Source of the DNA: Microcyclospora pomicola
Lineage: Eukaryota > Ascomycota > Dothideomycetes > Capnodiales
DNA: 64,000 bases
Assembly (NCBI GenBank): GCA_002786065.1
Contig: NHNY01000007.1
Coordinates: 496,001 to 560,000, forward strand
Direction: 5' to 3'
Below are positions 1-64,000 of this stretch, piece after piece. Every line of letters starts with the position of its first letter. The first letter of the stretch is position 1. The notes below the pieces were generated by a model that was given only the letters and a program-made list of their open reading frames with translations, was not told the origin of the DNA and searched no databases. Both the position numbers and the translations under genes were made by a program.

Positions 1-2456
1 CTGTCGGAACATGGCCTGAAGATCAATACTGGTAAAGCAGGTAAAGACTTCTGTTTTTCTGAGGATGACACTGTTATTGTCACGCTGGACAAGAGTGGTC
101 GAGTCAAGTTCTGGGATATTCGCGATCTCACAAGCCATACGGTGGATCTGCCCGAGCAGAAGCACGAGGCTATCGAGCTACGTGAACCAATGTGGAGCTT
201 CTCAGCTGCGGCATCCGGCAGCAAGCCGGACGAGAAGCCGTCTGTCTCGTCGATCATGCTTTTGGACAAGGAGCGACCTCACACTAAAGGTATCGCCCTT
301 CGTTACATGCTCATTGGTTTCAAGCAGAACCATATCTTGCAGCTCTGGGATCTCGGCCTTGGGAAAGCTGTGCAGGAGATACGCCTACCACACGAGAAAG
401 ACAGCGATGGTATCTGCAGTATTGCTTACCACCCCAAGACTGGGATCATCACTATCGGCCATCCAACACGTAACAGTATCTACTTCATCCATTTGAGCGC
501 GCCTCGATACAACCTCTCGACCCCTATCGATCAGGCTAAATATGTCGGTCTACTTGCTCGCAACGACGCCACTCTGCAGAGGCCGGATAGCACTGCCATC
601 ATGAGTGGCATGCGGGAACTGTCGTTCGCCAATATCGGGCAATTACTCAGCCTTGATATGCTCAAGGTTCCTGTTGATAACGCCGAGAAAGGCACAGCCA
701 ATGAAGTGTTGTTCGAGCTTTACGCCATGCACTCCAAAGGTGTCATCGGACTCAGCATCAAAAAGGTTGACCTTGGCTGGACTGAGGAGGGCAAGAACAT
801 CCACGGTGTCAAGGCTGTAGACATTGGTGCTGTAACAGTCAGTGACCTGAAGATGCCCGAGGTTCCTGCATCCAGTGTGGCGTCCAGCACGACCACGTCC
901 ACCACTACAGCGATCACTGATACGCCCTCGAAGAAGTCAGTTGCGAAGAAGGAGGCGAAGAAACACGAATCTGCCAAGCACAGCGGCAAAATCGAGGTCA
1001 TCAAGCGTGAACCTCTAGGTTCTGCAAGTCCAGTTTCAAACGGCACGCTCAAAGCAGAGCCCGTGTCTATGCAAGTTCCTGAAGCAACAACTGCTACCAA
1101 AGCTGCATCTGTCAACCCACCTCTTATTACCTCGGAAGCTTACTCTTTGGCCGATCAAGGCGTGAAGTCCCCTGCTGGCGATCGGACTGCTCAGACCAAT
1201 GCCGTTCTGTCGAAAGACCTTAAATATGATCCACCAGCCGCTGCTGTTCCCGTAACGAGCGCCACGCGAAGCATTGAGAATAATGCATCGGACGCACTGG
1301 AAAAGCAATTCGAATCGCTGTACCAGCGGCTCGATGCAGACAAGCGCGTGAACGAAGCCACTGCTGCTGCCAGGCAGGACGCTATATTGCGCTTGGTGTC
1401 TAGTACTCTCACGGAAAACGTCGAACAAAGCCTCCATCGTATCATTGGTAATAGTATTGAGAAGAGTGTGATACCGTCCATCACGACCATCACGAGCCAG
1501 CTCATTGAACGCAAATTGAGTGAAACGCTATCTACACAGATACAGGCCAGCACAGCAAGAGAGATCAAGTCGGCCTTGTCGCCCGCACTTCAGCGTGTAC
1601 TCGTCCAAGATCCGTCGTTCCACCGTACTGTATCAGATACCACATCTATGCAAGTCGCAAATAACGTTCAACAGCAGGTGTCTTCGCTCCTGGAGCAAAG
1701 ACTGCCCAACATGGTCACTCAAGCGACACAGCGCATGGTGACTGACCTTGAGAACCGCTTCGTTCAGCAGAAGCATGACTACGACGTGCAGAAGCAGAAG
1801 GACGAGTCCAAGATTGATGAACTCTCGAACCTCGTTCGCAGCATGTCGACTCTGTTGCAAAGCATGGCCGAGAAGACGTCCGTTCTCGAGCAGCAGATCG
1901 ACAGGTTACAAAGCAAGAGCGTGGAGCCTCAAGAAGCTGAAGCCAGCGTGCCCGTTGAGACCATCTCAGCCGAGGATGCTGCCCTTGAGCTTGAGGTTAA
2001 GTCAACCACGGCCTTGTTGACGAAGGGGCAGTACGAAGATGCCACGATACAGGTAAGACACTCAACTCCTTTCCAATTCTTTCATTGTACTGACTCTTAT
2101 AGTGGCTACAATCTCCTCATCAATTACGCCTCTTCGACAGCCTCTTTGTGCGCGTCAATCCGCAGTATTTGCAAAATGTCTCGCCGCTGGTCACGTTGTC
2201 GGTATCGGCAGCTATCACCTCGTCGTTCGACACCTACCTCGATCAGCGTCTCGATTGGCTCGTCAGTGTCTTGGACTTCATCCATGTTCATGATCCTGAC
2301 ATTGTTGAGGTAGCGCCCAAGATCATGGAGATCTTGTCACAACGCCTTCAAGCAGCCTACATGAGTATTGCCGAGCAGCAACCAAGCTCCCCTGCACTCA
2401 AGAAGGTGTCGAACTTACATCGCCAAGTCAACGAGATCAGAAGAATCATCGGGTGA
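1..2456 (+). CDS. EDC4: EDC4/Ge-1-like mRNA decapping scaffold (5' end outside window)
   Basis: This looks like the fungal counterpart of EDC4/Ge-1, the P-body scaffold that couples decapping activators to Dcp2. The frame is open from base 1, so the start lies upstream. About 801 residues are visible. The first ~200 finish a WD40 propeller (for example VKFWDIRDL, LQLWDLG). A Ser/Thr/Ala/Lys-rich linker follows, then a long helical, probably coiled-coil stretch from about residue 390 to 640. The end is the conserved EDC4 C-terminal domain (LFDSLFVRVNPQYLQNVSPL). One intron at 2053-2102 (GTAAGA...TATAG, 50 nt, phase 0) is required: it replaces an unrelated readthrough tail with the conserved C-terminus ending at the TGA at 2454-2456. 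The family name rests on this C-terminal motif and the propeller/coil order. Confidence 0.85.
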
Positions 2457-3261
2457 CTAGCTACGGCCAACAATATGGGTGGTCTCGGTTTGCAGATGCT
2501 GCATTGAATGAATTGGTTGAGGCAAGCAGTGTGCTGAATGACTAATGCTTCCACGATTCATTACGACTGTATTTGCTGTCTCAACCAGACTTGCTGAGGG
2601 GTGCAAGGCTCTGCTGAGCGTAATGGGTTTCCAGCGGCGAGTGTATATATCGCTTGTAAATTAGCTAGTGCTTGTTCTCAGTCGAAGTCGATAGGCTTTG
2701 CTACTTGTAACCATACAGATTGTGCTATGTGCAAATTCGCGTCACCGCTACTATGTTCTTGACTTTCCAGTCTATTCGTGACAATTGTCGCTAACTTCTC
2801 CTTTCCAAGCAGAACATCGAAAGGCAAAACATCAGCAATGCCATTTCACCGACATATTCGAAACCACTCTCCGGCATGCATGGCCAGATACATGTGTGTA
2901 GCACATCGTTGATATAGAGGGCACAACCTTGTCAACATGCACGCCAGCCTTGAGATGATCAATAACGCCAGTATTCTCTCCAGCTGATGGTGGCCTGTGT
3001 TTGGTTTTGCCGTTACTACCGCCCCAATCGTCCTCGACCAATGCAAATCGAACGTCCTTGCGCTTCAATCGTGACGCATCTGTGTTGCACTGATCAGCAT
3101 GCGGCGGATAATCGCTACCAGGATCTTTACGGTACCTTGCCTCTGCAAAGAATAAGCCTGGCTAGCCTAGCGGGATTGAGCATCAATTCTGTCTATCCGT
3201 CGAGCTAGGGAAGGCTCATCTCGGCGCCATATCACTGTGCAGTGCTCCGCCATAGAACTAA
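2457..3261. other. Intergenic region between EDC4-like gene and NLR remnant
   Basis: About 800 bases between two convergent genes. Both strands hold only short open frames with no family resemblance. I see no RNA gene or repeat here. Confidence 0.6.
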
Positions 3262-6074
3262 TCAGGAGTCGCCACCCTGACCCAACCAGTCACTCCACCA
3301 CCTTCGTCTGTTCGGTGTTGGTCGGAGCCTCTGAAGTCTTTCGAATTCTGCTCTGCCAAAGACCTCGACAAGGTAGCGCTCTTCCCTTTCCTTCCAAAAC
3401 GTGGCTCCGCCTGTGATCAGAATCTCTGCAACCTGCAGGAGATCCTGACGGCGTTTGTTGGTAAATGTTCTTTCATATTTGTGTATGGAGTGGAGGAAGA
3501 ATGTCCATGTCGTGGGTCTCGGATGGAATCCATGCATCTCGTTCCAATCATAGATCTCAAAAGTATCATCGGGACTCCAGCTGGCATCAGGATGATGTCC
3601 ATGTCGCAACAGTAGCTCAAGAAGCTTGCGATTCACGTGATCATAGTGCCTGATCCACGTACTTGATATAGCGATCCATAATAAGTCCGGCTTCCGAGTG
3701 ATTGTCATGATGGATGGCTCGGCAAAAGCACGTCGTTCTAAGTAGATTTGTAGCTGCGCCCAGACAACATACGGGATGAATGGATTCTGCCCCGGCAAAT
3801 GCGGGGGGCCGATCAATGCATCCAAATCCCGAGCTTTATACTCTCCCAGCACCATTTCTGGCTCAAGTCGACCCAGCTCTTCGTACGGTGTGTCGTTCTG
3901 CTCTTCTTCCATAATTTGCGCTTAATCGAACGACTCAAGGACGCGGCGGTGCCTCGCTACCTCGGAGTTAGCACGCTTGACGGGAACTATGGTTGCCCGA
4001 CAAAGCGTTGCGAGGCAATTGAAACTTGAGCCGGAGCGGTTTTTCAGTAGCACATCCATATCCTTCGTGATGAGAAAGTCTTTGACTGTCCGATGCAGGA
4101 ATTCAACACATCTTTCACCCTCGTATTCCACAACTTCAAGCAGATCCTGGCACCTGCCATTGATTCTCTGTCCAAACAGCAATTCCAGCCGCTGAATCTC
4201 ATCGAATGTCAATGGCGCGTCCCCCATAACTTTTGCGGCTTGCTGGTCATCAGGATCGATCACGGCGAACGATAAAACTGCCATCGGTCGAATCGAGCGG
4301 ACACAAAGCTGGAACATTTGCGCGGTCTGCTCCCTGTAGAATTTGTCGATAACATCAAACATGTGCTGAAAGTACTCTTCCAGTCCTGGGGGAATCCTCG
4401 CGAGCCTTTTTCGAAGATCGGTCAGACTATCAGCGTTGTCAAGACTACGAAGTAGTTGTCTCATTATCAAGGCGACCCAAAGAAAGACACCCTTGGCCTT
4501 CTCGATGATCTCAGGGATAAGGTCATTGCATCGAGAGTCCTCGTGTTGCATTGCAAGAAATCGTGAATGCTCCTGAGATTTGTTCGTTACGAACAGCCGG
4601 ATATCTTCGCGAGTTAGATCTTGTAGTACAAGCATATGGGAATGGTCGTTGCCAAACGCATTCTGGAATAGATTCCACGGACGGCTTGAGGCACAGATCT
4701 TGATATTGGTCGAACACGCTAGTCGTCTGAGGCTTGAGATAATATCGGCATGATCACCATCGTATTCGTCGAGGCCATCTATGAAGAAGCAGAACCGGAC
4801 GGGAAGACCATCTGAGATCAGTTGCTGGGATATCAAGCGCTCAACGACTTCGCCCAGTTCGATCTGAGTCCAGCCGTTACTACTCGTCTGGACCTTCGTC
4901 GCCTCAAATCGCGCTTCGCACACCTGCGGTATGAGACTTGGACACTGCCGCAAGACCTCGAAGCATAAAGATCGAAGCAGGCCTTCTTGAGACTTTTACA
5001 TAACGGTTCCAGAGTTCCAGAAAAAGTGTGCGGCTGTGACAAGCTTGCCTGGCCTCGACCATTTACTCAAGGCGTACAGAGTCCGAGGATGATCGTATAA
5101 AAACTTCATCAACGTCGACTTTCCCGAGCCAGCTTTGCCCGAAACCCAGAAGGGGCCGTGTCCGCCACTGAGCCAGTCGGGAAACTCCATCTTGATACCT
5201 TTAGCTTGCAGTATGTATGCTGGATCTTTAAAAACCCATTCGAAAGTCTTCGCACGGTGACTAGCGATAGTTGAACGTCTGGCTTCCATGTACTCGTGTT
5301 TGAGGCTGTCCAAGACTTGCTGGCAGGCGTTTGCCGTCCTTGCTTCCTGGAATAAAGTGTTGATCATGATATTGAGTTATTGTGCGGTCTGCTGAGACGT
5401 GGACTTGTGTAGATCATGGCGAACAACCTCAAGCCTGTCCGTTAATTTGACCTCCAGGACTTGATCCCGCCTGGAGATGCTGTCTAAGGTCTGAGCCAGC
5501 CGAGACTGCTTGTCATCTGCCGTCAAGATCAGCAACTACCTCCAGTCTTTATTTGACATGTGGCCACGCCAGACAATCATGATCGCGTAGACGTATTGCT
5601 TCGCGCAAAAATGGTCTCAAAGCATGACTTACATATCAGACTCGTGACTTGTACGGCAAGCATAGCTTGGAGTCTTTCGAACTCCTTTTGAAAGCCTTCG
5701 AGCTCTCGTTTCCGGGTCGTGACTGTCCAAGCAGCTTTCATGCTTGCACGTTTCCCGGCAGGACCTTGAACCTTGAGTCTGCGTAAGAAAGCCAGGAAAC
5801 GTCGGGCAAGATCAGCGCATCGTCTTGCCAGGTCTAAAGCAGCATCGTGGCTTGTGTTTGACAGGCTGCTCTGGCCATCATGCCTCACCGATGCTTCCAC
5901 TTGCTCAGTCACGCTTTGAAGACTAAGGACGAGTTTTTCGAGCGCTCTGACCTCTTCGAGAGAGCCGTCTGCAGACTTGTATATCTGGTACGCATAATCG
6001 ACAAGTTTGCATCCCTGCTCCGTGAATTGAGCAATGGCAGCAGCAAGGCTGAGCGCTGACAACGGATCAATCAT
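3262..6074 (-). pseudogene. NACHT-type NLR/STAND protein gene with three in-frame stops
   Basis: A fungal NLR-like gene. Exon 1 (6074-5633) encodes a typical fungal NLR N-terminal helical domain beginning MIDPLSALSLAAAIAQ. A 116-nt intron (5632-5517, GTAAGT...CAG) joins it in frame to a coiled linker. Next come a NACHT domain with Walker A (GKAGSGKST, about 5130), the sequence AAHFFWNSGT, Walker B (FFIDGLDEYDGD, about 4770), and a helical C-terminal region to 3262. After the intron the whole region is one uninterrupted frame except for TAA codons at 5379-5377, 4998-4996 and 3924-3922. Family alignment suggests Gln at the second; the first and third also fit CAA before mutation. Such proteins are intracellular sensors in non-self recognition and heterokaryon incompatibility. 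As read, only short fragments could be made, so I call it a pseudogene. An assembly error at all three sites is unlikely but not excluded. Confidence 0.8.
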
Positions 6075-6746
6075 AGGCTCCTCTCCGTACTAGTGGCTGG
6101 AAACGTGATGATGTTGCCCCGACAGCGTTCAAAATCAGATCTCAAGAGAAACGAGGATCAGCGATATTTGCCCGGCAGGACTCAAGTAAATAGTGAACAT
6201 CGACAAGGCCAAAGTCGCGAGCATGTGATATGAAGTTGTCGGCCAAAGAGGTCTAAGGCTCAGCCAGTACGCATAGCCCAAGCCCCTGCCCAACGACCCT
6301 TGCAAGGTACATGAGTATTGTGTTCTGCATGTGGTCTAGCAACGATCACACCGCCACCAGGCCGGTCTCCAAGTCCATCGCGAAGGGATCGAGCTCATAG
6401 CCATAAGCAAGAAGTACACGGCTTACGACTTATTGAGTGCCACGGCTGGAGGGGATGTCGACGTGAACAAAAGCAATGGTATGTTTCTCGAGCAGCCAGT
6501 TTTGATGGTGTGGCTGCAAAGCCAAGAGCTCGTGGCTGCTTCAGCAGTAGTCATTGGCGATAAGATAAGCGTGAGGAGGCGGAGCACTGCAGTGATCCTC
6601 AGGTGGCGATTGACCAGTAACTCCGCATAGTGATGCTCACATCCGTGTGGGTAGGTAGTATAACATAAACATACCTGATACTGTAGTTGTCGGGTACCGT
6701 AAGATTACTTCCATTTCTGATTTCATAATTGTGTCTCTCTCGCATC
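6075..6746. other. Divergent intergenic region
   Basis: About 670 bases separating the minus-strand NLR remnant from the plus-strand small protein. It should hold both 5' flanks. I see no clear motif or coding potential. Confidence 0.5.
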
Positions 6747-7193
6747 ATGTCCACACCAACAGCCTCACGAGTGCGACAATCGCACGACACTGACCGCCGC
6801 CACCTCCTCGCAGACAACGAGAGCATTGCACCATCCGAGTCTGCTTCACGTTATGTTGACGACGGAGAGCGCACGCCGAGGGCGATGTCGGCTGCTCGAA
6901 CGGAGGTCGACGATACTCTGAGTCGCTGCGAAACCCTCGCAGATCCTACGCCCTTACCGTACAAGGGATTTCCCTCGGAAGCACATTACCTGGCTGCGTT
7001 ACATGCCTGGGCGCAGAGCAAGAAGTATGTGGAGCCGGACAAGGCGCTGATCGGGTGGTACGGGGTGAAAACCGCGGAGGAGTACGCCAGCGCTCCGAAG
7101 GTGGAGCTCGGATTGGGATTGCGGAAGAAGTGGAAGGCGAGGAAGGAGGCCAAGGAAGATGCGAGAAATCTGAGACGAAACACCGTCGTATGA
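6747..7193 (+). CDS. Small conserved-looking protein of unknown function
   Basis: A 148-residue single-exon protein. The frame is open a little further upstream but its first ATG is at 6747 (MSTPTASR...). The N-terminal half is Ser/Arg/Asp-rich and probably disordered. The C-terminal half is compact and aromatic (YKGFPSEAHYLAALHAWA, then LIGWYGVKTAEEYASAPKVE) and ends in a basic helix (LRKKWKARKEAKEDARN). I recall similar short proteins in Dothideomycetes but know no function. There is no signal peptide or membrane segment. The ordered segment and clean frame argue for a real gene. Confidence 0.6.
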   Translation: MSTPTASRVRQSHDTDRRHLLADNESIAPSESASRYVDDGERTPRAMSAARTEVDDTLSRCETLADPTPLPYKGFPSEAHYLAALHAWAQSKKYVEPDKALIGWYGVKTAEEYASAPKVELGLGLRKKWKARKEAKEDARNLRRNTVV

Positions 7194-9220
7194 AAATTGG
7201 ATCCTTACATACAAGATCTACCTGAAACGCCATGCCCGGAATACCAAATTATCGCTTGCCTCCGGAATCTACAGCGACTATGCACTACTCAAGGGTTGCT
7301 GGCAGAGCTTGGTTCAACGCTGCAATGGCCTTCGGTTGCGAGTCGCCAGAGCATTGTACAACTTGAAATACATACTTGGAAGGTTCTTCATGCTACCAAG
7401 TTGAGTCGATGCCGCCGACATTTATCTTGAGACCAACCTGTGATATTCTCGTGACACTGTGACGGCATTGACGACTTCCACGATATGGTCCACGAGAATC
7501 TTCTGGCAGAGAGACTATAAGCACAATTCTGCAGAGACCGTCGGACCACGGATTAAGACGTTGTGGGACGTCCGCAGTGTGGTGCGGCCGGACATCGATC
7601 TCCAGGATGGGCATGGCGCGAGTATCCTGATGTCCAGGCCGGGCGTAACCTGAAAGTCACATTCTCCTCGACGCTAGAAACATTTAGGAATGTAACCGCT
7701 GGAGCTGGTATCGCCAATACTAAATGAACTACTTATGCAGAGCAATGTCTTATTTACCAATGCCGAACATGTCCAGCGCTGCTTTCCGTCCATGCTGTTC
7801 ATGTTCATTCACTCTTATCGATCTCTCCAAGCTTGATCGGGTTGTTTGCGACACTGTCCAGGTCGTCGTAGTAGAGGGCTATGGCAGAGATGATTTCGCA
7901 CAGGTTGTCTGTATATGCCACTCGCTATTGATATGAGGCTCTATGTGTCTGAAGTGAGTAGAGCATGATAAGACGCAATTGAAACCCCACAGTTGATATC
8001 TTCAGCCTCCATCACACATCGATCGAGGCTGGACTGACTCGATGACACCAAGCAAGATTTGGGGTTCCACCGCAGCATCGCTCGGTTTGTGACATTCCAC
8101 TAGCTGGCTCTGGAGGGGGTTTACATCTACGCTCTGCCTCCCGAAGCCCTAAATGTTTGGCAAAGTGGCAGTAAGGACCATTTCGCTACCATACTGCGCA
8201 AACGCTGGCGTCTGCAATGCGTCGATGACCGCTACACTTCTCGGACGAAGTCTAGTAACGACAAGCAAGATTGCCGTGCCGAGGATGAACTCGGGCTTGT
8301 CGCGTTCGCTATGAGATGTCCGGAACCTCAGCCTTAGGTACAGCTGTTTATCAGAAATGATGGTAAACAGCGGCTTAAAATTAAGGTGGAGTTGCAGTGG
8401 AGAAGGATTCGGGGTCCCGCGTCGATGATCATGAACGGCCGCCAGTCGCCGAACGGGACATGCGTCCGCAAAGCTGCACTTCACTTTGTAACTTTCGTTC
8501 TCCAATGCATATTGTGACCCACGTGGGCTACTCGAGTTCTGCTACAGCACGCCATTCAATATATCAATGGGCGTGCTGTGTCCATCACGCTTTTCACGTG
8601 GTGCAAGATGTCGAAAGTACGGGTTCAAGATCGTTCGTTGACTGCTTCATGCTCTGAAATCTCACGCACTCCTGGAGGAGCACAACCAATCGAGATTCAT
8701 TGGAATACCACGGCTCAGATCAATGCATAACGGCTGTGACACGGACATATTGCCATGTTCTGTCACTCGAAACACGGCCTTGGCGATGTATAGCGCGATG
8801 CATCATGGCACAGACACGGCGGCTCAATGACCACTTTGGGATGTCATGAACATCGGCAATTGAGAAGAACAATCGTAGACGATGCATATCCCTGATAGAC
8901 GTCTCAGCACATACACTGCTACTCCTGCATGACCCGCTATGCTCCATCTATGTTGTCCTGCAGGATTCAATCGAGGACCGTCTGCTGCCGGCCTGAAAAT
9001 CGGAGAAGCATCCATGCTGCCTGGGATGCGAAGGGATGCTTGGTGGACGGAGCAGCCACCGTCCAGTGGGACCAGCTCCGAAGAGTCTTGAAGCACAGAG
9101 TAGAGTATAAAGAGTCTGCTCCGCGAGCATCAAGAAACCTGCTCTTAGCACAGAATCCAGCATCGCTTTCACCGTCGAAGATAGACAAGATCTCTGGGCC
9201 ATTGCCGAACAAATACCAGC
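7194..9220. other. Long intergenic region upstream of pectin lyase
   Basis: About 2 kb without a convincing gene. The longest frame (minus strand, 8505-8149) has no ATG near its start and no family resemblance. The last few hundred bases are the presumed 5' flank of the pectin lyase. No repeat or RNA gene recognised. Confidence 0.5.
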
Positions 9221-10432
9221 ATGCGTGGCTTTTTCCATCTGTGCTTGCTTGCTGCAAGTGCTGTCGCTGCTCCTGCCCCATCCGTCGTGCAAGTGACAGG
9301 CTCCGCAGAAGGCTTCGCCAAGGGCGTTACTGGAGGAGGTTCTGCTGCTCAGGTCACACCCACGACGAACGCGCAACTCGTCTCGTACCTCGGTGACAGC
9401 ACACCTCGTGTCATTGTCCTCACCAAGACCTTCGACTTCACGGGAACTGCAGGAACGACAACTAACACCGGCTGTGCACCCTGGGGAACATCGGGGGCTT
9501 GTCAGTTAGCGATCAACCAGAACGACTGGTGTACCAATTACCAGCCAAATGCGCCGAAAGTGTCTGTTACCTACGACAATGCTGCCATCGAGGGTATCAC
9601 TGTCAACTCTCATAAGACCATCATAGGCTCTGGCAGCTCTGGCGTGATCAAAGGGAAAGGTCTACGAATGGCCAATGGCGTGAGCAACGTCATCATCCAG
9701 AACATCGCCATCACCGACCTTAACCCGCATTACGTGTGGGGTGGCGATGCTATCACCTTGGACGGTACAGATCTGATTTGGATCGATCACGTCACGGTAT
9801 GTGCATGTCCAACCTCGATACTCTACAGTCCACAAGGACTAACATCATTCTAGACCTCCCAGATTGGTCGTCAACATATAGTGCTCGGCAATACCGCATC
9901 CAACCGCGTTACTATATCCAACTGCGAGATCAACGGCGCTTCCACATGGTCCGCATCTTGTGATGCCCACCATTATTGGGTCATCTACTTGACCGGCTCT
10001 CAAGACTTGGTCACTCTGAAGGGCAATTACATTCACCACACCTCCGGCCGTGGACCCAAGGTAGCAGGCAACACCCTCCTGCACGCCGTGAACAACTACT
10101 GGTATGCGACCAGCGGACATGCCTTCGAAGTCAGCACCGGCGCCATGATCGTCGCTGAGGGTAACGCCTTCCAGAACGTCGACCTTCCTGTCTTGACCCC
10201 CGAAGACGGAGGCAGCCTTTTCACGTCTCCGGACACAACGACCAACCAGGCTTGCTCGCAGTATCTCGGTAGAGCGTGCCAGCTCAACGCTTTTGGTAAT
10301 TCGGGAGCGTTTGATAGCGTGGGCGGAACAGCATTCTTGGAGAATTTCCAGGGCAAGAACATCGCGAGCGCGGCGTCGGCGGCGGGCGTGCCGAAGAGCG
10401 TGACTGCGAACGCGGGCGTAGGGAAGATGTGA
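9221..10432 (+). CDS. Secreted pectin lyase, polysaccharide lyase family 1
   Basis: A 384-residue enzyme predicted to cleave highly methylated pectin by beta-elimination outside the cell (EC 4.2.2.10). It begins with a signal peptide ([20 protein letters not shown]). The right-handed beta-helix signatures of fungal pectin lyases follow: a cysteine pair around [24 protein letters not shown], the acidic strand [47 protein letters not shown], and [18 protein letters not shown] with the catalytic-region arginine. One intron at 9797-9853 (GTATGT...CTAG, 57 nt) lies between the Thr and the TSQIGRQ segment; without it the protein stops early. The length matches the family. The YWVIYLTGS and SGRxPK context favours pectin lyase over pectate lyase. 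It is a plausible plant cell-wall degrading enzyme. Confidence 0.92.
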
Positions 10433-11434
10433 AAGCCCTGCACCGTCCTTTTGGAGTGGCGTTAAGGTCATGACCCATGTACAAGTCCTAGAGAGCAACG
10501 TAAAGATCAAGACTTCATCCTTAACAGCTGCCGTTCTCGAGCGGGCATTGCGCCATTCCTCTTGTATTCTGGTGCCATTGATCGAATGGGCTAGGGGGCC
10601 TTATGATCAGCTCCCACGACAGCATTGCCTCTAGCAGCGTCTCGAACGCTCAAAAATCATCCACTGTGAAATCCCATTCGGACGTCTCAGGTCTCTTGAC
10701 GCGTCCCAATCGGCCACATCCGCAGACGTACAGCAGTCGACAAGCAGCAGAGAGTAGTGGTCCTACTCACGAGCTATATGGGGTGAGGATCCCCTTGCTT
10801 TGGATATTGCTGCTCCAGAGACGTTTCGGCGGCAGGCCCGACGTGCTGATCGTGTTGGTGGGTTTCGAACTACGGATGCTCAGCGAACACCCGACTATGC
10901 AGCTTTAAGATCAACAAGCTTGTTCGCCGCCATGTCGACAATAGCGGCCAGATAGCATAGGGTGAAGCACGATGGACGATGCAGATCGGGAATTGACTCA
11001 TGCCATACTGGTTGTGCAGTAGATACGCGCTGAGAGAATCGAGATCCAAAAACTCGCAAAAGAAAGTTGTGCGGATGGAAACCTGGCTGAGGAGGGGCTT
11101 AGATGCGGGAGGACTGTTTCACGCCGTAGCAAACTTCGCAGCCTCGACAGAGAACATCCACTTCACTGCGCATCGTACAAAATGATTACATTGCTCATCG
11201 GATGTTCGAGGAATATATATAACCCTTCGTTATTGCTGAGGATGCGTCAGCGACCAGGATCTTGAGCGAAACATACCTCTTCATCGCCCAAGAGGCAATG
11301 GAGTGAAGTAGCCTCCAAATTGGAGCTTGTGGATGATATGTCAGCCATCGTCCTTGAGAGTACCTCCGAATCACCATAGAGTGTGGCCAGGACGGAAGCC
11401 TTCGAGTTCTTTGTAGCTACCCTAACAAAGCGAC
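10433..11434. other. Intergenic region
   Basis: About 1 kb after the pectin lyase with no supported gene. A 12-bp palindrome (AACAAGCTTGTT, about 10912) is the only small feature I noticed, and it may be chance. Confidence 0.5.
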
Positions 11435-11505
11435 TGACGCTTGATAGGAACTTGGTCTTAATGCAAGACGAGCGTGGTCTAAGACCAAGTTCCTATCAAG
11501 CGTCA
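11435..11505. repeat. Perfect 26-bp inverted repeat with 19-base loop
   Basis: The arms at 11435-11460 and 11480-11505 are perfect reverse complements (left arm begins TGACGCTTGATAGGAACTTG). They flank a 19-base spacer. No extension of pairing is seen on either side. Transcribed, this would form a very stable hairpin. It could be the remains of a miniature inverted-repeat element, a small-RNA precursor or a cruciform site. No target-site duplication is obvious at the immediate borders. Confidence 0.9.
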
Positions 11506-11816
11506 AAGGCGAGCTGCTCGAGCAAGGCTACACTGTTGGCGTGTTAATGATGTGTGTTAGGTTATCGAGTTACGTGCACCGGGAAAGATGGATTGGAGTG
11601 AGCGTTGAACGGGAATGAGCTTCTAGCTAGGCAAGGCATTCTCAATTCGCGTTCGACACCCCACCCTAGTCGCGCCACTATGACGATGTATGTCCCGCAT
11701 GTACTCGGCCGCCCTACTAACACTTTAATCTGACAAAGGCTCTGTCCTTACCGAGCTTCGATATAGCTGACGCTTGCACATCGTTACGCATCGTCCCCAG
11801 ATACGCAATCAGCGAC

Positions 11817-12512
11817 ATGTGTGCCCCAGTACCCATCTTGGCACCCTACGTAGAAGAACCTAAGATGACGGCTCAGTTACCTCCATGGATATCAAACCGC
11901 TTCCCGGACGACCCGATGTCTCTGGCTGTTCTGAAACATGCGCAAGCAAATCTCCGTCCAAGCATCTTCGCCCACAGCGTTCGAGTCTACGTCTATGCGC
12001 ATGCTCTGGGAGCACACATTGTCTCCTCCTGGGCCCGCGAACCACGAGTGCCACTGCTGTTCGTCGCCTGTCTCTTTCACGATATCAGCACCAGCCCTGC
12101 TCACGAGAGTACAAGCGAACGCTTTGAAGTCGAAGCAGCTGACGTTGCCAGCACGTTCCTGGCGGTCCATGGGCAGAGCGCAGCATATTGTCACGAAGTT
12201 TGGGTGGCTATTGCATGTCACACTTCACCTGGGATCGCTGAGAGGATATCTTCCCTTGCAAGATTAGTCCGCATGGGAGTGACAGTGGACTTCGGAGCAT
12301 CGCCAGACAACGCAGATGATTGGATGCCGTGTAGACAAGACCTCGAGGAAGATCTACCTAGAGGACAGATCGAGCACGTGCTTACGAATGCTGTCCTAGC
12401 GCATTGCGCAGACGACATCGAGCACAAAGCACCCAAAAGTAGTTGGCCTGATGGTCTTCACGCAGCGAGAGAGCAAGATCCAGAGTGGGAAGGCATCAAC
12501 AAAGGGTTTTGA
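11817..12512 (+). CDS. HD-domain protein, cyanamide hydratase-like
   Basis: A 231-residue single-exon protein of the HD metal-dependent hydrolase superfamily. The first metal-binding histidine lies in AHSVRVYVY (H53) and the HD pair in VACLFHDIS (H88-D89). This HSxRVY...HD arrangement resembles the fungal cyanamide hydratase/Ddi2-type branch of HD proteins. The substrate cannot be read from the sequence. There is no signal peptide, so it is probably cytosolic. The ATG at 11817 is the first in frame; a second at about 11865 (MTAQLPPW) is an alternative. Neighbours do not suggest a pathway. Confidence 0.75.
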   Translation: MCAPVPILAPYVEEPKMTAQLPPWISNRFPDDPMSLAVLKHAQANLRPSIFAHSVRVYVYAHALGAHIVSSWAREPRVPLLFVACLFHDISTSPAHESTSERFEVEAADVASTFLAVHGQSAAYCHEVWVAIACHTSPGIAERISSLARLVRMGVTVDFGASPDNADDWMPCRQDLEEDLPRGQIEHVLTNAVLAHCADDIEHKAPKSSWPDGLHAAREQDPEWEGINKGF

Positions 12513-14632
12513 GGTGTGCAGATTATTGACCTATATGACTAAGCATAGAGTCAGAAGTGCGTCTAGTGCCTTGTTGTGATCAGCAGTGCAGCTTTCGCTT
12601 GGTCAGAGCCTCTAGACACATCTTTGATACACCAGGCACGATCAAGACAACTAATACTTCTTTATCATTGTGATTGTCTATGGTACTCGACTCCATCGCA
12701 CTTGTTCTAACTCCCGATCAATTAAACGCTGGTTTTGAACAGTGATCGAATCATACTCCATGCTTATGGTGCGCGGCATCGGGTGTTTGTTTTGTGTATG
12801 GACTTACATCAAAGATCATCACATCATGCTGAAGAAAAGCAAGAAGCTTGACTGCACAAAGAGTTGTGTATAAAGTAAATCCTACTGCATGTTGTTCGAT
12901 ACGCACTGTGGTCTCTCGATGTCTTCTTTCAATCCCAAGCTTTGTATCTGGATAAATGTGCTCAAGGCGGCTCTTTCGCAGGCAACAGCGTGGCAGTGGA
13001 ATCGCACAATCTATAAGTTTAGTCTGATCTTTGTCGTTGATGTGAGAATATCTCGATGGCACTCCTCTGCGTTCTGAGCGCAGAGTTTCAAGGAACAATA
13101 CCCACTGCAAAGGCGATTTCAGCAGTCAATTGACCGACTATAACCTTCAGCTCATATCGCAGCAGAGAGACAGATGGGGAGTCTCTTCCACACCGAATCA
13201 TGGCAAGCCGTTTTACAATGATTGCACCGATCTCGCGGGACTGGCGGAGATGATTCGAAACCACCGCCAGGTAAACGGTGTTTTGGTCAACAACGACGTG
13301 CCTGACTGTTATGTTAGCTCATGATATCTGAAATGTGCGCCAGTGTGTGCGCTGAGCGTGCGGCTCCTTTGAGTGCCTTGGACGATTGATGCTAAGCTAT
13401 ACTGCACATGATCAACCACTTCCTCCCGTGCAGCTTTTTCCAATCAGAGCACGACTAGCCCAACTTTTTAAATGCTATGAAGTCGTACCAGCTTGATCTC
13501 AGGCTCAAGGCTCTGTTTAAATAATGAGCATTCTGCGATAAGTTGAGATATAGCTGATTCTGTGGCGGGTCCCTTTAAGCGCGGGCTCCTAAATGATCGG
13601 CACAGTGTCTTGCAGGGAGAGAGATCACTTAAGAGCGGGCGATCTTATGTCATTCAGCGGACGCTTTTATGCAATCCACAAATACACTCATGTGACGCTT
13701 CTCAAACATCTACAATTGTATCGTCCGCCCTCCAACAAGTCTCTGCAGAAAGATGGGATTGTCTCCAAAGTAAGCACGAAGAATTGCATCGAAGAAATCG
13801 AGGCTCTTGAATTGGCGCATGGCAAATAGCTGCCTGTGCCAGAGACGTATGAAGCGCAAATCCTCCCGAACGATCGTATTGGCATCTTGATGAACATGCT
13901 ACAAGGGCAATGCCTCAAGGACATCTGACCTGGCATGAATGACGCCGTGGAACCCGAAACATAGCGCATCCACACTGGGAGCTCTTGTTCAGCAGGCGCT
14001 CTGTCCGGCCGTTCAACTTGTCGTGCGGGTGTCTTCGTGTGAGAATAAAGCAGAGCTCGACAGAGTCCACCTCAAGGTTGGAGAAAACGTCTGCGGTCAT
14101 ATAATATGCTTGGGTCAAGAGTCTCCGCGCCGATCTGTCCATTATTGTATTCCACGCATGGTGACTTGAAATATTACGACATCATCGTCAAGGCTGGGCG
14201 CATCCAATTCTTTGTCGACGTAAATGTCGCAGAATGGGACCTTGAACATCTGCCGGCGACATAGTTGACAATCTGTACGACGAAGAAGTGATTACGCACC
14301 AGGCACTCTTGAATGCCCCAATAGCGGTATTCCCTACAATCTGCAATGCGCCCTCGATTGACTAGAGTATCTCCGCCCAGTGTTTGCAGCGTCCTCGCAG
14401 TCTTCGTTACCTTCCCTTTAGTCGTAAAGCCTTGATAATGCCACACTCATTGTGGTGGTGAGCAGCTATACAAGAAACAGCACGACAGCTTGACGAAGGC
14501 ACGGAACCAAGAGCATAGGATACACAATCGCGCAGCCTGCATGCATGTAATCGGACGGAGCACTGACAGTATTGGAATGTACTCAATTGCAAAGGTATCA
14601 TTGCTTACTATACAAAAACGCTACAACGTCAA
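12513..14632. other. Long intergenic region before the glycan gene cluster
   Basis: About 2.1 kb with only short shadow frames on both strands. I recognise no gene, RNA or repeat. It forms a clean left border for the glycosyltransferase genes that follow. Confidence 0.5.
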
Positions 14633-15928
14633 TCAATACTCAAACTTCTGGGACGTCTCACCATCCGGCCAGGTATCATGAAACTCCGTCTTCCCCTCCA
14701 CGAGATTCTTCAGGTTCACACGCGTGCTCCAACGGATGTTCGCCGTATATGGCATTGGGCTCGCCTTGGGACGATGTTGATCGAACATTGGCGGGATAAC
14801 GCTCAGGCAATTGCGTCTGGTGCGGCCGGCCTGTCCGTCACAGATCTGGCGCAGCATGGTGTCGGTGGTCGAGGTCATGTTGCCGACGCCCATGTCGTAG
14901 AGCAGCTTGCGCGCGCCGGGCAACGACACGGCATAGGCGAGGTTGCAGACGGTGGCGCGAGCGTAGGAGACGACGCGCGTGTGGTTCGGGTACATTTCCT
15001 TGAACTCGCCGAGACCGTAGCCCGGGTCGTAGTGTTGCATCTCCGGCATGGTTGGGTCATCGCGAATGAGCACGCGGCCGAGGGGGATGTCTTCCCATGG
15101 GGCGGGGAACATGTTGCCGCAGTGGCCCATCCAGAGCACATCCCATCGATCGACGTCGCCGTACGGTGAGCTTTTCGAGGCAGATATCGGTCTAGCCGGC
15201 TCGTTCAGCTCGATGTCGACTTGTAGGTCGTCTTCGTCTTTGCGTGGAACGGAGAGATCGAGGTAAGTGTCCTTTGTCCCCGCGACGGGCTGGAGGAGTA
15301 GGCTCGATGCTCTTGCGTAGCGTGATAGCTGGCTCTTGATGCGAAGGTCCCAATCCGCATCGTCCTCCATTATCAAAGCGGAAGTGAGGTTTTGCTCCAC
15401 GATGCTAAGTTCATTGTAAGCGTCTGCCATGGAATGCTCGCCCGGCCGTGTCCAGACTCACGTTCTGATTGCGTTCAAATGAGCTCGCCAGCTCCCAAAG
15501 TTTGCCGGGGAGAGGGATGACTCGCCATCTGCATGCTTGGGTCCGCCTTCAGGTGTCATTGGCAGAGCATGCTCCGAGTCGAAATCCGATACTCCGTCAA
15601 CATAATCGAATTTCAAGCCCAACATGGAGGCCGACAATTCCATGGCATCGCGGTTATCGGTTCGGGAGGGCATGTTGAGGACGAGGATCTTCTGAAACTG
15701 CGCAAGAGGTCAATTTCGCGGCAATGAGAAATCATCCGATTGCCAACTTACACCCAGCGTCGCATTCATGACCGGATCGTGAGCATTGGCACCAGATGAT
15801 GCACGATATGTCCGCCATGACGAGGAATCAGACCCGCGGTTCCCTAAGCTGATCAAAAACCCCGGGAGCAACAAGCACAGGCAAATGCCCGAGACAAGCT
15901 GCGTGCGCGAGAACTTGGCTGCGAACAT
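14633..15928 (-). CDS. Type II membrane glycosyltransferase, family GT25
   Basis: A 394-residue predicted Golgi glycosyltransferase of family 25 (LPS/procollagen galactosyltransferase type). Three exons: 15928-15752, 15697-15462 and 15404-14633. The introns are 15751-15698 (GTAAGT...CAG) and 15461-15405 (GTGAGT...TTAG). The first exon gives a short cytosolic tail and a signal anchor (LVSGICLCLLLPGFLISL). The second holds the GT25 opening FQKILVLNMPSRTDNRDAM. The third has the family's acidic motif LIMEDDADWD (E151-D152-D153), then GDVDRWDVLWMGHCG and a SLPGARKLLYDMG segment. The frame is open further 5' (to 16030), but the ATG at 15928 directly precedes the anchor. It heads the glycan gene run and is oriented like the next two genes. 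Confidence 0.85.
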
Positions 15929-16507
15929 GGCTTTGCGACTCGATAATTCACCTGACAGGAAGCAGAAAGCAAGTGTGAAGAGAGACGATAGAGAAGAAAC
16001 AATATTGAGATCAGCAATAAAGTTCAACAAGATCTTTGGCGAACAGATGGAGGGGCTGACATACGGAACCCAGAACGGAGTAGAGCCTCGTGCCTAACCC
16101 AGACTCTACATGACCCTGACCTCGACAGCTACCAGGACTCGGACGCTGGAACAGGAGATAACCCGCCAGCCCGCCAAGTCAACCGTTGCTGTTCTCGACC
16201 AGCCCTGTAGTCTGCATCACGTCCATGGTGATCGGGCCCACCGAACGGGGCGGTTGTCTATCATGCTATCAGCTCACCTGCACGAAGCTTGTAGCCACAT
16301 TCTCAACGACAAGGATACGCGCTACGGGCTGACACGTGAAAGCCGAAGCTTAATTGTAGGCCAGGCACGCCAGAGCTAAACACTAAATTGCTGTGGTACG
16401 CTAGAAAGACAGGCTAAAGAAACACATGGGAATCTCGGACACGTTCGCGCTAAACAACCATGCATCATGCATGTCCTGTCACAGTTCGCGAGAAGCTAAA
16501 CATGCTA
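15929..16507. other. Intergenic region within glycan cluster
   Basis: About 580 bases between two minus-strand genes; holds the GT25 gene's 5' flank. Nothing else recognised. Confidence 0.5.
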
Positions 16508-18022
16508 TCAATACTCGGTGGCTGTCCACGGACCTTTCTGGTCCTGGAAGACAGCATCCCGCGTGGCCTCAGCTCCACACAGATCTTGCCAGTGATTCCA
16601 CTTGCCGCTAGCAGTCCACGCACCTGCTGTCAAGATAGGGTGTCGTCGGACCCAGAATCGTTGTTCGCGACCGTGATCGTCCACGACGCTGGCGACCATG
16701 CTCGCTGGTAAGCGTTGGGCCGCCGTGTACAAGGAACGTGCATATGGATGCAGCCAGACTCGTCCCCAGCCTTCCTTCCCCCGGGCGGCGCATTCGTCCT
16801 CGCTACGCGTGACCGGGCATTGGTGAATCATGGCTGGCGCAACACCGCTCTCCACGCCTGTCAATAGTTCCACGTCGCTCCAGCTGGTCTCGTGTGGTAC
16901 ATCGCTTTCACCGCCTGAGACCGTCCAGTACGGCGGCATACTTGCTTGGACCTCTGGAGAAAGTGAGGCTTGGGTCTGCCATACGGAGCCTTCCAGTGGT
17001 ACGCCCAGCTCGTTCTCGTAGTCGAGACCCATGCCAAACTCGTAAGTCGTATTGCTCTGGGTCTGCATCTTGGTGCGATTGTCGTCGCCAGAGCCAAACC
17101 AGTCCCACCAGCGTTGTCCATGCTGTAGGATCGCTCGTTGGTACTCTTGCTCTCCAAAGATCTCCCCGAACACCACCAGTGGATCAGATAGCGTGTGATC
17201 GTTCAGCTTCTCCACCGCCCGCTGCATGATTGCCCTCACATCTTTGATCGGCCCAATGATAGCTCCGTGACCCGGGAATCTCTGCAGTGACTGGCCTGAG
17301 AGTGACACTTTGGGAGCCGCATAGCATGCCACTTCTGTGTCCTGATTGAGGGCGCATTCGTTTTGTGCGGCAAAGACCACGCTTTGTTTCACGCCCTTGC
17401 CGATCTTCGTCGTCAAGCGTTGATTCGCACGACGAATGGTCTGATAGTAGCGATGAAGTAACACCTCCGGTCGTAATTGGAACCACGTGCCAGGCGCATC
17501 GAGTAGAATGACCAGTGCCTCCTCGCGTTCGGGTGTCGTTTGGTTCAAAAACGAGTGGATTTGAGTAAATTGAGCCAGAAGGCGTTCTTCGGGCGACTTG
17601 GGTTGCTCTTGCGCATCTGCTTCCCATTGAACGATCGTTGGCATTGGGTAGTTCAGAACTTGCGCCGTCAAGATCGTTTGGCACATTGCGAGGCTCGAAG
17701 ACTTGTCCACGGGAATGATCAGGTCGAGAAATTGCGACTGGGGATCGAGATGCACGAAAGGCACTCCAGTTCGTGAGATGACCATGTTTTGACCAATATA
17801 GACCACCAGAAGGGCACACAACGCCATGATGATCGCTCTGACGATCACACATAGCATCGATCGATAGCCCTTGGAGGGCGTCGTTGCAGTTTCATGGTCG
17901 CCGAGCAGACCTGCTCGCTGCTCGGCATCTGCTTCCTGCTTAGGCGTCGGTCCTGTAGATAATGAGTTGCGCCGGAGAGTGAATGGGTTTCTGAGCAGTT
18001 GCTTGAACATGATTTTGACCAT
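16508..18022 (-). CDS. Type II membrane glycosyltransferase-like protein lacking the acidic motif
   Basis: A 504-residue protein with a 55-residue cytosolic tail, one membrane anchor (about residues 56-78, SMLCVIVRAIIMALCALLVV) and a luminal domain. It is a divergent paralog of the protein at 20292-21752. The two share VNxx-type openings, HRYYQTI versus ERYYQAI, IIGPIKDVR versus IMGPVKDVR, a G-QEA/QEY block, a WLHPYARSL versus WFHPYGETL block and a WxxLCG ending. The partner has an Asp-Ala-Tyr-Asp motif that resembles the metal-binding DxD of PLOD-type glycosyltransferase domains. Here the same position reads D175-A-P-G178, so one acid is missing. It may be catalytically weak, use another residue or serve as a partner subunit. 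Single exon; a second ATG lies at 18010. Confidence 0.7.
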   Translation of the reverse strand: MVKIMFKQLLRNPFTLRRNSLSTGPTPKQEADAEQRAGLLGDHETATTPSKGYRSMLCVIVRAIIMALCALLVVYIGQNMVISRTGVPFVHLDPQSQFLDLIIPVDKSSSLAMCQTILTAQVLNYPMPTIVQWEADAQEQPKSPEERLLAQFTQIHSFLNQTTPEREEALVILLDAPGTWFQLRPEVLLHRYYQTIRRANQRLTTKIGKGVKQSVVFAAQNECALNQDTEVACYAAPKVSLSGQSLQRFPGHGAIIGPIKDVRAIMQRAVEKLNDHTLSDPLVVFGEIFGEQEYQRAILQHGQRWWDWFGSGDDNRTKMQTQSNTTYEFGMGLDYENELGVPLEGSVWQTQASLSPEVQASMPPYWTVSGGESDVPHETSWSDVELLTGVESGVAPAMIHQCPVTRSEDECAARGKEGWGRVWLHPYARSLYTAAQRLPASMVASVVDDHGREQRFWVRRHPILTAGAWTASGKWNHWQDLCGAEATRDAVFQDQKGPWTATEY

Positions 18023-18425
18023 CGTTTGGCGTTGGCGAGATGTCCGATGTGCTGTCGTGTCGGCAGTGTGAAGATGAGTCGCTGTTGTCGATGGAATATA
18101 AGAGTGTAAAGCAGTGGCGCATCACCACGTGATTTGGTGCATCAACATGATGTGAGAATGTTAATATCCTTTCACCACATCTGATCTACTGGAGAACGAT
18201 GCAAGAGATAGAAGCCTCAGAGGCGTAGAGCCTACCTCACCAATAGTTTAGGATCGTTCGTGGTGATGTAAAGCGCTGAATACTGCTTATCATCGTCAAA
18301 TGATGAAGTCGTAGAGCACAAGCGCGATGAAGAATTCACGAGCGCGCAAGGTTGCGGTACCATAATTTAAGGAAACTAAGTATGTTGGGAGTATATGCAA
18401 TCATTCATGTATTGGTCTCGGTCTA
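18023..18425. other. Intergenic region within glycan cluster
   Basis: About 400 bases, the 5' flank of the preceding glycosyltransferase-like gene and the 3' flank of the transporter. It is rather AT-rich. No motif recognised. Confidence 0.5.
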
Positions 18426-19610
18426 CTATACTCGAGTGGTGAGACCGGTGATACCCCTAGCTCGTTTGTTGTCCAGCTCGATCTTGCTGTACCAGACTGC
18501 GGCGAAGACGGTTATCAGCATACCCACCCCATTCAGCATTGTCACTTTCACGTTGGATAACACCACCCCTAACAATATAGTCAAGCTTTGTTTGATGTTG
18601 GCGCAAACTGATATGGCCAATGCACCAGCGACTTTGTTCGTTTCGAAGGAAACGACGTTGAGCGCGAAGGCAGTGAGTGCGTTGAGCAACAGAGCACCAT
18701 AGAAGTGTGGCGTGAAGATGGCTTTGTCCGCTATTGCGACATGTAGCTCGCTGAGCTCGCCGCTTGCCCAAGCATAGACGAAGCATTGGAATGCCGCGAG
18801 TGGAGACATGCGAAAAACAAGCTCGAGCGCGGACAGCTTCAGCGTTCCCGTCATCAGCCGGTTGCTTGCAATGGATTTGATGGCAGCGAGGAATACACCG
18901 AGAACTGTAAGCCAAAAACCAATGAACGTGAAACTGTAGTCTCCGTATGTGGTGATCGCCACTCCCAAGATAAGTGGGATCATGCTGAGATAGGTTTGCT
19001 GCGCATACGTTCGGCTGTACACAACCCGATAGATGAGAATGGTGATCACCGGACATGTGGAGCGTACCACTTGGTGAAATGGTATCGAGACCAATGCGCT
19101 GCGCTACATCAGTCTGGGGCCAAACGAATAATGGTCCGGATCGACTTACAGCGACACATTGCTGATGGCAATGTTGACGGTGAAGAGGGTAGAGAACGCG
19201 GCTAGAAGGAAATTATCCCTCGCGCTCAAATTCGTCCATTCGAAGTATCCGGCCTTGAGCAGCGCTGCACATCCTAAGGACGTTGTAGCAGCATGCACAG
19301 CTGTCAGCAGCCAAGGTAATCTGGCTCTCTCCAGTACGGCTTTGTTTGCCAGAGTGATGCTCAAGGTCAGCACGAAATAGATCGTGAGGTATACTAGTTT
19401 CCTGGCAGAAGAGACAGTATACTCGACTGCTAGGGTGCTCGGAGGCGCGCTCGGGATCGTTGCCCTCTCTTGCACGGCCTCCTCGGGCGCTGACCAGAGT
19501 TTTTGCTTCTCGTCTACAGCATTGTCTATGTCTTCTTCGTCGACCTGCATGGCTGCACGGCTAAAGGGCCTTTCAGAGGATCGGATGGAGTCCATATTGG
19601 GTGAATACAC
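18426..19610 (-). CDS. TPT/DMT-family nucleotide-sugar transporter
   Basis: A 377-residue multispanning protein of the triose-phosphate/nucleotide-sugar transporter family, expected in the Golgi or ER membrane. Two exons (19610-19150 and 19098-18426) flank a 51-nt intron (19149-19099, GTAAGT...GCGCAG). Splicing yields the diagnostic junction NVSLALVSIPFHQVVRSTCP. Other family marks are ITLANKAVL in the first helix, SLGCAALLKAGYF, and a final helix pair around NVKVTMLNGVGM. The N-terminal ~70 residues are hydrophilic. The substrate cannot be deduced. Sitting between glycosyltransferase genes, it is the likely donor-sugar supplier for them. It is divergently transcribed from the next glycosyltransferase-like gene over a 681-base interval. 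Confidence 0.85.
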
Positions 19611-20291
19611 CAGAATGAAGGAGGGAATAGCTACCTTACTTCCATGCTTCAGGCGACAACAAGCGAAGCTCTAATCCATGCGACGGCAGCTGATCTGCGG
19701 GTTCGGACATGTCAAGACCTGACATCTCCCCCGGCCGTGATGGCGAGCTGAAATGGAAGCTTCCTGTGAGGCGCGAAATGCAGCCGAGCAGCCCTTCGTC
19801 GCTCGTCCTAGAATACTGCAAGCCATGCAGTGGTGAATTGAGTCGGTGGGCCCGACAAGGTGCACAAGGTTACGTCGTGGGGTGTGTTAATTGACTCGTC
19901 ACACAAATCCCATGAAGCGCCACTTCCCGCGCAGGGACGCCGCTGTCAGCACTGCTTCACTACGCCACGCCACGCCATTTAATTTGTCCACACACATGCT
20001 ACCACTAACTAATTAACGACTGCATCGCTTGAAGCTTATCGGAAACGCCATGTTGCCATACATGCGCCGTTGGGGCAAACTGTTGGCCGCCTTCGTGTGC
20101 TCTCCGACGCGCCCAGTGCGTTCGTTTGTCAGCCTTGACTCGGGATTCTGGATGCTGGAGCGTGTGTCCATCAACGGCCATCTGAAGCCCTCAGGCTGGA
20201 CTTGCATGCGAAGCCTGACGACTCCTGCCTTCTCGACCGTAATGTGCTCTGCGCGCCTTGCTTTGCATCACTTTGGACCAGTAATGACACC
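19611..20291. promoter_or_regulatory. Divergent promoter interval, transporter / glycosyltransferase
   Basis: 681 bases between the starts of the sugar transporter (minus) and the glycosyltransferase-like gene (plus). An AT-rich patch with CATTTAATTTG near 19975 could be a core promoter. The shared interval would allow joint control of the two cluster halves, which is inference only. Confidence 0.4.
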
Positions 20292-21752
20292 ATGATCCAT
20301 TTCACCAGCTCACGTCTATCATGGTTCATCAAATGTGCTGTGCTGGGCGCCGCGCTCTTCTACCTGTGGAGATTGTCGCCTCCTAATAAACTCGTCCATC
20401 ACTTATTTCCACAACCTTCACGGAGCCTGGGCTTGCATCTCGTTCTACCTGCCACAGGGACCAACGCAGAAGCATGCAGATTATTGTTTTCTGGAGCAGC
20501 GACCGGCTATCCGGATCCAGTTCTTGTCGGATGGGAAGGGCGGGGTCGATGGAATGGCTCAGAAAGTCATCTATTCAAGCTATCTGAGACGTTGTCCTAT
20601 CTGCAGAACCTAGAACCCGAGCAGGACGATGACCTGGTGCTGGTACTGGATGCCTACGACATCTGGCTGCAGCTTCCTCCCCAGGTGATGATAGAGCGGT
20701 ACTACCAGGCTATCGAGAATGGCAATCAGCATCTCAAAGAGAGAGGCATCTTTGGTGCCCATTCCTCAGGCGACAGTTTCGTCCGAAACACGATTTTATT
20801 CGGTGCGGACAAAGCCTGCTGGCCAGAAAACAAAGCGGAATTGAACTGCGACTCTGCTCCAGCGAGTCCAATGGCAGGTGATGCATTCGGTCCCAGGACC
20901 GACAGGCACGAAGCCAACTTACGCCCTCGATTCCTCAACAGCGGGACCATCATGGGCCCGGTCAAGGACGTCCGGCTCTTGTTCATCACCACCTTGGCTG
21001 CGGTTGAGATGGCATGGGACGATACCTTCGGCTGGAAGAACTCAGATCAACACTACTTCGGTATAGTCTGGGGCCAGCAAGAAGCCGCTCGTGCTCGTCT
21101 GCAACGTGGGGAAGGTGACATGGACGAGAATGGTGAATCCAAGGAGTTCCACGTCATGATGGACTACAACAGCGATGCTTTCCAGATCAATAACATGTAC
21201 GGACACTTCGTCACATGGATGGCGTTCAATCACTCCATGACAGGCCGGAAAGCCTATAATCCTGGCCGACTTGACCGATTAGAGCTGAGTGCAGATCTGC
21301 TGGCATTACGAGGTCCATTTTCGGCCGTCGAAGCTATCCCGCCTCCGTCTGACCAACCTCTGCTTGCGAAGACCACCTGGAAAGATATCATGCTTGGAAC
21401 TAACACCATCACGGGCCAAGTCTTTGCTCTCTACCACATCACCGGAAACAAAGACTTTCGCAAGATGTGGTGGCCTCGCCTGTGGTTCCACCCCTATGGA
21501 GAAACACTACTCTCAGCTGCACGCATGTGGCATCTCGATCATGTAGAACCGAGTGGTCGGCGGGTACTTGCTGAGGTGGACGGCATTAGCTATCTCAGTG
21601 TCGAGGCCAACGCCGGATACAGCTCGGGGAGCGATGCCGCGAGAGACAGGTCTAATGTGAAAGGGGGCGCGTGGAACGATGTGGGTGACTACATGACCTG
21701 GGATGCTCTCTGCGGAAAGCACGAGAGACAGGTATTCGGGCCTTTCGAGTGA
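20292..21752 (+). CDS. Type II membrane glycosyltransferase-like protein (PLOD-GT-like)
   Basis: A 486-residue single-exon protein. The frame is open from 20202, but the ATG at 20292 (MIHFTSSRLSW) directly precedes the signal anchor (FIKCAVLGAALFYLW), giving normal type II topology. The luminal domain carries LVLVLDAYDIWLQLPPQVM with D120-A-Y-D123, resembling the metal-binding acidic motif of PLOD-like glycosyltransferase domains, then FLNSGTIMGPVKDVRLL, SDQHYFG, LWFHPYGETLLSAARMW and a C-terminal WDALCGKHE. I know such proteins from Pezizomycotina only as uncharacterised. It is the intact counterpart of the gene at 16508-18022. The donor and acceptor are unknown; the cluster context implies a surface glycan. 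Confidence 0.75.
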   Translation: MIHFTSSRLSWFIKCAVLGAALFYLWRLSPPNKLVHHLFPQPSRSLGLHLVLPATGTNAEACRLLFSGAATGYPDPVLVGWEGRGRWNGSESHLFKLSETLSYLQNLEPEQDDDLVLVLDAYDIWLQLPPQVMIERYYQAIENGNQHLKERGIFGAHSSGDSFVRNTILFGADKACWPENKAELNCDSAPASPMAGDAFGPRTDRHEANLRPRFLNSGTIMGPVKDVRLLFITTLAAVEMAWDDTFGWKNSDQHYFGIVWGQQEAARARLQRGEGDMDENGESKEFHVMMDYNSDAFQINNMYGHFVTWMAFNHSMTGRKAYNPGRLDRLELSADLLALRGPFSAVEAIPPPSDQPLLAKTTWKDIMLGTNTITGQVFALYHITGNKDFRKMWWPRLWFHPYGETLLSAARMWHLDHVEPSGRRVLAEVDGISYLSVEANAGYSSGSDAARDRSNVKGGAWNDVGDYMTWDALCGKHERQVFGPFE

Positions 21753-22471
21753 CTGAACTTGTATGTCGTTAATGAAACTTTCTTGCCATTGCGCGCATGA
21801 CCCTCTCGACAATCGCGACGACATGATCCCTGGCAACGGCAGTGTGTGGGCAATTGGGCATGAAAGTGGAAGCGATCACACTCCGGGTGGCTGAAAATAG
21901 CAGGGCGGGAGGCGTACACAGACATCTGTCACCCAAGCGCGGTCAGAAGTTCTGACCTGGCACTCTTTGGGTTCATGCATGTGCCGAAGCCACCAATGCT
22001 TCTTCCGCGACACCCCACGTGAAACGTACCTGTTGATCTGCCGCTAAGCTCGGACTGGATCTCTGCCGACAACGTCTAATCGCTCTAACCTCTTCAGAGG
22101 CATGCACGCTTGGCGTCAAGGATCTCGTTTCAGTTGCTTGTCGGCTTTAGTGCCTTTCACATGCTGCCATACCAGTCTCAACGCTTCCGTATCGCTTCAG
22201 CTGGCCTCGCGAGTCTCTTGTCGGCCGCCCCAACGAGTCTCGATCCGCCACAATCATCCTTGATCAGTCCACGGTCTGGAGCCGTGTCCGCCGCATGTGG
22301 CATGGAGACTTGGCGGTCTCGGCTTAGCTGAACCATAGTGTCGCGATCACGAGATTGTCTTTGGCTGGATCTCATGGTTGCAGGACTTCATCTTGGATTG
22401 CCTTTCTCTTTGGACGTAGGTCACTGTTTGCTTGAGTTCCATCCCATCTTGCTTCATTCCTGTCTCACACG
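21753..22471. other. Intergenic region within glycan cluster
   Basis: About 720 bases upstream of the GT32 gene. No gene or repeat recognised. Confidence 0.5.
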
Positions 22472-24709
22472 ATGAAGGGTCTCAATATGAGGTCCCGAGC
22501 GTTGGGACTTCTTTGCAGTCCCTCCGGCCGGACATTCACGGTCCTGCTTGTCGGCTGCTGTGTTTTCTTCGCCCTTCACAATGCCTTTGGGTTGTTCCGG
22601 AGTGCGCCAACTTTCGAAACCCCGGGTAAGTTCCCACGGAAGATCTGGCAGTCATGGAAGGTCGATCCGTTGCGTTTCGCGGACAGAGATATCGAACGGG
22701 CCCGCACATGGACGCTCAAGAACCCGGGACATCGATACGAGGTTTTGACAGACGACAATGCGGAGGACTATGTGGAGCAGTACTTTGGTCCTACAGGTTT
22801 CAATCGACCTGATATCGTCAGCACGTACAAAATGCTGAGCAAGCCCAACACCAGAATCATTCAGGCTGATTTGCTGCGCTACTTGATTCTCTATGCAGAT
22901 GGAGGGGTTTGGGCAGATATTGATGTCTCGGCGATTAAGCCGATCGACAACTTCATCCCCAATTCTTTTAAGGAGGAGGACGTCGACATGGTCATTGGCA
23001 TTGAGACCGACGAACCTGATTTCGCCAACCATCCCAAGCTTGGTGCCAAGGCAGTCTCGTTCTGTCAGTGGACGTTCATGACCAAGCCCCGACTACCAGT
23101 CATGATGAGATTGATCAACGGAATCTTGATCTGGCTCAACCAGCTCGCGGATGAGCAAAAACGACCGATCTCAGAACTAGAGTTGGACTTCGACACCGTC
23201 CTGAAAGGAACCGGCCCGTCCGCATTCACCGAAGCCATTCTTCTGGAAATGTCTGCCACTCTTCGCCGCAAAGTGACATGGGACGTTTTCCACAACCTAG
23301 AGGAATCTAAGCTAGTAGCTGGTGTCCTGACCCTTTCGTCCGAGGCTTTCGCCGCGGGCACGGGACATTCGCGATCAGGAAACCATCAGGGCAATCGCGC
23401 CTTGGTGCTGCACCACTTCCACGCCTCCTCATGGACGAAGAAGCATCAACGTCACAAGCACCCCATCTACGACGAGGTCGAGAAATGTAACTGGGATCCT
23501 GGCTGCGTCAAGCTATGGGATGCCAACACAGCTTTCTTCGATTCATTGCCGAAAGAGGAGCAGCTCAAAATGATCGAGATCAAGCGGGTGAAGCAAGTCG
23601 AGGAAGACGCGAAGATTGCCGGTGCACAGATTCCGCTTGTGCCAGCTGCAGGAGAGTTGCCGCCTCCACCACCGCCGGCAGATGGCAAAGGTCTCCCCGC
23701 GCCAGTCGTGGATCTCTCTGGTCTCCCACCAGCCGCTGACAAGGGTCTGCCTGCTCCAGAAGTCGATCTCTCGAAGCTGCCACCTGCTGACGCCAATGTA
23801 CAACTTCCCCCAAGTCTTCCTGCGCCTGGGGCGGATCTATCGCAGCTAACACCGGCTGAGGTGTTACCTCCTCCTCCGCTTCCCAATGGACTGACTCCAG
23901 CTGATCTACCAGCTAAAGGTCTACCAGTTGCAGCGCCACCGGTTGCAGGACTTCCAGTGGCAGATGCGCTTGCTCCCGGCGTCGGCTCGCCTGCGCTACC
24001 ACCCACCGACAGCAAAGACAAATTGGCGCCAGGCTTGGGTCTCGCAGGACTTCCACAAGCTGACGTCAAGGCCGTACCAGAAGCGAAGGTTGATCTACCT
24101 AAGGCTCTGACCGGCGATGCTAAGGGTTTACCCGTAGCTATCCCTGAAGGTCTTGGACCTCTTGTAGCTGATAGCAAGAACATCCCAGGCCAGGATGCTG
24201 ATCGCATGGGTCTCAGCACACCACCCAAAGATGATGACAAGGCTGCAGCTCTGCCCCCTGTTCTGGAGAAGGCTACCGAGAAAGCATCGAAGGAGGCTGG
24301 AGATGGGCGTCTTGCTTCTCTGGGCGAGAAGGCCGACAACGTGAAAGATGCTAAGACCGGTGAAGAGTCTAAGAAGGAGGTCTCAGAAGACAAGAAAGGC
24401 TTGGACAAGCAAGAGCCAAAGGACGGAGACAAATCGACGTCTAAAGATGACAAGAAGCTGCACCTCTCAAAGGAGCACCCTGATGCACCAAAGAGCGAGT
24501 CAGGCAAGGGTGACAAGGCTGAGCAAAAGGACGAACCAAAGAGCGAGTCGAGCAAGGGCGACAAGGCTGAGGACAAGGAAGAAAAGAAGCTAGGGGAGTC
24601 AAAGGACGCGAAGAAGGACGACAAGAAGGATGACAAGATGGACGGAAAGAAGGACGACGCAAAGATCGACAAGGCTGACGATAAGAAGGATGACAAGAAG
24701 CAGGGGTAG
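22472..24709 (+). CDS. GT32 (OCH1-like) glycosyltransferase with long low-complexity tail
   Basis: A 745-residue single-exon type II membrane protein. A signal anchor lies at about residues 21-40. The GT32 catalytic domain spans about 50-365: FPRKIWQSWK, NPGHRYEVLTDDNAEDYV, then DLLRYLILYADGGVWADIDV with the DxD motif at 149-151, and a CQWTFM segment. This family includes Och1/Hoc1-type alpha-mannosyltransferases, and the N-terminal half has ordinary family length. Unusually, a ~350-residue tail follows. Residues about 390-580 are Pro/Leu/Ala-rich with degenerate repeats of LPAPxVDLSxLPPA. Residues about 583-745 are Lys/Asp/Glu/Ser-rich with repeats of KSESxKGDKAE and KKDDK. The tail would lie in the Golgi lumen if the topology is right. 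Its frame is open and codon-clean to the TAG, so it is not an artefact of a missed stop. Confidence 0.85.
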   Translation: MKGLNMRSRALGLLCSPSGRTFTVLLVGCCVFFALHNAFGLFRSAPTFETPGKFPRKIWQSWKVDPLRFADRDIERARTWTLKNPGHRYEVLTDDNAEDYVEQYFGPTGFNRPDIVSTYKMLSKPNTRIIQADLLRYLILYADGGVWADIDVSAIKPIDNFIPNSFKEEDVDMVIGIETDEPDFANHPKLGAKAVSFCQWTFMTKPRLPVMMRLINGILIWLNQLADEQKRPISELELDFDTVLKGTGPSAFTEAILLEMSATLRRKVTWDVFHNLEESKLVAGVLTLSSEAFAAGTGHSRSGNHQGNRALVLHHFHASSWTKKHQRHKHPIYDEVEKCNWDPGCVKLWDANTAFFDSLPKEEQLKMIEIKRVKQVEEDAKIAGAQIPLVPAAGELPPPPPPADGKGLPAPVVDLSGLPPAADKGLPAPEVDLSKLPPADANVQLPPSLPAPGADLSQLTPAEVLPPPPLPNGLTPADLPAKGLPVAAPPVAGLPVADALAPGVGSPALPPTDSKDKLAPGLGLAGLPQADVKAVPEAKVDLPKALTGDAKGLPVAIPEGLGPLVADSKNIPGQDADRMGLSTPPKDDDKAAALPPVLEKATEKASKEAGDGRLASLGEKADNVKDAKTGEESKKEVSEDKKGLDKQEPKDGDKSTSKDDKKLHLSKEHPDAPKSESGKGDKAEQKDEPKSESSKGDKAEDKEEKKLGESKDAKKDDKKDDKMDGKKDDAKIDKADDKKDDKKQG

Positions 24710-25087
24710 CATGCTGAGGCATATCCTGAGTTGTTATAAAGTCTTCACGGTTATGGGGCGCGCTTTTGGGTATCAGAGGTTCATGTCAGGGCGCAATTGA
24801 TCTTACTTATACCAACACCTACCTTATAGATGTGATATATATCTTTTCTCCCATACAGTATATCAGTGACAGTTATCATATCGCGATGTAGGGCACTGTA
24901 TGCAATACTGATATGCAGCCGCCGCGCGTGCCCCCACCGAAGCTGCCACACAGGGATGCAGCTCTGTTACACACGTTTCACTACGCGCCCTCTTCTGTTT
25001 CAACTTCGCAATACATGCTACCTCATCCACCACTTTAATTTGCCGTGCATTATTCGAGGGGGTTATAACACCCCTCAGGTACCAAAG
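24710..25087. other. Short intergenic region
   Basis: 378 bases between two plus-strand cluster genes. The frame of the next gene is open upstream into this interval, but I see no better start than 25088. Confidence 0.4.
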
Positions 25088-26510
25088 ATGGCCTCCAGCG
25101 CATTCCTCCTGCTCGAAGGCCTGGCTGCTGTGCAGCGTGTCGTTGACATTCGTGGTTTCAGCAGCATGGGCGTCAACATCTCCAAAAGTGCCGACCTCGC
25201 TGTCCCTCAGAACCCCATCCAGGTCGCCAGCGCATCGTTTCTGGGCTACCGGAATTCCAGCAATACACAGACACTACGGGATCAAGGCTACTCGGGACAC
25301 ATCGGCGACACCTGGTTGCTCACCTTCGGCGACGGCGTGGGCACCAAAGACATTGCACACTTCGATCACACGGCTCCCGTCGGCAGCGAGGATGGGCCTT
25401 GTGTGGTCATCACCGCTCGCAATGGTGGTGCTGTGCAGGGCAAGGACCCGCTGAGCTATACCGACATCTCGACGGCAGAGTATGGCGGCTGCGACGATGT
25501 GCTGCAGATGAGCCAGTGGTGTCCGCTGGTGTCAGGGGAGCAGAAAGGTCAAGTGCTCTGGCTCAGCAATGTGCTCGAGGTCAACGAGACACATGGCGCA
25601 CTCTGGACCATGTCAGCGGTCTCGAAAGACGACGCCTCGCCTGCGGGCGCTGGTTTGGCGGTCGTCAACGTCGAATCACCTGGTGTGAATTGTTCGCGAC
25701 CTTTTGGAAGTGAGTCGCATACTTCGCGTGAGACACCCACGATCGGGGTTTTGACTGACTTGATCACAGGGACGGTATGGAGCGCAGACGAGCCTGAATG
25801 GGGTACGCAAGGCGCATTGGCTGGCAACGACGGGTATTCGTATGTCTACGCGTAAGTTCATGGATCATTCTGCTCTGTATCCGAGAGCACGTCGATCTAA
25901 CAATGACCAGTAACGGGTATAGCGACGGCAAAGTCAACACGAAACTCGTGGTTGCCCGCGCCCCCAAGGCCGACGTGTTTGATATTACTGCGTATGAGTA
26001 CTATCATGGTGACGGATCATGGACGTCAGATCGTATTATGCTATCCGACCTGAGTGACACTGCGCCCGAGAATTTGGACATGCAAGCCAACCAAGGCACA
26101 CCGTTCTACTCCAAGTACTATGACACCTACGTATACTTGTCAAGTAAACTTGGCGTATTCTACGCTTCCACTGCCGCACAACCAGAAGGTCCCTGGAGCG
26201 AGATGGTAGAGCTTTACACGGACAAGGAGTTGTGGCCATTGGTGGCGTACGACTACGGCTCATATATCATGGAAAAGTACTTCTCAGACGATGGAAGCAA
26301 GATCTTGTTTGCGTACAATCGCGGGCCGATGTACGAGGGTGTCGCCGAAGTCGTGAGTTCAGCCGCCAGATCCTGAATGTCTTCAGAGTTGCTGACTTGC
26401 ATGTGTCACAGAAATTCCAAGGTGCTGCAGCGCAGACCACGACTCCGGTGAACTGGGGTTTGAAGGCGGTGATGGTGGGAGCCATATCGACCTGGATCTC
26501 TGCTCGTTGA
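25088..26510 (+). CDS. DUF4185-like beta-propeller protein
   Basis: A 434-residue predicted beta-propeller resembling DUF4185/sialidase-fold hydrolase-like proteins. Three exons: 25088-25851, 25911-26352, 26412-26510. Introns are 25852-25910 (GTAAGT...CCAG) and 26353-26411 (GTGAGT...CACAG). Propeller-style blade segments include GHIGDTWLLTFGDG, GTVWSADEPEWG, YVYANGYSDGKVNTKLVVAR, VYLSSKLGVFYAS and YIMEKYFSDDGSKILFAYN. The N-terminus (MASSAFLLLEGLAAVQ) is mildly hydrophobic and may be a weak signal sequence; the exact start is uncertain because the frame is open upstream. The short third exon adds a final hydrophobic stretch (AVMVGAISTWI). Activity is unknown. Location in the glycan run suggests binding or trimming of a polysaccharide. 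Confidence 0.65.
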
Positions 26511-28132
26511 GCTCGTGACACCCTTCAGTTAGAGATAGATCTTGCGCCAGCAATTCCACCTCGTGCGCCCCGATAACTTGTTCGAAAGCCACGCGAGCAT
26601 GTGCGGGCTCCTTGATCCCATGACTTATTTTCCACAAGCTGGGGATCTCTTGCCCCCCACGCAGAATCAATGAGAGTCTCGAGAAGTCCGCGGAACCGGT
26701 TGAGTCGCTGATTTGAGCAGCCAAGGCGTCAGGCGAACAAGACGGAATTCAGTTTTGACATCCGTCTCAGCATGTGAAAGGCGCTTGGGCTCGGATCATA
26801 CTCCTGAACCCTGCCTCAGCCATCGCAAGCGTGAGCATTACAACGCCGCGGAATGGAAAGAATAAGCAATGCTATAGGTGCCAAAAGCCATAAGCTGGCG
26901 GCCGAACTCGTGAAGATCTCCCTTGCATGACGTGCGAGAGTGGCCTGATCTACATCAAAGCTTTCGCGCCATAAATACATGTGGGCAGGTCCGGACAGAT
27001 GCCGGTCCGAGCGGGAGAGTGGTTTAAGGTTCTGGTTCGGCTAAAACCTAAAGAGGTGGAGCTCGAGGCTTATCCATACCACATCCTTCCCGGGTAGCGT
27101 GGGCGCTTCACAACAACACGGCAGACCGCACCAGCCTCATCGGCAGGCTGCAGCACATGGTTTCGACAGGAGCACGTCGCTGAAGCCAAAAAGCACTTCA
27201 TCACATGCTAATGCACGCCATGTCGTGTATGTGGTTCGTTCGGCGTCCACCCAGGACTGCTCTGACTTCGGAAACACCGACAACGTGGAGCCACCGAGCT
27301 GGGGGGTCGGCCGCCAGGTTTCGTATCGAGGGCATCCGCATCCGGGACCAAATCTTACAGACGCCTTCCTGATATCCTGATTCCTGCAGGCGCGGGACAT
27401 AATCTTGAACAACCTGGCCGGATCCAGGAATTGTTGCACGGAAGCGGCTGGAATGCTGGATGATGTCCATGGCTGCCGCTGTCAAATTGCATGCCGCTGC
27501 AGGATGGCTCTGCACGCTCGCCGGCCATTGCTCCGTGAGTGGGTACTTGTCCCGTCCTCAACACAATGCTATCACGCCACTTCACCGCTTTGCACTGGTC
27601 TGATTCACTTTCGGACGTGCGATAATGCATGACGGCTGGCTTATCACTGCGTAAGTTTGTTGAGCCGGTAGAGCCTCACGATGACACGATCCGCAACTCA
27701 ACCCTCAGTATGCTTCCCGTACTGGCCTTTGGGACGCTCTGGTCACTGGTATCGTGTAACTGGCCTGTCAAGGACGTTAGAAGGGGCTTCTGTCGCTGGT
27801 GTCACGAATCATGGACCGCATTGACAGAACTGACTCAGAATGGTTGGAATTCTATCTCCCTTTTGGCACACGACTTGCATATCATCGGGTCCTCGAGGAA
27901 GTCAAGGTCAAGATCATCGGATTGACATTAGAGCTACTTCGTGCTACAGCGTAAAGGGAGATGTATATGTCATTGCCGACTAACGATTCCGCTACCTCAG
28001 CGCTACATGACACCAGGTTTCCCGAACTCCGTCCTGAAGAAAAAGAGTTTATCTTTGAGTATATTCCGATCGACATGAACCCCAAACGTTAACATCCCGT
28101 GTGTCTCGCGAACTACGACATTCGTGCTCGCC
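26511..28132. other. Intergenic region within glycan cluster
   Basis: About 1.6 kb. Several short frames occur on both strands but none has a family signature, codon pattern or plausible start. Nothing else recognised. Confidence 0.5.
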
Positions 28133-28837
28133 CTAGAAGACGGTGTGGTGAGGTGCTGGAGGCCCATGGGTTGTGTGATGCCCTGGACGATATCCATGAG
28201 GTTCCTTCCCGTGGTGAGGCTCCTTGCCGTGGTGAGGCTCCTTGCCGTGATGAGGCTCCTTGCCGTGATGAGGCTCCTTGCCATGATGAGGTTCCTTGCC
28301 GTGATGTGATTCTTTGCCATGATGAGATTCCTTGCCATGGTGTGATTCTTTGCCGTGATGGGTTTCCTTGCCATGGTGGGATTCCTTGCCATGCTTGGGC
28401 TTCTCGCCGTGGTGAGACTTCTTGCCATGGTGCTCTTCGCGGGATTCCTTCTGTTCCACGGGTTGACGCTTGACTGGTCTCTGCTGGACCATTGGAACAC
28501 TCTTGACGATGGAGCAGAAATCCGTAGCGATGCTCAATGCACCTGCAAGATGTCAATGAAATGTCAAAATCTCATCAATACGATTGTACTCACTATCGCG
28601 ACATTCACAATCGTCGAGTTCGCTCAAAAATACCGGGGAGAGGCAAATGCAATGGGTGTTGGTCGAAGAGCACGCGGTTTTCATGATGGCGGAGCCGAGA
28701 CATTGTCCCTATAAAGAACCACCATCAGTATAACAGTATCTTTGGAATCAATAGATTCAATCACTTACCTCGCAATTATCGATTGTTCCAGCGGTTACGA
28801 CACCCAGAGTGAGAGCGAGAACGAGTGGCAGCAACAT
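28133..28837 (-). CDS. Secreted CFEM-like protein with His-rich hexapeptide repeats
   Basis: A 197-residue secreted protein built from three exons: 28837-28769, 28708-28594, 28542-28133. Introns are 28768-28709 (GTAAGT...TATAG) and 28593-28543 (GTGAGT...TGCAG). A signal peptide (MLLPLVLALTLGVVTAG) precedes eight cysteines (22, 26, 36, 43, 45, 57, 59, 71). Their spacing C-x3-C-x9-C-x6-C-x-C-x11-C-x-C-x11-C is that of a CFEM domain, a fungal fold often used in heme/iron capture or as an effector. The position usually held by the heme-ligating Asp (CxxTDxxCxC) is Asn40 here (CSSTNTHCIC). Residues 99-176 are 13 hexapeptides of HHGKE[S/P] type with 25 histidines, a likely metal-binding tail. No GPI signal is evident at the end (APHHTVF). 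It diverges from the acyltransferase gene. Confidence 0.8.
28199..28432 (-). repeat. 18-bp coding minisatellite, 13 units
   Basis: Thirteen in-frame 18-bp units encode the HHGKE[S/P] hexapeptides of the CFEM-like protein. The six units nearest the 3' end of the gene encode HHGKEP, are nearly identical in DNA and differ mainly at one or two positions, which suggests recent expansion. The distal units (HHGKKS, HHGEKP, KHGKES) are more diverged. Confidence 0.9.
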
Positions 28838-29366
28838 GATTGCGGTTGATCTCTCTGGGTGCGGAAATTCTTACCTCTGCAGGACTGTACACACCAAATG
28901 GGCGGCAGACAGGTCTTATGCTGCACAAGCTGTCAGTCACTGCATGTTTGGGCGAGCCGCCCAGGTAAACTCACGCCATGTCATTACCCGATGCGGGAAA
29001 GAGGGTGTCCTAGATCCGGTTTGGTGGCTTACATGGGCTAGCGCCCAACAAACCATGAACCTTGCGGTGATGGCGATGGCTTCGCGACGTGGCTGCACCT
29101 CAGCTTTCCTCGGACTGCGCTTTTCAGCATGTGCCCGGGTGGGAACATGTCAGATGTGTTGAACCAGCCACCCTCCTGGATTCTCTTGGCGGCGTGGCAT
29201 GATCGCGCTAACAATCTAGAACCCTTGAGGTTCGCTTGTGCGATCTCGCTATCCTGCATGAGATATCAACCTTATTGACCTTATGTGCTCGTCTTTATGA
29301 TCTTCAACCTCACATCTTCCGCAATTCATCGTTGGTTCGGCACATTTACTTGTCTTGTTTTCAACC
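28838..29366. promoter_or_regulatory. Divergent promoter interval, CFEM-like / acyltransferase
   Basis: 529 bases between the starts of the CFEM-like gene (minus) and the acyltransferase gene (plus). No recognisable binding site. Shared control is possible but not shown. Confidence 0.35.
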
Positions 29367-30884
29367 ATGGGACGCTCTTCCCTGGACTCGGCACTTGCGG
29401 AGAAGCAGATCAGTGAACTTGAAGCATTGCTCGAGTCACGAGCGAAGAATCGACCAGCTGTCGCACGAGCAAAAACTGCAGTGGCATCCTTTTGGCAGCC
29501 GGCAAGACGAAGCAGCCCGGTGAACGAAAAGGCTCCCAAAGCTATCAGCGAGCCGATAGACCGACCGAAACACCAGACAGCATATCTCGATGGCCTCCGA
29601 GGATTTGCCGCGTTTCTGGTGTACTCTCTACACCATGAAATGTGGGCTCATGAGGGTCACCAAGGCCAATTCGCTCTTGAGAACGCATTCGGATTCGACG
29701 GGAAATACTACCTTGCCTGTTTCCCCGGCTTGCGCATTTTCTTTTCTGGCGGTCACTTCGCGGTGGCAATCTTCTTCATCATCTCCGGCTATGTTCTTTC
29801 CCGCAAACCTCTCAAAATGATCCATGCCAAAGACACGGCAGCATTGGCGGACAACCTTTCTTCTGCACTGTTCCGACGATGGGTACGACTCTACCTTCCT
29901 GTGCTCGCCACTACCTTCCTCTGGATGACCAGCTGGCACATGTTCCGCATCAGATCGAGCCATCGGGAAGGTGGTCTGCCGGAACGCACCTATTTTGATG
30001 AGGCCCGCAAGTGGTATTACGACTTCAAGAACTACAGCTGGATCTTCAACAGCGAAGTTTTCAACCACTACAACGACCATGCCTGGTCTATTCCGATGGA
30101 GTTCCGTGGATCTGTCGTCGTCTGGACGGCTCTGCTGGCACTCGCTCGCTGCGGGTCGCAGATGCGCTTGTTCTACGAAGCGGGTTTGATCTGGTACTTC
30201 ATCTATGTCGCCGATGGCTGGTATTGTGCTCTCTTCATGATGGGCGTGTTACTCTGCGACCTCGATCTGTTGAGCACGGCTGGTCGTCTCCCTGCCTTCT
30301 TACGTCGGCCGAAACCATTCCCTACCTGGGTCTTCTACGCCGCATTCATTGTCAGCCTGTGGCTCGGTGGCGTCCCCTCGGTCACAGACGACATCAGCCG
30401 ATTGAGGGAGTCCCCAGGATGGTACCTTCTCTCGTTCCTCAAACCACAAGCAGCGTACGACTTCCGCTGGTTCTATCGTATCTGGGCTGCAACGCTTATG
30501 ATGATCGCTATTCCCCGCATCTCCTGGCTCAAGAAGTTCTTTGAGACCTCATTCTGCCAGTATCTTGGCAGGATCTCCTTCTCCTTCTACTTGGTTCACG
30601 GTCCCGTGCTTTGGAGCATCGGCGACAGAATCTATGCCGCGACGGGACGGGCACGCGAGACTCACATTGCAGTCGTGCCAGGTTGGATCAATGCTGTTCC
30701 ATTCCCGAACTGGGGTCCTGTGGGCCTCGAAGTGAACTACCTGGTGGCGCATCTGATTTTGTTACCCCTCACACTTGTCCTTGCGGAGGTCGCGACCAAG
30801 CTCTTTGACGAGGGCAGTGTTAAGGTCTCTCAGTGGTTGTTCAGCAAGAGCGTCGCATGTGACCTGATTGATGAGAAATCGTAG
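29367..30884 (+). CDS. Acyltransferase-3 family membrane O-acyltransferase
   Basis: A 505-residue multispanning protein of the AT3 (OafA/NolL-like) family, which moves acetyl or similar groups onto sugars and other acceptors. The first ATG in frame is at 29367 (MGRSSLDSALAEKQ). A ~70-residue hydrophilic, partly coiled N-terminus precedes the family's first helix, YLDGLRGFAAFLVYSLHHE. That helix has the R-x10-H arrangement (Arg of LRG, His eleven residues on) regarded as catalytic in AT3 proteins. FFIISGYVLS and about ten hydrophobic helices follow. It ends after a lysine/acid-rich tail. Single exon. Fungal AT3 proteins also occur in secondary-metabolite clusters, but here the neighbours are glycosyltransferases, so glycan O-acylation is the likely role. 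Confidence 0.85.
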   Translation: MGRSSLDSALAEKQISELEALLESRAKNRPAVARAKTAVASFWQPARRSSPVNEKAPKAISEPIDRPKHQTAYLDGLRGFAAFLVYSLHHEMWAHEGHQGQFALENAFGFDGKYYLACFPGLRIFFSGGHFAVAIFFIISGYVLSRKPLKMIHAKDTAALADNLSSALFRRWVRLYLPVLATTFLWMTSWHMFRIRSSHREGGLPERTYFDEARKWYYDFKNYSWIFNSEVFNHYNDHAWSIPMEFRGSVVVWTALLALARCGSQMRLFYEAGLIWYFIYVADGWYCALFMMGVLLCDLDLLSTAGRLPAFLRRPKPFPTWVFYAAFIVSLWLGGVPSVTDDISRLRESPGWYLLSFLKPQAAYDFRWFYRIWAATLMMIAIPRISWLKKFFETSFCQYLGRISFSFYLVHGPVLWSIGDRIYAATGRARETHIAVVPGWINAVPFPNWGPVGLEVNYLVAHLILLPLTLVLAEVATKLFDEGSVKVSQWLFSKSVACDLIDEKS

Positions 30885-31723
30885 ACGGGGTACACTACTA
30901 TTGCAGACTTGGCGTTGGCACAGGGTTCTGAACATGGCGTTTTTGGTAGTCTAGCCTTCAATGCTCGCTTATGTATCATGAATACGATATGCATCACACT
31001 ATCAAGCCTCAAGATTCTCTTCACGTCTGGACCGGCAGGCTGACAGCCAAGACAGCTGTGAACAAGCGACATGATGGCCAACACTTCTGACTCTCAGTGT
31101 GCAGAGAGTTTATACGAAGTCCCGCCCAGCGCGCTAAGCATAAGGTTCGGGGCTTTCGGCAATGTCGGAAATGTGGCTTGCGCATCTTCATTCCTCGCCC
31201 TGCTACGGTATCTGGGTCTGTATATTTTGGGAAATATATCCCGGACGACAGCAAGATCCCGGAACCTACTGCAAGGGCCATGTTCGCATCAGGTAGTCGT
31301 CAAGCCACGACGTGGGATGCTTGCAGCACGTGTCTAGAAGGCGCCCGTCTTTGCATCGCGCCCAATGTCCACAAGTCGTTGAGGCATCTCTGATGAGTCT
31401 GATCGAAATGGTTGAGTGAGGAAGCTTTGCAGCCAGCCTCTTGGTCGTGCTCGCGCCTGACCCGGTCATGCCCGGCTCTGGATCGGTGTTACAGACGTCG
31501 GTCTCGGCTAGACAGGAGACCTTAAACCAGGCGTCGGTGGGCTAGATGGAGCTGGCTGGCGCTCGCTGGCTCTGTGGGCTGTTATCGCTTAGAGGAGCAT
31601 CTGGACCCCTCATGCATTGGTCTTGATGATGTCTGATGTGCATGACTGCTTCCTGCATGGTGAACTACTCTTTCATAGTTCTCTTCTGCTCTCCGTAACA
31701 CCTTGGAGCACCGACAAGTCGAA
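30885..31723. other. Intergenic region within glycan cluster
   Basis: About 840 bases between two plus-strand genes. Nothing recognised apart from presumed UTR and promoter sequence. Confidence 0.5.
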
Positions 31724-33142
31724 ATGTTGCGCAAACCAAAGGTTGTCAGGCAGCGCTTCGTCCCCAAAGTGTTAGGCGCTTTGGTAGGCCTGGTCTGCGT
31801 ACTGGTCTTCACCTACATCATTCGGCGACAGCACTCTGTCGAGCGGCTACACCAGCTATTCGGCGCCCACGGTCATGGCGAAGCAGACAGCTCTGTGGAC
31901 GCCAGAGCCGCCGTTGCAATTGGGGTGGAGAGCAAAAGTGGGCAGAAAGCACTGGTCGGCGCCGACTTCTTCCCAGATAACCCACTGGACCAGGGCGAAG
32001 GACTGGAGTATCGCGAGATCTACTCGCTATCGACTCGAGATCGAAAATTCTTCCCGTTACATTTCGATGGCAAATCCGCCTATAACCCCAACATTATTCC
32101 GCATCCCACCAAGCACGACTGGTACATTGTCGTGGCCCAAAATGGCTTGGATCTATCATACTCAGAGGAGTTCGCCTGCGAAGCGAGTCTGTACAACGAT
32201 GTCATGGTCTGCGCTGGCGATGCAGTGGTACTGCCAGTTGCACCATCCGTAGAAGGCGTTTGTCCAGGCGATCTCGAATGGTACAACTTCCGCCAAGGTC
32301 CTCGCGATGCGCGAGCATTCTATGGCCCGGAAGTGCCATACCTCATCTATGGCTCGCAGTCCCAGCACACATGCCTGGGTATTTGGTTGCATGATGTTCG
32401 CAGCATGCTCGACGCGTTTCAAATCACCCAAGGTGTCGGTACACAATTATTCACATCAGCCACAGAAGTCCAAAGACCAGATCCTTGGCAACCAGTCGAG
32501 AAGAATTGGTTTCTCTTCTGGGACTCTGACGGCAAGGCTTACGCGCATTACGACCTCTGGCCGCGACGTGCGTTCGCCGGCCTAGATTTCGATGGGTCCG
32601 TGAGCGAGGACCTAGCACCCGCCGCCAATTACGAGGATCAAATCTGTATGGCGAAGTACATGCCGTCCGTCGGATTCGAGCTCGAATCGATTCACCAAGC
32701 CACTAACTCCCTCTCCATCACCCTTTGCGGCAGGTCAGATCCTGGTTGCCGACCAAACGACAACAACACATTCATCATGCACATCTTCCAACACAAGACA
32801 TACTTTGACTACCACGCCGTATACGAGCCATATGCCGTGCTTTTCCGACAGACCGCTCCCTTCGAGTTGTACGCCATTTCGCAAAATCCCTTTTGGATCA
32901 AAGGACGGGGCAATCTGACCGTCGAGACCTACGCCAAGGAGTATGAAGGACGGCCCGAAGCCATCCCCAAGGGTCATACAGAGATGTTTTATGTCACCAG
33001 TATGAGTTGGAAAGAGCCAGGACTTAAGTATCATGGGTACATGGATGATCCGTTATTTTTGGCTTTCGGGATTGAGGATACCAGGTCTGGTGCCATAGAT
33101 GTTATGGCTGGTGATCTGTTGCAAGATCTGGCGTTTTGTTAA
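31724..33142 (+). CDS. Membrane-anchored predicted beta-propeller glycan protein of unknown family
   Basis: A 472-residue single-exon protein. The first ATG is at 31724 (MLRKPKVVRQRF). A basic cytosolic tail and one membrane anchor (VLGALVGLVCVLVFTYII) give type II topology. The luminal part has repeated strand-loop units with the feel of a five-bladed propeller of glycosidase or phosphorylase type: YNPNIIPHPTKHDWYIVVA, FRQGPRDARAFYGPEVPYLI, KNWFLFWDSDGKAYAHYDLW, ELYAISQNPFWIKG, EMFYVTSMSW and LAFGIEDTRSG. Acidic residues such as Asp in GPRDAR and Glu in FGIED are candidate catalytic residues. I cannot name the family. Anchoring in the secretory path and its position at the end of the run argue for a role in making or trimming the same glycan. 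Confidence 0.65.
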   Translation: MLRKPKVVRQRFVPKVLGALVGLVCVLVFTYIIRRQHSVERLHQLFGAHGHGEADSSVDARAAVAIGVESKSGQKALVGADFFPDNPLDQGEGLEYREIYSLSTRDRKFFPLHFDGKSAYNPNIIPHPTKHDWYIVVAQNGLDLSYSEEFACEASLYNDVMVCAGDAVVLPVAPSVEGVCPGDLEWYNFRQGPRDARAFYGPEVPYLIYGSQSQHTCLGIWLHDVRSMLDAFQITQGVGTQLFTSATEVQRPDPWQPVEKNWFLFWDSDGKAYAHYDLWPRRAFAGLDFDGSVSEDLAPAANYEDQICMAKYMPSVGFELESIHQATNSLSITLCGRSDPGCRPNDNNTFIMHIFQHKTYFDYHAVYEPYAVLFRQTAPFELYAISQNPFWIKGRGNLTVETYAKEYEGRPEAIPKGHTEMFYVTSMSWKEPGLKYHGYMDDPLFLAFGIEDTRSGAIDVMAGDLLQDLAFC

Positions 33143-33545
33143 AATGATGTTCACGCCTGGAGTATGTGGTGGAGTTCAATATTCCTAGATGTCCATGGGT
33201 AGGTGCATTGCGAGGTCCCTCTTAGCGTGTAGATATTATTGCTATTGGTCCCACATTGAGACTTCATACTTCATTCCAGGTCCCGACTAATAGTGAACAG
33301 TCCTGTGATCACACGCTGACCTCTCGTACAAGTGCTCTAGCTGCAGAACGTTGGTGGGAGTAGAAGCGAGCTCTGAATAATCTGACCATCAGATTAGACA
33401 TCTCGTTGTTCTGGTCGCGTGGCAATCATGCTGGTCAATGTGGAGCTGCCGCCTGGAATGCAAGGGGACGCTTGACGTCGAGCGTGAATTGCTGTTCGAT
33501 GCAGGCAGAAGAAGAATAAGCTGAGGCTCCGCTGAAGACGATGTA
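33143..33545. other. Intergenic region
   Basis: About 400 bases between convergent genes. Nothing recognised. Confidence 0.5.
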
Positions 33546-34187
33546 TCATCTCTTCCTCAGCACAAGCATTCGAGCTTTGACACCTGCCCCACGCCGGTAA
33601 TCCATATTCTCAGTGCTTATGACTTCCACCAGACCTTCGCTCTTCAATCTCTCCACCTCAGACTTGTACCCGACAGACGACCAAACATCATCCAGCACCG
33701 TAGCGACAATGACACCACCTTTTTTCGCTACGCGGACAAACTCCTTCAACGCCGGATCTGGGCCAACATGTCCGTGAGTCAAGGTGCCGCAACACGTCAC
33801 CACATCATAGCTGGCGGTCGGCTTGTCGATACGCTTGGACAGATCCGCCGTCGCCAATGTCTTGTAGACACCCGTCTGCTCCGCAATCTTCAGCATCTCC
33901 GGCGAAAGGTCAATGCCATCGATATCCTTTGCGCCCGCCTGGCTGAGCGCGATCCCGACGAGACCAGTCCCACAGCCTGCGTCGAGGATGGTGCCATCGA
34001 TCCGACCATTGGCGGTGCCGACTGCTTGCGCCGTCAATGCCGGAGCGACGTACTCTTGCGAAGGATTGTTGAGATCGGCGTTGTAGGACGTCGCCCACTC
34101 ATTGTACAGCGTTTTGCAATCGTCGGGATTGTCGACGTTATACGCCCGAGTGAGGTACTCGTTGCCACCTGTGTTGGTTTCTACCAT
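33546..34187 (-). CDS. METTL27-like class I SAM-dependent methyltransferase
   Basis: A 213-residue single-exon class I methyltransferase. The SAM-binding motif I is ILDAGCGTGLVGIALSQAG. The acidic loop IDGIDLSPEML follows, and then YDVVTCCGTLTHGHV and GGVIVATVLDDVW. The N-terminal block YNVDNPDDCKTLYNEWATSYNADL resembles animal METTL27/WBSCR27 proteins, whose substrate is poorly known. No signal peptide. The ATG at 34187 is the first in frame. It lies just outside the glycan run; whether it belongs to it is unclear. Confidence 0.8.
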   Translation of the reverse strand: MVETNTGGNEYLTRAYNVDNPDDCKTLYNEWATSYNADLNNPSQEYVAPALTAQAVGTANGRIDGTILDAGCGTGLVGIALSQAGAKDIDGIDLSPEMLKIAEQTGVYKTLATADLSKRIDKPTASYDVVTCCGTLTHGHVGPDPALKEFVRVAKKGGVIVATVLDDVWSSVGYKSEVERLKSEGLVEVISTENMDYRRGAGVKARMLVLRKR

Positions 34188-34823
34188 ACTTCCCAGGTTG
34201 GTGTGGGATGACGGTGAATGTTATGGCGAGATGATATGCCGATCTGGACATGAAGATGCTCCTGCCGTCTAGAGAGCTCGTGGTTCCCCGCACGCTAGGC
34301 TCGGTCTCGAGTCGGTCTTGTACAACATACCAGAACGAGTATGGATCGAACAATTCTCACTCAGCTACATAGATACTTGATTGGAATTTCATGTTACGTA
34401 TGTCGATGTAACTACACATAGATCGCATCTCTTATGACTTCAGGCTTGTGAGACTGGTTCGGATTCAGACATCAGCCATGTGACTGCTTACACCAGATGG
34501 AGTCGCCTGTTAGTCTCCTCGGTCCATTGGGCATTGATGTTCACTGCGTCTGCTGCCTACTGCGACCTCTTCTGCCTTTAGAATTGACAGTACATCGTCA
34601 TGGAACGCGTCAGCACTCTGATCCATGTGTCAACAGATGGCTGAGCAACGATCAGTGGCTGGCAGCCCTGATGCTGCGCAGGTAGTGCTCGAAGGACTCC
34701 ACTCACTGCCGTGGTTCATGGACAATTAAAGCTCACGTTTGCCCAACAGTGAATTGGAAATCTGGTGTTCATGCTATGATGAGACTCCATGCTGTCAGCT
34801 CGAAGTGGCAACGGCCGATCTGG
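34188..34823. other. Intergenic region
   Basis: About 640 bases, the 5' flank of the methyltransferase and the 3' flank of the amidohydrolase. Nothing recognised. Confidence 0.5.
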
Positions 34824-36148
34824 CTACTTAAAAGCTAGCATGGCAGCTACGACTAAGGCTTTCATTGCTGTCGACAAAGTGGGCTGGATGACAGGCGCAA
34901 ACCCTGCGCTATGATTGCCTGGGGAATTGAAGTCAGCCAAGAGGTCAAATCTTCGCAATCATGACAAGACTTACCAGGGATCGTGTCTATTGTGTTATTT
35001 GCTGTAGCGTCGTCCCAGAGCTTCGAGTCGATGCAGCCAATGTTCCAGAAACAGCACCTAGACTGCTCAGTGGCCAGATTACACAAGTCTTCTGCTCCAA
35101 GAGAAGGGTATTCTTCCGCAGCATAATCTTCTCCAAAGTGATCCGTAAATTGCAAACCAACAGACTCGGTCAGATCTGTGTCATTGATGAGGAGTGGGAA
35201 TTGACCAATCAGCTCAAAAACGGGTGGCTTGGGGCATCCAAAGATCTGACATTCACCTTCGATGATTCGATGGACTGCATCAATGGCTTTCGTGAGAGTC
35301 TCGGCTCGCAACGCGCGGATGTTGATCTTGAGTACAGCTTCACTAGAGATGACGTTCTCGGTTTGGCCGACCTGAAGACTGCCCACCGTCACGACAGCGG
35401 CGTCCGTTGGGGCCACCATGCGACTGACAATGGTCTGAAGTTTCATCACAATGCTACTGCTCAGCACCACGGGATCCACGGTATTCTGCGGTCGAGCACC
35501 ATGACCGCCGCGCCCGAAGAGAGTCACCTTTACGCTATGAACCGCTCCGTTCATGACGCCAGCGCGAGTACAGACACGGCCGGCACGGTTAGGCATCAGA
35601 TGCCCAGCGAGAATAAAATCAGGTGAGGGAACAGCATGACGAGCTGGATCGTACAAGCCATCGTCTACCATGGCCTGCGCACCGAATCCGTTCTCTTCAC
35701 TGGGCTGGAAAAGCGCTATCAGCGTTCCGCTCCATTTTTGCTTTCCGGCCGTCAGGATGTGGGCAGCGAATAAAAGTGAGGCCATGTGCATATCATGGCC
35801 GCACGCGTGCATTACGGGAACATTCAGACCACTGCGAGCATCGACAGCCGTCTTGGTACTGCTATAAGGCAGTCCAGTGGTTTCTTTGACTGGCAGAGCG
35901 TCCAGTTCTGCGCGGAGTAGGACGGTCTTTCCAGGTCCATTCTGGAATGTTCCTACTACACCAGTGCCTCCAATGCCAGTACGAACCGTGAAACCGCCTA
36001 TTCTCTGTAGTTCTTGTGCGATAACGGCAGAAGTTTCCGCTTCTTGAAAGGAAAGCTCTGGATTCCGATGTAAGTTGCGATACAGCTCTTCATACTGGCG
36101 TTGCAATTCCTCTGAACGTGAAAGTAATTCAGCAACGGTGGCAGACAT
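34824..36148 (-). CDS. M20D-family amidohydrolase (N-acyl amino acid / hippurate hydrolase type)
   Basis: A 422-residue metallo-amidohydrolase of peptidase family M20D, which cleaves N-acyl or N-aryl amino acids. It has LHRNPELSFQE, the metal-binding VMHACGHDMHMA, FQPSEENGFGAQAMVDDG, the dimerisation-domain FGRGGHGARPQNTVDPV and ENVISSEAVL. Exon 1 (36148-34975) would otherwise read into an unrelated tail. A 56-nt intron (34974-34919, GTAAGT...CCCCAG) restores the family's C-terminal pattern, IPGNHSAGFAPVIQPTLSTA, ending at the TAG at 34826-34824. The start at 36148 (MSATVAELL) is the first ATG; the open frame continues upstream without one. No targeting signal. Confidence 0.85.
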
Positions 36149-36621
36149 GGCGTCGAAGAAGGGATGGATGCACAAGTTTAATGTTGAGGCGAGATATAGA
36201 TGAAGTGCAAAACGAGCATGTAGCTCCAAAGAAGAAGCATGACGTAGCTCTAACCTAGAGCCATCTTCGCTTCACGTCCATCATGCTCGAGCGAACATAC
36301 CTTACACAGTGCCTGAACGCTACGATCCCTACGTCAAAGTGTTGCATGAAATCGCTAGGGCTATATCCTTTATCAATCTGCGTACATGGGCACCACGCGA
36401 GCCCCCGTGAGGTCGGTCTTGGTACAAAAGCTGGATCCCCGCAGCTCAGGAGACAATGAACAGACTTAATAAATGTGATGATAAGCAGTGGTTGACCTCG
36501 TCTCTTCGGACCCAAGAATTCCTTGTTGGCTCTATCTTCTATACGAATCAGTCTATACGAAAAATGGTCAAATGCATTACCCCAAGAATTCGCTCACGGA
36601 ACCAGCGTCACACTCGACGTT
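36149..36621. other. Intergenic region
   Basis: About 470 bases. Nothing recognised beyond flanking UTR or promoter. Confidence 0.5.
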
Positions 36622-37607
36622 CTAACCTCCAAGGCCTCCGATAAGGTGATTAGCGAGCTCATCATTCTCACATATTGCGGTTATTATCTCGTCGGCCCCA
36701 AGTTCTTCGGGGAGGAATTCTGGGCCTAGCGGTATCAGGAGCGTGTTCAACAGATCCAGGAATTCACAAGGGAATGCAGTATCTTGTGGAGGGACTTGGA
36801 ATTCCATCTCCACGTCCATCCAATTGTTTGGACTTGGAATGGCATCATTCCACCAATCCAACGGCCAGCTCTGGATGTATGCTCCTACGGATGATGTACA
36901 CAGGAAGACACGCGCATCCATATCAACTGGGACGATTGCGGGTTCGCTGTCTACCCTCTCAACAAGGTTCTTGTACTCTTTATAGCTGCAATGAGTACCA
37001 GACGTCACGTTCATCACTTGTGCGTGTGCTTGGATGAAGCCGTCTCGGATCGCGTTGGAGGAGTAGTTGCTACTTTCGCAACGAACGATAAGCTCTCCAT
37101 CAGTGCGCAGTGTGTTGTCGGTCTCGTCGATGAAGGAGATGCCGTCAATCGTCACGGTACCATTGCATGTCGCTGGCACATCCGTAGCTGTCGGCGGACA
37201 TAAGCTCACCAATGCGTTCGAGTAGCTGGTGAAGAGAGCGTCGCCAGTCAAAGTGCCGACATCGATCCTAGACCAATGTTCAACACGAGACGAGGTAGAG
37301 TTGAGCAGGCTTCTCGATACATACCAAGAGGTAAGAACCGTGACCGTGACGGGAGTAGCTCGGACTGTGCAGCCATGGAAGTACAGACACTGGCTGATCC
37401 GGGGATTTCGGTGCACACCTGGCATTTCGACGGGTCATCGATTGTGATCGCTTGTGTTGTTACAGGTATCGCGGAGAAGGTCGTGATGACTGGTGGGACG
37501 TATACGGTCGCTGAAGCCGTAGAACTCGACACCCCGGTAGTCATCCAAATGTTGTAGAGCTCGGAAGCTTGAACCAGTGGACTCAGAAAGTTTCCCAAGA
37601 AGCCCAT
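36622..37607 (-). CDS. Orphan protein, tandem paralog A (disputed frame near 37370)
   Basis: Paralog of the gene at 38086-39213. Start at 37607 (MGFLGNFLSPLVQASELYNIW). The C-terminal exon (37267-36622) reads IDVGTLTGDALFTSYSNALVSLCPP and aligns with VQVGSLTADTLSNSVSNALLSICPP of the paralog. The 57-nt intron before it (37324-37268, GTATGT...CTAG) is at the same place as in the paralog. In between, the frame changes. Either a 74-nt intron (37463-37390, GTAACA...CCAG) is removed, giving 284 residues, or one base is missing near 37370-37377, since SASVCTSM in one frame is followed by GCTVRATPVTVTV in the next, which matches the paralog's SVPDCLPQTPVINVTMV better. It may therefore be a broken copy. 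Several N-glycosylation sites are present. Function unknown. Confidence 0.5.
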
Positions 37608-38085
37608 CGTGGTGACTTGGATCAATAAAGATATGGTATCACTGTGGACGGCCTTGAGAGGTCCATGTCATGGATGTATATATGCTGGCGAACACTCAGA
37701 GATGTAAGGAGGTCAGGTCAACGAAATACAAAGGTATGGTACCCCAGGTCTGACGACGTGCTCGAGGTCCTGGTCGTCTAATCTGCAAGCAAGGTTGAGT
37801 GAAGGGAGGAGGCATCCCGCCTGGTGTACCATCATTGATCAGATCTCGCAAGGCTTTACACCGTTGATCCTGAAATATACGCGGCCATTGACGGCCTGAC
37901 GAGAAAAATGCTGGGAATGGCCTCGGCCCTTGCACACCGCCAACTCGTGAGCGTTGAACAACTTTGTCTTCGGATTAGAAAGCTACAGGAATCCCAAGAC
38001 AGCCGTCGAGACTCCTCCTCGCTATCACAAGATTGCGCAATGCCAGCTATCACGGTTCAGATGGTCATAGCTGTCGAAGTCTACC
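37608..38085. other. Intergenic region between tandem paralogs
   Basis: About 480 bases. Nothing recognised. Confidence 0.5.
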
Positions 38086-39213
38086 TTACAGCAGGCCTTC
38101 GAAATGCTCATCACCACACCAAGCCTCCAGTGCAGTATCCACCAATGTCACGAGTTCTGGATCCGCAGGTCCAGTTTCGACCCCAAACAGTCCGACCATC
38201 ACGTCCATAAGCTCCTTGACCATTTCGCACGCCATTTCCTCCGCTTTAGTCAGCTTGTTGTCAAATGCGACCTCGAGATAAGCTTGTGGTATCGGATCTT
38301 TCTGCTCGCGCCATGTGGCAGCCCAAGATTGCACCTGGATCCCGGCAGACATTCTACAGAGCCTTGTCGGTACCTCCTTGGGACCCGGCCAGCCTTCATT
38401 GGTCTCCCCTGCATTCTCCGCATCCACCAGCGAATAGTTCGCGCAATTAGACCCCGTTGCTAATCCCATTGCAGTTGTCGAGATGATTTCGATCATTGTG
38501 TCGCGCCACGCAGTGCTGGGATACGTGCCCAGAGGTACTGATAGTTGTAGCCATTCCTCACCGCCTTGGTCACCCAGCACCTGCGCGAGATTCACCTGGC
38601 CGGTACTGCACGCTCCGGCAGCGTCTATGTCGGTAACAGGGGGACAAATGGATAGCAGTGCATTGGAAACACTGTTTGATAAAGTATCGGCAGTGAGCGA
38701 ACCTACTTGCACTCTGTAGGTCAAAATTAGTACCGCACCAAATCGCTCATTGACGGAACATAGGGTAGCTTACGGCGAGGCGGTGACCATAGTAACGTTG
38801 ATAACCGGAGTTTGGGGGAGACAATCTGGTACGCTCTCGAAGGTCGCACCATAGGGTTCATCCATGGAGCGTCTGAGACATTCAGATGTAAATGTTGTCA
38901 AGGGGAATCCTGTGGTGACAGCGAGTGTTGTCGAAGGGATGGTCTCATACGCACACACATCGCTGTATGGTTCCCCAGAAGAGGCTGATTGTGTTGGGAC
39001 TGTAATCCCGCCGTTACAGATGCAATAAGGGGTATCGATGTTCAGATCTGGAGCTTCGCCGATATAAATACAGGGAAGTGTTGTCGCCAGAGGCGCAACA
39101 CTGCTTACCACTGTAGCAGCCGGACCCGCTGCAACTTCTGTTAAAGTTGCCCAAACCTGGAACAGTATGTTTTCTTGAGTCAGTGCTGGCAAAATCTTGC
39201 CCAGTATACCCAT
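38086..39213 (-). CDS. Orphan protein, tandem paralog B
   Basis: A 355-residue protein from two exons (39213-38774 and 38713-38086) around a 60-nt intron (38773-38714, GTAAGC...CTACAG). It starts MGILGKILPALTQENILFQVW, followed by an Ala/Thr/Val-rich stretch. A cysteine-bearing middle follows (CICNGGITVPT, SDVCAYETIPSTTLAVTT), then the region shared with paralog A (VQVGSLTADTLSNSVSNALL, later GIQVQSWAATW) and AWCGDEHFEGLL at the end. The CxC...CAYxTxPSTT pattern resembles linker regions of secreted fungal proteins, and N-x-T/S sites occur. However, the N-terminus is not a convincing signal peptide. I do not recognise the family. The retained intron position and spacing show that A and B arose by tandem duplication. 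Confidence 0.6.
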
Positions 39214-41238
39214 TTTGGCTTTGGCGGATGTTGAATTGGAAATAGATGCATGCGTTGCCTGAGGGTCGCCGTCCTTATAGATTTGCCATATGGTTCAATG
39301 TCGGAAACAAGATCCGGCGGCAAAAAGAGCTTGCAGGCCAGTCTATAAGACGTTTGTTTTCCGTGCAACGTATCCTATGTTGTGCACTTTGTCAGGCTAG
39401 GGAATGTGTCATCTTGGGAGTTGTGGAACAATGCGAGAGATATGTTTGACGCAAGCACCTTGGTAGTCTGGATCTGAACCATCACTCGGCTGTGCCTGCC
39501 GTGCACTTGATGTCAAGAATTTCGCCGCGTTCAGGTGCAGTCATCGAAGCCTACTGTTGGGATGATCGAAGCGGCTGAGTCCCAGCAGCGTAAATATTTG
39601 ACCAAAGTCAAGGCTGCTTTCAGAAGCACCGTGACATAAGCGATGGAGACACATTTACTTGCATTATCCAGGGAAATTTCGGAGGCAGCGAATGTGTGCA
39701 TTAGCCAACGCGGCTGATGAGTGGAGTAAGTAGCGTCGTTCGTGGCTTGTTCAAGACCCACGTTGCAGTCGTTAACCACATGAGGATGATACGCGTGCAA
39801 GGGTCAGCTCTGTGCAGAGATGCCCCCAAGGAGAATCGCAGCTGCTCCAACACCACGAAACTTGATGTCTGCACGCTCATCGCAAGGTATGGCACATCGA
39901 TGTCTTCATACATATGCCAAATCGGTGCGGTTCGAGCAGGCACTTGGTCCTGTGCCCCAGAGTCAAGCAGCTAACGTACTGCGAGCCCAATTGAAAGAGT
40001 TAGCCTCTGGACACTCAGCAAGGACGCTGGAGGTCAATTCGATGAGGTATGGAGCTCCTTCGTCAACAAGACGGTAGTCATCTTTACCACACGATCTGAA
40101 TTTTGAAAGCGCAAATTGCATCGTCAGACGGCTTGATGCACCACAGCGTTGGGCTGACAGTCGGCTCTTAATATGGAGTGGTCATTAAGCCTGTTCGTCG
40201 AGCGACGAGCGAGTGTTTCCAGCCTGGAATCAATACCATGAGCAGATGATGCATGCAGATGTCTTTGACCTGTGAAACCATAGATAAAGCCAGGGACTTT
40301 GTGAAACGCCACACCTGTCATCGCCCTGAAGATACGTGTCCCAAAGACAACGCTATCGAGGATCAAAGTAAGCAAGGGCAGCATCTTTTTGCGTAGCTGT
40401 TGTCCTCACTGTGCCGATCGCTAGCAAGGGCATTGTTGTATGATTCGTTCGCATGTAAGCACACTGCCGGCTAACATGATACTCCGTCCTGCGCCGAGCG
40501 CATTGGCCTCCTTTGTTTTCACAACTAGCTCAATAGCCATGATTCAGCATGGCCAATGAGGGACTTTGTTCGATGTATTAGCTAGTCGAGTTGCCTTCGT
40601 AGCTCATGCTTCAGCGACTAGTAGTGAATGTCGCTCGAGAACTTTGTCCCCAAAGCTGTAACTCGTGTGACCCTGACTCAATAGAGCCACATGTGCTTCT
40701 TCCCTTCGGTATTGAAATTTCGATTCCCAATCGCATCGAGTCTCATGGTCTCGAGCCTAAAGTGCCACCACAACAGCGTTTGGCAGCTTCTCTGCGCACC
40801 GAAGAAGTCTGGACGATCCGGGCGTGCAGGTGTTGAAGACTGATACTCTTCCCGAGGTTTTGCCTCTGCGTGGAAGCTTTGTGTCTGCTTCGTCAAAAGG
40901 TACATACTGCAGATCCGACACCCATGAAGTATGTTGCCGATGCTTTTCTAGCGAGTTTCGGCGTCGTCGAGGCGTGGTAGGTCCGCTGCACTACTCGTGG
41001 AGCTATTAAGTGGATGCGGTGTATGCCAAGGGTTCCCAGAAATCATGCGGATCGTGCGTGCACTCCCTCCTGCCAGCAGATCGAGCCGAAGCGGATACAC
41101 CATGCAAGACTGTCACCATGTCAGAGAGGATCACCACAGATATATTGTTCATGTAGTCTCTCTTATGATTTCGAGTCACGGACTGGGCCCGAGAAGATCT
41201 CCACATGCGTAATTATGGCTTAGGCCCTTTTAACTCGT
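39214..41238. other. Long intergenic region
   Basis: About 2 kb with no supported gene on either strand. It marks the change from accessory genes to housekeeping genes. Confidence 0.5.
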
Positions 41239-42616
41239 TCAATCGTCAGACTCATCACTCTCATGCTCTTGCTCCTGTTGTGCCCGTTTCAATGCCTCCA
41301 AATCGTTCAGTGCCAACGCCTCACGCATGCCTCCCACTCCCTGGCTTGCGTCCACTACGTCTTTTGGCAGCTTGTGAGCACTGTATGCTTGTGCGTTCAT
41401 GCGATGGACCGGGTCGTGCAGTCCTACAAGTCGAAATTCAGGTAGCCAAAGTTCTTCATCCGCGGATTCGTCGTCGCTGTCTTCCATTTCGTCGTCACTT
41501 TCGTGATTTTCCAACTCTTCATGCACGCCAGTAGCTTTGCTTTCCATCTCCCGTGCCGCATCTCCCATCGGTGCACCATCAGGTCCCTTCTTGAAGTAGA
41601 TTCTTGCAAAACCTTGTTCAATTCCAAGATCGCCCTCTTCCTCTTGCTCGGGTGGGTCTTCCATCTCCAGTAATTCCGTCCAGCTGAACAGCAATGGGTC
41701 CGTTCTTGGAGCCCAAGGATTTATATCGATCAGCCATGTCTTGTTTCCGGCTCCTGGAATGTAGCAATCGAAGACATAGTTCGCATCTGGGAATGTCCCT
41801 TTCAGTCTGATGTCGAAGAACTCCTGGATAGCTCGCCGGTATTCGTCTTGCGTTTTGTGCAGGAATTCGTAGTAATTCAGATCGCGTTGACAAATGGCCA
41901 GCAGCTTATCACCTCGGACGAAACATCGAAACTCCACTGATGGGTTGAAATTGACGTGCTTTCGGAGGAAGAGATGGTATGGAATGTGCGAAGTGGTAAG
42001 AGGCGCGGACGTTGACTCATCATCGTCACTGCAGTCATCGAACGCATTGTCAAGATCATGTGTGACAAACGCCGAGCTTTTCAGGAGGGTGTAGATCTCA
42101 TCGGCCTTGGTACATTCCATCGTGTTTGCATTCATCTGGAGGGCGTCCTTGGGCGCTGACCAGTTGAGCTTAGGCACAACTCGTCCACCGAGTTCGCTGA
42201 TGGTCTTCTTGATCTTGTTGTGCACCTCCTCTCGCCAGTCCTTTGCGACATCATCAATCACTGTAGCATCTTCGTCGTCGTTCTCGGAGGATTCGGCTGA
42301 GAAGTTGCCGCTGTCGTCTGACCATTGGTATGTATCTGCTTCCGGGTCGTCTTCATCGGGCAGCATGATTCCATCGGCACGGAGATAATCCACGAACGGT
42401 TGAGTAAGTGGGATGAGACGAGCTTTCGGTGTTATGGTGCGATATCTGGACCATGTCGTAAGCTTAAGATCGCAGCGTACTACATGTAGAAGCTTACTGA
42501 GGATACCAACTGTGGATCGAGCAGTTGAGGATGTGTTGTTTGGTGACTGGGGGAAATTTGAAGGTCTGTGATGCAGAATGACTTTCACCATTTGCAGACT
42601 CGAAGATGTCCGGCAT
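41239..42616 (-). CDS. CDC123: Cdc123/D123 translation initiation factor eIF2 assembly protein
   Basis: A 441-residue ATP-grasp-like chaperone that helps assemble the eIF2 alpha-beta-gamma complex in the cytosol. Exon 1 (42616-42498) reads MPDIFESANGE and then FKFPPVTKQHILNCSIHSWY. A 52-nt intron (42497-42446, GTAAGC...GTCCAG) joins it to QYRTITPKARLIPLTQPFV, giving the family's WYPQYRTITPKA junction. The ATG at 42591 lies in a different frame and is not the start. The core has GRVVPKLNWSAPKDALQMN, FLRKHVNFNPSVEFRCFVRG, YVFDCYIPGAGNKTWLIDIN and the WAPRTDPLLFSWTELL block. Acidic inserts (DDSGNFSAESSENDDED, ESDDEMEDSDDES) and an acidic C-terminus are usual. It is divergent from CWF21 over 282 bases. 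Confidence 0.93.
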
Positions 42617-42898
42617 TATGGCGAAATTGCTGTGCTACTTGGAGTGCAGACTGAGCAAGTGGACATCTAAAAAGTGTACGCCGTAGAGGTCTTCAGTCGA
42701 TGATGACTCGTAAATCTTCACATGTCAATCGAGCCCCGCTAGCGTCGCGTAGGTTCTTGTCCTCATGTACTATTCCATCATCGCACACTTACCTTCCAAG
42801 TACATTACACGCATAATCACGTCGACAGTCTTGGGCCTCGTTCTTATACGATCAGTAACGCTCATCACGGACGGGTTCGAAGGTTGCAACAGATCAAC
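42617..42898. promoter_or_regulatory. Bidirectional promoter interval CDC123 / CWF21
   Basis: Only 282 bases separate the two start codons, so both promoters and 5' UTRs must lie here. No specific element is recognised. Confidence 0.6.
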
Positions 42899-43559
42899 AT
42901 GTCTTCCAATGTCGGCCTCACGACTCCTCGCGGCTCTGGCACATCAGGATATGTACAGCGCAACCTTTCCAATCTACGGCCTCGGGATCGCGACCAGCCA
43001 TACCCCGATCGCGACTCGCTGGACACACTCAAACACCGCCAACGACAACCTGACAAAGATATCCTCGAGCATGACCGGAAACGAGAGATCGAGGTGAAGG
43101 TTTTCGAGTTACGCGACCGCTTAGAGGACGAAGGGTATGTTAGCTCGTTGCATGGTGGGTTCGCCGTGTGCATTCGTTGACTCAGAGACGTTTAGAGTCG
43201 AAGAAGACGATATCGATGATCAATGCGACGCGCTGCGAAAGAAACTCGAGGCTGCACAAGCACGCACCGGAACCAATGGATCTGGACCGAACGCGAAAGG
43301 TCTTAAAAGCCACCAAGTGCATGAGCTGGCCAAAGCCAAGATAGAGGAAAGTGACAAATTCCGAAAAGCTTTGGGGATCAGTAAGGAGTACGAAGAGGGC
43401 AGTCACTGGAAGCGGCAGGAGGAGAGGAAGAAGGACGCACTCAGAGAAGGGGGAAAGCCACCGGTCCGGAGTAGGAGTGATGACTCTGACAGTGGAAGTG
43501 ATCGAGATGATCGGAAGAATTACAGAACAGGGAGGGATGGGTACCGCGACAGAGACTGA
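42899..43559 (+). CDS. CWF21: Cwf21/SRRM2-type spliceosome protein
   Basis: A 199-residue pre-mRNA splicing factor of the cwf21 family, associated with Prp8/Snu114 in the NineTeen complex environment. The start at 42899 gives the family's N-terminus MSSNVGLTTPRGSGTSGYVQ. Exon 1 (42899-43134) holds the conserved LRPRDRDQPYPDRD region and REIEVKVFELRDRLEDEG. A 61-nt intron (43135-43195, GTATGT...TTTAG) is followed by exon 2 (43196-43559) with the cwf21 domain core VEEDDIDDQCDALRKKL. It ends in a charged Arg/Asp/Ser-rich tail. The short RS-like tail matches yeast-size members rather than animal SRRM2. Confidence 0.9.
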
Positions 43560-43966
43560 GATCAGCTGATCGAGAGCTCCTCGAATCGGACGATGCTCAT
43601 GACGGACGCCATACGGATCAGAATTCAATTATTCCCTGCTGCCAAAGAATATCACGACAAATCTCCTGGCCTGCGATATTCGCACGGGACGCGGCTATCT
43701 TCGGCCATGGACTGCTGATGTCAACATATCTCCAGGTTCATTCCTGTCCAGATAAGGCCTTTACATGTCGCGCTGGACGAATGCCTGTCTCGGCATTAAA
43801 AAATTGAAGCAGTTGTGCTTGTCAATTCTGGTGGCAAGGTCTGAGAACTGCCCACAAGCATCCGAGAACTATTCGTTGCCTCAGAATGCCCAAGCAAAAC
43901 ACAAGGACAATACATTAGCAGAAGTGCCACTTCCGTCATTAGACGACTTCAAAGACCGAAATTGCT
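43560..43966. other. Intergenic region
   Basis: About 400 bases between convergent genes. Nothing recognised. Confidence 0.5.
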
Positions 43967-45208
43967 CTACAGCACCATTCTCGGGTCTAGGCCTTTGACC
44001 TTGGCACTCTTTGCCTCTCCATCGAACACGAACTCGCTCACGATCTTCCCAGTCCCCGGGCCATTTTGGATGCCCCAACACGTATGCCCAGCAGCCATGA
44101 CCTCGCCTGTTATCCCAGTCAGGCCAATCAGCGGGCCTCCACTTCCACTGGCATTGACGTTGGGAAGATAGCAAGCCTGCTTCACCAGCACTTCTCCATC
44201 GCGTAATTCGTCCGAGATCGTAGAGACTTGGTCGATGATATCTTGACACCGACGCTCGTCGGTCTCGACATCTTCTGTGGTGGCGGGCAGTGGGACAAGA
44301 TGATCGCCTTCGCCGCAAGCGTATGCTTCGTTATTGGGACGAGCGTAGATCTCTGGACTGACAATCTGTCCAGCACCTTTCTTGCCTTTGGTCGTTGGCA
44401 TCCGAATCTGTGTGAAGAGAGCATACGCGCTGATTTCTCGGCTTGGCCGAATGGTGACCGAATGTGCCCGCAGTGCTGTGATGGGTGCGGTCGGATACAC
44501 ATTCCGCGTCCAAGGACCAGCAGCGATGACAACGTCGGTTGCCGGGATGGTCTCTTCCTTCCCATCCTTCAAATACGTCACACTCTCTACAGCTGTCCCT
44601 GCGGCGTTGTAATTGATCTTCTGCACCGGAGCCTGCGTCTTCACCTCAACGCCCTTCTCAGCCGCCAGCTCCGCCATGGCAGTGGTGAACATGAAAGGAT
44701 GCACCTGCGCCGTAGTGCTTGGATCGCCCATCTCATCATACACGCGCAACGCATCAGGCGCCACCCAGTCCAATTCCGCCGGCACCCCGGCCGCTCGCAG
44801 CTTTCCCAACGCCTCCTTCGTCCTCTTCTGCAAACTCACGCCTTCGGTCTTGGCCTGGCCATCACTAATCGACTTTGTCGGGCCACCGGACACCTCCCGC
44901 CCCACGCAATCAACCTGCCCGCAATGCACCGCGCGATACCCCCATCGCTGCGCACCGCCGTGCTCCTTCGCTAGCTGCTGGTGCAAGCGATAGCTGAGCG
45001 GCACAATGCTGCTCGGATATGCCCACAGCGCGAGCAGTCCGCCAGCCTTTCCGCTCGCGCCACCGGCGATCTTGCTCGCTTCCAGCAGCGTGATGGTGTG
45101 CTTGGCCGGGTCATACGAGGGGTGGCGCGAGAGAAAGTACGCCGAGCTGCACCCGATGATCCCGCCGCCGATGATGACAATGTTCTTCTTGGGCGGATCT
45201 GCAGCCAT
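43967..45208 (-). CDS. FAD-dependent oxidoreductase (DAO family, TDA3-like)
   Basis: A 413-residue flavoprotein of the D-amino-acid-oxidase/glycine-oxidase fold. The dinucleotide-binding motif is NIVIIGGGIIGCSSAYFLSR. LLEASKIAGGASGKAGGLLA follows, an arrangement I associate with yeast Tda3, a putative oxidoreductase linked to endosome-to-Golgi traffic. The C-terminal flavin-contact block is GLTGITGEVMAAGHTCWG with NGPGTGKIVSEF. I chose the ATG at 45208 because it is the only in-frame ATG before the motif and has a strong context (GCCATGG). The same frame stays open for 56 more codons upstream with an Arg/Ser/Leu-rich, presequence-like composition. The reaction substrate is unknown. Confidence 0.8.
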   Translation of the reverse strand: MAADPPKKNIVIIGGGIIGCSSAYFLSRHPSYDPAKHTITLLEASKIAGGASGKAGGLLALWAYPSSIVPLSYRLHQQLAKEHGGAQRWGYRAVHCGQVDCVGREVSGGPTKSISDGQAKTEGVSLQKRTKEALGKLRAAGVPAELDWVAPDALRVYDEMGDPSTTAQVHPFMFTTAMAELAAEKGVEVKTQAPVQKINYNAAGTAVESVTYLKDGKEETIPATDVVIAAGPWTRNVYPTAPITALRAHSVTIRPSREISAYALFTQIRMPTTKGKKGAGQIVSPEIYARPNNEAYACGEGDHLVPLPATTEDVETDERRCQDIIDQVSTISDELRDGEVLVKQACYLPNVNASGSGGPLIGLTGITGEVMAAGHTCWGIQNGPGTGKIVSEFVFDGEAKSAKVKGLDPRMVL

Positions 45209-46078
45209 GGCGAAGGAGCGATGTTGGGTGGCGAGACGGGCTGGGTAGAGTGCTAGACGCGATAGTGGTTTGGACGCCAGATTCGCTGAAGATGGCTGGA
45301 CTGAAGAAATGTAGCGTTGATAGAGAAGTGGTGTGGTGGTGGAACAGTCACGGATAGGTACCTTGGATGTTGCCACACAATGGTGGCGAATACATGTATC
45401 CTTTTTCTAAAGCAGCAAAGGAAGCTCTTCTCTTAGAGTGGAGTGCTCGATGTGGTCTCACACGTAAAGTTACGTCATTTGGCGACTCGCGCGGCAGTAC
45501 AGCACATGTACATTCAAAATCATCGCTAAGGTACTCTGCATCGTGTACGTAGGACACACCTTCATACAAGTACACTCACAGATAGAAGGGAGGTAGATAT
45601 GACCACCGTACATGTTGCAAACAAATCTAAGACATGGAAGGTTCCATCACGTTGACAATATACAATAAAGACCCGACTTATTCTTGACATTACCTACGTC
45701 TATGGCTTTGCAGACGGACATGCTGCGGTTGGAGCAAAGGCAGGAATCCACCTCGCTTTATCCATGCTTTCTGCATGAATGCGTTGTGTGGGGCGGTGTG
45801 TTGCGGGTCTCGAGAAAACGTACTGATCTGTACGTGCATGCCTGGAGCCTGTCTAGACGGTGTCGGCCTTGATCAGGAATGGTATGGACGGCGATTGCGG
45901 CCTCAATGCTTCGTTGAGCAGAAGCAGTGCGGGAAACGTGAAACTGCCAAAGCGCATAAAGTGCGTAATTATACATGATTCTCATGAAGAACCGGGGGCT
46001 ATGTTCGTCTTACTGAGCCCAGCAGCGGAGGTGCGCTGTGTTCATCTGTCGTGATATTCGTTAAGAAAAAGAAAAGCA
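45209..46078. other. Intergenic region
   Basis: About 870 bases between two minus-strand genes. The part next to 45208 remains open in frame with the oxidoreductase to about 45405. Otherwise nothing recognised. Confidence 0.5.
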
Positions 46079-46732
46079 TTATGCTCTCGCGGCCGAGCGG
46101 TCTCGCAATCCGTCTATCACCGCGCTCACGGCCTCCATATCCGCGGCGTCCACGCCCTTCGCGCTGTCCAGCACCAGCGCCAGCGCGTCCACACCCGGCT
46201 GAAAATTCCGCACCTCGCTAGACAGCGCCGAGATGGCCTTCTTGCGCACCGCCTGCTCCGCATCGTCCTGCGCCAGCCTGGCCAACTTCGGGACCGCGCC
46301 GTGTGCCAGCATGCTCTCCTGTGCTTTGATGTTGTTCTGCACCGCCGTGCTGCAGCACCACGCGGCCATGCGTCGCATCTCGCTCTCATCATGGTCGAGC
46401 TGTTGGATCAGCGGCGGCCAGAGCCCTATGTTCTCCATGTTGTTGGCGTTGTCGATCTGCTCGATCAGCTGCTCGAGGTTGTCCCACGCGACCATCTTTT
46501 CCTCCAGGCTGATTTGCGTGACGGGCGCGACGATGGCGGTCATGGATTCCCGCATGAGGTCGGCGTCGGAGGGGCCGCCGAGGAGTTGGGCGAGCATCTC
46601 GGAGTTGAGGCCACGGGAGGGATCTGAGGGTGCTGCGCCGTTGCCATTGGATTGAGAGTCGTCGGTATTGTTGGTCCCGGAGTGTTTGACGCCCCATTCT
46701 AGCAGTTGGTTGAGGGATTGTTGGTTGGCCAT
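46079..46732 (-). CDS. FES1: Hsp70 nucleotide exchange factor Fes1
   Basis: A 217-residue armadillo-type protein, the cytosolic nucleotide exchange factor for Ssa-class Hsp70 (HspBP1 family). The start at 46732 gives MANQQSLNQLLEWGVKHSG, the family's N-terminal helix. A Ser/Asn/Gly linker follows, then armadillo helices (WDNLEQLIEQIDNANNMENI, MAAWCCSTAVQNNIKAQESM, VRKKAISALSSEVRNF). Length matches fungal Fes1. Single exon. The frame is open upstream but without a better ATG. Its partner HSP70 lies at 58986-61060. It is divergent from actin. Confidence 0.92.
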   Translation of the reverse strand: MANQQSLNQLLEWGVKHSGTNNTDDSQSNGNGAAPSDPSRGLNSEMLAQLLGGPSDADLMRESMTAIVAPVTQISLEEKMVAWDNLEQLIEQIDNANNMENIGLWPPLIQQLDHDESEMRRMAAWCCSTAVQNNIKAQESMLAHGAVPKLARLAQDDAEQAVRKKAISALSSEVRNFQPGVDALALVLDSAKGVDAADMEAVSAVIDGLRDRSAARA

Positions 46733-47809
46733 GATGGTGGTGATCAGATTAGAGGAGCTGCGTGATCTGTGTTGAGATAGAACAATTGCCAAGCAATCAG
46801 GATAAGAAAGTGAAGAGACGTAAAAAAGATTGTTTGATGTATGTACTTGAACCTGAACGATGTTCGAATCAACCAATTGATGGAATTTGCGAGATGACAC
46901 TAGGACCTTCTAGGCACTTCTACAAGGGCATGAGAGCCAGATGTTCGCCGAAAGATGGACAGCTCTGCACAGGAATATTGCTGAAGCATATGGAGCGTGT
47001 CAGCTGTGTGTCTCAGCTGTCGTCAGGAGTTCTCGACATAGAAAGAGTGCCATGATAGAGCGAGTAGGCTGATGTTTTTTCCTGGTGGCGTCGCCGGCAG
47101 TCACCCAACACTCCCCGCCATATCTCGAACTACCCCGCCTTACCACCAGGAGGAAACGTGGTCTAGTGAGAGGAAACGGTAGAGCTGCTTGGAGGACAGG
47201 CTGAGAATGGACATCATGATAGTTGATGGAGAGTGGAATAATCCAACGTTTGGCTACGCTGTGATGAGGCGTAAGGAGATGCAGGACAGTAGAAGTATAG
47301 GTGACGGCGCAGGGGCTTCGTCATGACAGCACTGTGAGGCGGTGTCGACAGGGGCTTGGCATGGGCCAACGCGCGTTGAGAGCACGGAAACATGATGGGT
47401 GGCTTGATCAGGCGGCTGCAAACACACAGGCAGCAACAATATAGAAGACGGTCGAGCATATATCATAGACACATATCCATTGCAAAGCTTCATCTTCGCT
47501 GCAGTCGGTATCGTATATCAAGTGCAACATCCAATTCGACCGGATAGCTGATTGTGGGTGTGCTTGTGTGTGCCAGGGGGATTGAGTTTCGCTTACCTGA
47601 GCCCTTCGCCTTCCCGCCGCCTGCCAGACTTTCCTCTCTCACCGATCCCGCCTGTGCGTCGACCACACCTCCACTCCTCAATCTGCCACCTGCACCCCTA
47701 CTACAACCACCACCTTCATCCACCACCTCCACCACCATCTCCCGTCCTCTCTCGCCAGGACCTCACCCATCCCATCTCATCTACTCACCCACCTGTTTCA
47801 TTCGCCGCC
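46733..47809. promoter_or_regulatory. Divergent promoter interval FES1 / actin
   Basis: About 1.1 kb between FES1 and actin starts. From about 47590 to 47800 the actin-side strand is strongly pyrimidine-rich (runs of CCTTCGCC, CCACC and CTCCTC type), typical of promoters and leaders of highly expressed fungal genes. An imperfect inverted repeat (TTTCCTGGTGG near 47078 and CCACCAGGAGGAAA near 47140) lies mid-interval. Confidence 0.5.
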
Positions 47810-49390
<1,581 letters not shown>

Positions 49391-50467
49391 GCGTGTCGTG
49401 GCGATGTTGACCGCATGAATCGCGCATGATTCGTGCATGGTGTATAAATCGGACACGGCGTGGTCAAGGAGATTCGTGCAACGATGGAGCGATAGATGGA
49501 GAAAAGCGATCAAACGTGGGAATTGAGCGAGTGATGAGTGCGCGGGAGTTTTGAGACTGGCAAATCAGGATTCGACAAGGACAGCAAGGTGTTGTCATGA
49601 TTGTGTGATGATCTTTGTTTCTGCCGTCCTCTTCAGGTTCTTGTCTCGACTTGCCCACTGAGTGTGCCTTTCTTGCTCTCCTCGCTCTGCTCTTGCTCTT
49701 GCTCGGTTCTACTCACAGCGCTCTGATGTATATGCCCTTACGGCGCAATGACTGTGACAACTCTCACGAATAAAGAGCTCGATCCCTACCTATCTTTGCC
49801 ACACAGCACCATGTCTCCGTCGCCCACTATCCATGTGTCTCCTTGGTGTCTGCTGCTAGTGTTCCATATACAGCTCGCGCAAGAACTGTACGATATGTCA
49901 TGTTGGTATGATAGATGTACACACTGCTTGACTTACTAAGGCGAAGATATCTCCTCCATAGGACCTGTTCAATCTTCAATCTCTCGAGCGCGACGGGAGG
50001 GATGGCCACTTCATATAGGTCTCCGTCCTTACGATTGAAGGAACGTGGTATACGAAGTGGACAGGGTAGGACGTACGGACAGGGTAGGACGTACGGACAG
50101 GCTAGGACGTACGGACAGGCTAGGATGTACGGACGTATTGGCATCGCAGCAGACGACGGGAAAAAGACTGTCTCCATTACAGGATAGATAGGTATTGTGT
50201 GGACGTACAGTCAGGTAAGATGTATATGCTTATACTCGTTTGATATCTGCTTTCGCATCGTGATTTGTCTGTTCGATATAAGTATTTACAGCTGGCAATG
50301 TTTTCTGCTGGCCAGCGCCCTAGCTGCCTGCCTGCGTGCTAATCCCGTCTGCAAGGTTTTTGTACATTTTCTTGATCTCGAGATTTGAGCTAAAATGCCC
50401 TGCTTTCCGTTCGACTCTTTCCAGTCCCCCATCCCCCATCCAACAATCAACCAACCAATCATTCAAA
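49391..50467. other. Intergenic region downstream of actin
   Basis: About 1.1 kb between convergent genes: actin 3' flank followed by AT-rich sequence and the 18-bp tandem repeat listed separately. No gene recognised. Confidence 0.5.
50059..50134. repeat. 18-bp tandem repeat, four copies
   Basis: Four consecutive copies of GGACAGG[G/C]TAGGACGTAC (50059-50076, 50077-50094, 50095-50112, 50113-50130), with one extra substitution in the last copy (GATGTAC) and a partial fifth (GGAC). Copies 1-2 and 3-4 differ at one base, which suggests stepwise duplication. It is in non-coding sequence. Confidence 0.9.
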
Positions 50468-51151
50468 TTACTCCGCCAACAGCCCCGGCAGCTGCTCCTT
50501 GATGTAATCCACCACGGCGTCCGGGCCCCGCGTCACCTGCAGTCCCTGCGGCAGCGCGAGCGTCTTGACCTGCGGGTTGACCTCGCGCGCCTCGGACAGG
50601 ATCTTGCTGCTTTGCTCGGGCGTCCACATGGAGGCGGTGAACTGGTGACGAGTGAGAAGAGACGTTTTGACTGGGGGCAATTCGAAGGGAGGATTTGACA
50701 AGGCTTAAGGCAGGATGAGGCAGGGAAACGATGATGCTTCTGGTAAGATGGAGAAATGGCTGGGCGAGGGTATACGGGGGTCAGGGGAAAGATGTGCAAG
50801 CTCGTCTTTGCGGCGCAGGAAGCAGAATAGCAGGGGAGTTGAGCTTACCACGACGTCTGGCTTGATCTCTTCGAACTTTGCGCGGGCAGTTTCGGGACCT
50901 GAGGTAATGGATTAGCAACGATCTTGATCATATCGGAGGACTTCCACACGGAAAAGGGAGAAAAATTCGGAGGATGTCGTCGATGGGTAAAGGGAATTTA
51001 CAGTAGCCAGGGAAGACCTACTCTCAGCATTCCCGGCGTGGATGATGGTATACTGCTCCTTGAGATCCTCGACCACTCGGCCAACCAGACGCTGAGCGCG
51101 CTCGGGGGCGTTGTTGACCGTCACCAACTTGTAGGGGCCTTTGGGAGACAT
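50468..51151 (-). CDS. Small three-exon conserved protein of unknown function
   Basis: A 117-residue protein from three exons: 51151-51022, 50898-50849 and 50641-50468. Introns are 51021-50899 (GTAGGT...CTCAG, 123 nt) and 50848-50642 (GTAAGC...ACCAG, 207 nt). Spliced segments read MSPKGPYKLVTVNNAPERAQ, VVEDLKEQYTIIHAGNAE, SPETARAKFEEIKPDVV, FTASMWTPEQSSKI and LPQGLQVTRGPDAVVDYIKE. The alternating beta-alpha pattern suggests a small Rossmann-like or receiver-like fold. I recall similar proteins across Pezizomycotina without a known role. There is no signal peptide. The three exons join in frame without stops, which supports the model. Confidence 0.75.
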
Positions 51152-51997
51152 GATTGGATTTTAGATTTGAAGATGGCAGTTCAAGGGAGTTTTTCTTTCA
51201 ATGATTAAGGAATGGACTTGAGAATGGGATGTGAGATGGAAGGGCAAAGTATACGATTTCTACTCTTGGGTCGGGCTCATATGCTGGTTGTATGCAGAAG
51301 ACCTGATGTCGTACGCGAAGTCCGCGTTGTTCGGCGTACCGATGCCGGCAATCAAGTCCGGCTGATGCTGGATGAACGTTGATTTAGACGACTTGACCCT
51401 GGAGTACATACCAGTCTGGGTCTTCGAGGTAACTAGGTCGAATGCTTGCTCAGTGACGAAGCGACATCGGCTTCGTGAGCAGTAGCAAATGCCAATCTCG
51501 TCGTGATGTGTTTCTCTGTCTCATGCAAGGAAGAGAAGTCGTGAAGAGCCGTTGGCCCGTTCGTCCGGCCCCGGCACTTCATCTGGCCTGTGCTCGTGTC
51601 GACTCCATGCTCCACGACTCCTTGAACTCCTCGCTTCGACGCGTGTATTGCGTACGTTCTTTCCGCAAGTGCATTACAGCATCTGAAAGACCGCGATCAC
51701 GTCTGTCAAATGGCTGACGGACTCGATGAGCGAGGGTGTCGCTGCCATATTGGCAAGTCTTGTATGAACAGCAACGCCCAACGTGTATCATACCGATCGT
51801 GAACGAGCATTATAAGACGGAATGATGCTCGATTTCTGTATCGATCGTGGCTTGAAACGCATGGCTCTTGATGCAAGACATTGCTAGGTCAATATGGACC
51901 TTCAAGATACGAGAGCGATCAAAAGCATCGACGACGTTTCAGAAACACATTTGGGAAAGCTACTCAACACCATCGGGCAAGATTTATTGTCAACGAG
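51152..51997. other. Intergenic region, divergent
   Basis: About 850 bases between the small minus-strand gene and the AIM9-like gene. Nothing recognised beyond presumed promoters. Confidence 0.45.
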
Positions 51998-53801
51998 ATG
52001 AATGGGCTCTTGCGTGCTCCGAAGCACAGCCCGCCCTTTCTCCCAGCTACAATATGCTCCACTTTCGTCCATATTGCCCGACGCACTTTTAGCGAAGCAA
52101 CAAACTCACAACCCAGTACGTTTCGTCGATGAGCGCGTTGTGTGTCAGTATTGATTTGCCGTAGTCAGAAAGCGCGTCTACGACGACTTCTTCCACTTCA
52201 CACGCGGCAGGTTCGAGCAAAATGAAGCAAGGGAAATGGCCGCCCGTTACACTCGCTTCAATGTGTATGAGTTGGCTACAATCGCAGCAAATGCCATTGG
52301 CGCAAAGCACTGCGTTCATGTTGAAAAGCTTGCGGATGGCATGCACAACAAAGCTCTGCTGCTCACCATGGATGATGGTAGACAAGTAGTTGGTAAAGTC
52401 CCCAACCCAAATGCTGGGCTCCCGCATTATACAACGGCAAGCGAAGTTGCCACCATGGATTTCATGCGCGACGTTCTGAAGATCCCGGTCCCGAAGGTAC
52501 ACGCCTGGTCTGCCTACGCTGGGGACACTCCCGTCGAAGCTGAATATATAGTCATGGCCAAAGCCGCTGGCGTGCCTTTGAAGTCCGTATGGTATGGATG
52601 GAATCTTCCCGATCGATTTGCCATCACAAAAGAGCTTGCGCAATTCCAATCAGCGTGGACTTCTGCGTCTTACAGCGGCTATGGGAGTATTTACTATACT
52701 TCTGATTTACCTGAAGAGCACCGTCCATCACTCCAGGACGATGGAGAGGCTTCAGATTTGAATAACAAATTCGCTCTGGGCCCAACTACTGGTCGAGATT
52801 GGATAGATGATGAACGACACACCATAGAATTTGACAGAGGTCCTTGTGAGTATGGTACGTACAGCATGCCACACAGATCGACGCTCATGCGGCAAGCAGG
52901 GAAACCGCTGGAGAGCTATCTAGAGGCTATCGGGCTCCGAGAAGAAGCTTGTGTCAAAACACTGCCCCATCTTTCCCCTGCTCAAGTCACTCTATGTGGC
53001 CCCGGCACGTATCAAGCAACGCGAGAGAAGAAGTCACGAGCCATAGGATTCTACATGCAAACTTTTCAGCATCTGTTACCTACCGGCCATGGAGTGGGAA
53101 AGCCATCTGCGTGGCATGGCGACTTACACATGGAGAACATATTCGTCGATCCCGTCGAACCAACGAAAGTGACGTGTGTCATTGACTGGCAATCTACAGA
53201 AGTAGCACCTCTATTCGTTCAAGCACGCCAACCCTACCTTCTCGATCACAAAGGGCCCCAAGCGACAAGGCTAGATCGTCCGCAGCTTCCCCAGAATTTT
53301 GCAGAACTTGCGCCCGATGAGCAGGATGCCGCCAATCGACTGCTGCTTGACCAGTCTCTCTGTGTCGGCTACAATCGCTGGATGGAGAGTCGGTATCCAG
53401 ATATCTGGAAGACCTTTCAGTTCCAGGATACGCCGGCCGCCGAGCTGCTCCAGCTTGCTCGGACTTTACTCGTGGACGGAGAGGCCATCTACTCTGCTCG
53501 TGTTCTCGAACATCTCCGTGATGAGAACAGCATTCTAGAAGCTAGCGGACTGTCCGTACCGGAGGATGTACAGACCGAGATAGATGTCGATGCCGAGGGA
53601 GCCTTTCGGGGGACGAAAGCAATGTCTGAGATTGAGAATGCCTTGGGCAGTCTATTTCCTGAGCATGGATGTGTTAGGCCCGAGCAATACGATGAGACCA
53701 AAGCTGCTCTTCGGCAATGCAAGGAGCAGGTAATGGCTAGGTTCGCGACGACCGAGAGTGCACGTGCCGCTTGGAAGCACGCATGGCCCTTTGATGATTG
53801 A
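51998..53801 (+). CDS. AIM9: AIM9-like mitochondrial phosphotransferase-family protein
   Basis: A 584-residue aminoglycoside-phosphotransferase/protein-kinase-like protein resembling yeast Aim9 (altered inheritance of mitochondria). The large frame has an internal ATG at 52236, but the reading continues upstream as YDDFFHFTRGRFEQNEARE, typical of the family. A 49-nt intron (52116-52164, GTACGT...CGTAG) links this to exon 1 (51998-52115). Exon 1 encodes MNGLLRAPKHSPPFLPA and then HIARRTFSEAT, a good mitochondrial presequence. Core features are FNVYELATIAANAIG, VVGKVPNPNAGLPHYTTASE, a catalytic loop HGDLHMENIFVDP and CVIDWQSTEVAPLF, the DFG-like position. The biochemical substrate is unknown. 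Confidence 0.85.
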
Positions 53802-54279
53802 ACATAGCCGTATGCTGGTGGTACCATGCCTTGTATAGCAATTTAGCGCCAGCAGATTTCTGCTCCGGGCATACGTCGTGGCGCCTGGTGTCTTGATAGT
53901 CGTCAAAGTGCATACATGTACGCCTCTGATGAACGATTCATCTTAGCTATGTCTGACAGTAGTACCTTCACTCAGCACATCACAAACAGGCTGTAGGCCT
54001 GTGGTCAGGTAGACACACATATTCTCCGAATATTCACGGAGGTTCATAATAGATCGCAGGTAAAGTCTGGAATGTGATGAGTGGTCCCAGATAGGTATAG
54101 CGCCAACGCCTACATGGCTCTACATACTACGCCACGAAAATAGACCAAGTTCCAACTTCGATGAACGACAAGAGACGACAGTATCGGTTGCGAGACGCGT
54201 TAGTTTGGAGCATAGAACGGACCATTTGGAGAAATACTGCAGCATGTGATTGTGTCGTGGCTTGAAATCCAGTGCGCCA
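53802..54279. other. Intergenic region
   Basis: About 480 bases between tandem plus-strand genes. Nothing recognised. Confidence 0.5.
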
Positions 54280-56897
54280 ATGTCTCACCGGACCATTTTT
54301 AACCGGGTACATCGCCTACCACCACTTGGATATGGCCGATACCCAGCACCTAGCCAAAACGCATTCTTGATCAACAGGTTTCATCGAAGAAATGCCACCA
54401 GTGAAGCGGGTGAGAACAAATCAGGCCACATCTCGACCACTCCGAATGAAGGGATAATATTCTTCAACAACCTCGTGCCGGTCAATCTCCAGTGGCTGTA
54501 TCGCGTGTCATGGCTCCTCGAGAAACGGTCCCCAGTCAACATTCTCACGGATCACGCCAAGGTTGATACCGTGGGTGCTCTGTCACCCGCCAAAGTGCTC
54601 GAGAATGCGACCAAGGACGGACAGATGGGGATCGGGAAAGTGTCTACGATTGAAGTGCTGCCTCGTTTGAAGGAGGGCGGTGCTTACCTCAAATTCAGCC
54701 ATGACGAGGCCACAGATCCGGCGACAGTGGCCGAGGCGGTACGGAAGTACCTGAAGGAGCGACCGATCAAGCCCTGGTGGAACCCATTCAGTAACGTCAA
54801 AGCCGGCCTGGTGTTGGGAAAGCCATGGGTCGAAGATCTCTTTCGCATGCCGTCCAAACGGCTCAAGGTGGAGTACGTCCCGACCGAGCCTGGATCGGAG
54901 GTGGCAGAGCTCAGCCAGGAGCAGCTCTACAGCTTCTTTCGGCCATATGGCAAATTGGCTGATATCATCATGCAACCGTCGGATTCCAAGGTGATGCCAA
55001 GATATGCGTATGTTGATTTCGCGCAGATGAGGAAGACGATCATGGCGAAGAACTGTCTGCATGGGTACACCGTCACAGACGACCAAGGCGGCGGAAAGAC
55101 CGGCACGGTGCTTCGATTAGGATATGAGAAGAAAGAGCGCGCGGGCTGGATCAAGGACTGGTTGTTCAGCCATCCACGTATCGTCATCCCACTGCTTGCG
55201 GCTTTGATCGCGTCGATCACTGTCGCCGTTTTCGATCCTTTGCGGGTGAGAATAAATTGCAATACCTGAAGTAAACATTACTGACGAAATAACAGACTCT
55301 CAGCATTCGAACTCACATCACCAGGACATTCCACTTTGAGGATAACGTCGTTTTTGCATGGTTCAGAGCACAAAGTGAAGACCTGATCAACAAGGTCAAG
55401 CAATTCCGTAGTGGTGTAGACACGGCCGATGCTGGCATGCAGGTAGTATGGGACGATCGCAAAACAGAAATCGAGCAGATCCAGTCATGGCTGATGGAGA
55501 CTGCCGACACGTTCATTATCGTGCAAGGTCCACGTGGAAGTGGCAAGAAGGAGCTGGTCGTCGATCACGCGCTTAAGCATAAACGTGAGGCTCATCGCGT
55601 GCTGATCGTGGACTGCAAGCCTATCCAGGAAGCGCGTGGTGATGCAGCCACCATTGATGCCGCGGCCGGTCAAGTGGGTTACAGACCAGTATTCTCGTGG
55701 ATGAACAACATCAGCGGCTTGATGGATCTGGCCGCCCAGGGTATGACGGGTATGAAAGCTGGCTTCTCCGAGACGCTCGAAAATCAGCTTTCGAAGATCT
55801 GGAACAACACTGCTGCCGCACTAAAACAGATTGCGTTGGAAAGTCGAAGACGTGACGACCAGGATGCCAATCTCAGCGACGACGAATATCTGGAAGCTCA
55901 CCCTGAATGTCGACCCATTGTCGTCATTGACAACTTCCTACACAAGAGCGGCGACCAAGGCAGCGCCCTCGTCTACGACAAGATTTCCGAGTGGGCTGCA
56001 CGGCTGACGACCAGCAACCTTGCGCATGTCATCTTCCTCACCAACGATGTCTCCTTCAGCAAGTCTCTGTCCAAAGCTCTTCCTGATCGCGTGTTCCGCC
56101 AGATTGCTCTCGGAGACACCTCCCCAGAAGTGGCGAAGCAATATGTCATTAAGCACCTCGATTTTGGCTCGACTGATACAACCCTCAAAGCAGCCCAAGA
56201 AGAAGGCGAAGAGCTTCGCAAGCTCACTCCATCCCAGCGACGTGCCGATCTCCGCGAGCTCGACGATGTCATTCCTCTTCTCGGCGGTCGTCTCACTGAT
56301 CTCGAGTTCCTCGCCCGCCGCATCAAAGCCGGCGAGACACCATGGAAAGCCGTGCGCGAGATCATCGATCAGTCCTCGTCCGAAATCCTCAAGATGTTCT
56401 TGCTGCTTGGCTCGGAAAGCCGCGACTGGACGTCCGCACAGGCGTGGACGCTCGTGCGCCAGCTCGCGACCCATGACACCCTCCGCTTCAACGAAGTCCT
56501 GCTCCTCGACGCCTACAAAGGCGCCGGCGGGGACAAAGCGCTCGCCGCACTCGAGCAAGCCGAGCTGATCGCCGTGCAGTCGTTTAACGGCCGACCGTAC
56601 AGCATCAAGCCCGGCAAGCCCGTCTACCAGCCCGCCTTCCAGCGGCTCGTGGAGGACCAGGTGCTCGCCGCCAAGCTGGACCTGCAACTCCTTGACGACG
56701 CCACGGCGGCGGCAACCCGCAGCATCGACAAGTACGAGCAGGAATTGCATCTGCTGGGCGAGCTACCGAGACAGCCGGGCGAGTTGCGCAGTCGCGTGCA
56801 GTGGCTGCTTGGCAAGATCGCCGCAGCACAGCAGAAGATCGAAGGCTTCGAGAAGGAGACTGCGGTGCTGCAGGCGGTGCTGAAGTCGGAGTATTAG
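54280..56897 (+). CDS. YME2: Mitochondrial inner membrane protein Yme2 (RNA12 family)
   Basis: An 855-residue inner-membrane protein that affects mitochondrial DNA and nucleoid maintenance. The first ATG is at 54280. A basic presequence (MSHRTIFNRVHRLPPLGYGR) is followed by EGIIFFNNLVPVNLQWLYRV, an RRM-like domain (LYSFFRPYGKLADI, RYAYVDFAQM), and a membrane segment (IVIPLLAALIASITVAVF). A 50-nt intron (55246-55295, GTGAGA...AACAG) separates FDPLR from TLSIRTHITRTFHF. The second exon has a Walker-A-like GPRGSGKKE in an AAA-type domain, PIVVIDNFLHKS as Walker B, GGRLTDLEFLARR, and a C-terminal coiled coil. The order matches the family. Confidence 0.92.
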
Positions 56898-58985
56898 TGG
56901 CCGGCTGTTTGTTTTCTATCCATTGGCAACCTCAAGATTGGAAGCGGTTCAAGAGCATGACGATCAGGAGGCTCATCTGTATACATGTAAGTCTATGTCC
57001 AGGAAGGCAGAAGTCCCTCCTCACACAGTTTCGCACGAGGTACATAGCATGTAGCCATCATATGCCGGTAGGACATCTCACACTCTACATTCTTGCATCA
57101 TAGCAGCGCCATTACTAAGGTAGTCACCTTGCCATGAAACGTAGTTGTCCATACTAGTAGACGGCAGCGAATGACCCAAGTGGTGAAAAATAGCAGGACG
57201 ACATAAGGTGATTTCAAACATTTCTCAGCCATAAGAAGGAGAAGAACGGGTAGGTAGTACACAGTAAGTACGACGCATCACGTTTGATGACCCTTCACTA
57301 ATCGTTCTGTTCCAAACGCTCGTCGACAATTGAATAGCCTGACTAGACAGGAAAGATATTGATAGGTGCTGTGTGTGATGATAGGCTTTCCCTTGAACCT
57401 ATTGTCTACATAGCCCCCCCTGGGGTTCATCGTATCAATGACCGATTGATTGATGTCCATGATTGACTCCGTTTTCAGTCTTGGATGTTACATTTGAGTA
57501 CCAGGAAGGGAGGACCGTCACGAAGAGCACATTCACTGCTACCATATCATCTCATCCCAGCCTAATCCATTCCATGTCACTTTTCTGCACGTCCAGGCAA
57601 TGTGGACAACAAGTTGATCGCAAAGCAGTCTCACTCCATCGATAGCAGAGCGATCAGACACCTCCACCTAGTCAGGTAGCTTGACAGAGTCGCCGATCCT
57701 AATCGAACATCAGCTCGAGGAGATGATTACAGACCTAAAATAATAGAATGGATACAGGCCGGGTTCATAACCTAGGTCACTCTTAGATATTCCAGGTCTC
57801 AGACCTTAGAAGTTGGACTAGATATTGTAAGTCTCAGACGCTGTAGGTAATGAGAAAGGCAGAGTATAATGACCTGATGTTCTGCTTCGTTCTCAGCCTC
57901 AATCCGAACCCTCTCTCGAAAGGCCATGGCATCACGGAAGAGGTCTTCCTCTTCCTGACGACGCAGCCGTCCTTGTTATGTGGCCTCGATTTCTTCTTCG
58001 AACACAGATTGGCTGGTCTAGGTAGCCAGGAACCTCTCAATACCAGAATCTTGAAATTGTGTGGGATGGATCCCCCACCAACATTTCTCCAATCTCGGAC
58101 GACCGATTCCATCTCGACTAGCACTTGTATCCAGCAACCAGTGGGCGTACAGTACAAGAGTCCGCAGAGGTGATCCGCAGGGAAGGGGCCATTTCAGCTG
58201 GACACCACTATCGCTATGTATACCATATCACGCATCGATCGAGGCAACGTAGAGAATACATTTCGAAATCCATTGCAAGGTAATCTTATATCATCAACAG
58301 TGACTTAATAAAGTGACCGGCTTGCCGCTGGACGAAGTAGCCAATTAATCCCAATCGAACGTCCACTCGGGCAGATGATACCAGGCCCCCAATAGTCTTG
58401 GATGTGAATTATGACGAAGAGAGCAGGAGCATACCAAGTGGTTACGTCGATCGAGGCGACAGAGAAGGGAGGACATGTCGGTCGCGAGGCAATCTCCGAT
58501 CATTGATAGGGAATGCAGTGGTTGGGATGACGAATGAATCGACCTGTTCGCTGTTAGGGATATGAGCACTCTGGCGAACAGCATTCTATTGCATGGACAA
58601 GGCGGTGAGGCTTACTGTTGACCAGCCATTGTAGTACCGGAGTGGCCGAACATACGAACAAAGACATGAAACTACAATGACAGCACAGACGATGGCAAGA
58701 GAAGTTGCAGCTCATGAAGTTATCATTCCAAACTATTCTAGAATTGTAAGAGGTTTCTCCATGCTACTTTACAGCAACTGAGCAAACACAGTCATCAAAA
58801 ACAAAGGAAAATCGGAGTCTTCTGCTTCATGCTGAGAAGATGCTTTTTGGTGGTCTCTGTGCCAACGTGGCAACCAGTCGTAGCATCGTCATCTCTATTC
58901 CGGAACGCCTTACTGCCATGCAAAAAGCATCAACACAAGATGGTATCGAGTGGGAGGGTGTGAGAGGAAGATAGAGGCGAGACGT
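56898..58985. other. Long intergenic region
   Basis: About 2.1 kb between convergent YME2 and HSP70. Only short unsupported frames occur on either strand. The HSP70 3' UTR should occupy the right end. No RNA gene or repeat recognised. Confidence 0.5.
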
Positions 58986-61060
58986 TTAATCAACCTCCTC
59001 GACGGTGGGACCGTCGTCGCCGCCAGCGCCAGCAGCGCCGCCAGCACCGGGGAAGCCGCCGGGTCCGCCGGGCATACCACCGGGCATACCACCAGCTCCT
59101 CCCTCACCACCGTAGAGCTTCATCATGATGGGGTTGGCGTGGGACTCAAGCTCCTTCTGCTGAGACTCGTACTCGTCCTTGGTAGCGGTCTGGTTCTCGT
59201 CGATCCATGCAACGGCTTTGTCGATCTCAGCCTTGAGCTTCTCGCGGTCCTCAGCAGGAAGCTTCTCCTCGGTCTTGGGGTCGGAGAGGGTGTTCTTGAG
59301 GGAGTAGGCATAGGACTCGAGGCCGTTCTTGGCCTGAATGCGGCCAGCCTCGGCTTCATCCTCCTCCTTGTACTTCTCGGCCTCAGCCAACATGCGCTCG
59401 ATCTCCTCTTTGGAAAGACGACCCTTGTCGTTGGTGATGACAATCTTGTTGGTCTTGCCAGTGCCCTTCTCGAGAGCGGAGACGTTCATGATTCCGTTGG
59501 CATCCAAGTCGAATGTGACCTCGATTTGAGGAACACCGCGAGGAGCCGGGGGAATGCCGGTCAACTCGAATTTGCCCATGAGGTTGCTAAAGAAGAAGTC
59601 AGCACAAGATCAATGTGAATGTGGAGGGTAAGAAATTGGAAAGGTACTTACTTGTCCTTCGTTCGAGCACGTTCACCTTCGAACACCTGGATAAGCACAC
59701 CAGGCTGGTTGTCGGAGAAGGTAGAGAAAACCTCGGACTTCTTGGTGGGAATGGTAGTGTTACGCTTGATGAGCGCGGTCATGACACCACCGGCAGTCTC
59801 GATACCGAGAGACAACGGCGCGACGTCGAGAAGGAGGATCTCGTTGGTCGACTTGCTGGAGGTGTCACCAGAGAGGATGGCGGCCTGGACAGCAGCACCG
59901 TATGCAACAGCCTCGTCAGGGTTGATGGACTTGTTGGGCTCCTTGCCATTGAAGAAGTCCGAGACCATCTTCTGGACCTTGGGAATACGGGTGGAACCGC
60001 CGACAAGGACGATCTCGTGGACGGAAGATTTGTCGATCTTGGCGTCACGGAGGACACGCTCGACGGGCTCCATGGTGGAGCGGAAGAGGTCCTGGCAGAG
60101 CTCCTCGAAACGGGCACGGGTGATGGAGGTGTAGAAGTCAACACCCTCGTACAGCGAGTCGATCTCGATGGAGGTTTGTGCGGACGAAGAGAGAGTGCGC
60201 TTGGCACGCTCGCAGGCAGTTCGTAGACGGCGGAGAGCACGTGCGTTGGAAGTGAGGTCCTGTGATATGTTAGCATTGTTCGATGACGAATTGAGGTCGG
60301 TAACGCTTCGCACCTTCTTGTTCTTTCGTTTGAATTCAGTTACAAAGTGGTTGACGAGACGGTTGTCAAAGTCCTCTCCACCCAAGTGAGTATCTCCGGC
60401 GGTCGACTTGACCTCGAAGATACCCTCCTCGATGGTGAGCAGAGAAACATCGAAAGTTCCTCCTCCCAAGTCGAAGATGAGGACGTTGCGCTCACCCTCT
60501 TGCTTCTTGTCTAGACCGTATGCAATGGCGGCAGCCGTGGGCTCGTTGATGATACGGAGCACGTTGAGGCCAGCGATGAGACCCGCATCCTTGGTAGCCT
60601 GTCTTTGCGAGTCGTTGAAGTATGCAGGGACGGTGACGACGGCGTTGTTGACGGTGCCACCGAGGTATGACTCGGCAGTCTCACGCATCTTAGTGAGTAC
60701 CATGGAGGAGATCTCCTCAGGGGTGAACTGCTTCTCCTCGCCCTTGAACTCGACCTGGATGACGGGCTTGCCAGCCTTGTCGACGACCTTGAAGGGGAAG
60801 TGCTTCATGTCGGCCTGGACCTCGGCGTCGGCGAACTTGCGGCCGATGAGGCGCTTGGCGTCGAAGACTGTGTTAATGGGGTTCATGGCGACCTGGTTCT
60901 TGGCCGAGTCACCGATCAGACGCTCGGTGTCTGTGAAGGCGACGAACGAGGGGGTTGTGCGGTTGCCCTGGTCGTTGGCGATGATCTCAATGCGGTCATC
61001 GCGGTAGATGCCCACACAGGAGTAGGTGGTACCCAAATCAATTCCGATTGCGGGACCCAT
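58986..61060 (-). CDS. Cytosolic Hsp70 chaperone (Ssa type)
   Basis: A 651-residue Hsp70. Three exons: 61060-60314, 60259-59652 and 59586-58986. Introns are 60313-60260 (GTGCGA...CACAG, 54 nt, a multiple of three, so readthrough adds 18 residues) and 59651-59587 (GTAAGT...TTTAG). It begins [20 protein letters not shown]. Nucleotide-binding signatures are [14 protein letters not shown] and [14 protein letters not shown]. The interdomain linker region is [14 protein letters not shown]. The lid ends in a Gly/Met/Pro-rich stretch and the cytosolic TPR-binding motif EEVD. It has no signal peptide or KDEL, excluding the ER form. The first intron's unusual GTGCGA donor could be weakly spliced. FES1 in this window is its expected exchange factor. 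Confidence 0.95.
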
Positions 61061-62021
61061 GATTGCGGTTGTGGTGTGGTATGTGGTGGTGGGGTATATG
61101 AAGTGTCAGGAATTCTTTCTGGAGTCGTAGGAAGGTCGACTCAATCAATGCAAAGTGTAGGAGAGGGTGTCTGTGGGTTCGTAAGACACAACAAGGTAGA
61201 AGGGTGTGTAAGGGGAGGTGGTGGAAGACGGAACGGTGGTGGTGGTGGTGGTTGAAGGTGGTTTTTGTAACCCAACAAATCGCGGACGCTAGTGGTTGTG
61301 CGTGGAAGTTGATGGAGGCTCGTGGAAGTATCGCACATGCCAGACGCTTCTCGCGCCCTCCACCGCCACATTCGACTGAGATCACGAAGGTTGTAGTATG
61401 TACCTGAACTGAAGATGAATTCGCTATGGAATACCTATGTATTGAAGCACTTATTATACGCCGAGGACTGGTGAAGTGAATACAATGCTGCTGGATGTTG
61501 TGCACGAAGCTGTCCGAAGCTGAGCCCAACGTCATCCAGCCTGAAGTGATGCCCCACTAAAATTCTGTCGAATTGTCCCCCGCCACCACCGACTTTTCCA
61601 CCGTCGATCGAGTGACGTCGAAGTTTCAGGCTTGTCACGTGATGTATATGAGCTGTCGTGGTGCAGTACTCGATAATGATAATGTTGATAGGTTTCTCTA
61701 AGTAGAGCGTACTCCTGTCAGGGAGGATCTTTGCCGAGCAGATCATTACGACAAGTGTCCAAGAGGCGGCTGGCAAACACGGGTGCCCCGTCAGATCCGA
61801 GATAGCACAAAGACCGCACACGTTCGGTGCTAGACCATGACCCGTGCAAACAATATACCGATGCAGGAGTTATAGAAATGAGCAATCATGATTAGTTCAA
61901 AGATTAGAAGATCATCATAATAGTAAGGGTGAAGGCACGAGTTCATGCTGCCTCACGAGATCTAGAAAGTCTGTTCATTCCACATCAATTCATATACACA
62001 TGCACATGCCCACCCTCAACA
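61061..62021. promoter_or_regulatory. HSP70 5' region
   Basis: About 960 bases upstream of HSP70 on its strand, meeting the 3' flank of the carboxypeptidase. It contains a (GGT)6 run at 61235-61252 (ACC-rich in the transcript sense). There is also one two-unit heat-shock-element-like match, CGAAGTTTCA, at 61619-61628. With only two units it may be chance. Confidence 0.4.
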
Positions 62022-64000
62022 TCACTTCCTCCTCCCACCGAAAACACCTCTCTTCCTCATCGGCCTCTCACCAAACAACGCCCGATTCCACGCCCTCTCG
62101 CCCCTCTTCCCGAGCTCCACGGCACCATTCGGCCGGTTCGTCGTCGTGTTATACGTCGCATTGAGCGGCAAGAACTCGAACACGACCGTGCCATTACCCT
62201 CGCGGTAAGTGCTCTCCTGCGGGCCCCTGGTGTGCACGCCGGCCCACACGCTGTGGTGGCCGGTGGCGACGTCGCGGCCGCACAGCACGCGCTCGAACAG
62301 CTCGAGCGCGGCGAGCGGCTGGTAGAACGGAACCTCGTGGCCGGATTCGTAGATCCGCGCGAAGGCGTAGTTGTTCGATTGCTTGACCTGGCCGTGCACG
62401 ACGTGGTCGGACGTGCAGAGGTCGACGTAGCCTGCGGTCGCGTAGCCGGGGGCGTTGATCTCCGAGGCGACGACTTGGCCGCCGAGCCAGTTGCAGTTGT
62501 AGTCTGGAAAAGGGGGGAGGGTTAGCTGAGGCGGGAGGGATGGGGAAGAAAGGAGAACATACCGGCATCGCCGGCGTACTGCACCACGTAGACGCCCTGC
62601 TTGACCAGCGCGCGCACGTCCTCGATGGTGTGCGCTTCCCGACCATCATCACCCGTCGATCCGAACGCAGTGCCCACCGCATCCGGGCCGCCGGTGAAGT
62701 TGACATACGCTCCCACCGCCTTCTGCACCTTCGGCGAGTTGAGGTAGTCCTCGAAAAACGAGTACGGGAACGGATCCGGGTTGTCGTTCGTCGATAGTTC
62801 TCGAATATCGTATTCATCGCGCGACGCATAGTCGTCCAGCACCAGCTCGACCTCATACGCACAGAAGTTGTCCGCGGCGCTGCAGGCATCATCCCCGCCG
62901 TGGATATAGCAATCCATGATCTGGTCGTGACAGTTGCCCTCGCCGTACATGGCGTTGTACATCATGTTCTCGATGCTCTTGTTGAACGGCTTGTAGTCGT
63001 ACGTGTTGCCCGGGTAGACGGTGAAGTTGTAGTAGGCAGCGTACTGGATCAACGGATCGTACCAGCCGTTGCCGATGATGACACTCTCGAGATGGATCTT
63101 CTTGGCCTTGGGCAGCTTCCCGGCCTTGATCTTGGCGTTTTGCGTTTCGATGTACTCGTTGTAGACCGGACCGTAGTGTCCACCTGTTGTAGCAAGGCCG
63201 TCAGTTCGCGGTTCTAGGCATGGTGCGCTACGAGAAGGGATCATTACCGTAGCTCTCCGTAGCAAAGTGGAACCCATGGCGGGAGTATTGGGGGAAAGCT
63301 CCCATGAAACCTGTGAAGTGTCAATCAACCATTTCCATCCCCGTCCAGCAAACGAGCTCGATCCCACCTTGCAGACCATTCCAGAACTGCGGCGCGCCGT
63401 TCGCCGTCGAATTGACCGTGTCCGACACATTGCCATTCGAGAATGTGCCACAAGTTCCAATCGCCTGAGCGTAGTCGGGGCATTCTCCACTTGGCAACCG
63501 TACCAGATCGCCCGATGACGGGTCCACGTATCCATCGACCGCGACTGAGTACGAGAACCCGGTCTGGGCGGGCTGATCGATGAAGAGCATGTTGGAAACA
63601 TTACTACAGATTGATTTCAAAAGTCAGTACCTCCATTCTCAATAGTCCTTTCCGGATGCCTTAGAACTTCCTCCAATGGTTGACTCACTTCCACGCATAC
63701 GGATTATTATACACATCCCCATTGAAATCCACCCCACACGGGCCCAATTCCTGAAACAGGCCGATCATGCTGCTCGACCCGGGCCCGCCATTGATCCACA
63801 CGGTCAGCGGCGCCTCATGCGGGTTCTGATTGCGCGCCTCGAAGAACCAGAAGAACAGGTGCTGGTCCTCCTCGACGTCGAGGTAGCCGCTGTAGCTCTT
63901 GACGCCCGGGGTGAGCTCGCAGATGCCCTCCGGGACTTGCTTGTAGCGGACGGTAATGTCGGAGTAGCCCGTGGCGGTCTTGAAATCAGTGGGGGGCGCG
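62022..64000 (-). CDS. Serine carboxypeptidase, family S10 (5' end outside window)
   Basis: The 3' part of a secreted or vacuolar S10 carboxypeptidase. Visible exons are 64000-63689, 63603-63368, 63310-63248, 63183-62563 and 62503-62022, all joined by GT-AG introns of 56-85 nt. The upstream part carries the substrate-binding motif VWINGGPGSSSMIGLFQELG and FIDQPAQTGFSYS. The catalytic serine lies in ESYGGHYGP, split by an intron after the first G of the first Gly. The catalytic Asp is in the YAGDADYNCNW segment and the His in SGHEVPFYQP (other family members have GHMVP). Many cysteines and N-glycosylation sites (NVS, NFT, NKS, NAT) fit a secretory protein. The start codon and signal peptide are beyond the right edge. 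Confidence 0.9.

Follow-up and report, generated by a model that had tools for sequence, protein, structure and literature searches.

A run of nine neighbouring genes in Microcyclospora pomicola, at positions 14633..33142 of the window (the whole 64,000-nucleotide stretch that was analysed), is read here, at a probability of about 0.6, as a neighbourhood whose products assemble, in the secretory pathway, a single heteroglycan or a small number of related ones. This reading is based on gene content, the linkage of seven of the genes, the predicted folds of g4 and g9, and the loss of motifs from PLODa (g2). An earlier note had taken the whole run for one glycan cluster, a view that our results partly support; an account of this cluster was not found in the open-access literature searched, mostly at title level. 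All nine of the genes claimed could be modelled without internal stops:

14633..15928, minus strand: g1, GT25 glycosyltransferase, type II membrane protein; 394 amino acids; exons 15752-15928, 15462-15697 and 14633-15404
16508..18022, minus strand: g2, PLODa, motif-less PLOD-type glycosyltransferase paralog, likely a pseudo-enzyme; 504 amino acids; N-terminal anchor
18426..19595, minus strand: g3, TPT-family (DMT) transporter, candidate nucleotide-sugar transporter; 372 amino acids; exons 19150-19595 and 18426-19098
20292..21752, plus strand: g4, PLODb, PLOD-type glycosyltransferase with motifs intact; 486 amino acids
22472..24709, plus strand: g5, GT32 glycosyltransferase; 745 amino acids; N-terminal anchor; long Pro- and Lys/Asp-rich C-terminal tail
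25088..26510, plus strand: g6, DUF4185-like propeller protein; 434 amino acids; exons 25088-25851, 25911-26352 and 26412-26510; cluster membership unsupported
28133..28837, minus strand: g7, small secreted CFEM-like protein; 197 amino acids; exons 28769-28837, 28594-28708 and 28133-28542; 8 Cys; His-Lys-rich repeat tail; cluster membership unsupported
29367..30884, plus strand: g8, AT3 (Acyl_transf_3) multispanning O-acyltransferase; 505 amino acids
31724..33142, plus strand: g9, membrane-anchored five-bladed propeller with a GH130/GT108-like fold; 472 amino acids

The models of g1, g3, g6 and g7 contain GT-AG introns and the remaining five genes are single-exon; as a correction, the GT25 gene (g1) runs to 15928. 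Single N-terminal anchors had been claimed for four proteins, and g1, g2, g5 and g9 indeed exceed the hydrophobic-segment threshold; g3 and g8 each have several hydrophobic segments. The N-terminal hydrophobic segment of g4 falls below the threshold, and its predicted model starts with a helix at residues 6-28. The open reading frame (ORF) and Pfam scan bore out the proposed borders of gap or unrelated genes on both sides: on the left, an HD-domain ORF (11721-12512) and then ~2.1 kb free of long ORFs, and on the right, a methyltransferase (33546-34220).

Seven of the nine proteins, rather than all nine as had been proposed, resemble glycan-assembly proteins. Pfam matches are clear for g3 (PF03151, 105.1 bits against a cut-off of 30), g5 (PF04488, 40.6 against 23) and g8 (PF01757, 88 against 31), and g1 matches PF01755 at 26.5 bits against a cut-off of 24, passing only when its exons are joined. 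The DUF4185 match of g6 (PF13810, 35.3 bits) lies below the cut-off of 39.5, and the two paralogs found for it are distant and placed on C1, away from the other cluster families; a weak match of g6 to rhamnose-glucuronate lyase (E 0.68) was set aside as chance. The CFEM-like g7 also scores below the cut-off (PF05730, 18.8 bits against 22), and its eight cysteines were counted by eye.

Partial copies of the run occur elsewhere in the same genome. On C20, PLODa(-), TPT(-) and PLODb(+) recur in the order and on the strands of g2-g3-g4, with a UDP-glucose 6-dehydrogenase gene, UGDH(+), between TPT and PLODb; C10 carries PLODa(-) and PLODb(+), and C5 carries propeller(-), AT3(-) and GT32(+). The C5 copies are the top non-self matches for each of GT32 (54% identity), AT3 (50%) and the propeller, and the order and relative direction of AT3 and propeller are the same in C5 and in the window, with GT32 reversed. 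By the main alignments, paralogs are ~33-54% identical to the window genes. Seven close pairs were observed, against a mean of 0.37 under random placement of the 29 paralogs, and 0 of 200000 trials reached seven; this test took paralogs outside the window cluster, used a 12 kb limit set after the positions had been seen, treated the genome as one line, and took as family members one weak GT32 match and two remote TPT matches. Around the paralogs, the Pfam scans covered stop-to-stop ORFs (20; 10 around the C28 copy), which small or intron-rich genes can escape. We regard the linkage of the run as very probably genuine and beyond chance.

Searches of other species used g4, g9 and g1 as queries, with 71 of 71, 120 of 749 and 120 of 220 matches listed, respectively. 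Pseudocercospora eumusae has GT25 (AC578_7461), the propeller (7462) and PLODb (7464) on one 108315-base contig, and Dothistroma has homologs of PLODb and the propeller (DOTSEDRAFT_75477/75479) on one 1256034-base contig, with the two GT25 genes among the matches listed both off that contig. Of g4, g9 and g1, the homologs of all three are linked in P. eumusae and those of two in Dothistroma; in Zymoseptoria tritici ST99CH_1A5 the PLODb and propeller matches lie on separate contigs. The GT25 absences and the Zymoseptoria split speak against a fixed set of nine genes. Of the one-pathway neighbourhood proposed earlier, GT25, PLODa, TPT, PLODb, GT32, AT3 and the propeller are linked independently, and the DUF4185-like and CFEM-like genes lack linkage support. 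As a side observation that we do not count as evidence, some metagenome contigs in the match lists share a length (10713 for P0004 and P0176; 17390 for P0104 and P0302), which hints that the genes are linked there too.

The window joins two modules, together with a GT25: module A, with PLODa, TPT and PLODb (plus UGDH in the C20 copy), and module B, with GT32, AT3 and the GH130/GT108-like propeller. One alternative is that two or three separate glycan pathways are chance neighbours, the linkage being inherited from old segmental duplications without a shared product. The copies are partial (module A only on C20 and C10, module B only on C5), Zymoseptoria separates PLODb from the propeller, and members also work apart, because lone copies of the propeller (C9, C10 and C24) and of PLODb (C17 and C28) exist. 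However, the two modules are joined in the window and, as judged from PLODb and the propeller, also in P. eumusae and Dothistroma, and adjacency has outlasted the divergence of the copies. We consider separate pathways rather unlikely, and a single glycan pathway with a common product reasonably probable for the run.

The PLOD-type proteins g2 and g4 are 27.6% identical over 453 positions (E 1.9e-35). g4 scores 26.6 bits against PF25342, just below the cut-off of 27, and g2 matched none of the relevant Pfam families. Structure models were made for g4 and g9, and fold comparison likened the g4 model to the glycosyltransferase domain of LH3 and also to mimivirus R699. A single-sequence search of the Protein Data Bank (PDB) with g4 gave chance matches only, and profile A2 gave weak matches to LH3 (E 0.031) and R699 (E 0.043). 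The tree groups g4 with its P. eumusae and Dothistroma homologs (98/97). The DxxD, NSG and DQ motifs are kept in g4 and in the four other PLODb-like copies of the genome (5/5), whereas none of the three PLODa copies has any of the three catalytic motifs whole; g2 has DAPG for DxxD, GHG for NSG and DPL for SDQ. The His at position 382 of g4 is retained in all three PLODa copies. At three loci a motif-less PLODa lies near an intact PLODb, a pattern that, from sequence, suggests a catalytic and pseudo-enzyme pair. The chances that PLODa is a partner of PLODb in a heteromer seem to us about even.

These families also raise the alternative that the run builds an O-glycan on secreted proteins rather than a surface polysaccharide, since GT25 (ColGalT-like) and PLODb (LH3-like) are the families that add galactose and then glucose to collagen hydroxylysine. 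The closest solved relatives of g1 are procollagen galactosyltransferase 1 (E 3e-4), R699 is described as a collagen glucosyltransferase (PMC9546862), and the GT25 and PLOD families share one run in the window and in P. eumusae, the source of the best g1 homolog among the matches listed (120 of 220; AC578_7461, 60%). Against this, neither g2 nor g4 has a Pfam match to a lysyl-hydroxylase (2-oxoglutarate dioxygenase) domain; no GT25 turned up in the stretches fetched from C20, C5 and C10, and hence none beside PLODa and PLODb on C20 and C10; and no GT25 was among the matches listed on the Dothistroma cluster contig. Moreover, we know of no part for an AT3 acyltransferase or a mannoside-type propeller in collagen glycosylation. 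An O-glycan product is unlikely on this balance.

TPT family membership is uninformative on substrate, and the nearest solved relative of g3 is a hexose-phosphate translocator. Its one close paralog, on C20 (68% identity over its largest exon), is far ahead of other TPT matches. For the neighbouring UGDH, the match to human UDP-glucose 6-dehydrogenase has an E of 3.7e-155 and that to GDP-mannose dehydrogenase one of 3.4e-29; no UGDH lies in the window, and the C20 gene is the sole match found in the genome, a soft absence, as intron-split genes can escape such searches. Indeed, a PF01755 search of the genome gave a single match, on C9 and below the cut-off, and missed the intron-split g1 itself, so that own-genome absences, including the single copy of UGDH, are soft. 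Transport of UDP-glucuronic acid in fungi has a precedent in Uut1 (PMC5790919), and its synthesis is reported in Dothideomycetes with inconsistent distribution (PMC8092308).

No Pfam family matched g9 at E up to 10. Its model (pLDDT 85.8) is a five-bladed propeller, and both fold comparisons were headed by GH130 and GT108 structures, a shared fold that does not imply function. All 40 alignment rows keep D195 of g9, a candidate for the invariant catalytic Asp of GH130/GT108 (Asp142 of BT3780; PMC4599007). Profile A1 found no GH130 or GT108 entry in a profile search of the PDB, and both this and a single-sequence search gave chance matches only. The g9 family has 749 matches at E 0.001 or better, none carrying a family name among those listed (best 120 of 749); of 62 matches to two peptide patterns, none was confirmed as a bacterial relative, although distant relatives could escape this search. 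Paralogs of g9 lie on C5, C9, C10 and C24. A degradative or remodelling locus, with g6 and g9 as glycosidases or phosphorylases and the transferases as unrelated neighbours, is very unlikely: GH130 phosphorylases and hydrolases score level with GT108 transferases against g9, bacterial DUF4185 is described as glycoside hydrolase family GH183 (PMC10115798) and a GH36 alpha-galactosidase adjoins the C28 copy of PLODb, but g1, g2, g4, g5 and g8, a majority of the nine, are transferase-like and anchored, the DUF4185 match is below its cut-off and the membrane anchor of g9 would be unusual in a scavenging enzyme.

For the heteroglycan neighbourhood that we prefer, we infer a Golgi location and the identity of the glycan. 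The TPT protein would supply the Golgi with a UDP-sugar, which may be UDP-glucuronic acid or its product, a cargo proposed because the only UGDH found sits in the C20 copy. PLODb would transfer sugar from a UDP-sugar with Mn2+, with PLODa as a non-catalytic partner that holds the acceptor or serves in a dimer; GT32 and GT25 may add further sugars, the propeller may make or trim a mannosidic bond, and AT3 would O-acylate the product. That uronic acid is part of the product is a tentative proposal. A bolder and, as a whole, rather improbable version is a Mycosphaerellales secretory glycan made by a two-part transferase, in which active PLODb needs its dead sister PLODa. The pair would have arisen once and then been copied jointly to three loci, with a product that may differ from locus to locus, and the module could bring a supply of UDP-glucuronic acid and its carrier. 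GT32, the O-acyltransferase and a new-family, membrane-anchored, mannoside-type propeller transferase would complete an O-acylated, possibly uronic-acid-containing heteroglycan without counterpart in known fungal capsules. If true, fungi would have a glycosyltransferase that depends on a dead sister, and a first function would be known for the g9 family. Few species supply the known fungal surface glycans, and linked transferases, a carrier, an acyltransferase and, in one copy of the run, the enzyme for the precursor offer concrete candidate genes and a short list of sugars.

Known systems share parts of this arrangement. The Aspergillus galactosaminogalactan cluster is likewise a run of fungal glycan genes, but none of the nine proteins has a Pfam match to its families (epimerase, Sph3, Gtb3, Ega3 and Agd3), as the earlier note had held. 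The machinery of the Cryptococcus glucuronoxylomannan capsule (UGD1, UUT1, CAP59 and others) has in common a UDP-glucose dehydrogenase, a nucleotide-sugar-type transporter and glycosyltransferases; the CAP59-type GT69 genes of this genome, as far as PF11735 detects them, are confined to C31 and C1, outside the runs. To our knowledge, the Cryptococcus capsule genes are unclustered and use CAS1 where the window has AT3. GT108 proteins of Leishmania (MPT) are reportedly mannosyltransferases; g9 shares its fold with these and with GH130 mannoside phosphorylases and hydrolases, but has no sequence match to them (Pfam; PDB profile search) and has a membrane anchor and ~50 extra disordered residues. 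In Wangiella (Exophiala) dermatitidis a UDP-glucose dehydrogenase gene is described as adjoining a group 1 glycosyltransferase gene (PMC4059230), so that such adjacency is not itself remarkable, whereas the neighbours of the C20 UGDH are PLOD-type and TPT genes. Compared with the glycosyltransferase domain of human LH3 (PLOD3), mimivirus R699 and the GT25 partner ColGalT1, the PLOD-type proteins of the window have no hydroxylase domain, have an N-terminal membrane anchor and belong to a genome that pairs a motif-less with an intact paralog at three loci. What is new here is that the PLODa copies (3/3) are without the catalytic motifs that the PLODb-like copies (5/5) keep.

All nine genes of the run that the earlier note described could be modelled without internal stops (five as single exons, four with GT-AG introns), and the run stands as it was observed. 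The window is C56:496001-560000 of a genome that comprises 23.4 Mb in 58 contigs and is fungal, judging from its gene content. The GT25, TPT, GT32 and AT3 proteins score above their Pfam cut-offs and PLODb, DUF4185 and CFEM slightly below, and the membrane-anchored propeller has no match in Pfam; PLODa is so called because it resembles PLODb (27.6% identity over 453 positions). Among the matches listed for GT25, PLODb and the propeller, named homologues belong mostly to Mycosphaerellales and other Dothideomycetes and, for the propeller, also to Chaetothyriales.

We compared eight of the nine proteins (all but the CFEM-like one) with their own genome. Non-self members of the searched families are few, and grouped.

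Copies on other contigs, from the own-genome search, with the dehydrogenase gene found among them
C20:36792-38171, minus strand, PLODa
C20:40542-41610, minus strand, TPT
C20:44167-45723, UDP-glucose 6-dehydrogenase (UGDH), between TPT and PLODb
C20:48322-49644, plus strand, PLODb
C10:520696-522159, minus strand, PLODa
C10:522750-524213, plus strand, PLODb
C5:133652-134830, minus strand, propeller
C5:135731-137005, minus strand, AT3
C5:139332-140372, plus strand, GT32

The C20 trio of PLODa, TPT and PLODb has the same order and strands as in the window. The propeller, AT3 and GT32 each have their top non-self match on C5, where the order and relative direction of AT3 and the propeller are kept but those of GT32 are not. 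When the 29 paralogues outside the window were placed randomly in 200000 trials, cross-family pairs at most 12 kb apart (a limit set after the positions were seen) averaged 0.37 with a maximum of 6, compared with 7 observed. For seven of the nine genes the linkage proposed earlier is stronger than first shown, whereas the DUF4185-like and CFEM-like genes are bystanders as far as tested. Solitary copies also occur: the propeller has them on C9, C10 and C24, and PLODb-like genes stand alone on C17 and on C28, where a GH36 alpha-galactosidase adjoins (C28:197001-207000). The long ORFs on either side of the C10 PLOD pair (L045, a stretch of that contig, 1494-2864 and 8555-9607) have no Pfam match. 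Elsewhere (C58:467001-477000), two GT25 genes lie about 5 kb apart in opposite orientation with a fatty-acid hydroxylase in between.

Linkage in other species was judged from the locus names and contig sizes of protein matches. In Pseudocercospora eumusae, the top matches of GT25, the propeller and PLODb are AC578_7461, AC578_7462 and AC578_7464, each on a 108315-base contig; AC578_7461 scores 477 bits with GT25 (next match, 354). In Dothistroma septosporum, PLODb and the propeller match DOTSEDRAFT_75477 and DOTSEDRAFT_75479 (1256034-base contig), and both GT25 matches listed sit on other contigs. The PLODb and propeller matches of Zymoseptoria tritici ST99CH_1A5 are on separate contigs (1468480 versus 1753468 bases). 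Two of the three named species with both genes among the matches listed therefore have them together, one with GT25 as well.

In the genome we found eight PLOD-type genes, five PLODb-like (window, C10, C20, C28 and C17) and three PLODa (window, C10 and C20), which we aligned with 11 homologues and again with all 71 PLODb matches. DxxD, NSG, DQ and His are all present in the five PLODb-like copies and in 68 of the 71 homologues; P0010, P0038 and P0055 differ by one change each. The PLODa copies (window, C10 and C20, respectively) have DAPG, DEPN and DGPG in place of DxxD, GHG, GKG and NMG in place of NSG, and DPL, EAR and TLQ in place of SDQ; all three retain His and many structural residues. 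Excerpts of published work describe R699 activity as critically dependent on its DxxD motif (PMC9546862), and LH3 as having 2 to 7% left in luminescence assays after Asp190 or Asp191 is changed to Ala, with Asn165, Ser166 and Gln192 close to the donor (PMC10342707). In a profile alignment, the PLODb SDQ aligns with LH3 190-192.

In a tree of the eight genes and 24 of the 71 matches, the three PLODa copies form one clade (100/100), although the composition of the window copy was flagged as deviant. The window PLODb groups with Dothistroma and Pseudocercospora proteins (98/97), and the C10 PLODb with P0002 and P0012 (100/100), two proteins labelled Quercus suber that are likely to be fungal contamination in the plant record. 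An intact PLODb lies near PLODa, in opposite orientation, at all three loci in this genome. From the shared motif losses, the tree and this pairing, the sequences indicate that PLODa is an old, retained lineage. Its simplest reading is as a non-catalytic partner of PLODb, with which it may form a complex.

The window has no UGDH gene, unlike the C20 stretch. The top solved relative of the C20 protein is a UDP-glucose 6-dehydrogenase (E = 3.7e-155; GDP-mannose dehydrogenase, 3.4e-29), and a genome search found no second UGDH, although such absences are soft. Mainly because of this gene, we propose UDP-glucuronic acid, or a sugar derived from it, as a donor for the PLODa-TPT-PLODb module. By family, cytosolic UGDH would make UDP-glucuronic acid and the TPT carrier would import a nucleotide sugar; substrates of such transporters are poorly predicted by homology, according to an excerpt of PMC5790919. 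Chain assembly might fall to PLODb with PLODa, GT32 and GT25, probably in the Golgi membrane, as the anchors suggest; the propeller, judged by its fold, could make or trim a mannoside bond, and AT3, by its family, would acylate. The product, which was proposed earlier to lie at the surface and may do so, could be a glycolipid, a polysaccharide or a glycan on protein.

The GT32 protein (22472-24709) has a tail of more than 300 residues, first Pro-rich and then Lys/Asp-rich; its open frame is 757 amino acids, compared with only 496 in the C5 paralogue. An antisense frame over it (23467-24744; 425 amino acids) is probably a by-product of tail composition. The secreted CFEM-like protein (28133-28837) contains successive HHGKE-type repeats that may bind metal. 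Elsewhere in the window are an NLR-like (NACHT-type) gene with NPHP3_N and DUF7791 domains (3922-4995; ORFs to 6089), a pectate lyase gene to the left of the run (9185-10432) and two adjacent minus-strand ORFs (36622-39294) with no Pfam match, a possible tandem pair by eye from shared motifs such as SNAL..CPP.

As a rival reading, the combination of GT25 and PLOD also fits a collagen-like Gal-Glc unit. The run is a fungal glycan gene cluster, and its new elements are the pairing of a catalytic with a motif-less PLOD and the GH130/GT108-like membrane propeller.
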